Shown in pieces: positions 1-64,000 of a stretch of 64,000 bases of DNA. Made by a program: the position numbers and the translations under genes. The DNA is from Phlebopus portentosus (taxonomy: Eukaryota > Basidiomycota > Agaricomycetes > Boletales > Boletinellaceae). Each line of letters begins with the position of its first letter. Position 1 is the stretch's first letter. Where the stretch lies: positions 1,240,001 through 1,304,000 of the forward strand of contig JAYXKI010000015.1 of NCBI GenBank assembly GCA_037892935.1, in the 5' to 3' direction. Below the pieces are notes generated by a model. It was given only the letters and a program-made list of their open reading frames with translations. It ran no database searches and had not been told where the DNA came from.

Positions 1-461
1 GATGTTCTGCCAGCTCCTCCTCCTCTACCTGCTCCTGTGCATCCAGCAGATCCTTCTATGCCTACACCTACACCTACACCTAGTCCTCCACCCAATCCAT
101 CACCTAGTCTTCCTTCACACAGTCCCTCACAACATCCTCCTTCACCAGCCACTCATCCACTAAAGTGTGAACACACTACTTCACCACTGCTATCTGAGCA
201 GGCCTCAAAGAAACAAAGGCCTACTTCTCCCTGGTGGCCAGATCCAATGTGGAGACTTATTAGATGTCATACCACTGGCTGGTGGGATGTGGACTATGTT
301 GGACAGCACCTTCCTAGACGTGTGCCAGACTCTCCTATTCCACCACAGTGCTTCAACTTCAACTCAGCAGAGCCAACTGTATCTGACACTGCACCTGACA
401 CTGCTTCTGATACTGACTCTGCAGCTCAGCCAGATGTTGTAGAGCAGCCAGAGCAGGATAT
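1..461 (+). mobile_element. Copia element fragment (integrase-RT linker region), cut by window edge
   Basis: The plus-strand reading frame matches the proline/serine-rich stretch between integrase and reverse transcriptase of the intact Copia polyprotein at 1268-5809 (compare minus strand near 3045-3510), including the shared WWPDPMWR and WWDVDYVG motifs. It runs off the left window edge. On the right it stops inside a Glu/Gln/Asp-rich segment where the LTR of another Copia copy begins at 462. Compared with the intact copy it has C-to-T type changes (for example Arg to Cys or Leu). It is in the opposite orientation to the two Copia elements that follow, so it is a third, independent insertion. 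No function is expected. Confidence 0.85.
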
Positions 462-713
462 TGTTAGATCACACAAATCCAGCAAGGGACCACTGAGTCC
501 AGTGGTGAGTACACTTGATGTATATTAGCAGTCTAATTACATACCTGAGTCCAGTGGTGAGTACACTTGATGTAGAGTACTCACCAATGGACTGTGCCGC
601 CTTTACAGGAGATTACATAAGCATCACATAATCAAGAAAGCGGACATAAGGAAGAATATAAACAGAATAATAAACTACAAAATACTAAGAGTGTCAGAAT
701 TACACTTCTAACA
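462..713 (-). repeat. LTR of older Copia copy (3' LTR in element orientation)
   Basis: A 252-bp sequence begins TGTTAGATC and ends TTCTAACA, the same inverted ends as the LTRs at 988-1240 and 6996-7248, from which it differs at scattered positions and by about one base in length. It borders the coding remnant at 714-987. It lies on the 3' side of that remnant because the element reads on the minus strand. Confidence 0.9.
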
Positions 714-987
714 CTCCCTCCTGATCTGACACTTCTTCCTTCAACATAATCCCAGCATCTTACACATCTCCTGCACCTTTACTCTGCTTAGCGCCTTGGT
801 CATAATATCTGCTGGCATGGTCTGAGTGGGCAAATAATGCACTTTGATATGACCAGCCTCTACAACATCTCTCAACCAGTAGAAGTGCAGATCTAGGTGT
901 TTCATGCATCCATGATGCTCAGAATTGTTTGCCACAGACAGAGCAGACTGGTTATCAATATACAGAGAAGAGGGTGCATCAAATTTG
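714..987 (-). pseudogene. Older Copia copy, C-terminal (RNase H end) remnant
   Basis: The minus-strand translation matches the last part of the intact Copia polyprotein (motifs KVHYLPTQTMPADIMTKAL and QEMCKMLGLC). It is interrupted at 987/988 by the complete Copia element 988-7248. The same open frame resumes at 7249 with the ATTTG duplication, so 714-987 and 7249-8393 were once contiguous. Confidence 0.88.
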
Positions 988-1240
988 TGTTAGATCACAC
1001 AAATCCAGCAAGGGACCACTGAGTCCAGTGGTGAGTACACTTGATGTTATATTAGCAGTCTAACTACATACCTGAGTCCAGTGGTGAGTACACTTGATGT
1101 AGAGTACTCACCAATGGACTGTGCCGCTTTTACAGGAGATTACATAAGCATCACATGATCAAGAAAGCGGACATAAGGAAGAATATAAACAGAACAATAA
1201 ACTACAAAATACTAAGAGTGTCAGAATCACACTTCTAACA
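988..1240 (-). repeat. 3' LTR of intact Copia element
   Basis: This is a 253-bp LTR with TGTTAGA...TCTAACA ends. Internally a segment starting CTGAGTCCAGTGGTGAGTAC is present twice about 60 bp apart, so the LTR contains a short direct duplication. The left flank is ATTTG (983-987). Confidence 0.95.
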
Positions 1241-1249
1241 CTCCCCCCT
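1241..1249 (-). promoter_or_regulatory. Polypurine tract of intact Copia element
   Basis: On the element's coding strand the sequence directly upstream of the 3' LTR is a run of G flanked by A and G (plus strand CTCCCCCCT). This is the expected priming site for plus-strand DNA synthesis. Confidence 0.75.
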
Positions 1250-1267
1250 GATCTGACACTTCTTCCT

Positions 1268-4200
1268 TTAACATAATCCCAGCATCTTACACATCTCCTG
1301 CACCTTTACTCTGCTTAGTGCTTTGGTCATAATGTCTGCTGGCATGGTCTGAGTGGGCAAGTAATGCACTTTGATATGACCAGCCTCTACAACATCTCTC
1401 AACCAGTAGAAGCGCAGATCTAGGTGTTTCATGCGTCCATGATGCTCAGGATTGTTTGCCACAGACAGAGCAGACTGGTTATCAATATACAGGGAAGAGG
1501 GTGCATCAAACTTGTAGCCAAACTCTGTAAAGAGATTTCTCAGCCACATAATCTCTTGTCCTGCACTAACAGCAGCAATGTATTCTGCTTCAGTGGTGGA
1601 TAGAGTCACAAAGGGCTGCAACTTGCTAGCCCAGCTGATAGCACCAGTTCCCATCTTGACAACCATCCCACTTGTGGACCGTCTGTTATCCTCATTTCCT
1701 CCATGGTCAGCATCACAGAAGGTAGTGAACAGCTCAGAGGACTTAGGATCAGGTGCATAAGTCAACCTGAAATCCTTTGTACCCTGCAAATAGCGACATA
1801 GATGCTTTGCTGCCTTCCAATGAGCTGGACCAGGATTAGAACTGAAGCGTCCCAAGACACCAACTGCATAGGCAATATCTGGCCTAGTAGCAATAGCTAA
1901 GTACATGAGTGCACCAACCAATTGCTTGTAGGGCACCTGCTTCATGTATTCAGTTTCTGCAGGGGTCTTAGGAGCCATGTCCTTGCTGAGCTTCTGCTCA
2001 GGGAGAGGAGTAGTAACAGTGTCACAGTTGCTCATGCTGAAGCGCTCTAGCACATCAATAATATACTGTCTCTGTGACAGACTGATAGAGTGCTTGGAGC
2101 GGTCTCTCTGAATATGGACTCCTAGCAGGAATGAGGTTGGGCCCAACTCATGCAGTTTAAAGTGCTTGGCCAGTTCATCTCTGACAGACTCATACTGCTG
2201 CTTAGACTTTACAGCAATGGTCATGTCATCAACATAGACTGGAATGATGATATGCACTTCATCTCTGCTGTACACCCAAATGCTGTAATCACAGCGCACT
2301 AACTTGAAGCCCATGCTCTTCATCACTGAATCAAGCTTCTTGTGCCATTGGTGGCCAGCCTGCTTAAGGCCATAAATTGACTTGATCAGCTTGAGAACAA
2401 ATCCAGGGCCAAAGTAGTCCTCAAATCCTTCAGGCTGGTTCATGTAGACATCATGCTCTATCTCACCATTGAGGAAAGCAGTAGAGATATCAACACTATA
2501 CAGCTCAAGGTCTTCAAATGCAGCTAATGCCAGGATGGCTCTAAGTGCAGCCCACTTGGCTGTAGGGGCAAACACCTGAGAGAACTCAAGACCTGGTTGC
2601 TGAGAGAAGCCCTTGGCTACCAGCCTTGCCTTGTACCTATCTACAGATCCATCTGCCTTGCGCTTGAGCTTGAACACCCATCTGCATCCAATGGGCTTTC
2701 TGCCAGGAGGTAGTCTGACTGGTTCAAATGTGCCATTCTCAATCAGACTGATAAATTCCTCCATGGCTGCTTTCTCCCAGAGGTCTGCATCAGGACGTCC
2801 TTTGATGTCCTTCCACTGATAGGGTTCAGGACTGATGTGTTGCACATCTTGTGCAGAGAACACATGCTCAGCGCAATTAGATGACTGGAATGCATATTCC
2901 AGAGCATCTTCATAAGACAGATAGATGTCCTCTAGTCCTGCATTAGCACCAAAATCCATTAGGCCAGCAAACATCAGTGCTTCAGCTTGCAACTCCTCTT
3001 CTGACATGATGTCCAGTTCATCAGGTGAGTCACTGTCCATCTCAACATCCTGCTCTGGCTGCTCTACAACATCTGGCTGAGCTGCAGAGTCAGTATCAGA
3101 AGCAGTATCAGGTGCAGTGTCAGATACAGTTGGCTCTGCTGAGTTGAAGTTGAAGCGCTGTGGTGGAATAGGGGAGCCTGGCACATGTCTGGGAAGGCGC
3201 TGTCCAACATAGTCCACATCCCACCAGCCAGTGGTATGACGTCTAATAGGTCTCCACATTGGATCTGGCCACCAGGGAGAAGCAGGCCTTTGTTTCTTTG
3301 AGGCCTGCTCAGATAGCAGTGGTGAAGTAGTGTGTTCACGCTTTGGTGGATGAGTGGCTGGTGAAGGAGGATGATGTAGGGGACTGTGTGAAGGAGGACT
3401 AGGTGATGGATTAGGTGGAGGACTAGGTGTAGGTGTAGGTGTAGGCATAGGAGGATCTGCTGGATGCATAGGAGCAGGTGGTGGAGGAGGAGCTGGCAGA
3501 ACATCAATAGCATCCTCTACTCCCCCCTGTTCTGGCAGGTCTTCTGTCTGTGTAGGCATATTCACCCTCAAGTCAACTGGGTTTCTAGATGTACCAGGGA
3601 AGACTCTCTCATCAAATTGAGCAGAGTCACTAATGACTTCCTTCCTGGTAAGTGGATTCCAGAACAACCAGCCTTTATAGTTAGAGGGATAGCCTAGGAA
3701 CACACATTTCTGTGTGTGGGACTGCAGCTGCTTGTGTTGATCTTTCTTCACAAGCACATAAGAGGTGCATCCAAATACACGCAAGTGAGAGACATCTGGC
3801 TTTGAGTGGAACCAGAGCTCATAGGGTGTACTGGTAGACACAGCAGAGGTGGGAGAGCGGTTGTGTACATGTACAAATGCTGCCACTGCATCCCACCAGA
3901 AGCGAGAGGGCAGGTGTGCTTCATTAAGCATAGTAGTAATGCCCTCTGCAAGTGTCCTGTTAGCACGCTCTGCAACACCATTCTGATGAGGTTCATCTCT
4001 AATAGTGTGCTGTCTGTGGATGCCTGCAGTAATACAGAACTGGTCCCATTCCTTAGACACATACTCTCCACCTTTATCATCACGAGTGGCTTTGATCTTC
4101 ACTCCTAACTGGTTCTCTGCATAGGCCTTAAATTGCTTGAAAGCAGCAAATGCATCACTCTTCTTCTTCAATGGGAGAACAGCCCAGTAGCGGCTGTAAT

Positions 4201-5809
4201 CATCAATGAAGGTGATCCAATATTTAAAGCCATGTCTAGATTGAACAGGCAATGGACCATGAACATCAGAGTGAACCAATTGGAGGAGACCAGAAGCTCT
4301 GTGAGATGCAAGTTTGGAGACATTAGACCTGTGCTGCTTGCCAGCAATGCAAGGTTCACAGATAGGATCTGGAGTGCTCTTGGATTTGACAACCATTCCT
4401 TTGACTAGCTCCTCAGTCATCAACCTGTTTACATCACCATGATTGAGATGTGCAAAGCGCCTGTGCCAAAGTGTAGTGTCAAGTGGACAGGTGCTGGTGA
4501 ATGCAGCATAAGCAATGGTAGGGACAATATGGCCATTGAGAGTTGCTGCATTGTAAGAGGTGATGTTTGCAGTGAAAAGAACTGTTCCATGACAATGGAA
4601 AAGCATCTTGTTATGGTGAATGGTGACAACATATGATTTGGAACAAGTCAAATACAGGACTGAGAGGAGATTGTTTCTGAGATCAGGAACATGAAGTACA
4701 CGCTCAAATTCAAGTAACTGTCCAGGTTTGCCACCAAGTACAGGCTGAAAGCGCACTGTGCCAATGCCAACTGAATAAATAACTTGGTTGTTGGCTAAAC
4801 GAATAGGGGTGTGATTTGTTGAGTATTTGGTGAACCAATGACGATGTGGAGTCATGTGGCAAGTGGCACCTGTGTCAGCAATCCAGTCAGTTCCTGCATC
4901 TGGGATAAGAGGTGAATGGGGATTGGTGTAGTCAAGAGCACTTGCATTGCCAGCAAATTCAGCAGATTCAGCAGATTCATCTTGTTGAGCAACATGGGCC
5001 TTCTGGCCCTTCCTGCCCTTCCTCCTCTTCTCTTCCCTGTTCTTCTTAGCCCTGACATGTGCATCCTTAGAAGCTGCCTGCTTCATATAGCAGTTCTCCT
5101 CTGTGTGCTTAGGAATACCACAGAAGGTGCAAGTGACACCTTGAGAGGAGATAGGCTTTACAGCACTACTAGTGGATGTGAACATGGCCTGGGGCTGAAG
5201 CTGAATGCGCTCTTGACGGTTCTGCTGCTCTTGGGCAAATGCCTCCTTAAGGTTATTCCACTTGAATTCCTTCATAAGGAGCACTGCAGAGCGAAAGGAA
5301 GCATAGTCCTCAGGAAGAGCACGAATCAGACATGCACATGCAAGCTCATTCTCAAACTCCTCAAGTTTGAGGGTGCTAGAACGAGTGCTTCTGATCTTGT
5401 GCAGTGCTAGCTCAACCCTGCTCACCAGATTAGTGAGGGACTCATCTTCCTTCTTGGTGATGTTGAAGAACTCATCATAGGCATTAAAGCGCGCAGCTGG
5501 GTTGTCCTGCTCATTGATCTTCTGAAGCTCAGTCCACATCTTGACTGGATCATCCATGTAGTCCTGCACCATAACCTGCATGCTATGCTCAATTCTCTGA
5601 TAGATCAGGCCTGCAGCTTGCTCAGCCTTCTCTTCCCAGAGCTGGACAGCCTCTGCTGGAGCACTAGGCTTAGCTTCCTGACCAGAGGTCAGGCGCCACA
5701 ACTTCTTGACTTGAAGTGCAGCACGCATATCATGCTTCCAGACAGAGTAATTGCTGTCATTGAGCTTGGTGATAGTGGATAGCATCTCAGAGGTGACAGG
5801 ATCAGACAT
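1268..5809 (-). CDS. Copia gag-pol polyprotein (1513 aa), intact
   Basis: Single-frame Copia polyprotein. In order: a UBN2/DUF4219-like Gag (about residues 10-200), a CX2CX4HX4C zinc knuckle near residue 228, and an aspartic protease with DTG in ADTGATCHM near 310. Then come a GAG-pre-integrase HHCC zinc motif (about 450-500) and an integrase core with HSDVHG, TRDDKGGEY and the catalytic Glu in NGVAERANR (about 510-620). A proline-rich linker (about 770-900) leads to reverse transcriptase with YVDD near 1190 and RNase H with CDADHGG and TEAEY (about 1340-1430). The start is an ATG at 5807-5809. Length and domain order are typical of full-length fungal Copia, and no stop or frameshift is seen. 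It acts in cytoplasmic virus-like particles and then in the nucleus for integration. Confidence 0.97.
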   Translation of the reverse strand: MSDPVTSEMLSTITKLNDSNYSVWKHDMRAALQVKKLWRLTSGQEAKPSAPAEAVQLWEEKAEQAAGLIYQRIEHSMQVMVQDYMDDPVKMWTELQKINEQDNPAARFNAYDEFFNITKKEDESLTNLVSRVELALHKIRSTRSSTLKLEEFENELACACLIRALPEDYASFRSAVLLMKEFKWNNLKEAFAQEQQNRQERIQLQPQAMFTSTSSAVKPISSQGVTCTFCGIPKHTEENCYMKQAASKDAHVRAKKNREEKRRKGRKGQKAHVAQQDESAESAEFAGNASALDYTNPHSPLIPDAGTDWIADTGATCHMTPHRHWFTKYSTNHTPIRLANNQVIYSVGIGTVRFQPVLGGKPGQLLEFERVLHVPDLRNNLLSVLYLTCSKSYVVTIHHNKMLFHCHGTVLFTANITSYNAATLNGHIVPTIAYAAFTSTCPLDTTLWHRRFAHLNHGDVNRLMTEELVKGMVVKSKSTPDPICEPCIAGKQHRSNVSKLASHRASGLLQLVHSDVHGPLPVQSRHGFKYWITFIDDYSRYWAVLPLKKKSDAFAAFKQFKAYAENQLGVKIKATRDDKGGEYVSKEWDQFCITAGIHRQHTIRDEPHQNGVAERANRTLAEGITTMLNEAHLPSRFWWDAVAAFVHVHNRSPTSAVSTSTPYELWFHSKPDVSHLRVFGCTSYVLVKKDQHKQLQSHTQKCVFLGYPSNYKGWLFWNPLTRKEVISDSAQFDERVFPGTSRNPVDLRVNMPTQTEDLPEQGGVEDAIDVLPAPPPPPAPMHPADPPMPTPTPTPSPPPNPSPSPPSHSPLHHPPSPATHPPKREHTTSPLLSEQASKKQRPASPWWPDPMWRPIRRHTTGWWDVDYVGQRLPRHVPGSPIPPQRFNFNSAEPTVSDTAPDTASDTDSAAQPDVVEQPEQDVEMDSDSPDELDIMSEEELQAEALMFAGLMDFGANAGLEDIYLSYEDALEYAFQSSNCAEHVFSAQDVQHISPEPYQWKDIKGRPDADLWEKAAMEEFISLIENGTFEPVRLPPGRKPIGCRWVFKLKRKADGSVDRYKARLVAKGFSQQPGLEFSQVFAPTAKWAALRAILALAAFEDLELYSVDISTAFLNGEIEHDVYMNQPEGFEDYFGPGFVLKLIKSIYGLKQAGHQWHKKLDSVMKSMGFKLVRCDYSIWVYSRDEVHIIIPVYVDDMTIAVKSKQQYESVRDELAKHFKLHELGPTSFLLGVHIQRDRSKHSISLSQRQYIIDVLERFSMSNCDTVTTPLPEQKLSKDMAPKTPAETEYMKQVPYKQLVGALMYLAIATRPDIAYAVGVLGRFSSNPGPAHWKAAKHLCRYLQGTKDFRLTYAPDPKSSELFTTFCDADHGGNEDNRRSTSGMVVKMGTGAISWASKLQPFVTLSTTEAEYIAAVSAGQEIMWLRNLFTEFGYKFDAPSSLYIDNQSALSVANNPEHHGRMKHLDLRFYWLRDVVEAGHIKVHYLPTQTMPADIMTKALSRVKVQEMCKMLGLC

Positions 5810-6984
5810 GATAGTTGAAATGAGGTGTGGATGAGAGTGGACAGATGATGCTTAGAAGAAATAAGCAGTAAGAGAGCAATGAGGGAGAGAGCGCTAACAA
5901 ATTTATGCCTGGAGGTGACAGATCAATGCCAACCAGTGCAGTCTTCTACAGTCACTGAAGTATACACAGATTTGCCGCAAGACAGTGCTGGTCTGTTGGT
6001 CTGCTAAGACCCCACAGGCACCGCTAACTGAGAGAGGCTCTAGGCTTAAGTAGACACTCAAAGAGTGACTACAACCAGCGAACTAAGGCCGGGCAGGCAA
6101 GCTTCACAGTCTGTAGGCTAGGCTGATCCAACAACAGTGATGGAGCCACACACCAATTAACACCAGAGCTGCCAGACACAAAATGCAGCACAGAGAGGGA
6201 ACGGATGGGCGGAACGGTGCGCAAATTGGCACGCAGATAGAGGACGACGAGCGGAATCGAACGGTGCAAAGAGCACGCGGATCGGATCAGCGGATCGGCA
6301 GCAATCGACAATTTCCGTCGGCACAAGAATAGCCCACAGCGCAGTTAAACCGCGGCCGCTCAAGCTGAAACTTGGTGGAAGTATGCACAGGTATGGGAGC
6401 CGTATGCACACCAAAAGGCGTCCGGATCGGATCAGCGGTTGCCGAGAAAATTGAAAGTTGCCAAAATGGGGTGCAAAACAAAGATCCTTCAATAACTCGG
6501 CGAGTTCTTGACCGATTTGGCTGAAACTTCGCGACAGGGGACGCGGAAATAGGCCGAATAGACGTGCCAAATTTCGTGAGAAACGGATCAGCGGTTCACC
6601 CGGGATAGGCAATGCAACTTCAAAAATAGCCAAAAGTGATAGGGCTATAGCAGTGTCAAATCGCAACGGATCAGGCTGAAACTCGGCAGGACAGTAGGCC
6701 TATATGGGCCGAGTAAACGTGCCAAATGGCGTCGAAAACAGCTGGATGGTTGTGGAGCAATCAAGCGGCGGAGTTTTGGGGAGATTTGGCACTAATAAAG
6801 ACCAAAGAAGAAGGCAGAGGGCTCTGGGACTGTGGAAACTGCACAGAAGGGTGCAGAGGATGATGGGAACACTAGGAACACACCAAAAGGCCAGTCCAGA
6901 ACACCAAAAGCTTCTCTGACAACAGCAGCAGCTCTCCAAACCCAAAAACTCAAAAATGCGGCAGTGCAGACAGCTAGAGCTCAA
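5810..6984 (-). other. Long untranslated leader of intact Copia element
   Basis: About 1.2 kb lies between the primer-binding site and the gag ATG and has no convincing protein-coding content. It contains at least four degenerate copies of a segment centred on CGGATCAGCGG (for example near 6292, 6425 and 6583, with a weaker one near 6667), each followed by GAAACT- or GCCGA-like sequence. This suggests an internal tandem-repeat origin. A packaging or dimerisation role is possible but not shown. Confidence 0.6.
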
Positions 6985-6995
6985 GGCTCATAACC
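6985..6995 (-). promoter_or_regulatory. Copia primer-binding site (half initiator-tRNA-Met type)
   Basis: Immediately inside the 5' LTR, the element strand reads GGTTATGAGCC. Its complement GGCTCATAACC is the anticodon stem-loop of eukaryotic initiator tRNA-Met (CAT anticodon in the loop), not a tRNA 3' end. This is the arrangement known from Drosophila copia and yeast Ty5, where the tRNA is cleaved in the anticodon loop and the 5' half primes reverse transcription. Confidence 0.8.
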
Positions 6996-7248
6996 TGTTA
7001 GATCACACAAATCCAGCAAGGGACCACTGAGTCCAGTGGTGAGTACACTTGATGTTATATTAGCAGTCTAACTACATACCTGAGTCCAGTGGTGAGTACA
7101 CTTGATGTAGAGTACTCACCAATGGACTGTGCCGCTTTTACAGGAGATTACATAAGCATCACATGATCAAGAAAGCGGACATAAGGAAGAATATAAACAG
7201 AACAATAAACTACAAAATACTAAGAGTGTCAGAATCACACTTCTAACA
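6996..7248 (-). repeat. 5' LTR of intact Copia element
   Basis: A 253-bp LTR that appears identical to 988-1240. It is followed at 7249-7253 by ATTTG, the second half of the target-site duplication. Confidence 0.95.
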
Positions 7249-8393
7249 ATTTGTAGCCAAACTCTGTAAAGAGATTTCTCAGCTACATAATCTCTTGTCC
7301 TACACTAACAGTAGCAATGTATTCTGCTTCAGTGGTAGATAGAGTCACAAAGGGCTGCAACTTGCTAGCCCAGCTAATAGCACCAGTTCCCATCTTGACA
7401 ACCATCCCACTTGTGGACCGTCTGTTATTCTCATTTCCTCCATGGTCAGCATCACAGAAGGTAGTGAACAGCTCAGAGGACTTAGGATCAGGTGCATAAG
7501 TCAACCTGAAATCCTTTGTACCCTGCAAATAGCGACATAGATGCTTTGCTGCCTTCCAATGAGCTGGACCAGGATTAGAACTGAAGCGTCCTAAGACACC
7601 AACTGCATAGGCAATATCTGGCCTAGTAGCAATAGCTAAATACATGAGTGCACCAACTAATTACTTGTAGGGCACCTGCTTCATATATTCAGTTTCTGCA
7701 GGGGTCTTAGGAGCCATGTCCTTGCTGAGCTTATGCTCAGGGAGAGGAGTAGTAACAGTGCCACAGTTGCTCATGCTGAAGCGCTCTAGCACATCAATAA
7801 TATACTGTCTCTGTAACAGACTGATAGAGTGCTTGGAGCGGTCTCTCTGAATATGGACTCCTAGCAGGAATGAGGTTGGGCCCAACTCATGCAGTTTAAA
7901 GTGCTTGGCCAGTTCATCTCTGACAGACTCATACTGCTGCTTAGACTTTACAGCAATGGTCATGTCATCAACATAGACTGGAATGATGATGTGCACTTTA
8001 TCTCCGCTGTACACCCAAATGCTGTAATCACAGCGCACTAACTTGAAGCCCATGCTCTTCATCACTGAATCAAGCTTCTTGTGCCATTGGTGGCCAGCCT
8101 GCTTAAGGCAATAAATTGACTTGATCAGCTTGAGAACAAATCCAGGGCCAAAGTAGTTCTCAAATCCTTCAGGCTGGATCATGTAGACATCATGCTCTAT
8201 CTCACCATTGAGAAAAGCAGTAGAGATATCAACACTATACAGCTCAAGGTCTTCAAATGCAGCTATTGCCAGGATGGCTCTAAGTGCAGCCCAGTTGGCT
8301 GTAGGGGCAAACACCTGAGAGAACTCAATACCTGGTTGCTGAGAGAAGCCCTTGGCTACCAGCCTTGCCTTGTACCTGTCTACAGATCTATCT
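7249..8393 (-). pseudogene. Older Copia copy, RT-RNase H remnant
   Basis: Minus-strand continuation of the older Copia copy, covering RT (including YVDD) and the N-terminal part of RNase H. Relative to the intact copy the frame carries a TAG in place of Trp (near 7286) and a TAA in place of Gln (near 7661), both transition-type changes. At about 8393 the homology stops within the start of RT, and the sequence passes straight into a Gypsy B-family LTR fragment, so the whole 5' half and 5' LTR are missing. The junction looks like a deletion or recombination breakpoint, because no LTR or target duplication is visible there. Confidence 0.88.
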
Positions 8394-8863
8394 GCAATAC
8401 TAAGCATGTCTGGAACGAGAGCATAATGGATTAAAGGGGACGCATATAGAAAGGTCAGAATATGTGCAAAACCTTCGGAACCGGGTCTCTTTGAGCAGAA
8501 CGAAGTGGAACTCGGGGAAATGACTCGGAAGGGCTCTGGATAGCCTGACAAAGTAAGTCTGCAATGTTTAACAAAGGAGAGGGACTGAGGACGAGGTTGC
8601 AGGGTCAAATCTCTTTGTCTGGAATGCGGATCCGAGGTCCGGAGACTTGTGATCGATGCGTGCAAACTCGGTGCCGTGATTCTCCCATCTTGATGGCCAA
8701 TCAAAGAACGGTGCACGTGCTATCTGGACTATAGCGTTCTTGCTAAGTTCACTCATTCGAGCGAAACCAGTCGAAACTGAGCAAAACCAGTCAGAACCCC
8801 GCGGAACTGGTCGTAATGACTTTGTACATTCCCAAGCTTCAGGCTTACTCTTCAGCGACTCTG
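8394..8863 (-). repeat. Truncated LTR of Gypsy B family
   Basis: Nearly the same sequence as 13073-13532 and 23457-23895 of the Gypsy B LTRs, ending with the same LTR edge (TTACTCTTCA). The other edge is lost at the junction with the Copia remnant. The flank GCGAC at 8864 lies in Gypsy A pol, so this was a separate B-family insertion into A. Confidence 0.85.
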
Positions 8864-10311
8864 ACTTCCTGAAGATGACTGACATCGCGTTGACCTTGTT
8901 TCCCAGTTCCGAGAAAGCTAACCTGAAAGACGCTCGCTTGGATGATGTCAAGAGCTTCTTGATCAGCCAGAAGTGACTGGATCAGTTAGACGATTGTGGC
9001 TATGCAGCGCTGATCAGGTATGCAGCAAATTTCTTTGCTAGAGATGGACGTTTGTGGAAGAAGGTGCAGAACAGACGACACCAGGTCTTAATCGAACCAG
9101 AACGCAGATGGAACCTCGTAAAGCAAGTGCATGACGATCTAGGCCACAAGGGAGTATACTCTGTTCAAATTCGACTCCTGGAACGATTTTGGTGGCCTAC
9201 CCTCAGTCCAGACGTCAAATACTACGTGCGCACCTGTCATGAGTGCCAAGTTCGCCAGATGAAGAACATTCTAATTCCCCCAGTCGTACCAACAATACCA
9301 TCAATTTTCCAGCGCATACACATCGACACCAAGGTAATGCCGAAGTCTGGAGGATACCGGTACATCGTACAAGCCCGATGCGCTTTATCGGGTTACCCCG
9401 AATTTCGACTCTTGCATGAAGAAACCAGCAAAGTGATAGCCCAGTTTATTTTCCAAGACCTCCTTTGCAGATACGGCGCTTGTCCCGAGCTCGTAACAGA
9501 TAATGGGAAACCGTTCGTCGCAGCACTCGATTACCTCAAGGATCGATATCACATCAATCACATATGCATCTCAGCATACAACTCTTGCACCAATGGAATT
9601 GTAGAAAGACGCCACTACGATGTGCAGGAAGCCCTGATAAAGGCTGTAGACGGTAATGACAAACGATGGAGCGACCAAGCTTACTCAGTATTTTGGGCAG
9701 AAAGAATCACCATCCAGAAAGCGACCGGAATGTCCCTGTATTACATGGTACACGGAGTAGAGCCTATTCTACCTTTCGACCTCGCCAAAGCCACGTACTT
9801 AGCCCCCCTGGTCGATACGCCCGTTCCAACTGCGGAACTCATCGCAACCTGCACGAAGCAGCTCCAGAAGCATCCTGAGGAACTAGATCGAATCGCCAGA
9901 CTAGTTTCCGATGCCCAGCATGCGTACGCACAACAATTCAAAGAGATCAACAAGGCCAAAATCAAAGACTACGACTTCTAGCCAGGATGACTCATTTTGT
10001 TGCGAAATACGTGCATCAAAATGGAACTTAATCGCAAGATGAAGCCCCGATACCTAGGACCCTATGTGGTAGTACGCAAAACAAAGGCCGGTTCATATGT
10101 CATTGCAAAACTCGACGGATCAGTCTCGAAGATCCAAGTAGCTGCGTTTCGCCTGATTCCTTACTTTCCTCATTCGAATCTCTCTGTACCCATTACTAAG
10201 CTCATAAACACAGCAGATGATGAACTCGAGGACGACGCCAGCCCCCCAATCGAACCAGAAGAAGATGACGTTTCCGACGCCCAGTCGGAATCTGAAAACC
10301 TCAACCCATAA
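8864..10311 (+). pseudogene. Ty3/Gypsy element A: pol 3' part (integrase), decayed
   Basis: The plus-strand translation matches the C-terminal half of Gypsy B and C pol. It begins in the linker after RNase H, then has an HHCC zinc domain (HDDLGHKG ... RTCHECQVRQ, about 9130-9260). The integrase core follows with HIDTKVM, VTDNGKPF and NGIVERRHYD supplying the D, D and E residues (about 9320-9630), and then a C-terminal region with MKPRYLGPYVVVRKT (about 10037-10090). It has stops at about 8975, 9979 and 9988. RT, RNase H and Gag are absent, replaced on the left by the B-family LTR fragment and Copia sequence. It is the oldest recognisable Gypsy copy in the window. Confidence 0.9.
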
Positions 10312-10969
10312 ACACCATTCAGTTGTGATACCCTCCATGCAAACCACTGGCATTCCTCTTCTATTAGATCCTTTTGATTATTCATTTCATTTCTTTCCTC
10401 TCCCGATTTTCCTCTTGATTTTTCCTTCCTTCAAATTACTCGCGCTCAACCGCATTTAGACCCTCGGAAAGTGTTCACGCAACCCGAGATATGTGTTCAA
10501 CCGCGTTTTCACCTTCATACGCTCAGTTGCGAATCGCAACCCGGTGTAACACTGCGCAAAACAGCACAACCAGCTAATTTTCTCTCGTTCCTTTCGACTC
10601 AATAATCACCGCTTAATTTCTCTAATCTCTCATTTTCTCATATCTCAATCCTCATTCTTCCATTATTCTTCGACCTTGCCTCATTTACCTTCACCCCAAA
10701 ACGTTAAAAATGCAAACAAAATTTCATAACATTCAAAAAACATACAAAAACTATATATATACAAAAGTCCAAATTATTTTTTCTTTTTCTTCTTTTTTCT
10801 TTGTTTTTATTCGTCCCATGAGGTAGGAGACACTAGATGAAAAAGCGTCATTTTGACGTGCTCTACCCCCTCTCCTCACTCCTCTTACTCCTTACTCTTC
10901 CTCCTCACCCCTTACCACCCTTCCTAGTGCACTGGTCTCAGCCAGCATCTCCTCTGCTAGGTTGTGCAG
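10312..10969. other. Convergent spacer between Gypsy A pol and its antisense gene
   Basis: No coding potential is recognised. It is AT- and pyrimidine-rich, with a T-rich run near 10778-10812. It lies between the 3' end of pol (plus) and the 3' end of the antisense gene (minus), as the corresponding spacers do in elements B (15959-16403) and C (32742-33183). Confidence 0.6.
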
Positions 10970-11488
10970 TTAATCCGCAGCATGGAACAACATGCGTGCG
11001 CGCCTCTCCAAGGCCACCATCCAGAAATGGACGGTGCTCTCATCCATCCCGGCGACCAACTCCTCGATGTCACTCACCTCAAGGACAGGCGCAACCGGCA
11101 TCCTCAGCACCTGCGCTGTTGCGTGCTGATGAGCTTCGCGCATCTCGCGTTCCACCTGCTCATTCCGCAGGCAACGCGCAGCCCTCCCATGCATAGCCAG
11201 CTCGCATCACCGCCTGGCCTTCGTGTGGCAGTAATCACAGGCCTGTCCAGGGAAACCCTCACAGACCTGGCCTGCCCTCGCACACCTCTCACACCCCTCA
11301 TCATGCACGACCCAGCCACCAGCAGCATGCTGCTGCTACTGCTGCTACCATCCCCGCCATCGCTTTGGCTTCCCTCATCCTCTTCCATTCGTTCTGCACT
11401 CGGAGACTTGCTCACAGCCGGAGGATTGCTGTTGCTGCTGTTGCTGTTGTCGCTGTTGTCGCAGTTGTTGTTGCTGTTGTTGGGACAT
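10970..11488 (-). pseudogene. Gypsy A antisense gene: polyQ + Zn2Cys6-like protein, decayed
   Basis: Read on the strand opposite to pol. It starts at an ATG at 11486-11488 with a Gln-rich run broken by Arg. After frame changes it passes through an acidic/serine-rich segment (about 11415-11320). A cysteine cluster follows at about 11295-11230 (CERCARAGQVC then CDYCHTKARR), giving CX2CX6CX7CX2CX7C if one TGA inside the last interval is read through as a mutated CGA. After the cluster comes an Arg/Glu-rich, probably helical tail ending near 10970. Two frameshifts and one stop make it a pseudogene. The cysteine spacing fits the fungal Zn(II)2Cys6 binuclear cluster, so DNA binding is plausible but not shown. 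Equivalent antisense genes occur in elements B and C. Confidence 0.7.
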
Positions 11489-11955
11489 GACGGAGAAGAG
11501 AGGATAGATGAATGGAACGCGTCGCGAACCGCGTTTTATGCATCGAGAATCTAGAGACGCCGAGTCTAACCCTATTGGGAGTGTGACTGTGGACAGTCAC
11601 AATTTCAAGAAACCGGGAGATGTAAGAAGCATCGACATGCTAGGCCCGAGATCACGCACGTGACATGTGTTCCATGGTAATCTGCATCGTAACAGCGGAA
11701 CTCAGTGCGGATCGATTCGATTCGAAGTGGAACAGACTACTGTAGCCTCTCGCACTCGACCGCTGCATAGGAAGAACTTTCGGACGCTCGAGCCACCCAG
11801 TCGAAAACTTACAAAGGCTGACTTAGCTAGCTTGTCTTACTAAACCCAGGCACAAGAGGTAAATTGAAGGATCTGCAATCGGCCCCCGACGCATTCCAAG
11901 TTTCGACGTGATGTGATGCACTCTGGCTTTTCTCCCATTTGAGTCCCATATGCGT
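11489..11955 (+). other. Probable Gypsy A 3' end / LTR start, no gene
   Basis: No coding sequence is recognised. It lies between the start of the A antisense gene and the left edge of element B, whose GCGT target duplication is at 11952-11955. The sequence that originally continued it is at 23896-24340, which carries a plus-strand TATA box. The simplest reading is that this stretch contains the purine tract and first part of A's 3' LTR, but its exact edge is not visible. Confidence 0.4.
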
Positions 11956-13532
11956 TGAAACTCCTGTGGACGTTCTGATGCCGGACAGGGAGTGTATAGT
12001 TCGAGGGGCTGCCCTAGAATACCTTCAAGCGGTCAGCAGAGAGTTACACCCGAGCTAAGGGCACGAAGGAGTGGAGGGAAATAGAGATATACAATGGAAG
12101 GGCTTGGTGAGAACCGGGGATATGAGGGAAGTGCTCAAGGAGGAATTCCGAGGGTAGGCTTCTCTCAAGATCGACGGTGGCGGTGCAAAGGCTAAATCGA
12201 CTCTCTGGCTCAGCTGCGAGCTCTGGACTAAAGCTGACTGACCCAAGGCACAAGAACTAAACTAACTAAGCTACGCTAGTCGAACCACCAACCCGAACAT
12301 GACTAATCGACTGTGCTAACACACTGGCAAGCGACTGCAGCCGATCTCACTTGTAGTCTAAAGTGTCAGAACGCAGCGTAATGATTCGAAACGCGATACG
12401 ATGGACGAAGGACAATTGCTGAGTGAGTCGAAATGTGATGCGAGGGATGGAGGTGCGAAACGATGACGTTTCCGATCGAAACAATGCGGAATAGCACCGG
12501 GCTGGTCTTGAGGAAGCGGAGAGTGAAAAGTCAAGAGGAAAGGGGTGATATGGTGTCCTTTCCCGACGACAATGGAGAGGAGAAGGTGTTGCGAGACCAA
12601 ATGCGAGCGGCATGCAGAGTAACTGGGTTACGAGCGAAACCGGGTGAAACGGATCGAAACACGTGAGGGGGTCTTGTTTCGGGTGAGAGAAGATAGAGAA
12701 GCCTTTATACGATGATGGCGAACTATACGAATGCACGAACGGCTCTACTGCGAAGAGAGATCACTGATCGACTGTACAGAACATGAAATGTCGTATATTA
12801 GACTATAGAGACGAGAGAGTCCACTATGAACAAGTAGACTAGAGGTCGAGAGGCTTTGAGACGATGTGAGAACTGCAAGCTAAGCTCCCACTAAGCTCCG
12901 ACTAAGCTGTCCTTCTACTATGAGAGTTGTGCTATATTTATACTAAATGTCCAAGGCTGAGCCTCCCAGCAGTCAGAGAACCTATGTCATAAAGAAAAGG
13001 GAACGCATATCGCTATCTACAAAGGAGAGGAGCGCATATGAATGGTTTAAGGGACACATAGGTCAAAAGGAACAATACTAAGCATGTCTGGAACGAGAGC
13101 ATAATGGATTAAAGGGGACGCATATAGAAAGGTCAGAATACGTGCAAAACCTTCGGAACCAGGTCTCTTTGAGCGGAATGAAGCGGAACTCGGGGAAACG
13201 ACTCGGAAGGGCTCTGGATAGCCTGACAAAGTAAGTCTGCGATGTTTAACAAAGGAGAGGGACTGAGGACGAGGTTGCAGGGTCAAATCTCTTTGTCTGG
13301 AACGCGGATCCGAGGTCCGGAGACTTGTGATCGATGCGTGCAAACTCGATGCCGTGATTCTCCCGTCTTGATGGCCGATCAAAGAACGGTGCACGTGCCA
13401 TCTGGACTATGGCGTTCTTGCTAAGTCTACTCGTTCGAGCGAAACCAGTCGAAACCGAGCGAAACCAGTCGGAACACCGCGGAACTGGTTGTAACGACTC
13501 CGTACGTTCCCAAGCTTCAGACTTACTCTTCA
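11956..13532 (-). repeat. 3' LTR of Gypsy B
   Basis: A 1577-bp LTR, near-identical to 22339-23895. On the element strand it begins TGAAGAGTAAG and ends GGAGTTTCA. The short open frames inside it are unrelated to known proteins and are not treated as genes. Confidence 0.93.
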
Positions 13533-13660
13533 TCTCCCGGGTTCATGAAATAGTGACCGTCCGCGGTCACTCCCATCTCAATCCGACGCGTGGGAGTTTC
13601 GAAGCATAACGCGTTGCGTCCAAATTTTCTTCCGCTGTCATCTCTTCTTTATTCTCCAAC

Positions 13661-15958
13661 ATGTTCACTTCCGAAGAAATCGTCGCGCTCTTGGGACCCA
13701 TCAACTCCGATGATGACTGGAAGGCAGTGGTCGTGAAATTCGAGGCAGACGTCGCCTTGGCCAGGTCAGCAATGGATGAACTAGACCATGGCGTCACGAC
13801 GGTAATTCTGCCAGATAAGACAAAACCAGTTGAATGGATCGCGCCTACAGGTTCGATGACGGTACGGTGGTTGACGAATCCAGTGATGGAATCTTTGATG
13901 GATGGGTGAAAGGCAACCACGGTGTGTAAACCACGCACTCTAATCAAGAATTTTTGTTAATGAAATTTGACAGGCACGGAAGGAAGCATTGGAGCAAGTC
14001 CGTCCCAAAGGAACGAAAGAAGTCTGGTTGGAGACGGCGTACTCCAACTACTGCGACACGGACGCTCTCCTACGGATGCTGTACTATGATTGACGGGAAT
14101 TTTACACCAGGATGGAGACCAAACGACGAGCTTTCTTCCACAGATGCAGGGTTCCATTCCATCCTGCCTCGTTCGATTTGACTCGTGGGTTCTTCTTGGG
14201 CGATTCGTTCCCTCCAATGTTCCTGAAACCGCGCCCTGACATCAAAAAGGCTCTCGAGAATGTGAGAATGGAGAGCTCCAAGTTCCAACAAACGGCGAGG
14301 TTCACCGGCAACACGGACTACACGCAAGACGAAGCTGTCCGGAGTCACGTAGGTACTTCTTCTTGTCTATCATCTCCATCTAATCCTTCCTACAGCAAGC
14401 GTTCGAATATTGGGAGGATATCGAGCAATGACACCTTCGTGCAGGGCACATCCTTCGCATCGACAGGGTGAAATTGAGAACGGTCCGGCTCCTCTGGGAA
14501 TACTACGGCTATTCCATCCTTCGTCGTCGGCTCTATCAACTCGTTCGTGCTCAGGAATCCAAAATGCAACAACAACAACAGCAACAACAACGATCCCAAC
14601 AAGTGCTGTCTGAACCTTCTCAACCTCTTTCTCAACCGCAACAACAACAGCAGCAACAACCAATGTTGCCTGAACAATTTCCTCCGCAACAACAACAACA
14701 GCAGCTACATCAAATGCTGCCTCAGGACGTCGATAGTCCAATGGAGGTTGATTCCGCTCCTCTTCAGGTCGAAACTGGCGAAACAATTGAGGACGGAGAG
14801 GTCGCGGAACCGGTCGAAATGCTCGAAACCGGAGCGGAACATTTGGAAGGGGCTAGCCGTTCTACACCCTTAACCTCACTCGAACCTACAATGCTCGAGA
14901 TTGAGCTTCGCGAGAGTGAAAGACGAGAAGAAGAAGAACGCGCTGCTCAACGCGCCAAAATCTCCCGGATGGCTGCCAAAATCGAGGCCAACATGCGACG
15001 ACGGCTGGATGCAGGGACTCGCTGCATTCGTGGTGTTCGGCAAGTGGTGGACTCGAACGAGGAGACTCCTGCGATTCAGGAAAGTCCTGAGAGTCCTCCT
15101 CCTGGTCATCGGGGAGAAGACTCCGTTGTCATGAGTCCAGGCGACGGAGGAATGGATATCGGTGATGTGGGAATGGAGGTGAATGAGCCATTTGAGGCGG
15201 ACGCAAGCCTTGAAGAGATTCAGGCTCTCAATACCGCGAGCAACAACAACAGCAACAACAACAACAACAATAGCGGTACTGCTGCTGTTCCGCGCGAAAC
15301 TGTCGAAACGCAAGCAAGACGCGTTTCTCTGGCACGACGAGTGTCTTCTCAACCTGAGGCTAGTCCTTCTAGGATTCCAGCTAATGGTGGTGGTTCTGGA
15401 GGTGACGACAACGATAATGACGATGACGACGACGACGACAACGATGGTGACAAATGATTGAGCGATGGGCGCGTTCGTCATCGGGTTCCATGCGACCAGT
15501 GCCAGAAGTGTGGCCATGATTACGTGGGTCTTCCACAGAGGACCTGCGCTCTGTGCTTGAAGCAGGCGAAGGGCTGTAGTCTAGCCACGAAGGGCAGGGC
15601 TGTAGCCGCAAAGCGTAAGGCAGCTCGGGAGGTGCGCGATCGGGAAGCAAAACACTGGAAAGTCACGGCTCTGGCGGCCAGATCAGTGGGTGGTCGCGTC
15701 GAGCATGAAGCTCTGCAGCGGGAGGTCGGGGAATCCGAGCTGCAGTTCGTGCTGGCGCGGATGGATCACCGGGACAAGGTCCTGTCCCGGATGCTGAACA
15801 AATTCAGCGTCCTCGTAGCGCAGGCGCATGCAGATCGTCGTCTGCTGCTCGAGTTGGCTGGGGTGAAGATGGGGGAAGGTGAAGACGAGGAAGAGGAAGA
15901 TAGAGGGGAAGTGGAGAGGGTTCGTCAGTCAAAGGGGAAAGGTAGGGCTTGGGAATAG
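13661..15958 (+). pseudogene. Gypsy B antisense gene: polyQ, acidic and Zn2Cys6-like protein, with stops
   Basis: Lies wholly inside element B on the opposite strand, starting (ATG 13661) about 130 bp from the LTR. Exon 1 covers about 13661-13921, with a GT..AG intron to about 13972. Exon 2 runs to about 14348 and a second intron to about 14394. Exon 3 encodes a Tyr/Leu/Arg-rich helix, two long Gln runs (about 14563-14705), acidic and Glu/Arg-rich segments, an Asn run, an Asp-rich run (about 15400-15455) and then the cysteine cluster (about 15491-15580). The cluster reads CDQC...CALCLKQAKGC with the third Cys replaced by Tyr. A Glu/Arg-rich tail ends at 15958. In-frame TGA codons near 13907, 14091, 14431 and 15455 break it, while the frame on both sides is kept. 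The function is unknown; a DNA-binding regulator of the element is one possibility. Confidence 0.7.
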
Positions 15959-16403
15959 AGTATAATTGTCGTGTATGCTCTATGTCCTGGTCGGACTTTT
16001 GTAAAATAGAAAAAGAAAAGGACAAAAGAAAAAGAAAAATAACTTGTACTGTATATAGTTGTTTTTATAGTTTATTTATACGATTTTGTTTCGGTTTTTG
16101 TGAATTTTTGTGTGATCGAGCGAGACTGAGTAATGACTAGAAGAATAGATCAAAGAATTCAAGGAACAGGATGAAAGGAAACTGATACGAAGTGAATTGA
16201 GGTGTTTCGCCATCGTTCCGCTGTTTTGAACGGCAAAACTGTGCGGAACTACGTATTAAGTAAAGTACACGCGTTAGATCCTATTGTGGATCACGCTAGC
16301 AGAGACGAAACTATAGAAGGAGAATTGGAAGATTAGAATTGATCAGAGGAGAGAGAGAGAATCGGAAATAAGTAAGGAGCATATATGAAGGGAAATGAAT
16401 GAT
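15959..16403. other. Convergent spacer between Gypsy B antisense gene and pol
   Basis: No gene is seen. It is AT-rich, with a purine-rich stretch near 16008-16045 and GA-rich sequence near 16345-16385. The 3' ends of the antisense gene and of pol face each other across it, so it should hold both transcription ends. Confidence 0.6.
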
Positions 16404-19400
16404 TTAATCGGAATTTTGGGACTCATCGTCAGGGAATTTCTCTGGCGAATCTTCTATTTCGGGTATGTCATCATCTTCATCCGATCCAATGAGCTTGGTC
16501 ACCGGAACAGTCAAATGCGAACGCGGGAAGTATGGAACCAGGTGAAACGCTGCTATTCGGAGTTTCGAAACCGCTCCATCGAGTTCGGCGATGATATACG
16601 AACCGCCTTGGGTGCGTCGAACTACCACGTAGGGGCCTAAATAGCGGGGTTTCATTTTACGATTGAGTTCCATCTTGATACGCGTGTTTCGCAAGAGTAC
16701 GAGGCTTCCTGGCTGAAAGTCGTAGTCCTTGATTCTATGCTTCTCCACCTTGGCAAACTGCTTCGCGTATGCATGCCTTGCATTCATGATGAGTTTCGCA
16801 ATGTGATCCAACTCTTCTGGACGTTTCTGGAGTTGTTTTGCACGTATTATGATGAGTTCCGACGTCGTAACTGGCGAATCGAGCGGCGGTGCCAGGTATG
16901 TTGCTTCTGCGAGGTCGAAAGGCAAAACTGCTTCGACTCCATGGGCCATGTAATACGGGGACATTCCTGTCGCTCTGTTGATTGTGATTCTTTCAGCCCA
17001 AAATACCGAGTCAGTGTGATCACTCCAACGCTTGTCATTACCGTCTGCAGCTTTAATCAAGGCTTCCTGTACGTCGAAATGTCTGCGTTCGACTAATCCA
17101 TTTGCGCGTGAGTTGTATGACGAAATCCAAATGTGGTTGATGTGATACCGCATCTTCAAGTAATCTAGCGCGGCGACGAATGGTGTGCCGTTATCTGTAA
17201 CAATTTCGGGGCATGCTCCATATCGACACAAAAGGTTCTGGAAGATAAACTGGCCTACGGTCTTACCAGTTTCTTCTTGAAGAAGTCTAAATTCGGGATA
17301 CGCGGTTAACGAACAACGCGCATGCACGATATATTGGAATCCACTCGATTTCGGCATGACCTTCGAGTCAATATGGATGCATTGAAACAGAGGGGCTACC
17401 TCCGGTACGTTCGGTGGGATAAGAATATTCTTCGTCTGGCGTATCTGGCACTCATGACAGGTGCGCATGAAATACTTCACGTCCTGTCCTAAGGACGGCC
17501 ACCAAAATCTCTCCAGCAGTCGCATTCGAGTGCAGAAAATTCCTTTGTGTCCTAGATCGCCATGAGCTTGCTTAACTAGGTCCCACCTGCATTTTGCTTC
17601 TATTACAACTTGGTGCCGGCCGTTCCGCGCCTTTCTCCACAGACGGCCTCCCTTCACGAAGAAGTCAGCTGCGTACCTGATTAGCTTTGCATAGCCACTG
17701 TCGCTAAGATTGTCTGGGCGTGTGAGATGCGTGATTAGCTTCGTGACGTCATCTAAGCGGCTATCCTTCCTTTTTGCGGATTCTGTAGAAGGAAATAGGT
17801 TCTCGGTCGCTGTTTCGCTAGGTGTTCTGCTCTGTTGCGCTACTTGGTATGTCGAAACCGGCTCTTCTATCGCAAAACCGTACGTTTCATCTACCCAGTC
17901 TTCATACATTTCATCCTGAGGGGGGTCTTCTTCAGCTGCTCTTTGTCTGGATAATCCATCGGTACACCGGAAATCGGCTGCTGGGATGTGTCTGAGCTTG
18001 AAACTGAAGAGAAGGATACCTGCGATCCATCTGTTAATGGTCGCATTGGGCTGTAGATCAGGATTGTTGATCATCCCCTTGATGTATGCTGCATCCATTT
18101 CGACTACTAGATTCCGGACTCTGATGAGATACAGTCGCATCACGTGCAGTGCCCAAAATAAGCCATATAACTCGATTTTCGGCTGTGAATACGATGCCTG
18201 GGTCTGATTCCAGTTAATAGAACCGAAACAATTGATCCTACGCTTTCCATCCGAGTGCTCTTGTCCTAAATACCAACCAACTCCAATAATAGACGAGTCT
18301 ACCGCCAGTATTACTTTGTTGTCTGACGCGTAGTCGATTGCGCACAGCGCCGGGCAAATAATAACGGCTTGCTTTAGTTCGTCCATTGCGTTCTGTTCTT
18401 CATCTGTCCACGCGAAAATCTGGTTCTTCCTTGTCATGCGGTACAATGGGCAAGCGAGTTTTGAATAATCTTTGACGAAAATCCGAAGGACTCCTACCGT
18501 TCCCAGAAATCCTCGGACTTCCGTCAGCGTTCTACATGGTGGCCAATCTCGTATCTTCTGTACTTTTGAATCATCTGGCTTGCGTCCCTGGTATGTCAAC
18601 TTGTGTCCAATGAATACGGCTGACTCCATGCATGGAACCAACTTCTTCCCTGAAAACGTTCCTCCTACAGCCTTCATTCGCTGCAAAATTCTGTTCACAT
18701 CACATATATGCTCATACACAAAACAACGAATCTCGGAGTTTCCCGGTATGGTCTCGTACGAACCGTCTGGTAGCTCGTATCGCGATTTTGGACCTAAACC
18801 GGGCGCATCGTCTGCGAAAGGGTTCGTAACGTGCGGAATCTCGTCCTGAAGGATAAAGGCCACGTCATTATGCATAATCTGCAAGGAATTGGTGTATCCC
18901 ATTGGTAGAACTGTCATTCGAAATGTTCCCAAGGGTGTCTGGAACGTAGTAAGATCTCGAGATTGTTCGTCCAGCTTTCTTTGGTTGAATGCCACAAATA
19001 AATCCAACTCCGTGTAACAAGCTCATCCACCACTGCTCTCCGTGATCATTTCGACGTTTGGTGGTACTGCCGAGTCCTTGACCGTAACCGCATTAAGATC
19101 CTGCAAGTCAATAATGGATCGCAACGTTTCTTTGTCTTTCTTTACCAAGCAAAACCATCTGGACCGATACGACGAATTCGATGGTTCAATAACCCCATTG
19201 CGAATCTTCTCTCGAATAAGTTCGAGGGCCTTGTCATGAATTCCCGGGGGAATTGGAATGCTCTTGTGCTGCCACGGTATATGCGGTATTGTGGGGATGC
19301 GTATCGGGTCGAAATACGTCGGATCGAGTGTTCCGCGTTCGGATTCGGTCTATGCTAATGCTTCTTCCTGCAACATAATTAGATTCTTCACTAATAACCT

Positions 19401-19825
19401 CTCCACCAGCCACAGAAAGGTATTCTCGTCGATCTTCAGTGCTTCCATCCTTTCAGCGGTTACACGACCCGTGGGTTCGAACGGCTTCAGTACAACTGGC
19501 ATCTCGGGCATCCCTCTCAACGGATCCGGATGCTGCCTTCGAACAATCCTGTACTCTTCTGGAAGGACTCCCGGGATTGGCCTGACTTTCTGCGCTACTC
19601 GTTTGTAAGCCATTACTGCCGCGTCTTCTTCTTCTGGGGTTTCTAAAACACATGAACGATATGACCGTTCTTCTTTGTCAGTAGTATAGCAATTTTTGTT
19701 TAATAAATAAGGCAATCGTTGGTTGAAAAGAGATGGGATCATGTGTGAGATAAATTCGAAATCATAAGAAAATACCTGAACCGGCAATTGGTTACTACCA
19801 TTCTCGTCTCGCCAATTTCTCTCAA
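16404..19825 (-). pseudogene. Gypsy B pol (RT-RNase H-integrase), two stops
   Basis: One reading frame over about 3.4 kb, in the -1 frame relative to gag. RT is recognisable by NSSYRSRWFCLVKKD, LDLFVAF and QTPLGTFRM, but the usual YIDD box reads FADD (about 18803). RNase H (AVDSSIIGVGWYL; VEMDAAYIKGM) and an HHCC zinc domain (HGDLGHKG; RTCHECQIRQ) follow. The integrase core has HIDSKVM, VTDNGTPF and NGLVERRHFD, and the C-terminal region has MKPRYLGPYVVVRRT. Stops are a TAG at about 19350 where element C has Trp, and a TGA at about 19023. No ATG is apparent at the start, so expression would have relied on frameshifting from gag. It is inactive as it stands. Confidence 0.92.
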
Positions 19826-22042
19826 TCAGTTCCTCGACGCTTGCGGAAAACCCTTTGGAAGTGGTCCTCGCACGATCGTTCGAATTCCAGTGGCCACTTT
19901 GCTTTGATTTCTGCGATCGTTCGGGTCCGTTAAGGTGATATGTTGGTCACCTGATGTGTAATCCTTCGTTTCGCACTCCGTAATAGCGAAAAATGGTCTC
20001 CCCAACAAAGCCTGGAAGGGAGCATTTGGAACGACTTGTACTTGGAGTGAAACGTCAATTCCGGCTATCGTGAACTTCGCATTTGAGATCATGCCCATGG
20101 TAGATGACCTAGCTGCGTCTGCTGTCTCGAGGATCATCCCTTTGTCAGGGGATAGGGGTATCTGAAGCTTCTCCCATACGTCTTCGCGGAGCAGACACAC
20201 TACAGCTCCCTGGTCAAGCACGCATTCGACTTCCAGAGTGTCTTCAATCAACACGCTAATGGTCCTGAGGGGCATGGATGCCTCTGCGGCGACGCCTTGT
20301 CCACTGAGCGCCAGTATTTCTTCCATCAAAAGCGTTTCGCCTGTTTCGACTTGTTCCGACGCGAAACGCCCAACTTGTAACATAAGTGAATCATCCACGA
20401 CCTCACCATATTTGACTTCAGCCGTGTTGTATCTCTTCGCCGTCATCAGCTCCTTCATCTGTTTCCTAATGTCCGGGGCGATTGAGAGGAGTTCTCGTTG
20501 GCTGATGGTGATAGGGGTATTGAGAGTACGAGTCAGAATGTTGGAGACTGCGCTCGAGTCTTCTATTGGTACGACGTATTTATACTGGGGTTGTGATTTC
20601 CTGGTAATGTCCTCCTGCTGCGGTGACTGGAGTGACCTTGTCGAGGGCCGCATGCCACTCGGTGGCGCAGGCTGCAGTTTCACCTGCGCCTTCTTATGAG
20701 GCTGAACTCTAGGGATCTCTACGCCATCGGGCTTCGTTCTTCGTCCACCAGCTGCCTTCTTCTTCGCCTCGTTAATCAAAATCTCCAAATGTTCGATGTC
20801 GTAGTTTTCCTGCTCGTTCTGATCTTCTTCGTCATGACTATATGCATATGCTGGACCAGCTTGATGGCTATATGCGGGTGCGACTGACTCGACCATTCCT
20901 ACTGTGTGCGTTGCCGGAGCTTTAGCGTGAAAGCTATCGATTCGTTCTTTGAGATTGTTCCCCGGTAGCGACCTTGTAATGAGACCGCCGTTCGGCAACA
21001 CAATCCTTCCATCCGGGCTCCTTACGCACTTTCCGGCTTGGATGTACTCGAGAACCTTCGTACACGATCGAATATAGTGTCCTGCTTCGCCGCAGAAGTT
21101 GCAAACTGGGTTTCGCAGAGTTTTGCTGCGTTCCGCCCCTAGTCGATGCGGAATGTTCCCCTTGCTCAGGGCGTCGAGCGTAACCTGAAAACTCTTCAAC
21201 GTATCCATTACCTTGGCCAAATCCACTTCTTCCTTCTTTACGATACTTGTCGAAGCTTCTCCGGTAGCTGGGGGTGGAAAGTTACTGCCGAAACTGCCCA
21301 CAATCTTTCCTCCCAGCACGAAATTCGAATGTTCGAGCACGTCCTTAATCTTGTAAGGCGTAGATGAATCGTGGTCTGGTAGCTTGATCTCGATACAACG
21401 AATGAGCGCCTCTCTAAGGTCTCCTGTAATTCCCATCAGGAACATCTCGTCAGCTTGGGACTCTAAGATCTTTCCGTTCGTTATAAGATACTTAGAGCGC
21501 CTGACGAATTCTCGATGATATTCGCCTAGGTCTTCTCGGTTCTTGATCCCTTTCTTCACCCGTTCTACGACCAAATGCTCCAGTTCTCCCTTGGAGTAGC
21601 GTTTCCCTGCCGTGAGACTCGGGTATAGAGCTATAATCTCTCTCTTCACCATCTCCACATCAGGGTTCGGGTCGTTAATTTTGTTGGTAGTCTCCCAAAG
21701 TTCTGCGACGTCGGTCTTTGCATAGTACAAGAACTTCCGGACGTGATCTCTATCATTCCACGCAGCCTGTCTTGCGATCTCTGCAACGTCTTCGAAGAAC
21801 CTAGGGAGTTCCTTTGGTTCTGAGCCGTCAAACGTTGGGGCACGTTTGTCCCCACGCGAGGGCAGTTGGTACGCCATTGCGGTTTGTTGATTTGTAAGTT
21901 GTTGTAATACGTTAGTGTTAGCAGATAGACGAGCTATTACCGCTGCGTTGCTGGCTAAAATCTGTTGAGTTACGGTAGGTAGTTGGTAATTGGTAGGCGG
22001 GCTAGCTGGTCTGCTCGGTGATCCTGGGGTGGAAACTGGCAC
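19826..22042 (-). CDS. Gypsy B gag-protease
   Basis: An open frame of 738 codons. The N-terminal part is Pro/Ser/Gln-rich. A retrotransposon Gag domain follows (about residues 65-245, with LGEYHREFVRRSKYL, homologous to LGEYHRNFITVSSYL in element C). A CX2CX4HX4C zinc knuckle (CNFCGEAGHYIRSC) is near residue 317. An aspartic-protease-like domain near residue 610 reads LDQG where LDSG or LDTG is expected, so the protease may be impaired. The first codon of the open frame is GTG. The first in-frame ATG is at about 21877 (residue 56), so the true start may have been lost by mutation or lies there. No internal stop is present. Confidence 0.85.
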   Translation of the reverse strand: MPVSTPGSPSRPASPPTNYQLPTVTQQILASNAAVIARLSANTNVLQQLTNQQTAMAYQLPSRGDKRAPTFDGSEPKELPRFFEDVAEIARQAAWNDRDHVRKFLYYAKTDVAELWETTNKINDPNPDVEMVKREIIALYPSLTAGKRYSKGELEHLVVERVKKGIKNREDLGEYHREFVRRSKYLITNGKILESQADEMFLMGITGDLREALIRCIEIKLPDHDSSTPYKIKDVLEHSNFVLGGKIVGSFGSNFPPPATGEASTSIVKKEEVDLAKVMDTLKSFQVTLDALSKGNIPHRLGAERSKTLRNPVCNFCGEAGHYIRSCTKVLEYIQAGKCVRSPDGRIVLPNGGLITRSLPGNNLKERIDSFHAKAPATHTVGMVESVAPAYSHQAGPAYAYSHDEEDQNEQENYDIEHLEILINEAKKKAAGGRRTKPDGVEIPRVQPHKKAQVKLQPAPPSGMRPSTRSLQSPQQEDITRKSQPQYKYVVPIEDSSAVSNILTRTLNTPITISQRELLSIAPDIRKQMKELMTAKRYNTAEVKYGEVVDDSLMLQVGRFASEQVETGETLLMEEILALSGQGVAAEASMPLRTISVLIEDTLEVECVLDQGAVVCLLREDVWEKLQIPLSPDKGMILETADAARSSTMGMISNAKFTIAGIDVSLQVQVVPNAPFQALLGRPFFAITECETKDYTSGDQHITLTDPNDRRNQSKVATGIRTIVRGPLPKGFPQASRN

Positions 22043-22319
22043 GGATGAGAGGTTGGGAAGTTCTGAATCGGCGATGGTAGATGGGGAATGATCTAGGGAA
22101 TCGGTGTTGGAAGGAATGGCGCTAACGGATTGTCACAAGGGTGTTTCGCTGTGTTCCGCATTTTCCGCAGTGGAACGTATGTTGCGATTGACAATCCTAG
22201 GCCTTCGAGTCAGCGGCAAAACCTGATGTTCTACAGGGACTCGAGCGGATTGGCTACGTGTAACTCGTCTGCTAGACGAATTTGGCGGGGTATTCATAAT
22301 GGTTGGACAGTGAAATCCC

Positions 22320-22336
22320 CCTCGCCGTGGGCTCCA
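22320..22336 (-). promoter_or_regulatory. Gypsy B primer-binding site
   Basis: On the element strand TGGAGCCCACGGCGAGG starts two bases after the 5' LTR end. The same 17 bases occur at 26004-26020 in element C. The complement ends ...GGGCTCCA, as a tRNA 3' end with CCA preceded by U, so this is a canonical full-tRNA 3'-end primer site. Confidence 0.85.
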
Positions 22337-22338
22337 CT

Positions 22339-23895
22339 TGAAACTCCTGTGGACGTTCTGATGCCGGACAGGGAGTGTATAGTTCGAGGGGCTGCCCTAG
22401 AATACCTTCAAGCGGTCAGCAGAGAGTTACACCCGAGCTAAGGGCACGAAGGAGTGGAGGGAAATAGAGATATACAATGGAAGGGCTTGGTGAGAACTGG
22501 GGATATGAGGGAAGCGCTCAAGGAGGAATTCCGAGGGTAGGCTTCTCCCAAGATCGACGGTGGCGGTGCAAAGGCTAAATCGACTCTCCGGCTCAGCTGC
22601 GAGCTCTGGACTAAAGCCGACTGACCCAAGGCACAAGAACTAAACTAACTAAGCTACGCTAGTTGAACCACCAACCCGAACATGACTAATCGACTGTGCT
22701 AACACACTGGCAAGCGACTGCAGCCGATCTCACTCGTAGTCTAAAGTGTTGGAACGCGGCGTAACGATTCGAAACGCGATACGATGGACGAAGGACAATT
22801 GCTGAGTGAGTCGAAATGTGATGCAAGGGATGGAGGTGCGAAATGATGACGTTTCCGATCGAAATGATGCGGAATAGCACTGGGCTGGTCTTGAGGAAGC
22901 GGAGAGTGGAAAGTCAAGAGGAAAGGGGTGATATGGTGTCCTTTCCCGACGACAATGGAGAGGAGAAGGTGTTGCGAGACCAAATGTGAGCGGCATGCAG
23001 AGTAACTGGGTTACGAGCGAAACCGGGCGAAATGGATTGAAACTCATGAGGGGGTCTTGTTTCGGGTGAGAGAAGATAGAGAAGCCTTTATACGATGACG
23101 GCGAACTATACGAACGCACGAACGGCTCTACTGCGAAGAGAGATCACCGATCGACTGTACAGAACATGAAATGTCATATATTAGACTATAGAGATGAGAG
23201 AGTCCACTACGAACAAGTAGACTAGAGGTCGAGAGGCTTTGAGACAATGTGAGAACTGCAAGCTAAGCTCCCACTAAGCTCCGACTAAGCTGTCCTTCTA
23301 CTACGAGAGTCGTGCTGTATTTATACTAAACGTCCAAGGCTGAGCCTCCCAGCAGTCAGAGAACTTACGTCATAAAGAAAAGGGAACACATATCGCTATC
23401 TACAAAGGAGAGGAGCGCATATGAATGGTTTAAGGGACACATAGGTCAAAAGGAACAATACTAAGCATGTCTGGAACGAGAGCATAATGGATTAAAGGGG
23501 ACGCATATAGAAAGGTCAGAATATGTGCAAAACCTTTGGAACCGGGTCTCTTTGAGCGGAACAAAGCGGAACTCGGGGAAATGACTCGGAAGGGCTCTGG
23601 ATAGCCTGACAAAGTAAGTCTGCGATGTTTAACAAAGGAGAGGGACTGAGGACGAGGTTGCAGGGTCAAATCTCTTTGTCTGGAACGCGGATCCGAGGTC
23701 TGGAGACTTGTGATCAACGCGTGCAAACTCGATGCCGTGATTCTCCCATCTTGATGGCCGATCAAAGAACGGTGCACGTGCCATCTGGACTATGGCGTTC
23801 TTGCTAAGTCTACTCGTTTGAGCGAAACCAGTCAGAACACCGCAGAACTGGTCATAATGACTCTGTACGTTCCCAAGCTTCAGACTTACTCTTCA
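22339..23895 (-). repeat. 5' LTR of Gypsy B
   Basis: A 1557-bp LTR paired with 11956-13532. The right flank GCGT (23896-23899) matches the left flank of the element at 11952-11955. Confidence 0.93.
23085..23092 (-). promoter_or_regulatory. Probable TATA box of Gypsy B 5' LTR
   Basis: TATAAAGG on the element strand, followed by a pyrimidine-rich stretch. The same motif is conserved in the 3' LTR near 12704. The position within the LTR suits a U3/R boundary promoter. Confidence 0.45.
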
Positions 23896-24340
23896 GCGTT
23901 CATATATTTGTTTTGTCCCTTATGATCCCTATGCTCATTATTCCATGTGTGCTCACATTTCGTATTATGCCCTATGGTCATTATCTCACCACCTTCCAGA
24001 TATGCTCACCTCGTCTTTTGTTCCCATACGTTCCTTTATGATTATCACTTCCGATTTCCCTCCATTATGCTCCCTGATGCTCCGATGGCTCAGGTTCGGA
24101 CAAGGTTATAAATAGGCGAGCAACTCGTAGTAGAAAAAGGGAGTTTTAGCCCAGAGAGTTTTAGCAGACGACAGTTTAGCTCAGACTAGAAACCCACTCT
24201 ACTACAGTCGAGATCAATTCGACTCCTCCTGTACTCTCCTCGACTCTATCTCCCACAAATACATGATAGTTCTGTCTCATACACCTCAAGTCTCCTGCTC
24301 TGCAGTCATACCCGAGCCCAGTGTGATCAGTTTGACCCGT
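23896..24340 (+). other. Probable remainder of Gypsy A 3' LTR (with TATA box)
   Basis: No gene is seen. The stretch between elements B and C has a good plus-strand TATA box (TATAAATA at 24107-24114) about 230 bp before element C begins, with repeated GAGTTTTAG downstream. The orientation agrees with element A (plus), and B's insertion separates it from 11489-11955, so it is best read as part of A's LTR. Confidence 0.4.
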
Positions 24341-26000
24341 TGTAGTGCGCCGCACTAACCTGTACCGGTCCAGCGGCACAGGCCTGTAAGGGCTGTACTC
24401 CCCTATGCCATACCCAGGACACCCCGCGTACTATTGTCAGCAAACCAGCCTTCGCCGCCGTTACCCATAATACACCCTGCTCAGCGGCCGCCGGACCTTC
24501 GGCGGCCTAGGAACAGCACCCACGCTGCCACCGCCGCCGACCATACGAACCGGCGGCGACGCCTCCACTCCTATCTTATGATCACCTTGTCCCCCCTTCG
24601 ACCAAATCCTAGTTCCCCTTCTCCAGCCTCTCTCAAGAACGGTTCCGCCGAATCCGGTGACTCCGGGCTTCGGAAATGCTCGCACGGCGGCCGGACACGC
24701 TGCGGCGGATGTATATCGCGCCATCGCGGAGGTGTATGCCCGCCGCCGCGCCGGCTGGGTGAACGATAGCCGATCTCAGGTCCATTTCGTTGGTTGTTTC
24801 ATATTCTTATCATCCCACATTGTACGCCGAGCGCGGTAGCGCGCCCGGCGGCCGTCCGTATATTCCCCCTTTTAGTTTTATTTGACCCCTTGGCGTTTCA
24901 GATCCATATAGAGCGCGCCCTGACCGATCCGAACGGCCCCGACATTCGACACGACGTACCAGCACTCCGCCGTTCCGATTGGGGCGCCCCTAGGTCTTGG
25001 TGGCTTGGCGGCACATCTCGGCGGCGGCCCCCGCCGTCGCGGCGCGCCTGTCACGCCTCGCCGCCCGCCGCTTTAAGTGATATTTCTTATCAAGGACTCA
25101 TAGTATATATAGAGAGCATGTATCTATCCTAAAAACCAGCAGATATACACTCTAGAACACAGTTACCAGAGACCAACCACAAGTAAAGAAGCCCCCTTCA
25201 AGAAACCAGTATATACAGAGAACCAGACAGCCCGATCGGGCGAACTCCCGGTCACGTGCCCTCGCCGATCCCGTCCTGACGGCGTCGGCCCCGATCTCAC
25301 AGGATAGAAGCCGCTGGGCTCATTCGCCGCCCTGGTCATCTCCCTTCTGCGCAGCTGTCACTCGTCCAGTAATCGCTCCGAGGACTTCCCACTTATATCT
25401 GCATCGCCGCCCCTCTCTCTCTAGCCTCCGCCGCCGCTCGGTCCTGAGCATTTGGGATTCCTCTTCCACGTCCCGACGCAGCCGTCACTCCTCTAGTAAT
25501 CAATCCCGCGGTCTTCGATTTCTCCCTGCGCCTGAGGCCCCTTTTGTCTTTCGCCGCCGCTGCTCGGCTCAGATCGTTTGTGATTCTTCCTCAACGCCTC
25601 GACGCAGCCGTCACTCTTCTAGGCATCTGTTATATTTCCTCGACGTCTCGACGCAGCTGTCACTCTTCTTGTGTTCGCCGCCTCCGCCGGCGCCGCACCC
25701 AGTCCGCCGCACACAGTCTGCCGCTGCGACCCCTTCGCCGGTTCAGTCAGACTCGGCGATCCCTATACAGCCGTCGAGGCCCGGATCGCCGCGGCGAGTT
25801 ATTCGAAGGCGCGGCGGACCTGCCTAACGGGCAGATCCTTGTGCATCTGAGCTGAGTGTCGCTTCTGAAAGCCTGTAGGTAGTCTGTAGGTCTGGTAGGA
25901 CCTCCCCTTTTTCCTCTCGACACCTTTGACATCGCCTCTCTGTGGTCGAACGCCGCCGCCGCCGCCTTTGTCCCTATCTAGGAGAGTCTGATAGTCTACA
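24341..26000 (+). repeat. 5' LTR of Gypsy C
   Basis: A 1660-bp GC-rich LTR ending TCTACA directly before the primer-binding site. The several open frames inside it are shared with the 3' LTR and resemble no protein family, so they are not called as genes. Confidence 0.93.
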
Positions 26001-26003
26001 TTT

Positions 26004-26020
26004 TGGAGCCCACGGCGAGG
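26004..26020 (+). promoter_or_regulatory. Gypsy C primer-binding site
   Basis: TGGAGCCCACGGCGAGG, three bases after the LTR end. It is the same 17-mer as in element B. The complementary tRNA would end GGGCU-CCA; a U at the discriminator position is typical of tRNA-Cys, so tRNA-Cys is a reasonable but unproven guess for the primer. Confidence 0.85.
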
Positions 26021-26799
26021 GAGGTAAAAAGGTGTCGTTCCAACCGACCTCAGGCCCTTCCAAGGGCACGCGATACTCACTAAGGCTGCAAAGAAGGGCG
26101 GAAAACAGTCAAACAGCCTCAGCCACAACTGCCGGCCGACCATACCATTATTCCACACTCTTTACAAGAGGCCGAACAGAAGAACCCCGTCCCACCGCAC
26201 CCAGATCTCCGTCCGCGCCGAACCGTCGACGCGCGTCCATCGCCGCAGACGACCCACCCACCCGGCGTCCCAGAAGAGCATCTATCACTCCTTTTACACG
26301 TAACCCACCGCCCGGCGAAAGCGCAAGCACCGCCGCCGCACACCCTATATCGCCTATAATTCCCCCTCGTTTCATCCACGTTCCTAAAGACCTCCGCGAA
26401 TCCGAAATCCGCCCCAGTACTCACGTTCGTGTCCCCGGCGGCATCGAGGACCTGTCAATATCCCTCCAGGAACCTCCAGCCACCGGCCCCATCGAAACCG
26501 ACCTCTTCTCCGACATAGACAACCCCCCAGATCTCCACCGCCGCACCGGCCTACAGTTATACTCCGCCGCAGAAGAACAGGAGGACAACGACCTTTACGT
26601 CCCCGACTCCCTCGTACACGGCCACGCAATCACCCCCGACTCTCCACTATCCCCCGTCGAAGAAGAGCGATCGGCGAGGCTCTCCCCACCCCCCCCTCTT
26701 ACGCCGCCGACCCCAGCTCAGAGGCTGCGGCTCTCCCCAATTGACAACGCCCAACCACCCACCCCCAGTACACCTCCTAAGACGGCCTCGATACCAACA

Positions 26800-29259
26800 A
26801 TGACCAGCACCCATACCGGCATTCCCGCCGCGCCCCCCGCAGCCTCAGGATCGACCCCGCCGCCCCCCCAACAGCCGTCCCCCGCCGCACCAGCCTATGC
26901 CGCACCAGCACCACCCCCCGCGGGCGCCTTTCCCCCTCTCCCAGACCTCAGTGACCCAGATACCCATCCATTAAGTGGTCCCAACCCACCAGTGCCAGGA
27001 GCTACAATGCCCTACCCGGGAGACCGCCGCGCGCCGAAGTTCAACGCCTCCGGCGACCCCGCGGAAATCCCCATCTTCTTTAACAGAGTCCGGCTATTTG
27101 GACGAAGCGCCGGCCTAACAGATGCACAAATGATTGCTTGGGCAAGATGCTACGCCGACGCTAAAGACGATCAGCTATGGTGCAAAAGGCCCGAAACGAG
27201 AGGAAACGACTTTATGGCATTCAAAGACGCTATCCTAAAGTACTACCCAAACGCTACGACCCAGTACACACTCGGCGACCTCCACAACCTTATTAACATA
27301 AGCCGCAACCAAATTATGCTGAACACCGCCGCCCTCGGCGAATACCATAGGAACTTTATCACCGTCTCCTCGTATCTTATCGACGCCGGCATGCTATCAG
27401 AGTTCGAACAGAAGCGTATGTTCAGAGAAGGCCTCCACCCGACGCTAAACAGAGAACTGGATCTTAATTTGCGGTTTGTCAAGCACGACCACCCTACCGG
27501 CGTGCCCTGGGACATCGACACAGTTGTAAGAGAACTAGAACGCATCCTAACCGGCGGCCGCCTCACAACCGCCGACCAACCACTGATGTATGCGGCGACA
27601 GCGGCCATGCCCACCTATACACAAGTTACGACGTACACGCCGCCGCCGCAACCCGGTGCTCCGGCCTATGGAGTCATCAACCAACCCCAGGTCAAGCAAG
27701 AAGAACCGTGGGTGTCCCTCCTAATCCAGAAAATGCGCGCCCTCCGTGAAGCCACCGAGAAGTCAAACCGCCGCGCTCCGCCGCCAACCGCAGGAGCCCC
27801 GCCGCAGCCCCGACAAGCCAGATTTAATGGAAAATGCGCCGTATGCGCCAGTGTAACGCACTCTACCCGCGACTGTCCCACCAAGATCTCCCTGATCCAG
27901 AGGGGAATCATGCTCGCCGACGCCAAAGGGTACTTGTACCCCTCCAATGGCCGACTTCCTCAGGGAGAACCGGGGATGTCAGTACTGGACAGGATTAATA
28001 AGCTCTTCATAGAGAATCCAAACTACGCACCAGTTGGCGTCCAGCTCCCCATTCAGCCCGTATCCGACACGCCGCCAAGGATCGCTCCGCCGAGGCAGGA
28101 TCCTACATATCAGGGACAACCGCGGACTCAACAATCCATGTATCAGTCACACCCTCCATCACAGGAATCTATGTACCAGGGCCTCAACCGGGCACCGCCT
28201 CCCTTAGCCTACAATACAAATCCGCCGAACGGCCTGCCGCCGCGAATCCAGGAATCGAACTACTTCGAGGCTATCACCCCAGAAGACCCCCCAGACGACG
28301 ATGCCTGCGACGGAGTCGCGCTCCTTTTTGAACAAGAAGAATCCCCCGAACAACCGCAGAATGCCTTCGCCGCCGCCGGAAGACGGCCAGGCCCCAGAGA
28401 AGTTTTCGACGGAATCGAAATCCCCACCAGAAAGCCGCCTCAAGACCCCAACCCGAAGTGGGGAGATAACAGCAAGAAGGGGAAACCACCCGGACAACGC
28501 CCGGCCCCGCCGCCGACGCCCTCGGCGCCGCACAGGGACGACGCGGCGGATCCGAAGCCACAATACCGAACCACCGTACCAGCATACGATGACGCCGCGG
28601 TATCAAACGTTTTCGACAAGATTCTGGACTCGGAAGTCACCCTGCCGATCCGAAGCCTGCTCGCCGCCTCTCCCGAAATCAGAAAGAAGTGTAAAGAATT
28701 TGTCACGGGGCGCCGAGAACTAATTAGGGAAAATCCTGATCACGAGATGGCAATGTACGCCTCAATCCCGAGGCCCACCTCGCCGGTTAACTTCGGCGAC
28801 GAAGATCCATCCGTCGCCCCGCCGAACATTCCCCTCCGCGAAATCGAGGTCTGGCTCGATGATAAATTCGAAGTAAAGGCTTTGCTCGACTCGGGGTCGA
28901 CATTTATCGCCGTGCCAAAAGAAGTATGGAAGGACCTCGGCTCCCCGACGATAATGAGCCAAGCAATCACAGTAGAAACCGCCGACAGACAAACCTCACG
29001 CTCGGCGGGACTCATCCCTCGCGTCAGACTCACCATAGGCGCCTTCTCTATTGTTGTCCAAGTCCAGGTCGTCGAAAAGGCCCCCTTTCAGTTACTATTA
29101 GGCCGGCCGTTTTTCGTACACACTAGGGCGCAAGTCATAGACGAGGCCGACGGCGAACAGACGCTATACCTTACTCATCCCGATACGAACGAAACCATGT
29201 CGATCCCGACGATTCAGCGCGGCGCCGGGACAGAAAAACAGCGCCCCCCTAGACAATGA
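26800..29259 (+). CDS. Gypsy C gag-protease (819 aa from first ATG)
   Basis: The frame is open from inside the LTR (25942) to 29259, but the first ATG in it is at 26800, used here as the start. From there: a Pro/Ala-rich N-terminus, then a retrotransposon Gag domain (about residues 70-250; LGEYHRNF motif). A CX2CX4HX4C zinc knuckle (CAVCASVTHSTRDC) sits near residue 346. A Pro/Gln-rich stretch with repeated YQ motifs is followed by an aspartic protease with LLDSGSTF near residue 696 and a LLGRPFF flap-side motif near 765. The 286 upstream codons are open and compositionally protein-like (RRAS repeats, acidic clusters), so an N-terminal extension through splicing or a non-ATG start is possible. 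The stop overlaps the pol start as ATGA. Confidence 0.85.
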   Translation: MTSTHTGIPAAPPAASGSTPPPPQQPSPAAPAYAAPAPPPAGAFPPLPDLSDPDTHPLSGPNPPVPGATMPYPGDRRAPKFNASGDPAEIPIFFNRVRLFGRSAGLTDAQMIAWARCYADAKDDQLWCKRPETRGNDFMAFKDAILKYYPNATTQYTLGDLHNLINISRNQIMLNTAALGEYHRNFITVSSYLIDAGMLSEFEQKRMFREGLHPTLNRELDLNLRFVKHDHPTGVPWDIDTVVRELERILTGGRLTTADQPLMYAATAAMPTYTQVTTYTPPPQPGAPAYGVINQPQVKQEEPWVSLLIQKMRALREATEKSNRRAPPPTAGAPPQPRQARFNGKCAVCASVTHSTRDCPTKISLIQRGIMLADAKGYLYPSNGRLPQGEPGMSVLDRINKLFIENPNYAPVGVQLPIQPVSDTPPRIAPPRQDPTYQGQPRTQQSMYQSHPPSQESMYQGLNRAPPPLAYNTNPPNGLPPRIQESNYFEAITPEDPPDDDACDGVALLFEQEESPEQPQNAFAAAGRRPGPREVFDGIEIPTRKPPQDPNPKWGDNSKKGKPPGQRPAPPPTPSAPHRDDAADPKPQYRTTVPAYDDAAVSNVFDKILDSEVTLPIRSLLAASPEIRKKCKEFVTGRRELIRENPDHEMAMYASIPRPTSPVNFGDEDPSVAPPNIPLREIEVWLDDKFEVKALLDSGSTFIAVPKEVWKDLGSPTIMSQAITVETADRQTSRSAGLIPRVRLTIGAFSIVVQVQVVEKAPFQLLLGRPFFVHTRAQVIDEADGEQTLYLTHPDTNETMSIPTIQRGAGTEKQRPPRQ

Positions 29260-32200
29260 CGTCCCAGCGGCGTCCGCCGGAACATATGCGGTGTATACCC
29301 CCAACCATACCCGACGCATATGTGCTCCATCACGGCCCGGCGACTGTAAATATCGCCTTCAATCCCCGCACCATAGATATCTCCACCTCATTTTCTGATC
29401 GATCCGCCGAAAAGGGTTTCACAGCCCAGAACAAAGCCCAAAAACATCCAGCCTTCTTCATTAACTCTATTTTCGACGATGAATCACTCCCCGTACGCAA
29501 CAGAATACCCCGCTCCAACAGCACTCTTAATACCACGGCCGCTCAACCGGCCGGGCACGCCTACAAGTACAAAAAGGTCGCCCAACGAACCAAACCTATA
29601 TCGGCGACCCTTCCAGAGGACTACCGCATCATACGCAAATCACACCCGCAGCCGCTCACAGACCTACCGAAGCTCCCGATCGATCCGCCGGAGTTCATTC
29701 CAGGACGCCGCTTTACACAAGAACGCTTCGACGCCCTAGACATCGACCCAACTGGCTTCCTCAGTGAGGAAGAAAAGAACCTCGCCTACTGGACCCTTCT
29801 ACAACATGAAGACGGCCTAGCTTGGGACGAAACAGAAAAGGGCTCCCTCGACTATCAATACTTCGCGCCGGTTCTAATTCCTACTGTCGACCATACGCCG
29901 TGGGTAATGAAAAACATCCCTATTCCGCCGGGGATCTTCAACGAAGTGGTTCGCATAATCAAAGACAAAATTAACTCCGGCGTCTACGAGCCGTCCAATT
30001 CCTCTTACCGCTCCCGATGGTTCTGCGTCGTTAAAAAGGATGGAAAATCCCTTCGGCTTGTACACGATCTCCAGCCACTCAACAAAGTCTCCATACGCGA
30101 CCCCTCCGTCCCTTACCCCACAGAACACATCGCCGAGACCTTCGGCGGCCATGCCTGCTACACCACACTCGATCTATTCGTCGCCTTCGACCAGAGGAAG
30201 CTCGACGTACGATCCCGCGACCTCACAACATTCCAAACACCTCTCGGCGCATTTCGCCTCACCTCGATTCCTATGGGATACACCAACTCGCAACAAATTA
30301 TGCACGCCGATGTCACGTTCGTCCTCAAAGATGAGATACCCCACGTCTGTATCCCATACATCGACGATATTCCTGTAAAAGGCCCTAAATCCCGATACGA
30401 GCTCGCCGCCGGAAACTACGAAACCATTCCGGGGAACCCGAACATCCGCCGCTTCATCTGGGAACATCTCAATGACGTCAACCGCGTCCTCCAACGCCTC
30501 AAAGTAGTCGGCGCCACTGTCTCGGGTAAGAAACTCATCATCGCCGCACCAGAAGCAGTCATTGTAGGACACACCTGTAATTACGCCGGCCGAGTCCCAG
30601 ACGCATCCAGGGTCAAGGCGATAATGGATTGGCCGCCGCCGCGGGATGTCCACGACGTTCGGGCATTCTTAGGTACGGCCGGCGTCCTTAGACACTTCGT
30701 TAAGAACTACGCCAGACTATCCGCCGGTCTCAACAAACTACTCTGCAAAGACCAGCCCTTCCTATTCGACGAAGACGCCCGCCGATCTATGGATCTACTA
30801 AAACACGCCGTAGCATCCTCCGGCGCCATCCGTTCTATTGACTACGAGTCAGGACAACCTGTTCATTTCTGTGTAGACTCCTCCGTTCATGGCTACGGCG
30901 CCATCTTGTTACAGCTCGGCGAAAACGGCGAAAGGGTCCCATCCCGTTTCATGTCCGGAACCTGGAACAACAGAGAACGAAACTACTCCCAGGCGAAGCT
31001 AGAACTCTTCGGCCTCTTCAGAGCTCTATATGAGGCGCGCATATACCTCGTCGGCATCGATCACTTTTTCGTCGAAGTCGACGCCAGCTATATTAAAGGC
31101 ATGATTAACAACCCAGACCTCCAACCCAACGCCACTATCAATAGATGGATCGCCGGCATCTTACTTTTCAATTTCACGATCATTCATACGCCGGCGCCCA
31201 AACACCTCGGCCCAGACGGCCTATCACGCCGCGGCGCCGCACAAACCGATCCGCCGCGAGACGAAGGCTTCGAAGAATGGATCGACCATCAATACTCCTT
31301 CCTAAACCAAGACCTTTCCGACACGGCCTATACCCCAAACAGCGAACCCGTACAACTCCCCGATCACAAAGCCTCCCAAAAAGGATTCAAAGACCTCGAT
31401 TGTATCAAGAAATTTCTCGCCACCCCATCCCGCCCCGCCGATCTTTCAGACGCCCAATTCAAACAGTTCGTACGCCGAGCCACTCGTTTCTTCCTACAGC
31501 ACGGCGAACTCTACAGAAAGAACGACAAAGGTCACGCCGCACTCGTTATTCCGCCGGAACGCCGAATTGTCATTATCAGAACTGCCCACGACGAACTCAG
31601 CCACAAAGGCTTCTTCTCTGTCAGAACAACGATCCAAGACCGATTCTGGTGGCCAGGAATGCATCAGGACATCAAATGGTATATCAGAACCTGCCACCAA
31701 TGCCAAACGAGGCAGTTTACGAAAATATATACCACGCCGCAAAGCCCGACGCCCGCGCCGCTATTCACCAGGGTGCATATAGACGTGATGTTAATGCCGC
31801 CCTCCGGCGGATTCAAGTATATCGTTCAGGCCTGAGACTCGCTCACCGGATACCCCGAATTCCGAATGCTGCGCAAAGATAACGCCGCCTCGATAGCACG
31901 CTTCGTTTTTGAAGATATTTTGTCAAGATGGGGACGAGTCGAGGAGATCGTAACCGACAACGGCGCCTCATTCTCCAAGGACTTACCCCGCCTTCTCGCC
32001 AAATACAATGTCCAGCACATCCGAATCTCGCCGTACAACTCAAGAGCCAACGGAATCATTGAGCGGCGACACCGGGACCTCAGAGAAACCCTAATGAAGC
32101 TCGCCGACGCAAGCCCAGACAAGTGGTCCCAGCATATATACCACGCCATTTGGGCTGAACGAATCACGATCCAACGCCGCACAGGCTATAGCCCATACTT

Positions 32201-32741
32201 TATGGCCCACGGCGTCGAACTAGTACTCCCCTTCGACCTCGCCGAACAGACGTACATCTCGCCGGCGGTCACCTCCAAGATGTCCGACGCACAACTCATC
32301 GCGGCGAGAGCAAGGGCACTCCAGAAACGACCCGAGGACCTCCAACGAGTCAAGGAATCTGTCATCCAGGGACGTTTCAAATCCATACAGGACTTCGAGA
32401 AAACCCACGCCGCAACAATTAAAGATTACAATTTCGCCCCCGGCTCACTTGTGCTGGTCCGGAACTCCCAGATAGAAAACGAGCTGAACAGGAAGACAAA
32501 GCCGAAATACCTAGGGCCCATGATTGTCGTGCGGCGAACCAAAGGAGGATCCTACGTTCTCGCCGAAGCAAACGGCGCTATTTCAGCACTTCGTTACGCA
32601 GCATTCAGAGTTATCCCCTACCACGCACACACTCGAATCATCGACTCAGTCGAAGACCTCACTCAGAAATCCACGCCGGAACTCGACAACCTAGCACAAG
32701 AGACCGCAGCGGATGACCTAGACGCCGAATCCAACTTATGA
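29256..32741 (+). pseudogene. Gypsy C pol (RT-RNase H-integrase), one in-frame TGA
   Basis: The ATG at 29256 overlaps the gag stop (ATGA), in the -1 frame relative to gag. RT has SSYRSRWFCVVKKDG and the catalytic box YIDD near residue 369. RNase H has CVDSSVHGYG and VEVDASYIKGM (about residues 535-625). The HHCC domain has HDELSHKGF and RTCHQCQTRQ (about 31588-31710). The integrase core has VHIDVML, VTDNGASF and NGIIERRHRD (D, D, E; about 31775-32075), and the C-terminal region has KPKYLGPMIVVRRT. The only defect seen is a TGA at 31834, where element A has the Arg codon CGA, a single CpG transition. Either this copy is dead or it depends on readthrough. Confidence 0.95.
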
Positions 32742-33183
32742 AGATCCGCCGAAGCCTCATAATCACCCTCTCCCTTATATACACATTCCCTAAGTCACCT
32801 ATTCGGACCCGCCGCTATCTTCACTCTCTCCAATCATCACCCAAACGACTGCGGCGAGACGCCGAGTCACCCCCTCCCACATTTTCACCTTACTCAAGTC
32901 ATTCTTTCGGCCCCGGCGCTATTTTTAGGGCGCCTATCCTCCCTATTTCACTCCAGCCCATCTCAATCTTACATTCCCTGATCTCACAAAGAACCATCCT
33001 CACAAGAAAAACATTCGGCTTGTTATTACAAGCCACTATAGTACACAAGAAAAAGAAAAATACAATATTTTTGTACTTTCATATTTTTCCTATTTTTTTT
33101 AATTTTTTTTTTTTCGGCCCAAGGGCGCTTCATGGTCGCCGAAGACCACGAGCCAACGCCGTTTGCGTCGTTTGGCTCGCCGC
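32742..33183. other. Convergent spacer between Gypsy C pol and antisense gene
   Basis: No gene is seen. It contains A-rich (near 33048-33066) and T-rich (33090-33113) runs. As in elements A and B, pol and the antisense gene end toward each other here, and both probably terminate in this stretch. Confidence 0.65.
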
Positions 33184-34842
33184 CTATCCACGGCGTTCAC
33201 CCTGGGCCTTTTCCTCCACCCCCCTACCCGCACTCTCTCCCGCCAACGTCGACTCCATCCCCTCCAGCTGCCGGCGGAGAGCGAGGACCTCCTGCTGCGC
33301 CAGGAAGGTCACGTCCGACTCCAAGATATCGCACCACCGGTGCGATACCCGGCACGCCTGGCACAGGAGCGCCGGCGGGCGCCTCGTGCACATCTCCCCA
33401 CGCCCGATGCACCGCTCGCACCCCGGCGACACGAACTCGAGGAGGCGGCGGCTCTGACCCCTGGGGAGCCGCCCCACCCTCTCGAACTCCCAACCCCCCT
33501 CCTCCCTCTGAATATTATAGTCAGAGAGTGTCACGAACAAAATTCAAGACAGCACTCACCGCCCCGTCCCTTCTTCCTGTCGCCTCCTCTTTCGCCCTGC
33601 CCCCACCCGAGGCCGCCGCTCCCGGCGCTCTTGCTCGTTTCGCCGGCGGCTCGACCACCGGCTCACGTACGCGCTTCGGAAGGGGAGGCACCTAGAAACG
33701 AAACATGTCAGTGAAGAATAAGATCCAGGACATAAAACACACATCGACATATACCTCCTTTCCACTCGACCTTTTCGCTCGCGTTGACCCCTCATCAGAC
33801 TCAACCTCAAGAGTAATGGTCTTTCCCGTGACCGTCCCCGAGCGTCCCCCTCGCGTCACTCGACCACTCTCCCCTTGAGCGTCTCGCTGGACGAACCCGC
33901 CACCTCAAGACCAGGGATCGACGACCCAGGAAGAGTAATCGTCTTTCCCGTCGCCGGCCTGGCCGCGGGACGCGCCTGCACCTTCGCTTTGGTGCTCGTT
34001 TTAGGCGCCGCGACCTAAGAAGATATTATCAGAGACAGTAAAAAACAAGATTCAAGACAACGACTTACCAGGTTCCCCGCCTCATCGCGCCCTGAGGACC
34101 TACAGAAGGCCTCGACGACCTCCGGGCCCCCAACTCGCAGGGTGGCGAGCGTCTTGAGGAAGGAGGCTTTCGCCTCCTCGGCCACCTTCGCCGCGCTCCG
34201 CTTCGCCTCCTCACGAGCCTCCTCCTCCCGGCGCTCGGCCAGCCTCTCCGCGACGCGTCGGAGGCGATTCACCTCCGACTGGGCGGCCTTGTCCAACGCC
34301 TCGGCGGCGTCCTTAGCCTCCCCGGCGGCCATCCGCACCACCGTCGCCCGGTTCACCAACCACCTCCCCGCGCAATAATATTCGGGCTTTTCAGCCCTCG
34401 CGTCGTCGGATAGCGCGGGGAAGCGCTCCCCAAGCCCCTTCTGAAAAAGTAAACCAGATTGTCAGCTCACACGGTTATTATCAAGGGAACGCAAATTTAC
34501 CAAGAGCCCATCGAGCTCATCAGCAGCGGGCCCCTCATCGTTTCGGGCCCGCTCGATCCACCCCCTCACCGCCGTAATGGCCGCCCACACGGCCGCGTCC
34601 AGTTCTTCCCCCCCCTCCCCCCCCTCCCCACCCTCCTCCTCCGTCTCCCCCTGCGACTCCGGCGGGACCTCTTGCCCGCTGGGGGCCCGCGACATCCCGC
34701 CCGCGGCAGGAGCCCCCGTCGCCGCCCCGGCGTCCACCTCCATCTGGTCGGAGGGAGCCTCCGACCCCTCCCTGCTGTTGTTGCTGCTGCTGTCGCTGCC
34801 GCTGTCGCTGCTGCTGCTGACGCTGAGAATCGTCGGCGCCAT
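33184..34842 (-). CDS. Gypsy C antisense gene: Ser/acidic + Zn2Cys6-like protein, multi-exon
   Basis: Opposite strand to gag-pol. The proposed exons are 34842-34501, 34440-34069, 34014-33755, 33691-33560 and 33507-33184, each bounded by GT..AG introns of about 50-65 nt. Exon 1 (ATG at 34840-34842) is Ser/Asp/Gly/Glu-rich. Exon 2 is an Ala/Glu/Arg-rich probable coiled coil. Exons 3-4 are Lys/Arg/Pro-rich with a repeated TGKTITL motif. Exon 5 carries CERCIGRGEMC...LCQACRVSHRWC (about 33426-33330), that is CX2CX6CX8CX2CX6C, exactly the fungal Zn(II)2Cys6 spacing, followed by a helical tail with LAQQEVLALRRQLEGM. Exon 3 contains one TGA or frame disagreement near 33860-33880, so either the model there is wrong or the copy has a lesion. 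The gene resembles no named transcription factor beyond the cluster. It matches the antisense genes of A and B in place and motif. Confidence 0.7.
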
Positions 34843-35377
34843 GGTGGAAAGAGAAAAAGAGAAACGGGGAACTCAGACACGAGTCCCCGTCGTCTATATC
34901 CTCGCCGCACCCAATTCAAACTCCGATTTCAGCCCTCCATACACGCGACCTCCCCGCCCCCTTTTTACCAATCAATTACCAAATCCTCCCCACTGCTCCG
35001 CCGCAATCTCCACTCAAATTCCACAAACCCCTCGGCGACCCCCCCCCCCTCCAAAACTCGCCGGAACAATCCGCCGAACCCCGCCACAACACAGCCCCAA
35101 CCTTCCAGACCCCTGCCAAGCCGGCCGATACAACATTCTACGCCGATCCCCCCCGCCGATCATCAAATATCGCCGCACACCCTACCCTAGCCGTACCTAC
35201 ACCCATTAACGAATCCTCAACCTATATGCTACGACCTACACCGCCCTAGTTAACTACCTGGCGTCCCCGACTGGTTCCCGGACCGCCAAAAGCCCGCCGA
35301 ATTGTATTTCCGATATACCACTACCCCTGACTACAAGGCCATTGTATCCATATCTGGTACCAGATCAAGATCATGAT
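34843..35377. other. Putative divergent promoter region inside Gypsy C
   Basis: Between the 5' end of the antisense gene (minus) and the sense ORF at 35378 (plus). It is C/A-rich with a run of C near 35040-35050. No protein family is recognised in it. The two flanking genes diverge, so this stretch could serve both. Confidence 0.4.
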
Positions 35378-36931
35378 ATGACGACACCTTCCATGATTAA
35401 CCATTTAAACTTTACTTCCGAACTCCCTTCTAAATCGAAGCTCGTCCCGCCGACGACCCGCCTATACGAAATTCCTTCGCCCAGGCCCCCTTCTATTCGA
35501 AGATCGCTTCGCCCCACGCCGCTACAGGCCACCATACCCGAACTACCGGCGAACCAGCCTCGCCGCGAGCTCCCCATCCCACTCACTCGTCCCGCCGACG
35601 ACCCGCCTGTACGAAACTCCTTCGCCCAGGCCCCATCCCATTCGAAGTTCGCCTCGCCCCACGCCGCTACAGGCCACCATACCCGAACTACCGGCGAACC
35701 AGCCTCGCCGCTAGCCTCCCATCCCACTTACTCGTCCCGCCGACGATCCGCCTACACGAAACACCTTCGCCTAGGCCCCCTTCCATTAGAACACTACTTC
35801 GGCTTTCGCCTATATTGGCCCCTACACTATAATACTGGCAACTTCACCTCGCCAAAAGCCGTCATACCCTCCGGCCAACCCGGAAAACACTCGCCGAAAA
35901 TATATAAAGCGGTCGGCGACCTACTCACCGCCCCCAAAACATCTACCCTACAGATTACGAATACCATCGGCGCTCCTTACAACATGCCCCAGCTGGTTCC
36001 CAGCCTCGCCGAAGCGTTTCCATTCGCACCGGCGACACCACTACTCCAAGTCCCGCACCCAGTCCACTTCCCCCGCCATGCCCAACACCTTCTAGATTTC
36101 AACTTCGCCCAATTAATCACACTTCCCGGGCACCCCATGCTCCTCTACCCATGGCACCCTGATTACACCGCTCTACCAAATATTCTCATCGCCGCCCTTC
36201 GCAGTTTTCAGCACCCCTGCCCCGACACGGCGACTCTAATCTTCCTTCTGTACATTTGGGCCTCACCGGACGCCCAGCAACTCCTCTGTCAAGACCCACG
36301 CCTCTCCGGCGGAAACTGGGGATCATTTTGCGACCTCCTCGCTGACGCGTTTCCTGCGGCGATGCCGTTCCCCGCCAGACACGTCCCCGCGATGCTTCAG
36401 ATCATCCCCGAACTCTTCGCCAGACACCATCTGACGCCTGCCAACAAAGCGACACTCGTTTGCCGCATCCGAGAAACGCTCCGCATCGGCGGCGCCCTCA
36501 CTACGATCCCCATAATTCTCGGCGCGCCTCTCGGCGATGGCGTACTACCCAATGCCCCCCTCGCCATCCTCAGAGAAGGGCCTATTGCACTCGAAAACGC
36601 CGTCATTTACTCCGACGCCGCCTCAGAACTATCCCACAATGCCATAATCCAAGTCTTACGCCTCTTCGACCAGCGCGGCGACGATGATATACGCGACTGC
36701 GCCGCCAACGTCATCGCCATTATACTCCAAGCACAACAGTATTCGCTCTCAGCAATCGCAGCCGCCCAGGACATCGAAGAGCACCTCGCCGAGCTTCGGG
36801 AATCCATTGAACATCACCCATACCTCAACAACGTACCTCAACAAGATGCGGCGGACAGAGCCAACCCTCCACCGCACACCGCCGCACCAATCCACGATCC
36901 GCCGATGATCGATCTCACAACCGAAGACTAA
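35378..36931 (+). CDS. Gypsy C extra sense ORF, unknown function (about 517 aa)
   Basis: An open frame between the antisense gene and the 3' LTR. The first ATG is at 35378. Residues about 20-130 are encoded by a 145-bp tandem repeat read in successive different frames. From about residue 135 on, the protein becomes a normal-looking globular sequence, Leu/Ala/Pro-rich with many predicted helices (for example VPSLAEAFPF, RIRETLRIGG, IEEHLAELRESI). It ends in an acidic tail with IDLTTED, which resembles a SUMO-interaction motif. There are no cysteine clusters or recognisable retroviral domains. It is not present at the corresponding place in element B. It may be an accessory protein or a captured gene; no function is assigned. 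Confidence 0.6.
   Translation: MTTPSMINHLNFTSELPSKSKLVPPTTRLYEIPSPRPPSIRRSLRPTPLQATIPELPANQPRRELPIPLTRPADDPPVRNSFAQAPSHSKFASPHAATGHHTRTTGEPASPLASHPTYSSRRRSAYTKHLRLGPLPLEHYFGFRLYWPLHYNTGNFTSPKAVIPSGQPGKHSPKIYKAVGDLLTAPKTSTLQITNTIGAPYNMPQLVPSLAEAFPFAPATPLLQVPHPVHFPRHAQHLLDFNFAQLITLPGHPMLLYPWHPDYTALPNILIAALRSFQHPCPDTATLIFLLYIWASPDAQQLLCQDPRLSGGNWGSFCDLLADAFPAAMPFPARHVPAMLQIIPELFARHHLTPANKATLVCRIRETLRIGGALTTIPIILGAPLGDGVLPNAPLAILREGPIALENAVIYSDAASELSHNAIIQVLRLFDQRGDDDIRDCAANVIAIILQAQQYSLSAIAAAQDIEEHLAELRESIEHHPYLNNVPQQDAADRANPPPHTAAPIHDPPMIDLTTED
35441..35780 (+). repeat. 145-bp tandem repeat, about 2.4 units
   Basis: Units start at 35441, 35586 and 35731 (each CTCGTCCCGCCGACGA). The period is not a multiple of three, so the overlapping ORF translates each unit in a different frame without meeting a stop. 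Confidence 0.85.
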
Positions 36932-37045
36932 TCCAGGAGCAAGTCACAGACATACCACCCAGTTACATCACAACCCCCGCTCAACTTCGCCTAAAAACCT
37001 CCCCTACACTACCCAGCATTTTTTTTAATCATTTTTTTACTTCGT

Positions 37046-37055
37046 CAGAAGGAGA
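37046..37055 (+). promoter_or_regulatory. Polypurine tract of Gypsy C
   Basis: CAGAAGGAGA lies immediately before the 3' LTR start at 37056, after a T-rich stretch. This is the expected site of plus-strand priming. Confidence 0.75.
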
Positions 37056-38730
37056 TGTAGTGCGCCGCACTAACCTGTACCGGTCCAGCGGCACAGGCCT
37101 GTAAGGGCTGTACTCCCCTATGCCATACCCAGGACACCCCGCGTACTATTGTCAGCAAACCAGCCTTCGCCGCCGTTACCCATAATACACCCTGCTCAGC
37201 GGCCGCCGGACCTTCGGCGGCCTAGGAACAGCACCCACGCCGCCGCCGCCGCCGACCATACGAACCGGCGGCGACGCCTCCACTCCTATCTTATGATCAC
37301 CTTGTCCCCCCTTCGACCAAATCCTAGTTCCCCTTCTCCAGCCTCTCTCAAGAACGGTTCCGCCGAATCCGGTGACTCCGGGCTTCGGAAATGCTCGCAC
37401 GGCGGCCGGACACGCTGCGGCGGATGTATATCGCGCCATCGCGGAGGTGTATGCCCGCCGCCGCGCCGGCTGGGTGAACGATAGCCGATCTCAGGTCCAT
37501 TTCGTTGGTTGTTTCATATTCTTATCATCCCACATTGTACGCCGAGCGCGGTAGCGCGCCCGGCGGCCGTCCGTATATTCCCCCTTTTAGTTTTATTCGA
37601 CCCCTTGGCGTTTCAGATCCATATAGAGCGCGCCCTGACCGATCCGAACGGCCCCGACATTCGACACGACGTACCAGCACTCCGCCGTTCCGATTGGGGC
37701 GCCCCTAGGTCTTGGTGGCTTGGCGGCGCATCTCGGCGGCGGCCCCCGCCGTCGCGGCGTGCCTGTCACGCCTCGCCGCCCGCCGCTTTAAGTGATATTT
37801 CTTATCAAGGACTCATAGTATATATAGAGAGCATGTATCTATCCTAAAAACCAGCAGATATACACTCTAGAACGCAGTTACCAGAGACCAACCACAAGTA
37901 AAGAAGCCCCCTTCAAGAAACCAGTATATACAGAGAACCAGACAGCCCGATCGGGCGAACTCCCGGTCACGTGCCCTCGCCAATCCCGTCCTGACGGCGT
38001 CGGCCCCGATCTCACAGGATAGAAGCCGCTGGGCTCATTCGCCGCCCTGGTCATCTCCCTTCTGCGCAGCTGTCACTCGTCCAGTAATCGCTCCGAGGAC
38101 TTCCCACTTATATCTGCATCGCCGCCCCTCTCTCTCTAGCCTCCGCCGCTGCTCGGTCCTGAGCATTTGGGATTCCTCTTCCACGTCCCAACGCAGCCGT
38201 CACTCCTCTAGTAATCAATCCCGCGGTCTTCGATTTCTCCCTGCGCCTGAGGCCCCTTTTGTCTTTCGCCGCCGCCGCTCGGCTCAGATCGTTTGTGATT
38301 CTTCCTCAACGCCTCGACGCAGCCGTCACTCTTCTAGGCATCTGTTATATTTCCTCGACGTCTCGACGCAGCTGTCACTCTTCTTGTGTTCGCCGCCTCC
38401 GCCGGCGCCGCACCCAGTCCGCCGCACACAGTCTGCCGCTGCGACCCCTTCGCCGGTTCAGTCAGACTCGGCGATCCCTATCGGCGATCCCTATCCCCAG
38501 CCGTCGAGGCCCGGATCGCCGCGGCGAGTTATTCGAAGGCGCGGCGGACCTGCCTAACGGGCAGATCCTTGTGCATCTGAGCTGAGTGTCGCTTCTGAAA
38601 GCCTGTAGGTAGTCTGTAGGTCTGGTAGGACCTCCCCTTTTTCCTCTCGACACCTTTGACATCGCCTCTCTGTGGTCGAACGCCGCCGCCGCCGCCTTTG
38701 TCCCTATCTAGGAGAGTCTGATAGTCTACA
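37056..38730 (+). repeat. 3' LTR of Gypsy C
   Basis: A 1675-bp LTR, near-identical to 24341-26000. The main difference is a short tandem duplication near 38470-38495 (GGCGATCCCTAT repeated). Confidence 0.93.
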
Positions 38731-39299
38731 CCATGTTGAAGTCTGAGACCCTCATCACTCCTCCTTATGCCTCCATGCAAGGTCTCACTTGAGCCCCTTG
38801 CGTATCGCTTCGTTCCACGTCATATCGCTTCATTCCGCGTCGTATCACTTTGTTTCATTTTGTAACCCACCGAAACCCATCGTAACTCATCATAACCCAT
38901 TATATCATGTCGGATCCTTGAAAGGATCACTTTTGTATCGTCAGCGCTTAGGGGAAGTCCTCCTCTAAGCTTCGTCTCGTCGACTTCCACCTCCAGGGTT
39001 CGAATCCATCGAGGGATTACCTGTGAGGACGTCGATTACCCTCGTACCACCACCGCCAATCCCCCTTGCTTCGACTCCTCCCACCTTGCTTCTTCACCTA
39101 TCTCCTTTGATCCATCCCCCCCCCTCGCATACATCCAGCAGCCTTCAATCCCATTTCTCCTTCATCCCTTCCGGAACTACTCCAGAACCCAGATTGACGC
39201 ATCAGCCCTTCTCTAGTTTTCCCCCAAAGTCACCCTTCTCTTTCCCACTCATTATAATCTTACCGAACAGCCCCCAAGAACTGTGACACTCCTCAGCTA
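38731..39299. other. Flank of Gypsy C, no gene
   Basis: Pyrimidine-rich with repeated CGCTTCGTTCC/CGCTTCATTCC and CGAAACCCATCGTAAC-like phrases near 38805-38905. There is an imperfect hairpin (GCTTAGGGG...CCTCTAAGC) near 38946-38970. It may be further remains of an LTR. No coding sequence is recognised. Confidence 0.4.
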
Positions 39300-39745
39300 T
39301 CAGACAGTGCACAGGAGTTTCAGCGCAAACCCTCTGGATGAAAGTACATTATCCCATTTTGGCAAAAGGTTATTTGCCGAGATTAGCACATGACCTTACC
39401 AAAATGGGATGATGCGCAAACCCTCTGGATGAAAGTGCATCATCCTATTTTGGTAAGGTCATGTGCTGATCTTGGCTACTCCGGCAAATAATCTTGCCAA
39501 AATAGGATGACGCACTTTCATCCAGAGGGTTTGTGCATCATCCCATTTTAGTAAGGTCATATGCTAATCTCGGCAAATAACCTTTTGCCAAAATAGGATG
39601 ATGTGCTTTCATCCAGAGGGTTTGTGTGTCATCCTATTTTGGTAAGGTCATGTGCTAATCTCAGCAAATAACCTTTTGCCAAAATAGGATGACACGCTTT
39701 CATCCAGAGGGTTTGCGCGTTATCCTATTTTGGTAGGGCTATTTG
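39300..39745. repeat. Array of palindromic (hairpin) repeat units, about 100 bp each
   Basis: Each unit is a roughly 70-bp imperfect palindrome with ends CATCATCC(C/T)ATTTTGG and CCAAAAT(G/A)GGATGATG. Units are separated by a spacer of about 25 bp (GCAAACCCTCTGGATGAAAG or its complement). Four complete hairpins and a truncated fifth are seen. The first unit is inverted relative to the rest. A further half copy lies at about 39930-39970. No protein is encoded. The structure fits a tandem array of a small hairpin MITE. Confidence 0.85.
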
Positions 39746-39942
39746 CCAATCATGTCAATCTGCCGATCATTGCAGATCTGTATTCTATTCAGGATTCCTC
39801 CTTACACACTTATATTTTCACAAATTCTACTAAATATTTTAACTTAAAAAATTGTAAATATATTATAAAGCTTATTTATCTTCCTATAAGCAATTCAATA
39901 ATAAGCAATAAATGATATAGGCAACTCTACACAGATCAGCAC

Positions 39943-40961
39943 ATGACCTTACTAAAATGGGATGATGTGCCTTCAGTCTCTGATATACACAATGGTGGTG
40001 AAATGCTTTCATCTGCAGAGAGCGGTACTTCCTTGAAGATCCAAGCACTGGAGTCAGACTGGGAAGTCGAAGCTAGTGATAGACTTAGACCGAGCCATGG
40101 TGACAAACACTTGTTCTATCCTCTTGGCATAGGTGCTGACACACAGTATGTCGATAGGTACATGTCAAAAAAGGAATGCACTTCCTGGCACTCGAGTATG
40201 GCTGAAGCTGAGAAGTACTTGTCTGAGAATACCTGTCTGGATCTAGATGCTGTGTCTGTTAGTTTGTCAAGCTCCTCCATGTATGAAGATGACACTGCTT
40301 TCAGGTGAAGATCTGCAGGCCATTCAACCAGCATCAAACGTAGAGGAAGTTATTACAAATAACCTCGTCCTCTATAAGTCAATTCTGGAGTTACAGAAGA
40401 AGAGTATGGCACTGTTAGGTTTAATCCAGGGGATTTTGTCAAGAATGGACAATGTCGAGCAGGAGTACAAGGCGTGTATGGAGAATGAGCAAAATGAGGC
40501 TATTCGTGACACTGCAGGCTCAACCTGAGAGTACCCAAGCCAGCCACCAGGCAACGACTCAGGTTTATACCAAAGAGAGGGACATACTGAAGACTGGGCT
40601 TGAAAGGCTATTTGAAAGCCTTTTGTGTAGAGCTCAGAGACAAGGGTATGTAAGACAAATTGTTGATGAGAGAAATGTGAAATCTTTGCATTGTGTTTTA
40701 TAGCGAATAAAATGCCCTAGAGGCACTGCCCTGAAGACTGGTGCGACAGGCAAGAGGTGTCTTGGTCGCTTAGCTCTGATCAAACCAAATGCTGTGCAGT
40801 ATCCTCAGGATTTTATTTCCTTGCCTATGATCTTTGATCACCACCACTGTCTTTTAGCTGTTGATCATTCTTTGGATGCATATTTAGATAAGTCTCATAC
40901 AAGTAAACCTTTCGTGGTGATGATAACAGGTAACAATGCAGTAAAGTGTAGAGGTGTGTAA
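39943..40961 (+). pseudogene. Unrecognised decayed gene, three frames
   Basis: Three overlapping or adjacent plus-strand frames look protein-like: 39943-40308, about 40300-40528 and 40518-40703, continuing after one stop to 40961. Switching between them gives a Ser/Glu-rich N-terminus, a helical segment with LELQKKSMALLGLIQGIL, and a basic tail with DERNVKSLHCVL. Clear splice sites do not explain the changes, so frameshifts are more likely. The ATG and first codons lie in the half copy of the hairpin repeat. No family is recognised. Confidence 0.35.
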
Positions 40962-41120
40962 TATTACAATAATTAGATAGCAACAGTGTGATCTGGAACA
41001 ATTTGAAAAAGGCACAAGGAAGACTACTCTCAGGTCAGGATTTCAACACCTTCTTCAGAGTCTAAAAGACATTTTGATGATCAGAGCTTTAGGCAGTTAG
41101 CAGAAGAAGCAGATTCTCAC

Positions 41121-41514
41121 CTCCTCCATCACATCAACATCACTCATATCTACATGAATGATTGTCCTTCCTAGAGCTTCTTCAATCATATGCATTTCTT
41201 CTCAGCTCTTCTTGTAAATGAAATTGATTGATGCGCCCTTCCTCCCAAATCGACCCACATGGCCTGACAGTCCACATTGTTAGTATGCATCATCCCAAGA
41301 ACTATACAGGGAAAGCGAAGCATACCAATACAATGTAGATAGGTCTCAACATCTGCAGTCTCAAATCGTGGGTCATAGGATGAACTCTCCAATTTATCCA
41401 ACATCATCGGTAGATCATAGTTGGCCATAACATTGACTTGTAGGATATCAATACCCCGAGCCATCACATTCATGGTGATCAACACTTTTTTGTGGCCGTC
41501 ACAAAATTGGTCAA
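41121..41514 (-). pseudogene. Dbp5-like DEAD-box RNA helicase fragment
   Basis: The minus strand encodes part of helicase domain 2: KVLITMNVMARGIDI (motif V region) and NYDLP. After a retained intron (about 41272-41334, GTATGC...CTGTCAG) come HVGRFGRKGASINF (motif VI region) and MSDVDVMEE. The order and wording match the mRNA-export helicase Dbp5 (DDX19 family). A TGA replaces a Trp codon near 41204, and motif VI has HC in place of HR. Upstream it is cut at 41514 by a repeat end beginning TGAAAGGATCC; downstream it ends at an exon boundary. The retained intron shows capture at DNA level, not from mRNA. Non-functional. Confidence 0.8.
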
Positions 41515-41570
41515 TGAAAGGATCCACTCAAAAACTCGCATCAAGATCGACACAATCGGCAGATCAACAG
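41515..41570 (+). repeat. Terminal repeat of a mobile element (TGAAAGGATCC...)
   Basis: These 56 bp recur at 54155-54210 (same strand) and, inverted, at about 52995-53049. All three begin TGAAAGG against unrelated neighbours, marking this as the true end of a mobile element that here entered the Dbp5 fragment. Confidence 0.75.
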
Positions 41571-42660
41571 TGTTACAAAAATTGTGGATACCCAATGTGG
41601 CATGGGATCAGACACTTTACACACCGAATTATGCAGTGTAATCAAGAGCATTTCAAAAGGCTCCAGAGACAAGACAGTGGTGGCAAAACTTGCCCACTGA
41701 GGCAGCAAGTACCTGGGGAGGTAGCTGCGGAATATATTCAAGAGGAACCCGATCAACAATATTACGAGGACGAATGTGATGAGAGTGAGGATCCATATGA
41801 TTTGCAAGAAGGACTAGCTGGAATGCATATTGGACATACTCCTCCACCCGAGTGAAGCTACGTGCAGATGGAAGAATGAAACATTGCAAGATACGTAGAA
41901 CTTCTGCAAAAGAGATGATATCGACATGGTGCAACCAGATGCTTTGTTCATGAAAGCCTGGTGTGTACAAATTGCTATTTGGCATATCAACAGAGTTGGG
42001 TTCTTTTGTAGTGGCTCCTCAAGAACTTTGTGGAGTGCTTAGTAACAAGGGAGGCAGCCGATGTCAAGATTTGACATAAGCCTGGACCCTTGGAATGAAC
42101 GTTGGACCAACCATTGCCAAACTGCGGAATGAGCGCATATGATCACGAAGTATCCATATGGCTCAGCAACAGAGATATCTATGCACTGAAGGTCTGCGTG
42201 AGAGCTTGGATCAATCAGCATCGTCACCAGACCTTGTGTCAAAACACTGCAGTAAAAGTTGATTGGCCAGTCTACTACAGAGCACCATCGGATGTTGAAA
42301 GTCTTATTGAAGAAGCAACAGATTGCATGCTGGAAGCATGGGAATGATTGGAAGAAGGGGTTATTACAGTCAATGAATGGCGCAGGATGAATCACCTAGG
42401 ATGAAGATTCAGGTTAATGTTGGGTACTAGACTACAATTCACCAACATTGATATAGCGGCATGGCATCGAAGGGTATCTGCCAAGTTTACACAGCTGCCA
42501 AGGTTAATCTCCGAGGATTGGCAGGGGTTGCCAATCCCAAATCCTGAAATCACAGTCAGCCCCATGATGGAAGACTAACGGCAGAAGCTCAGCTGAGATA
42601 ATGGAGCACTGGTGAAGCGAGATCACAGCACAGGAAAGAAGTCTCTCGTGGGAGGATTTG
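41571..42660 (+). other. Decayed coding sequence of unknown mobile element
   Basis: Plus-strand open frames follow the terminal repeat. One segment (about 41570-41855) has CYKNCGYP followed by His and Cys residues in a zinc-finger-like arrangement, then an acidic stretch and MHIGHTPPPE. After stops and frame changes, protein-like stretches appear at about 42060-42350 and about 42430-42578 (for example DIAAWHRRVSAKFTQL and LPIPNPEITVSP). A DNA-transposon N-terminal zinc finger is possible, but no family is recognised with confidence. Confidence 0.35.
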
Positions 42661-43174
42661 TGTTAAGAATTAACAGGTGATAGGAACGGGATTTGATAGA
42701 AGCATGGGGAAGCTTCTTCAGAATGGAGGTAGTTAAGGGCCTGCCTAATATGGAAGGAAGTAGTCGGTGGTGCAATCGAGAGTGTCGGTAGCACCACCAG
42801 GAATGTCAGTGGTACCACCAACTGAAGAAAGTGATGGTGCCACCAGCTGAAACATGTTGTCCTAACCAATGGTGAGGCATAGTCGGTAGTATTTGGTAGT
42901 TGGTAGTATTAAGTAGAAACTTTATTTAAGGCGCCAGCTGAGCAGGGTGTTGTCCCTCAGCAAAATTATTTTGTACTCTCAATCAAAACTGTACCCCTTT
43001 GATTGAACCTCTGTTCTACTGCTGGGTTAAGCTTGAGCCTACAGCTCACTTCTTAGTAGTACATCTAACCTTCACTATCTTACTCTCCAATCATATATTG
43101 TCAGAAGGAGGAAGCAGGGACTTGTTCTGGTATGCTCGGACTGACCACCTCGTCTGAAAACACTGGTCCTAACA
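42661..43174 (+). repeat. Candidate solo or orphan LTR
   Basis: Begins TGTTAAGAA and ends GTCCTAACA, the same TGTTA/TAACA inverted ends as the Copia LTRs. It is about 514 bp long and holds a TATA-like TATTTAAGG near 42923 and repeated GGTGGTGCCACC-type phrases. The flanking 5-mers (ATTTG, TTATA) do not match, and no second copy is seen in the window. The call therefore rests on end structure only. Confidence 0.4.
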
Positions 43175-44394
43175 TTATAATTTTGCTCCAATCCTGAGAT
43201 AATCAATCTTGCTGTTTCATAGTGCAATACCCACTATTGATCAGTAAGTATTGCTCTGCCCTGGGAGGGTTTCTTCTGTGCCTGTAATACAATTAGCTGA
43301 TCACTGATAAGCGTATCGTTGACAGCTAACACAGGCTTATACACTCTATCGAAGTTTTGTTAGAGCGCTCCATACATTTGAAGAAGAAGTAAACTCGGCA
43401 TTTTGCACAATAAACTTCTATCGAGGTAAGAAGCACTCAAACACCCCTATCTTAGAACCCTACTGGTCAGTTATACTATCTGCTCTGGAGCTTCAAATCA
43501 CTGCCAAAAGACACAAAAGAGTTGGAAGGAAGTTCTTACTTGCACACGTGGACAACCTGCTGAATGGACATAGCTTCAATTGGGAAGCACTCAGAGGTCC
43601 GATACCTATTGAAGAAGAACTACTCGCTCTGTGTCAAGAATATAAAGTGTTCGAATACACCCTACTCGAACATTCACATTTTCTCCATCAAGTCCTCCTA
43701 CAAGTCTACTCAGGCAACTACTCTACTGCAAAATAACTATGTCACCGATAGAACTGTGGCAAGTTGGTTGGTCTAGTCTCTGGTTTACACTCTGTGTCAT
43801 CTGGTTTTCTTCTCTGGTATTCATCATTGCTCAACAACTCTGAGGTCGAGTCAGCCTTCTTTGAGGCTTTGGAATGCTATAGACGTGGGTAGAATGGCAA
43901 GACAGCGAAAGAGGTTCCCCATTCCATCAAGCCGGTTGGAGATTTCTATTCCAGACTCAACAACTGGCAGTTCCTCAACCTGGACCTGGAGAATGCATGG
44001 AATCTGCTCTGGCTCGCATTGGAGAATGACTCGACAGTCTACACAGATGCCTGGACAGAATGATCGGTCCTAACGGGCAAGCCAACAAAGCTATCGCTGC
44101 CCTCCGACACTCTATCATCGATCTCAATCTCCAACTTACAAGTGCTGATCGGTCCCTCAGAACTCTCACCGCTACTGTCGCTCGACTCTATAACATGGGA
44201 TCTCAATACTCCAAGAACCTAACTGTAGAAGGACAGATGCTTGGGGACTTTTTGTCGCATGTTCTAGCTCACATCGGAGATCAGGTTATGGAAACTGTCA
44301 ACACCAATGCGAGGTGCAAAGGTGAACTACGGGATGTGCGACTCAACTTCATCAGGAAATCAGTCCATTTGAGTTATTAATGGATAGTGAGTTA
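43175..44394 (+). other. Unrecognised sequence with two short plus-strand ORFs
   Basis: 43548-43736 (62 codons, with PIPIEEELLALCQEYKVFEY) and 44060-44380 (106 codons, helical, with AIAALRHSIIDLNLQLTSAD and LTATVARLYNM) look protein-like. Coding similarity between them changes frame near 43900-44060. They could be a gag-like or captured gene remnant; no family is identified. The rest of the stretch shows nothing. Confidence 0.3.
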
Positions 44395-44995
44395 TAACAC
44401 CATAGTAGTTCATAGTAGTGCATAGTATACTATAGTAATATATAGTAATATATAGATACATATAGATAGTATTCTATAGTAATGCATAGTATATAGATAT
44501 GAATAGCAATTAATAGTATCACGTAGTTTGATACCTCTGTATAGGGCCTGGTAGACAGTTATAGGTAATAGTTCAAAGAAGTATATAGCTGTTTATAGTG
44601 GTGAGCAATTTATAACAGTATTTAGATAGCAATAGAGGTTAGTAATATATAGTCAATATATGATTAGTTATATATAGTAATATATAGTAATATATAGATG
44701 CATATAGATGATATCCTATAGTAACATATACTACATAGATATAAATAGTAATCAATAGTAGTATATTGTCTGATATCTCTGTATAGATCCTAATAAATAG
44801 TTATAGTCCATAGTTTAAAGAAGTATATAGTTGTTTATAGTGGTAAACTGTCTATATTACTGGATAGAGATTAGTAATACATAGTCAATATATGACTAGT
44901 AATATATAGTAATATATAAATGCATATAGATGATATTCTATATCAATATTAGTACATAGTCATGAATAGCAATCAATCACTGCATATTGGAGATC
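44395..44995 (+). repeat. AT-rich tandem repeat, about 230-bp units
   Basis: Two long units and a partial third share the series TATAGTAATATATAG ... GATA(T/C)CTCTGTATAG ... GAAGTATATAG(T/C)TGTTTATAG. They start near 44430, 44670 and 44895. Inside each unit the short motif ATATAGTA is itself repeated. No coding sequence. Confidence 0.75.
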
Positions 44996-45455
44996 CTTAA
45001 CACATGCCTGTGTAGCTGAATGTACCCAAGATAAGGAAATCTACACAAAAATCTGTCTTACATCACACAGAAAATTTGTGTAGAACAAGGTACATTAGGT
45101 ACACAAATATATGCATTTCTGTGTAGATCACCTAACATAAATGTCTGTATAGTTTCGTCTAGCTGACATGGTGTTTGATTAGGTTTTGAGAGTTGATATA
45201 CAAGAACTGGACTAGATTTGCATAATAGAACTATGTAAATCTATATAGATCTACATGGGCCAGTGCCAGTATTTGACAGGCTTAGATTCATTTTGACATG
45301 TTGTCCTCTTTGTCTCTTGCCACCACTGTCATGCCACTCTTTTCACCCTCAGCACCTACAAATCATCTCCATCCCTGCTTTATCCTCCTCATTCATGACT
45401 GTTTTACAGCACCGTCACTGAGGCTATTATCACTATTCCTGCTTACTTTAACAAC
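44996..45455. other. No gene recognised
   Basis: AT-rich, with several copies of ACACA(A/G)AA and GTGTAGA words around 45035-45150. The short ORF at 45298-45489 shows no family resemblance. Confidence 0.4.
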
Positions 45456-46190
45456 TTGCAATGTCAGGCGACACCAGTGTTATCTCTAGCCTCAACTTCT
45501 TCCAACTCATCAATGAACCCACAGTGGCTGCTATCATGTATGGTCTTGACAAGAAGCTCTAAGGCAAGTGCAATGTCCTCATTTTTGACCTTGGTGGAGG
45601 TACCTTTGATGTATCACTCTTAACTATTGAGGAGGGTATCTTCAAAGTCAAGGCGACTGTCAGTAATAGTCACTTGGGTGATGAGAACTTTGACAATCAC
45701 CTTGTAAACCACTTTATTCAAGAGTTCAAGTGCAAGAACAAGAAGGGTATGTAATTTAAGTCATTCCAATGGCGTATGATCATGGTATTGACACTGATTT
45801 TCTTAGATCTTTTATTGAACCCTTGTGCTCTTTACCGACTCCATACCACTTGCAAGTGTGTGAAGCGTACACTGTCATCAGCAGCACAGATGACCATTGA
45901 AATTGATTCACTCTATGAGGGTATCAACTTTTACATCTCAATCACCTATGCACAATTCGAGGAGTTATGCCAAGATCTCTTCCGGTCTATGCTTGAGCCT
46001 GTTGAGAAGGTTCTCTAGGACTCCAAGGTTGATAAGTCCAATGTACACGAGATGGTCCTTGTCGGAGGTTCCACCCATATCCTCTATATTGTCAAGCTCT
46101 TTTCTGACTCCTTCAACAGCAAGGCGCCATGCAGGTCTGGCAACCCAGATGAGGCTATCGCGGATGTCTACATAGTAACTTGATAGAGAA
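45456..46190 (+). pseudogene. HSP70 fragment (nucleotide-binding domain), decayed
   Basis: The translation shows the diagnostic HSP70 segments [34 protein letters not shown] and [12 protein letters not shown]. After a retained GT..AG intron (45747-45806) it continues with [27 protein letters not shown] and [11 protein letters not shown]. It has TAA and TAG stops (for example after DKKL and EKVL) and many substitutions. At about 46185 the frame leaves HSP70 just before the conserved VAYGAAVQAA segment and joins RPB1 sequence. The retained intron excludes a processed pseudogene. Confidence 0.88.
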
Positions 46191-46194
46191 ATGT

Positions 46195-46838
46195 ATTGAT
46201 TTTTTGGCACATACTGTCATCATCGGAGACCCAAATCTGGAACTGGATGAAGTTGCCGCACTGAAGAGCATCATCATGCCTCTCACGTACCAAGAAAGAG
46301 GTTAGTAGAAAGAGCATCTTGGTTGATGTGTGATTTAAAATTGTTTGACAGTGACTCCGTACAATATCGCGTACTTATAAGAGCTCATGCAGAATGGATC
46401 GAGAGAATACCCTCAAGTGCAATATGTGATTCAAGATACCAGAAAGCATATAGATCTTTGGTACAATAAGCATATGGACGTCTTTCTTCAGTATCAACAT
46501 GGTTATATCATCTTCAACTGACAGCCATCGTTGCACAAGATGTCTATAGTGTGTCTCCAGGTCTGACTAGTGCCCTATTTGAGTGCATACCCAACCTATA
46601 TATTCATGTCTGAACTCTGACCAATTTTATGCAGGCTTTCATCTCAATCTTTCTGTCACTCCTCTGTACAATGCTGGCTTCTATAGTGATGAATAAACAT
46701 GCAGTATGTTGTATCGCTTTCGCTTTGTGTTATTGTCTCTGATCTCTGTGTGGCATTCCCCAGAGCGAGGAGACTAGGGCCAAACTCAGTCAAATAGTGT
46801 GGGTCCCCAGGCAGATCATTTTGCTCCAAGCGAACAAG
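46195..46838 (+). pseudogene. RNA polymerase II largest subunit (RPB1) fragment
   Basis: Reads GDPNLELDEV, then a retained intron (about 46302-46351), then VTPYNIAYL, FN*QPSLHKMS and NLSVTPLYNAGFYSDE. A second intron follows (about 46700-46762, ending CCCCAG), then [19 protein letters not shown]. The order is that of the RPB1 active-site region. The catalytic NADFDGD motif has decayed to NAGFYSD, and stops are present. It interrupts HSP70 sequence: HSP70 resumes at about 46839 with [14 protein letters not shown], the part that should follow the break near 46185. Introns are retained, so capture was from genomic DNA. Confidence 0.85.
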
Positions 46839-47250
46839 ATTGTTAGCTGCTATCCTCAAGGGCAACACCTCAGAGAAGACCCAAGACCCCTTCTTGCTCA
46901 ATGTCGCTCCTCTGTCGCTTGGTATCGAGACCACTGGCAGTGTCATGACTGCATTTATCAAGCATAATATGACTGTCCCAATGAAGAAGTCAGAGATCTT
47001 CTTGACGTATGCCAACAATGATTCAAGGAGCTGTGCCAGGATCTCTTCCATTCCACACTTGAGCCTGTTGAGAAGATTATCCGGGACTCTAAGATAGACA
47101 ATTCCAATGTACACAAGATCATCCTCATCAATGGTTCCACCTGTATACCCCGAATTGTCAAGTTCATGCCTGACTTCTTCAACAGCAAGGAGCCATGCAA
47201 GTCTATCAACCCAGATGAGACTGTTGTGTATGGTGCCACCATCTGCTAAG
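46839..47250 (+). pseudogene. HSP70 fragments: continuation plus a second copy of an earlier segment
   Basis: 46839-47020 continues the first HSP70 fragment ([28 protein letters not shown]). At about 47022 the sequence jumps back to an upstream HSP70 segment ([45 protein letters not shown]), a divergent second copy of 45966-46170. It ends in a stop near 47248. This records a partial duplication or a join between two HSP70-derived fragments. Confidence 0.82.
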
Positions 47251-47934
47251 CTTGCATGTATTTTGATAATTTCTAATCAAATATAATTATAAATTGGTCT
47301 GAAAGCGGAAAACAAAATTTCTAACTGTTGAGGCAGCAGAGCCTGTTAACAAAGCAGAGAGTAAATGTATGCAGGCCTACACATAGAGATGTAGATCATG
47401 TATGCATATTTATATGTATGTACAACCTATTTCATCTAGATGGTCTGTGCTAAACCAGTGCTGGTTATACATTTGCAATTTAATATGGATCTCGTGTAGA
47501 TGATGTACAAAGCTAGTGTAGTCACGGGTTACATGACCTACCCAAATACACACCTCCTAAGAGTAAGAGCAACAGATGCGTACACATCCGAGGTTTTGAA
47601 GACTTTCCCACAATCACATGATAGAGTTAAATAACACCTTAAATATAGTACAGTACTTTCTGGTTATGCTGACCTTCTGAGCTTGCTTTGTTTACATTAG
47701 GCAGCTTTAGAAAGTGCTATAATGATATAAATTTAGGTTCAATTTTATCAAGATTTGTTTGTTATCATTAGGACTTGTGAACATGGGGAGCATCAATCTT
47801 GTCTTTTTTTTTCGGTCTTACCCTTTTGTTGCACGTGACGAAGTTGACTTTGCAACTCGCAACTCACACAAGTCACATCCCTCCTTCCCCATCCTCACCT
47901 CCTTACTGCCCTTGACCGGCGACATCACCTTGCA
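47251..47934. other. No gene recognised
   Basis: AT-rich sequence with no protein or RNA feature identified. It borders the decayed 3' end of the Argonaute pseudogene. Confidence 0.45.
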
Positions 47935-50900
47935 CATGCTTGACTTGCCAGTAGGCTGGCAGTTTCAGGCTCACACCCTTCATTGATGCTGACCACAGGT
48001 ATGAGATTTCATTGATGCCTTGCTGTAGGGTGTTGGGAGATAACTTCTTGTCCTTATGGAGGATGGTGTAGTGAACTGCATGAGCGATACCTTACATGCC
48101 TGCATGAGCCTGCAAAGAGAAATCGTAGTCGTAAATGCTCGTCATGCCCTGGTCTATGCTCATTCCCACTATAGAGCACAAGGTCTTGTCAGTCGTCGTG
48201 ATGTGTAGGATGTATCTGATGAACTTCAGTGACTTCATGGAGACTCGGGCATTTGCCAGAGATTGCTCTTGAGCTGTACGCAACAGTTTCACGATTCAGC
48301 AAGACAACGGACCAATAGCTATCAAGTCTCACAAACGATGTACATGTTTTCATATCCTTTCACTCTATCTCATGTATGACGTACCTACGTTTGATTGAGC
48401 TTTGGAGATCCAGCAGCTTATGAACTGTGAGTCCTCAACCTTGTCGTCAAGTTGTTGTCTGGATCTTTATGCCTGCAAAAGCTCTGCTGTCTCTAAAGGA
48501 GTTCTGTGATGATCAAAGAGGAAAGGCTGAATCACCTAACAAATTGGAGATGCGTGTATACCATTGTCTCAGCCTCATCCATGACCAGCACGAACGAAAT
48601 GACAGACCTCCACCACATATTGCCGGCGACCTAGCCTTCCAGCTTATATCCCGTTTCCGCAGTGAAGTCCAGGCTGCCACAGTCCGATCACGAAGACTTC
48701 AAAGCTCAGAGTCAATAGGGCTGCCATGCAAATGTTTGCCGAACTAGCGACCACCACTGATGGTCGTCAACATCATCGACACTTGTTTGACGGGCAGCCT
48801 CAGGAATATGCAAGTTCCAGTGTTTTCGTACAGCAACTCAAGAAACTGTATAGGGGCATTTCGAACTTAGGATCGTCTGCGGCTGGGGTAGAACCGAGTC
48901 TGATGACCTTTGCTACAAGTGGTGTAAGTCAACTTCAGTTTGTATTTCTTCAGTTCACCGAATGGTTCGTTCAGCTGCTTGATCTTGGTGGCCATTACCC
49001 GTGCGTGCTGGCCGTCTGAAATACTGGCATGGAATATAAGGATCCATTCAGAGAACGAGCCCATGCTTTGACGGTAGTTCTTTAAGCATTCCAGAATCAT
49101 ACCACGTAAGTTTTCAACTGTCTATGAATAGCTGCATCAGGCGCCTGCATAATAGCATAAAAACGAGAGCTCACCTCTTCTTTTACTCCCTGAAGGGAGA
49201 CACTTGCATGGCACTTTCTGAAGTTCACGTCGCACGACACCACGACCGCTGCAATACCAGGCGCGCCCTTGACCGCATTCCCACCCGGCTTAATCACATC
49301 GAACTCGACCACCATCGTGTTTGCCAGCCGTTTCAGAGAAGCAGGCTCCAGCCGATGGTTGACCCCACCGAGCTTTGTGTTAACCTTGAGCGCGAGATTT
49401 GGCAGATACTGATTGTGGCCCTCCTTGTCGAGCATGTTCTCGATGAGGCCAATCACGGACTGGAAGTCCTGGCCGACGTCAAAGTACCGGTGGAGTCCCG
49501 CATAGATGTGCTTATTTTTGTTTGACATGAGGGCAAGAACCATTTGGGGCCTGCCTGGCAGCGATTCGAACAACCTTGATACTTTGTCCACATCCTCATT
49601 GCGGTATGGATCCTCTCGACTTGGACGGCAGAGCTGCAGGACCTGCATGATGAAGTCTGAGTTGATGTTCATTCCACGTGCGTGATATTTTCCGATCAGA
49701 GCCTTCACCGCCTCGTGCACCTGCACCTCAAGCGAGCTGTTGGACTCTTCTATATTCCCATCCTTTAAGACCACAACTGCAAGGCATTTAAGCTCTGCAA
49801 GCCTTGTGAACTGAATGTCACGCGCCGTCCAAGATCCATTGACAATTTGTGCATGGCCCAAAGGATAAATCACCAACAGTGCGGGGAGAACGCGAGCCGC
49901 AACAATAGCCATATTTGTCGAGATTTTGATTCCAAAGCTGGCCATCGGAGGTGTGCCCTCCTTGAAGCCTAGGAGACGGAGACCCTTGATAGTGATTGTC
50001 TGTGCGTGACCGGCTGGCATCTTGTTATTTGCAGCACACAGGGCTGCACTCTCTCCAGACTTCAGCTCACCTGCGAAAAGGGTCCCTGGTACAATCTTGC
50101 ACAGCTCGGCTGGTACGAAAACGTCCTTGCCCTCTTTCCCAACATTCACTACGGGCAGGTCATCTGTGTGGCAGAGTGTGATGTGGAACTCTGTGCGATA
50201 GTCAGCACGATTCCTATTCGATCCACGGATGACTTACTTTTCTGGAAATATTCCTCCACTGTGATATTGCCGAATTTTTCACTCTAGATCTTTGTCCGTC
50301 TCGCCGTACCGGGTCCAATCGCCTTCATGGTGTTGCGCCTATCATACCCAAGGTAACTTGTAACTACCCTCATATTACCGAAGAATTTCTGAGGTACAGC
50401 ACTGCGAGATTGCTGCATGAACTCGCGCAGCGCATCGGCCATGCTTCGCGGGATGTGGAACGCACTCATGCATGTATTCACGCTGACCATGAGGGACTTG
50501 TGAACTGGACGGACAGAAGCGAAGAAGCCGTTGACGACCTTGATGCTAGGGTGAGTAGGCACGCCCGTATCCGCATTGGGGTTGAAATAGTATGCATCCT
50601 TGGTGAGTGCGCAAAAACTAGTGTGAGCAGCATGTGCCATAATGATCAGGTTGAAGGCTGAGACGATAGGTGCAGGATCGTAGTCGGGATTCTCACCACG
50701 TAGGTACCTGTTGAAGAAAGAAGTCAGTATCACTATTAGATTATGGTCGAAGGGCAAGCCTTACCCAGCGAGGTCCGCTGATTTAAGAGGATTAGGTCCG
50801 ACAAGTGTGACAAAGTATGGGATATCATGCGTGCGTGTGCCCAGTTCCTCGGACGACGGGGCCGGTGCCATCACCATGACCTGAAAGTTTTTTGGCAGCG

Positions 50901-51027
50901 GCAGCTTTGTGACGAGGTGACCGATGCCATCATGCGCGATGCCCTGCACGTTCTGCAATAGTTCCTGAGACTGAGCAAATTCAGCAACAATGTGCCTGCA
51001 CAAGTCGACGGCCTCCTAGGTACGGCA
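47935..51027 (-). pseudogene. Argonaute pseudogene (L1-PAZ-Mid-Piwi), disrupted
   Basis: On the minus strand, exons about 51027-50765, 50707-50238 and 50190-49100 join through two small GT..AG introns. They give a PAZ-side segment (NGFFASVRPVHKSLMVSVN, VEEYFQ), the Mid domain (SFGIKIS, LCRPSREDPYRNEDVDKVSRL) and the start of Piwi (NLALKVNTKLGGVNH, GAPGIAAVVVS). The first catalytic Asp survives (EFDVIKP for the usual ADVTHP). The second is lost, reading FHASISDGQ where YRDGVSEGQ is usual. Other lesions are a frameshift near 49098, foreign SAC3-like sequence at 48427-48866 in place of part of Piwi, a TAA in the LQAHAGM region (about 48088) and loss of the N-terminus (no ATG). RNA-guided slicing is not possible. 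An RNA-silencing gene of the host is the likely source. Confidence 0.85.
48427..48866 (+). pseudogene. SAC3/GANP-like fragment inside the Argonaute pseudogene
   Basis: The plus strand (opposite to Argonaute) encodes SLKEFCDDQRGK, then LEMRVYHCLSLIHDQ and FQLISRFRSEVQ. After a frame change near 48680-48720 it reads MQMFAELA. This matches my recollection of fungal SAC3/GANP mRNA-export proteins (DQRG...ELEMRVYHRL...RDQ). It lies where the middle of the Piwi domain should be. The frame change and the lack of ends make it non-functional. Identification is moderate; a related PCI-domain protein is the alternative. Confidence 0.5.
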
Positions 51028-51110
51028 CTGCAAGATTACTGCATGAACTCGCGCAGTGCATTGGCCATGCTGTGTGGGACATGGAATGCACTCATGCACG
51101 TCTCCAGGCT
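51019..51110 (-). repeat. Partial duplicate of an Argonaute exon segment
   Basis: About 90 bp nearly repeat 50393-50485 of the Argonaute pseudogene (shared phrase CATGAACTCGCGCAG and following). This places a second copy of an internal exon piece directly upstream of the truncated first exon. Confidence 0.8.
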
Positions 51111-52159
51111 GGTGCTGAATGGACCTGTAAGGTAATTGGCTCCTTATATTGAGCCACCGAATTGTGGATGCGTACGCATCCACATTCTAAACCGTCTCTC
51201 ATCTTGCAGATTGCAATGGCTTCAGGCCACTTCATTACCTTTCCTTTTAATTGTTGTTCTGGCTGTTGGGAGGTCTGTGGTTCTTGGATACCTCTGTCCC
51301 TGTCGCAGCGGGCAGCCCAGGTGTAGAGGCAGTATGTTGAGTGCTGCTGAACCTGTGCACTTAGCCAGGGTGGCACCTATTATACTGTGGCTGTTTGCCA
51401 GCCAGCTGGAGGTGTGCTATGCGCTGCTGAACCTGTGCCACTTAGCTGGGGCGGCGCTAGTGCACTCTGACCTTGTGTTAACCAGTTTGGGCCTTGAAGC
51501 CAGTGGAAGTTCCTTTGTCCTGTCAACAGTGTCTAGTGTTAACACTTTTGACTATTTATTATCTCCAACAAGTAGCATTGGTCTATATTAGTATAGGTGT
51601 ATATGAGTGTACGCCTAGCTCACATAGATTCTGTAGTAAGCTGTACATGTAATTAGTTACATGCTTGTATGGGTCTGTAAGTAGTATACTATTGATATAT
51701 TTAAATTTAATAAAAATTAAATATGTTCTCTGATATGCTCATGGTCTCTAATAAGTGCTATCTATGATAATATATGACTATCTATATCTTTAATATGCTA
51801 TGGCAATATATCACCTATAAGAACTATCAACTATAAGCATCTAGTATCAGCTATAAACTCATACTAATTACTATAAGGCACTATGCACTATGCGCTAGTA
51901 GTACTATAAATCTGTATCAATTGCTATAGGTTGCTATATATTATGCACTATTCATCTCTTTCTAGTACTATGAATAAATATTAACTATAGCATCTATACA
52001 CTGTTACAGCCCTCTCTATAGTAGGGGGGTCACGATAAATTACTATGGACTACTAACCTACTATAGGCTGCTATATAGCAGCCTATAGTAGTGAGTAGCT
52101 ATGAGTAGCTATGGGTAGCTATGGGTAGCAGTGGATAATTTGGACTGTTTTCCTGATGC
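51111..52159. other. No gene; two perfect palindromes and short direct repeats
   Basis: Contains a 22-bp perfect palindrome at 51163-51184 centred on CGTACG. An approximate direct repeat (GCTGCTGAACCTGTGC...) occurs at about 51346 and 51424. AT-rich low-complexity sequence covers 51700-52020, and a 34-bp perfect palindrome lies at 52058-52091 centred on TATA. No coding sequence is recognised. Confidence 0.6.
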
Positions 52160-52655
52160 TAGAGTATGGTCCAATGCATACCATAAACTGTATGAGTTCC
52201 ACTAGGGGATGCAGTTGTGTTTGAGTGACTAGCCATGCTTTGCCTGGAAGTTGAATGTCGTGAATGTATTTCCATATCCTTCATTGGAGTACCAGTTGTA
52301 GTTACTTGGTGTCCAGGTTTGTGTCCCTTGGTAAATAAAGGTTCGCTTGTACTGTAGAGGCTGGACATGGATTGTGCAGCTCTGGCTTGTACCATCCTAG
52401 TATTCTCCAAGTTATTGGGTCTGCAGCTCGAGAGGTTCGAGTTGTAACAATGAGTTCCTCATGTCGCTTGGGTATTATAGGATTTGGTGGATTGGCATGT
52501 AACGCTTCTTGAGTGTGACATTGGACTTCAATTTGGCAGTCACGCATTTCACTTGTAGCATGACATACTGTGAAGTATATTTCAGAAAGGACCATGTACA
52601 CTTGGGCACAAGTCTGACAGTGCTGGAATGCCAGTGATGTCTCCATTGGGCTCAA
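52160..52655 (-). other. Coding remnant in left arm of the inverted repeat
   Basis: The minus-strand frames (ATG-led segment with CQTCAQVYMVLSEIYF and CDxQIE-type cysteines, then MENTRMVQARAAQ) are duplicated in inverted orientation at 54558-55069. The cysteine/histidine-rich N-terminal part and Ser/Thr-rich remainder match no family I recognise. Stops separate the pieces. Confidence 0.4.
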
Positions 52656-53049
52656 ATTAGCCTTTAGACTTTAGTCGTTAGGTATTAGGCTTTAGTAGTC
52701 GCATTCTAGACTTCTCGGACTTCTAGTAGTTTGATCACTTCTTGACTTCTTTTGATCGGGTCGGATCAGGAGTTTGGTCAGTGGTGTTAAGGTGACAGTC
52801 GGCAGTAATAAATCAGTGATGGTAATTACTGGTCGGCAGTGTTAAGTAGTCGGCAGGGTTACATACTTGTGGCGTGCTTCTTAGGCGCCCGTATATTGCT
52901 GTTGATGCCCGTGACTGTTGCCTTGATTGCATGAACAGTAGTTTAGCTCCAGTGACTGCTAGACTGTTACTAGTCGTATTTGGAATGCTGATCCTGTTGA
53001 TCTGCCAATCGTGTCAATCTTGATGCGAGTTTTTGAGCAGATCCTTTCA

Positions 53050-54154
53050 AGTATCTTCCCAGCTCACCAGTAGATGCTGAGGCCCTAGCTAGCACACAAA
53101 CCTAGTCTATTATATCTAAAATAAATTTTTATGCATCAATCTAGCCTGTAAGATTTTTTCCTAGAGCTTGGGAGGCTAGAGGAAAATGATGAGTTTTGAG
53201 TAATTCAGACATGCCTCAAAGCAGTACATTCTGGTGCACAATTCAACTCAAACTCAGTCTGTAAATTCATATTATAATCATATTATCATTCTGGACAGCT
53301 TTGGGGAGGTGCTGAACCAGCATGGAGCACAGAAAAAAATGCACATACAAGGAAGAGGCAAAAAATGATATTTTTGCCATTTTAGGGTCACATTTTTACC
53401 TATTCTCTCAATCTTTGTTTCTTACAGCTAGTTGCAAAATTGTTGGCAATCATGTGATTTCATCACTTTTCATGTCACAAGAGCCTCAAAACACAAATAA
53501 AATCATATCTCACCTAAAACTCAATAGTTTCACATCATCTAAGTTGCTAAATTCATCTTTTCGAAAGGACTTTTATTAAAAAACAAAGATTGAGAGAATA
53601 GGTAAAAATGTGACCCCAAAATGGCGAAAATATCATTTTTTGCCTCTTCCTTGCATGTGCATTTTTTTCTGTGCTCCATGCTGGTTCAGCACCTCCCCAA
53701 AGCTGTCCAGAATGATAATATGATTATAATATGAATTTACAGACTGAGTTTGAGTTGAATTGTGCACCAGAATGTACTGCTTTGAGGCATGTCTGAATTA
53801 CTCAAAACTCATTATTTACCCCTAGCCTCCCAAGCTCCAGGAAAAAATCTTACAGGCCAGATTGATGCATAAAAATTCATTTTAGATATAATAGACTAGG
53901 TTTGTGTGCTAGCTAGGGCCTCAGCATCCACTAGTGAGCTGGGCTGAGCATAAGGTTCTAGTTGTATGCACTATTCTAGATAGTATCTTCTTAGCTCACC
54001 AGTGGATGCTGAGGCCCTAGCTAGCACACAAGCCTAGTCTATTATATCTAAAATGAATTTTTATGCATCAATCTGGCCTGTAAGAATTTTTCCTGGTGCT
54101 TAGGAGGCTAGGGGTAAATGATGAGTTTTGAGTAATTCAGGCATGCCTCAAAGC
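53050..54154. repeat. Inner palindromic element plus partial extra copy
   Basis: 53050-53560 and 53570-53945 are inverted copies (AGCTCACCAGT(A/G)GATGCTGAGG at the outer edge; AGAGGCAAAAAATGATATT and its complement near the centre). A third, truncated copy of the outer part lies at about 53994-54153. Long terminal inverted repeats with almost no loop are typical of a foldback MITE. Confidence 0.8.
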
Positions 54155-54557
54155 TGAAAGGATCCGCTCAAAAACTCGTATCAAGATCGACACGATCGGC
54201 AGATCAACAGGATCAGCATTCCAAATGCGACTAGTAACAGTCTAGCGGTCACTAGAGCCAAACTACTATTCACGCAATCAAGGCAATGGTCACGGGCATC
54301 AACAGCAATATATGGGCACCTAAGAAGCACGCCACAAGTACGTAACCCTGCCGACTACTTAATACCACCGACCAGTAATTACCACCACCGATTTATTACC
54401 GCCAACCGTCACTTTAACACTGCTGACCAAACTCCTGATCTGACCCAATCAAAAGAAGTCAAGAAGCGATCAAACTACTAGAAGCCCGAGAAGTCTAGAA
54501 TGTGACTACTAAAGCCTAACGCCTAACGACTAAAGTCTAAAGGCTAATCTGAGCCCA

Positions 54558-55069
54558 ATGGAGACATCACTAACATTCCAGCACTGTCAGACTTGTGCCC
54601 AAGTGTACATAGTCCTTTCTGAAATATACTTTACAGTATGTCATGCTACAAGTGAAATGTGTGACTGCCAAATTGAAGTCCAATGTCACACTCAAGAAGC
54701 GTTACATGCCAATCCACCAAATCCTATAATACCCAAGCGACATGAGGAACTCATTGTCACAACTCAAACCCCTTGAGCTGCAGACCCAATAACTTGAAGA
54801 ATACTAGAATGGTATAAGCCAGAGCTGCACAATCCATGTCCAGCCTCTACAGTACAAGTGAACCTTTATTTACCAAGGGACACAAACCTGGACACCAAGT
54901 AACTACAACTGGTACTCCAATGAAGGATATGGCAATACATTCACGACATTCAACTTCCAGGCAAAGCATGGCTAGTCACTCAAACACAACTGCATCCCCC
55001 AGTGGAACTCATATAGTTCATGGTATGCATTGGACCATACTCTACACCAACCCGACATCTCAATACTGA
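54558..55069 (+). other. Coding remnant in right arm of the inverted repeat
   Basis: Inverted counterpart of 52160-52655 (same peptide motifs, e.g. HCQTCAQVYIVLSEIYF and TKGHKPGHQVTTTG). A TGA follows VTTQTP. Probably the degraded ORF of the duplicated element; no family is recognised. Confidence 0.4.
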
Positions 55070-55726
55070 TGTGTGAGTTGTGCTTACATCCTTTGGACTA
55101 CAAGACGAACAGCAAAGAGTCACATATCGAGCTGCCTACATTGCACCAAGAGCTACAATCCCACCTGGTGATGGAATCAATGTCATAGTGGAGCACTGAC
55201 AGTGGAGCTTTCCATACTGGAGCAGCACCTCTATTGTCTCAGTCAGCAACCCCACAGAATTCTGTCATAGTGGAGATACATTAGAGCAAAGTGGCACTCA
55301 GTAGAGCAGAATGATGAAGGAAGTGATGTAGTGGTGGAGCAAGGTGGAGCAAAGTAGAGTAAAGTGAAGAGAAGATGAGTAAGAAATAGGACAGAAAATA
55401 GATTATCTAGAAAGCATAAATAGTGTTAAAAGTAGGTCCTCTTTTCCTCATCTTTCAATCCTCTTAACACATAGTGACAGTGTCTTAACACAACTCACTG
55501 TGTGCTTTGTACTACTATGCCTCTTAGAAATCCCAATCTGCTCTTACTCTACCTTGTCTCTGAAAGCATCCCTAACTAGGACTGCAACTAGGAAGGATAG
55601 TAAGGGGACCACGTGGTACAGCTAAATGTGGGTAGATAGATCACCTCTGCATAACATACCGCTGCTTAGGCAAAAGGATCGAAACTGGTATAACTCCGGA
55701 CCTACATCTCTAACAAAAGAAGAGGC
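55070..55726. other. No gene recognised
   Basis: Contains repeated phrases GTGGAGCAAGGTGGAGCAAAGTAGAG near 55333-55366. No convincing coding sequence. Confidence 0.45.
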
Positions 55727-55918
55727 AAAAAACAATAATTTCGTTATTTTGGGGTCATTTTTTTCTCTATTTTCTCAATCTTTGTTTCTAAAAGAAAGCC
55801 CTTTTGAAAATATGAATTTATCAACTTAGATGATGTGAAACCATTGAGTTTTGGGTGAGATATGATTTTATTTGTGTTTTGAGGCACTTGTGACATGAAA
55901 AGTGGTGAAATCACATGC
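55727..55918 (-). repeat. Rearranged extra copy of the inner palindromic element
   Basis: 55727-55795 resembles 53360-53430 directly (CTCAATCTTTGTTTCT). 55796-55918 is the inverted complement of about 53450-53575 (GATGATGTGAAACCATTGAGTTT). It is therefore a third, internally rearranged member of the family. Confidence 0.7.
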
Positions 55919-56530
55919 ACAGCGGGCAGAATTCTGTTTCTGAGCTGCTTAAATAGGAAACAGAATTGGAAAGCTCGCCTCTGATTGGCTGGATTCCAGT
56001 TCCGGATCAAGTTTTTGAGGCTCGGAAAAAGGGTTTTGCCCCAGGTGATGATTGCCAGCAATTTTGCAACTGCTGTAAGTATTGGGGGAAATACAGGTGG
56101 GTACAAAAAGTCTTCGGCCCCCCCCCCCCATTTATGGAAGGTGATTTGCATACCTTCTCGAGAAACAAACAACAGTGAAATGAGGAGATCCCTCACCTTT
56201 AGCAATATAAGCAAGTTGGCGAGTGCTATCCGGACGCTTATAGTACCAGATAGAGTACGCAAATCCTCCTTCCTAAAGCAGGAGGGCCGAAGACTTAATG
56301 TACCCACCTGTATGATTTATTTTGTGTTTTGAGATGCAGAAGGGCCGAAAATGGCAATATAGCATGTGCCTCAAGACTTTTGAAAAGGCTGTATGCATTT
56401 CACAGGGGGCAGAATTGCATTTCTGAGCTGCTTTATAGGAAACAGAATTGGAAAGCTCACCTCTGATTGGCTGGATTTTAGTTCCGGATTAAAATTTTCA
56501 CGTTCGGAAATAGGGTTTTCCCCCTGTGAA
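55919..56530. repeat. Duplicated 110-bp segment flanking a MITE
   Basis: 55925-56035 and 56408-56515 are imperfect direct copies (CTGAGCTGCTT...GGAAACAGAATTGGAAAGCTC(G/A)CCTCTGATTGGCTGG). The MITE at 56094-56310 lies between them. Confidence 0.7.
56094..56310. mobile_element. 217-bp MITE with TA target duplication
   Basis: Terminal inverted repeats of about 27 bp begin CAGGTGGGTAC and differ at two positions (shared continuation AGTCTTCGGCCC). TA precedes and follows the element. The interior is non-coding with a poly-C run near 56120. The TA duplication and CAG ends fit a non-autonomous Tc1/mariner- or pogo-type element; no transposase is in the window. Confidence 0.75.
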
Positions 56531-56750
56531 TAATGAAAATTTCAATTGAATGTGGCTCAGTCTGCTCAGTCTATTCATCTAAATATAGTGTAGACAATTA
56601 AAACTATTCTAGGAGTCGAAATCCGCGGCCACGATGACCTCATCTCAAGTTGCCTTTCCCGCAAACATGGATTTAATAGCCTCACTCGAGTAACTCTTCG
56701 GCCTCTCTAGGGCTAAGGGAAAAGTCAGAAGTCGCAACCGAGGATATCTA

Positions 56751-58566
56751 TCATGAAGACTCACGAGCACCCAAGGCACGATCCCAGATCAGTTGGGCAG
56801 CGACACCAAAAGCTCTCGATACGCCAAAAAGCACAGTGTAATACTGCATCTGATTAAGACCGTAGTATGTTAGCAGAACACCAGAATGCGCATCGACGTT
56901 CGGCCATGGGTTCTTCGCCTTGCCAGCTTCAAGGAGAATTCCAGGCACAATGCTGTAAACTTGGCCGACCAGCTTGAACAAGGGGTCGTTTGGAAGGTGT
57001 TTCAAAGCAAATTCACGCTGCGCGATATACCGAGGGTCAGTTTTGCGGAGGACTGCGTGTCCGTATCCTGGCACAACTTGGCCACCCTTAAGAGTAGACC
57101 AGACATATTCCTTCACTGCCTCATCGGAGGCGTCTTCGCCAATTTTCGATTGCATCTTCCTTAACCACACAAGAACTTCCTGGTTAGCGAGGCTAGGAAT
57201 AGATCAGCTTTCTATATACAGAAAGTCGAGCAAAAGCATATCACCCGTGAAGCGGGCCAGCGAGGCCGTTGAGTGCAGCACCATAAGCTAGGAATGGGTC
57301 CGAAAGCGCTGACCCAACGAGCTTGCCGGTATGAGCGGAAACGTTACCACCCTCATGATCGCTTTTAGAATGAGGGATGACTAAATGAGCTAAACCAGAC
57401 GTAACGAGCATAGGCATACCTGTGGATGGTGATATATAGGCGCATTAATTCAACGAAGTCCTCATTATCACTGAAGCCTAGCAAGTGTGCGAGATTCCAA
57501 GAGTAGTCCTTTGTCGGGTCAATTGAAGGAACCTTCCCCAAGCCGTAAACGTTACGGAAGATTCGACCGGCAATGTTTGGTAGTTTCGCGATCCTGAACA
57601 CTAATTTCAATCCAAAACGCGGAAAGACGAAAATGACGATGCATACAGATCCATACAATCTTCAAACACGTATCCCCAGTACTCTTTCTTCGAGATGCCC
57701 TCTGCGTACGCTTTCGCAAAAGACGAATTGTGATTAAGCTTGAGATGAGTTTCCGGTCAAAAGAGTAGCGTATAAGTGACTCAATTCTGCTTACCGCTAT
57801 TACTGCAAGAGAGAACTGGCTCATAGGATGAAGTGTTGTTGGGCATCTATCGAGCAATTCCTCGACAAATTCAGGAATAGCAGCACGTGCAGCCCAATCA
57901 CGAGAGAGCTCTTTGGTCTGTTCCGGAGTTGGCACTTCACCAGTCAACAATAGCCAGAACAATCCTTCAGGAAGAGGTTCCGAGCCACCCGGAGCCTTCG
58001 GAAGCAACAGCTGGCATTCGGGTATCGTTTTACCGCGGAAGCGAATTCCCTCCTCTAGAAGCACGATGTTGGAGAAATAGTGAATACACAGTAGTGAAGT
58101 TGATACAACATGAGGAAAACGATTAACCCACCAGCATCAAGAACTGACCCATCCCAGATAAGAGCAGGAAGACCGCGCATGCCACTAGAATAGACAATAA
58201 GCAAAGTGAAAATAAAGTGGATAGTCACATACCCGTAGAGATGGTCGACAACAACAGGACCGAAGGACTTTTTGCCATGTTCGGCACGGATTGCCTTCAC
58301 CTGAGGCACAGGATTGAGTTCAGAGACAGGACCGATAGGAAAGAGAAGGAATAGATGTACGTTTTCGAGCTGTTCTGGGATGAGCTGAGCAACACGCTCT
58401 TTTAGAGTTGACTGCTTTGCAGTAGTGGAAGCAAACCGTGCGGCCGCGAAGCCAGCTCGCGGGGAGACCTGATGAGGTAGAGAGGATGATGAGAAGACGA
58501 AAGAAGATGAGAGACTGAAAGCAAGAAGGATACCCTTGCGAGAGCGAGACGGATTGGGAGAGGCAT
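56751..58566 (-). CDS. CIT1: Citrate synthase, mitochondrial (448 aa, nine exons)
   Basis: Condenses acetyl-CoA with oxaloacetate to citrate, the first step of the mitochondrial TCA cycle. Exons on the minus strand: 58566-58534, 58468-58361, 58300-58233, 58184-58132, 58054-57795, 57738-57647, 57593-57420, 57361-57245 and 57192-56751. All introns are GT..AG, about 50-80 nt, and phases join cleanly. The N-terminus ([11 protein letters not shown] ... AARFASTT) is Arg/Ala/Ser-rich without acids, as in a mitochondrial presequence. Conserved segments include [27 protein letters not shown] (first catalytic His), [32 protein letters not shown] (second catalytic His) and [10 protein letters not shown] (catalytic Asp). 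The length suits the family. It diverges from the PITH gene across 263 bp. No lesion is seen. Confidence 0.97.
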
Positions 58567-58829
58567 TGACGATGATGAGAGGAGATGGAGGAGATGGTGG
58601 TGGAACTGGGAAGAGAAGCGCTTATTTTGCTCCTCATTTTCGCATCTTTTTTCTCTGTGGCCATGGGAAAAAAGGACGGTGCGGGCAACGTCATCAGCGT
58701 TGGGGAGTGCTAAGGATAGCTGCAGCCTCGTCCAATCGGCGACGCGTCCTCGGCTTGATCCGCGCATTTACCGTCCGTCCCGACGCTGATCGGGCTTTCC
58801 GCCGTCCAATCACCTCCTCTCTCTCTCTC
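58567..58829. promoter_or_regulatory. Divergent promoter between citrate synthase and PITH genes
   Basis: The 263 bp between the two start codons must hold both promoters and 5' leaders. No clear TATA box is seen. The region has a TCTCTC-type pyrimidine tract just before the PITH ATG and a GA-rich tract before the citrate synthase ATG. Confidence 0.5.
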
Positions 58830-59787
58830 ATGCCAATGCCGCATAACCACTCTGCGCATTGTCGCGACGATGCTCACGACAACGACCACGATCACGACCA
58901 CGATCACGAATCAGATACCGGTCCCGCCGACAATTTGTATCCTTACATTGATCTCCAAAACGTCATCGCTCTCAACGCTGCAGATGAAACTTCCCCAAGT
59001 TCAGTTATCAAACCTTGGGATATGAGACTTGACGAGTCTGTGGTATATCGCCCTTCTCTTTTGCTCTCTCTCCTGCGCGCTCTGACGCTGACTACTCGTA
59101 TCAGTCAGTAGAAAGTGACGCTGATGATCAGTTGTCTGTACTCTTCTCTCCGTCTTTTCCGTTTCTACAACGCATATCATCTTCTTTAGAATCTTCCGGA
59201 TCCCTTTCACGGGCTCCGTCAAGCTCCGATCAGTGCTCTTAAAGTCCGGTCCAGGAGAACAGACCCCCTCTAGATTCTCTCTCGTGTGTATATCCATCAC
59301 AATGATATTCTCATCCGAGGCATTCATCACACAGCCCCAAGTTTGCGAACGCGGACAATGCAGACTTTTCTGACATTGCCGAGCGTCATCCGGACCAGGA
59401 ATTCCCGGTACCCCAGTCAAGAAGTATTGGGGAATATTCCGTTAAGTGCGAAGCCACTCTTACATCTCACTTTCCGACCTTTCCTGACCTACAAGCGACG
59501 AGTACAGAGCTTCCAAGTTTTCCAACCTGTCCTCCTTGACCATATTCTTCCCTGAGGCTCAAGGTGCAGATACGGCAAAGATATACTTCATCGGCCTAAG
59601 AGGATCATGGTCTGAAGTGAGTTTCCGCTCGTCAAAGAGTGGCTCATTAGGATAACTACGTTGAAACAATTTCTAGAGAAAACGAGATCCAGTTGTCACC
59701 GTGTACGAGTCGCAAGCTAATCTCGCCGATCACGAAAAAATACAGGGAACCGATGGAGGCATGAGCGCTTTTCGTCTGGGCAGTTGA
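58830..59787 (+). CDS. PITH-domain protein (221 aa, six exons)
   Basis: Exons 58830-59039, 59105-59133, 59190-59285, 59335-59445, 59508-59616 and 59677-59787 join in phase with GT..AG introns. The N-terminus is a His/Asp-rich tract (HDNDHDHDHDHE), usual in fungal and animal PITH proteins, then LYPYIDLQNVIALNA. The PITH core follows: FRIPFTGSVKLRSVLLKSGP, ANADNADFSDIAE, QEFPVPQSR, LTIFFPEAQGADT and KIYFIGLRGSW, ending KRDPVVTVYESQANLADH. The PITH domain binds the 26S proteasome in human TXNL1. This protein lacks a thioredoxin domain and resembles the stand-alone PITHD1 type. An in-frame ATG at 58836 could serve instead of 58830. Confidence 0.93.
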
Positions 59788-60014
59788 TAGACTTGGGACG
59801 GATATGTATTATCATTGCCGAAACGACACGTAAATCAGCACTGTGGCATTTTGTACCATGTAGTAGCAAATCAAATCATAAAACAACGCTGGCCGGAATT
59901 TCTGACCCTATCACGTGATGCATTTACATGACGCGTCCGGGGCGCGTCCACGTTTGCAACGCAACTGTACTCATCGTAGTAAGATCAAGTTTGCTTACCT
60001 ATCCTATCGTCGAC

Positions 60015-61220
60015 ATGGAACAACCACCGCCAAATACCGGACAGATAACGAGCATACAAGGTTTCCAAAGTATCAATCCTTCGGTCGAACAAGCCAACGC
60101 TTCTGGGCCTGGTTCCGATCGGCGTATTTCCAATGAACAGGATGCGGATACGGCAGGAGGTAAGTATCACACTCTGCATGATACAGGCTTGATTAACAAC
60201 AGCAGATTTCTCGTCGAGGCCGAAAAACCTTGGTACTCGAGCTCCGGGTGATCTGACGCAACTCGGCGAGTTTACATACTATGTCCCGAATCCAAATCAG
60301 ACAAGGAACAACGCTCGAGGTTGTGGTTGTTTATATCCGACTGTGATGTACGACTGCTCAACACGAATTGTAGAAGATCCACCATCTCCCGACTTTTTTG
60401 AACCTACAGCCGAGGATTTGAGGTCCGCTCAGGCCTCGTTAGCATCACGTTCAAGAGCATATCAAGACGCCCCTTTACTCACAGAGAGACTTCGTAATGA
60501 AAGGAATCAAGAGATTAGAACTAAATACCCGACGGTACGTCTCGCTGCGTAAGTACGTTCAAATGTTCATTGATGAATTTTCATCAGGCGACCATTCGCA
60601 TAAAGTTCGCCAATAGATCGATGCTGGAAAAAACCTTTCCCTCATCCTCTGTAATAAAACTGGTGTACGCGTTCGTGAGGTCATGTCTAAACGAAGATGC
60701 AAAGGCACATAAGTTTGTCCTATGTATGTCGACTCTTATTTTCGCAATCGCCGGATCTGATTGCGTCATAGTCGAGACGCCTCCTCGCAGAGACCTGAGA
60801 GTATCAGATCCGAATGTAAGGGATAAGACCCTGTTTGATCTACATCTATCGCCACGGAGCATCTTGCATTTCCGCTTCCTCGACGATAGTGTAGAACTTG
60901 ATTGTGAGTTGGCCTCTGTCGCTTTTAGTCTTTCGAGTATCCATAACTATGTACTTGCCACCACAGCGATTACAGGACCCCCTCCTCTTTACCCTGAAAT
61001 ATTGTCTCAAGCAATTGAGCTGCCTCTGCCTGCTCCTTTCGAGACCCCGTCATCTTCTACTCCCACGCAATCCGCGTCAAGTGGCAAAGTTCCATCAGAT
61101 TCGTCAGACAAAGGCAAGAAAATTGCGAGGTTGCTCAGACTTTCTGGTAGGTTCCATACATGTTACGATTCGATTCGTATTTTCACTTTTCTAACTGGTG
61201 CCCCCAAAGGCAAACGATAG
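60015..61220 (+). CDS. UBX-domain protein, TUG/ASPSCR1-like (310 aa, six exons)
   Basis: Exons 60015-60159, 60206-60534, 60588-60723, 60772-60903, 60967-61146 and 61210-61220 join in phase. Before the UBX domain is a segment with DFFEPTAEDLRSAQASL and APLLTERLRNERNQE. The UBX domain then runs from ATIRIKFANRSMLEKTF through YAFVRSCLNEDAKAHKFVLF and TPPRRDLRVSDPNVRDKTLFDL to ILHFRF. It is followed by a Pro/Ser-rich tail and a basic C-terminus (KKIARLL). The order is that of the C-terminal half of TUG/ASPSCR1 and yeast Ubx4, cofactors of the AAA ATPase p97/Cdc48. The N-terminal ubiquitin-like domains of full-length TUG are absent from this model, so it is either a short form or lacks upstream exons, though little room exists before 60015. 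Confidence 0.85.
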
Positions 61221-62008
61221 CACAAACCACTCTTGCTCACTTACGACGTGTAGCGTGTATATTACCATTGGATGGAACTGTTGATTGTTGTACATGAAGT
61301 ACGAGAATATTAATGTATAGCCATACATGGATGGGCATGTCATCACACGACATCGTAGTTAGATCCGACATATAACCGAGCGTGTCATTGAGACGGTCTA
61401 CTGTTATCGTCAAGACGCAATGCTGTGACCATTAGCCAGCCATTAAGTTGTTGGTTGACTGTCGTCCATCTGTGAAGATGATGAAGTCAGTGAACATAAT
61501 CGCAATGGACGAGAAGAGATGTGTCAGATATGTTATAAGATGGATCCGCAGCGAGACATGCTCTAGGTAGTCTAACATGCTGTTTTCTAACGTGACCCAA
61601 GGGCCATCATCATGCGCACAGAAAGAACAGACAATGACTCACTAGACGGGCGTAGGGGCGTAGGAGAAAGCCTGGCGCTGCAGTTAGTGCAGTGCAGTGC
61701 ACCGTGCGGAAGCAAAGACTTTTCGCGTATTTGTCAGCTTTTCCCACGTGTACGTACGTAATGCTGATGTATGTATGCCTCCCGGTCTTTCGCAGTGTGT
61801 ACCTTCGAATAGGGGAACGATCCTTTGGCGCCGATATGAATGATATACAGACAACAGTACTTGATACCACTCACCACGCTCTGCCCCATCCCAAATCTCT
61901 TTCTGCTTCCCTCTTCATCGTGCAGGCAGCTATCTCGCTTTTCTCCCTATCATCTTTACTAGATTTTCGCCTTGACGTCGTCAGTCGGTCTGGTGACCGC
62001 GACTTATA
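61221..62008. other. Intergenic region between UBX and HSP20-like genes
   Basis: No gene is recognised on either strand. It should contain the 3' end of the UBX transcript and the promoter of the next gene. A run of CGTACGTACGTA-like sequence lies near 61746-61762 and pyrimidine-rich sequence near 61880-61960. Confidence 0.6.
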
Positions 62009-62725
62009 ATGCCCCTTTCACCGCCTGCACAGAGGAGATCACACCAACGTTCATCATCACCGGTCGAAAGTGCATATTTCATGTCCACATCCACTTCATC
62101 CTCAAAGGAGACTGCTGAGCCTGTCACACCTCTTGAAGCCGATGAAGAGTTCATCGATCAGCTCTGGCAGCAGGTCCGATCGAGGACTAGCACCAAGGGC
62201 TCGCTCGAGATTGCGGTGCCAGGAGAGGAGAAGAAGGTGCAAGCAAGTCCAGCTGTTGGGAAAGAAGTTCCAAAGCATTCAAGACCCATCTCTGCTCGAC
62301 TCTCCAGGCAGCCGTCACTGTGAGCATCTTCCTTACTCGCATCATGAGCATGTTATATAACCGACGTTCTGTAATTGATTAGAACATTCCGAGATTCTTC
62401 CAATGGGAAGAATACATCAGCTATCCTCAATCTTCCCGGTGTCTTGAAGTCCGACGTGCATATCAGTTACCAGTATAGGCGCCTTATAATTTCGTACAAG
62501 GCCGTCGAGGAAACGGAGAAATGGGAGCCTGATAAAGTCGTCCAGGAAGTCAAAGAAAGGCGCTGCGTACGCTCAATACCAATACCGGAGAACATTCGCG
62601 TGAGTAGCAAAACTAGTTATGTCGATTGTTCTCCGTCTCATGCTAGCCTACGTTCTTCACAGCCGGAGCACGTTCGTGCCTCGATGCCAGATCATCGTCT
62701 ATTTATCTCTTATCCCAAAGGCTGA
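62009..62725 (+). CDS. Small heat-shock protein-like (alpha-crystallin domain), 196 aa
   Basis: Exons 62009-62319, 62383-62599 and 62663-62725 join in phase through GT..AG introns. The first exon is a Ser/Thr/Glu-rich, probably disordered N-terminal arm. The rest has the beta-strand order of an HSP20/alpha-crystallin domain: TSAILNLPGVLKSDVHISYQYRRLIISYKA, then RRCVRSIPIPENIRPEHVRASMPDHRLFISYPKG (two separate runs of strands). The final strand FISYP is close to the LxLxxP pattern of the family. It is probably a cytosolic ATP-independent chaperone, though a p23/CS-type fold is not excluded. A possible AATAAA signal lies near 62906. Confidence 0.8.
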
Positions 62726-62939
62726 TAATTCTGAAGGACTATCAAGACACTTTATATACCATGTAGCCCACGCAGCGCTGGTTAATTTCGCTTCGTTCCA
62801 CGCTCATGGAAACTGTGTAATAATAACAGTGTACTCTATTTACTGATTTGTTGATTTGATTTATGGAGCTGTAAAGATTATGTAATATACAAACATGTGA
62901 CAACAATAAACCTTCTTTCAATCTTGACTTCCGAACTGC

Positions 62940-63784
62940 ATGGCTTCAACAAGCAATCCTACAAAAGACGATATCTCACCTCATTATGTTCGTATTACGA
63001 GTGGAGGTAGGATAAAGTTATGGGTTGAGTTCAGCTTGAGCTTTTTTCGAGTGAGTTTCCTAGCAATACCAGATATCTTGGTACTTTCATTGACACATCA
63101 TTCCTCTAGGAAAACCCCGGACGACCTTTGGTATTGCATACTCTGCGTTCGAATCCTCCGCTAGAAATTGTCGGTTCTTCGACTGGTTCAGTGTTTGCCG
63201 CGGACTCTTTGTCACATTCTGCAGAAGACCCCGACAAAATGAATGTTGCAAAGGGAAATGGGGAAAGTAGGGACCGGGCGATTTCTTCTTCCGTGCTCAA
63301 CATTCCGCGGCTCATTTCAGTCGTTGAGATCATAAAACGAGAATACTTCAAAGAGCTGGCTCCGGGGTCACAGAGCATTGGTCTTTATCAATACAATCAT
63401 CTTGGGTTTATTGAAGGATGTGCGCTTCATCCGGGTTCGCAGGATGACGAGGGCCAGAGACAGAAACGCATAATGACGGCACTAGAAGGCAAAACCCAGT
63501 GAGCAATCTACTTCGTGGCATATCATCCGCTAACACGAGATTTCTAGCTTAAAGCAAGAAAAAATGCCATTCATGAAGATCACTCTGTGTACATCCGCAC
63601 TACCAGCTTTAGTAGATAGTCAGACCACGTAGGAATTGCTACTTAAGCTGCTCAATCATATCTGACACAGTCTCACAGATGCCAACTTCCTTCAGCGAAA
63701 AGGCCGTCAAGAGCAGCTAAAGCAAGACAGCGACGTAGGAGTCTCAAGGAATCCATGGCCAGACCTGGAGGAGCAAACGCTTAG
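62940..63784 (+). CDS. Alba-like nucleic-acid-binding protein (228 aa, four exons)
   Basis: Exons 62940-63050, 63110-63498, 63548-63628 and 63679-63784 join in phase. The Alba fold is suggested by HYVRITSGGRIKLWVEFSLSF, then PLVLHTL, an insert of Ser/Asp/Asn residues, and IPRLISVVEIIKREYFKEL. In Alba, RNase P/MRP Rpp25 and Mdp2-type proteins the pattern is I(R/K)ITS.GKI..YV ... L.A.G.AI.K.V...EIIKR. The third exon continues with MKITLCTS. The last exon gives an Arg/Lys-rich tail (KRPSRAAKARQRRR), fitting RNA binding. The C-terminal exons are a splice prediction; without them the frame would stop at 63502. Confidence 0.72.
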
Positions 63785-64000
63785 ATGTGGCTTGGAAGTG
63801 GTTAGAAAAAATCTCGAGTGCATTTCATTCATCAGCATATTCTTTTCTTCTGTGGATATGGATATATATGTAGCACGACACTGGTGATTTATGCAGGCGT
63901 GATAAAAATATAAGTTCTATCAGTCTTGATCGATGCACGTGAGCGAAATTCGCAACGCGTCTTGTCGACGTCGATCCTTACTCACGCTCGAGCGCGCCGA
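63785..64000. other. Downstream of Alba-like gene to window end
   Basis: No further gene is seen. AT-rich sequence around 63850-63915 probably includes the transcript end. Confidence 0.5.

Follow-up and report, generated by a model that had tools for sequence, protein, structure and literature searches.

What is the gene that lies on the reverse strand, between pol and the 3' LTR, of three Ty3/gypsy elements (A, B and C), and what might its protein do for them? The elements lie together in the window, meaning the whole 64-kb stretch of DNA that was analysed. A first-pass annotation had placed an opposite-strand gene with a cysteine cluster in this gap of all three elements. We confirmed this observation: in A, B and C alike, the reverse-strand gene sits between pol and the 3' LTR (Table 1).

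A reverse-strand gene in three element families

The gene is not limited to these three sequences, as a genome-wide search gave 67 B-type, 23 A-type and 33 C-type matches. Integrase matches of families A, B and C, which share as little as about 51% identity with one another, had the antisense gene downstream on the opposite strand in 112 of 119 cases; among other integrase matches, only 2 of 150 had it within 5 kb, and both were more than 3 kb off. The set of 119 consisted of 60 B, 27 A and 32 C rows hand-picked from two integrase searches, with 16 C-type rows and 2 fragments excluded from the first search and 103 rows (A/B-type matches, fragments, and three at 26% identity) excluded from the second. 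Six family A integrase matches stood without the gene, and a later look revealed an A-type remnant at one of the six. Place and strand are those of the antisense accessory ORFs of Ty3/gypsy elements, and presence in the majority of copies differs from a one-off capture. These data support the conclusion that the antisense gene is a real gene tied to the A/B/C lineage.

Table 1. Positions of element landmarks, antisense genes, cysteine clusters and palindromes in the window.
Feature	Position	Strand	Remarks
3' LTR of B	11956..13532	-	95.3% identical to 5' LTR; TSD GCGT; B inserted in A's own LTR
5' LTR of B	22339..23895	-	LTR pair
pol ORF of B, integrase H2C2 domain	16404..19007	-	Pfam PF17921, E 1.8e-15, 400-aa C-terminal piece
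5' LTR of C	24341..26000	+	98.4% identical to 3' LTR
3' LTR of C	37056..38730	+	LTR pair
pol of C	29256..32741	+	two overlapping ORFs in window copy
A antisense gene remnant	10892..11488	-	internal deletion of ~1.3 kb; TGA within cluster
B antisense gene	13661..15958	+	exons 13661-13921, 13974-14348, 14396-15958; 732-codon continuous frame; four premature stops here
C antisense gene	33184..34842	-	five exons; introns 34500-34441, 34068-34015, 33754-33692, 33559-33508
Cys cluster of A	11204..11293	-	CX2CX6CX7CX2CX7C; one stop inside, window copy
Cys cluster of B	15491..15577	+	third Cys is Tyr in window copy only
Cys cluster of C	33331..33420	-	CX2CX6CX8CX2CX6C
18-bp palindrome of B	13553..13570	+	7-bp arms; 90 bp before antisense ATG; 20 bp from 3' LTR inner edge
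18-bp palindrome of A	11583..11600	-	compensating pair of arm changes vs B; 94 bp before antisense ATG

Gene structure and selection

The genes proposed earlier were real but proved to be longer than described, and those of B and C are split by introns, all of them canonical and frame-preserving. The B structure matches the submitter gene models P0007 and P0009. All four C introns had GT..AG in 26 of 30 C-type copies, and 6 of the 30 had a spliced frame that ran uninterrupted from its ATG to its stop; the window copy of C has one frameshift, in exon 3. Open frames of at least 478 codons contained 28/67 B-type matches, and open frames of at least 400 codons contained 17/23 A-type matches. The ~1.3 kb absent from the window copy of A exists in other A copies of the gene. 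The window copies are damaged; other copies are open.

The gene had been suggested to be kept by selection, and we computed dN/dS (omega) across copies. For B, internal-branch omega was 0.23 in the N-terminal part (p 1.3e-6) and 0.25 in the C-terminal part (p 1.3e-3), in an analysis limited to the 30 of 67 matches with the best scores, a choice that biases the C-terminal part and not directly the N-terminal part. The initial analysis, with every one of 30 C and 20 A copies included, gave antisense omegas of 0.92 (C) and 1.08 (A), that is, no selection, with integrase at 0.70. Copies below 85% identity or coverage were removed afterwards (L044, L061, L064 and L066 from C; L085 and L088 from A). 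Without its four diverged copies, the C gene had an internal-branch omega of 0.33 (p 3e-4), under a threshold that was picked after the first run had been seen and that strengthened the integrase control alongside, from 0.70 to 0.16. The integrase values for comparison with the B and C runs were 0.18 and 0.16, respectively. Same-strand shifted frames gave omega >2. The cluster exon of C by itself carried no selection signal, and the A analysis had low power. Purifying selection on the antisense gene is supported in B and C, and the earlier claim stands for these two families.

The cysteine cluster

The cluster spacing common to A, B and C, CX2CX6CX7-8CX2CX6-7C, was as first described, with coordinates offset by a few bases. 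When the 64 kb were scanned for exact matches in all six frames, the pattern turned up in A and C only (B has Tyr at its third Cys), so it is not background. All six cysteines were kept in 78 of 80 copies (19/20 A, 29/30 B and 30/30 C, examined from 23, 67 and 33 matches, respectively), and the sole B exception was the window copy. The Tyr of B and the TGA of A, both noted previously, were present in the window, but they are damage of these particular copies. The six cysteines are invariant over A, B, C and a cellular relative; the non-A types are 26–31% identical to A.

Does the cluster belong to the fungal Zn(II)2Cys6 family (PF00172), as had been supposed? The spacing agrees with that family's six-cysteine pattern, CX2CX6CXnCX2CX6-8C, and a long helix is predicted after the cluster, but membership was not supported. 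Seven antisense or cellular-relative proteins were scanned and none reached the PF00172 gathering cut-off of 21 bits, three of them giving sub-threshold matches of 10.6–11.5 bits; the genome has 27 PF00172 places, none of which is an antisense match. In addition, the antisense proteins carry the cluster in their C-terminal part and are missing the basic first-half signature between the second and third Cys.

We scored the two halves of each cluster on matrices made from the genome's own PF00172 domains (9 of the 11 pattern-matching domains, out of 27 matches; one near-duplicate was excluded, as was one domain whose final spacing differed). First halves scored below zero on the first-half matrix in 7/7 proteins and higher on the second-half matrix in 7/7, whereas second halves favoured the first-half matrix in 4/7. 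The swapped order beat the direct order in 6/7 cases, which are not independent (shuffle p 0.013–0.46). This result is only suggestive that the halves of a Zn2Cys6 module stand in swapped order. We rejected a plain assignment to the family because scores fall below the Pfam cut-off and the first half is more like the second half of that family, and a nucleocapsid-type CCHC knuckle because its spacing differs.

Structural modelling, also proposed at the outset, gave a predicted fold that may weakly resemble that of the family. AlphaFold2 modelled the C-terminal part of the A protein (pLDDT 81) with a short helix past the first CxxC and the long helix starting from the second. Compared with 350,542 PDB chains, the top two matches of this model were the Pho7 DNA-binding domain, at very weak similarity (E 5.3 and 6.1). 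The model of full-length B (pLDDT 44) was set aside. Searching PDB sequences with P0001 or alignment A1 returned low-complexity matches only.

Relatives were found in Sanghuangporus only. Apparently single-copy cellular relatives occur at C3:2959485 and C19:108156; a cellular relative is identical to an S. sanghuang protein at 214/215 residues, and its cluster is kept in two more species.

Possible roles of the antisense protein

HBZ of HTLV-1 is a bZIP protein, whereas Pfam found no bZIP domain in P0001–P0004. The likeness to HBZ lies in an antisense gene, here for a putative regulator, near a retroelement 3' LTR (PMC11963269). Plant Ty3/gypsy elements have antisense additional ORFs (aORF-3R) in Grande (gene23), RIRE2 and Retand; nuclear location has been shown for Grande, DNA binding is predicted for the Retand TRP28 domain, and a regulatory role has been proposed (PMC7264820, PMC11963269). 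Here the host is a fungus, and the system adds introns (B and C), measured selection, cellular relatives and a six-cysteine cluster, the last unmentioned in the passages of those sources that treat the plant ORFs. Closer in host is brtn of Boty in Botrytis cinerea, likewise an antisense gene in the pol–3' LTR gap of a fungal gypsy-type element (PMC7264820, PMC8365987, PMC4227169); the Boty host is an ascomycete, and the passages concerned mention no zinc cluster. Among the papers listed by searches of an open-access library, none described an antisense gene with six such cysteines in a Ty3 element of a fungus. Antisense accessory ORFs are already known from plant elements and Boty, and the six-cysteine form in a fungal Ty3 lineage would be new.

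A possible target site lies shortly before the start codons of the A and B antisense genes. The palindrome found there is present in 56/67 B and 23/23 A antisense genes, occurs 91 times genome-wide versus 2 times for the reversed pattern, and gives a strong hairpin of 7 bp on both strands. The C-family region held four short inverted repeats, two close to the start of the antisense gene and two close to the edge of the LTR, and none resembled this palindrome.

The reading we prefer, and in which we place about even confidence, is that of a protein-coding accessory gene of one fungal Ty3/gypsy clade whose product would be a nuclear DNA-binding regulator of the element. In A and B, antisense transcription toward pol would probably start from a promoter located at the 3' LTR or slightly inward of it, and in C from the region that the gene shares with a divergent sense ORF. 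The predicted protein has a low-complexity N-terminal part, either acidic or Gln/Ser-rich, together with basic patches and the six-cysteine cluster, which most likely binds two zincs. The long predicted helix could dimerise the protein, which may regulate most likely its own antisense unit, with the palindrome as candidate site. An unlikely elaboration would have a clade of mushroom Ty3 elements encode a zinc-cluster regulator with swapped Zn2Cys6 halves that sits as a helix dimer on its own co-varying palindrome, with the cellular relatives kept by the mushroom as either donor or domesticated copy now acting on elements.

It is scarcely credible that the frame and its cysteines reflect chance or a by-product of sense-strand coding. 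One opposite-strand frame did show an equally low omega, but stops interrupt it, and we rejected sense-strand coding as the cause; a chance ORF was rejected on the open copy L014, which has stops in all five other frames. Moreover, open frames of 400–539 codons recur in many copies, and submitters annotated spliced gene models in other assemblies. A captured host gene, carried as a passenger without present function, would fit the apparently single-copy cellular relatives, but the gene is found in nearly all copies of three diverged families and is under purifying selection; we disfavour this very improbable reading.

Two further readings give the locus a function. Since pol and the antisense gene are convergent, with ends ~450 bp apart, the antisense RNA might itself lower or silence the element via double-stranded RNA, the protein being secondary, and a like role has been proposed for plant elements in a passage of PMC7264820. 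This we judge quite improbable, because codon-level selection and frame-preserving introns indicate that the protein sequence is kept. Possible but doubtful is a role in element replication or nuclear entry, in which the protein would bind RNA, cDNA or integrase, with the cluster serving as a scaffold or for nucleic-acid binding. All three proteins have basic patches and a tail predicted to be helical, which is consistent with such a role, as is the hairpin-forming palindrome, lying so near the 3' LTR edge and the expected polypurine tract. However, the cysteines are spaced as in a fungal DNA-binding cluster and unlike those of a CCHC knuckle, and one would hardly expect a protein needed along with Gag to be encoded on the opposite strand.

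What antisense accessory genes do in LTR retrotransposons is posed as an open question in passages of reviews (PMC7264820, PMC11963269). In the present lineage many copies are open, purifying selection can be measured, the metal-cluster-like module is defined, a candidate DNA site co-varies between families, and the cultivable genus has cellular relatives that are apparently single-copy, so this question is now testable.

Antisense genes of the A, B and C elements

The 64-kb window, from a genome of 38.4 Mb, contained three Ty3/gypsy elements (A, B and C), and element B had landed in an LTR of element A (Table). As the first-pass annotation had described, each element carried one opposite-strand gene between pol and the 3' LTR, with its 3' end facing pol. 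With the B and C proteins as queries, we found genome-wide matches of B type (67), A type (23) and C type (33), plus one cellular gene. An own-type antisense gene lay downstream on the opposite strand of 112 of the 119 integrase matches of these families (B 59/60, A 21/27, C 32/32). Median gaps between integrase and antisense gene were 453 bp (B), 581 bp (A) and 446 bp (C). Counted in reverse, 59/67 B-type, 21/23 A-type and 32/33 C-type genes were paired with an integrase (the A list for this pairing had 24 entries, cellular gene included). The best 150 integrase-domain matches in the genome belonged to other elements; an antisense gene lay within 5 kb of 2 of these, in both cases more than 3 kb away. 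Judged from integrase identity, which was about 75% between A and B and about 51% for C, the antisense gene is old within the A/B/C clade.

Features of the window
Feature	Position	Strand	Remarks
Copia-like ORF	7661-8716	-	resembles a reverse transcriptase fragment; presumably Copia-type, judged by eye from a motif
Deletion joint, A antisense gene	11427-11445		18-bp overlap within CAG/CAA-type repeats
Element B	11956-23895 (LTRs 11956-13532, 22339-23895)	-	LTR identity 95.3%; 4-bp duplication GCGT; A sequence resumes at 23896
B antisense gene	exons 13661-13921, 13974-14348, 14396-15958		one 732-codon frame; four premature stops in window copy
Element C	LTRs 24341-26000, 37056-38730	+	LTR identity 98.4%
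C antisense exon 1, part	about 34560-34640	-	long G runs
Extra sense ORF of C	35342-36931	+	529 codons; between antisense gene and 3' LTR, divergent from antisense gene
Tandem repeats, 145 bp	35441-35875		start of the extra sense ORF; length varies between copies
Tandem repeats, 91-98 bp	39396-39766		four units

The extra sense ORF of element C had no match in Pfam, and 11 genome matches spanned 500 or more of the 528 residues.

Selection and decay

The exon layout of the B antisense gene was much like that of P0007 and P0009, gene models made by others in the Sanghuangporus sanghuang and S. weigelae assemblies. The C gene comprised five exons, with GT..AG at all four introns in 26/30 copies. 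Its spliced frame was open from ATG to stop in 6/30 copies; the window copy, with a frameshift in exon 3, was not among these. Many C copies lost frame at about codons 86-104 of exon 1, which may reflect slippage or sequencing error. The A gene of the window was a remnant lacking ~1.3 kb, as if by recombination between CAG/CAA-type repeats. Genome-wide, 17/23 A-type matches lay inside open frames of at least 400 codons, and 28/67 B-type matches inside open frames of at least 478 codons. Numerous stops and the loss of a cysteine look like post-insertion decay: 92 of the 131 terminal-branch changes in the B C-part, silent and missense taken together, fell at CpG. The cysteine loss in B and the TGA in A noted by the first-pass annotation were damage to the window copies.

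Codon changes were mapped by parsimony onto trees of copies, and missense and silent changes were compared with an expectation preserving mutation type and CpG context. Internal branches hold mostly changes in elements that later copied themselves. On these branches, the B C-part had an omega of 0.25, from 8 missense and 14 silent changes (p 1.3e-3), and the B N-part an omega of 0.23, from 15 missense and 31 silent changes (p 1.3e-6); the B integrase gave 0.18. The spliced C gene gave 0.33 with four diverged copies removed (19 missense, 22 silent, p 3e-4) and 0.92 with all 30 copies, and the C integrase gave 0.16. Terminal branches were closer to neutral for the C gene (0.81; its integrase 0.63) and for the B N-part (0.65; B integrase 0.69). 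The exception was the B C-part (0.36), by whose similarity the B copies had been picked. Same-strand shifted frames gave omega >2. One opposite-strand frame, whose silent positions coincide, gave the same values (0.30, 0.33), yet it contains stops. The proposal that selection has kept the gene was supported for B and, with the diverged copies removed, for C. Against it stood the value from all 30 C copies, the lack of signal in the C cluster exon on its own (6 missense, 2 silent internal changes), the A value (omega 0.80, p 0.7, from 11 internal changes only) and the values of the opposite-strand frame. We concluded that the antisense gene is almost certainly real and kept.

A palindrome before the A and B genes

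In the stretch that separates the 3' LTR from the antisense ATG, elements A and B shared an 18-bp palindrome (arms 7, spacer 4), ending 94 bp (A) or 90 bp (B) before that ATG; nothing like it was seen in element C. Allowing one mismatch, the genome held 91 matches, versus 2 for the reversed pattern; 80 of the 91 lay upstream of antisense genes of the A or B type, and 79 of these shared the strand of the gene. The varying arm pair was T and A in 23/23 A sites and C and G in 50/57 B sites. Because this paired change leaves the symmetry intact, the palindrome is a candidate dimer site or hairpin, for which such symmetry across families would be expected. The RNA of either strand folds with all 7 pairs. 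There is one palindrome per element, near the expected place of the polypurine tract, and thus a role in reverse transcription is possible.

Relatives and the antisense product

Three protein searches, which rely on shared 5-residue words (two covered about 8000 candidates), returned at least 12 distinct proteins among the matches listed, all from Sanghuangporus (S. sanghuang, S. baumii, S. vaninii, S. weigelae). The cellular gene (C3:2959485-2960129; L108:786-1430) was identical at 214/215 positions to P0012 of S. sanghuang and at 205/215 to P0014 of S. vaninii, while P0012 and P0015 of S. weigelae shared 297/374. The cluster stretch was identical across these three proteins; the cellular gene carries this cluster as well and is retained in three or more further proteomes of Sanghuangporus. 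It had no second close copy in the source genome and, among the matches listed, no integrase close by; it is apparently a single-copy cellular gene. A further six-cysteine gene at C19:108156 (L112:484-580 region) looked cellular; its two halves are separated by X9, and its tail is very basic.

The main claim of the first-pass annotation was upheld; the Zn2Cys6 label for the cluster was not borne out by that family's own test. In position and orientation, antisense between pol and the 3' LTR, the A/B/C gene resembles ORFs of the plant elements Grande, RIRE2 and Retand (PMC7264820, PMC11963269) and brtn of Boty in Botrytis (PMC7264820, PMC8365987, PMC4227169). In these sources, the function of the plant and Boty ORFs is called unknown, the Grande product is placed in the nucleus, and DNA binding is predicted for Retand (the latter two in PMC7264820, PMC11963269). 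Searches of the open-access literature listed no paper on fungal elements that carry an antisense gene with six cysteines; therefore, we regard this gene as a new form of a known gene type. The best reading of its product, to which we give about even credence, is a putative nuclear DNA-binding regulator.
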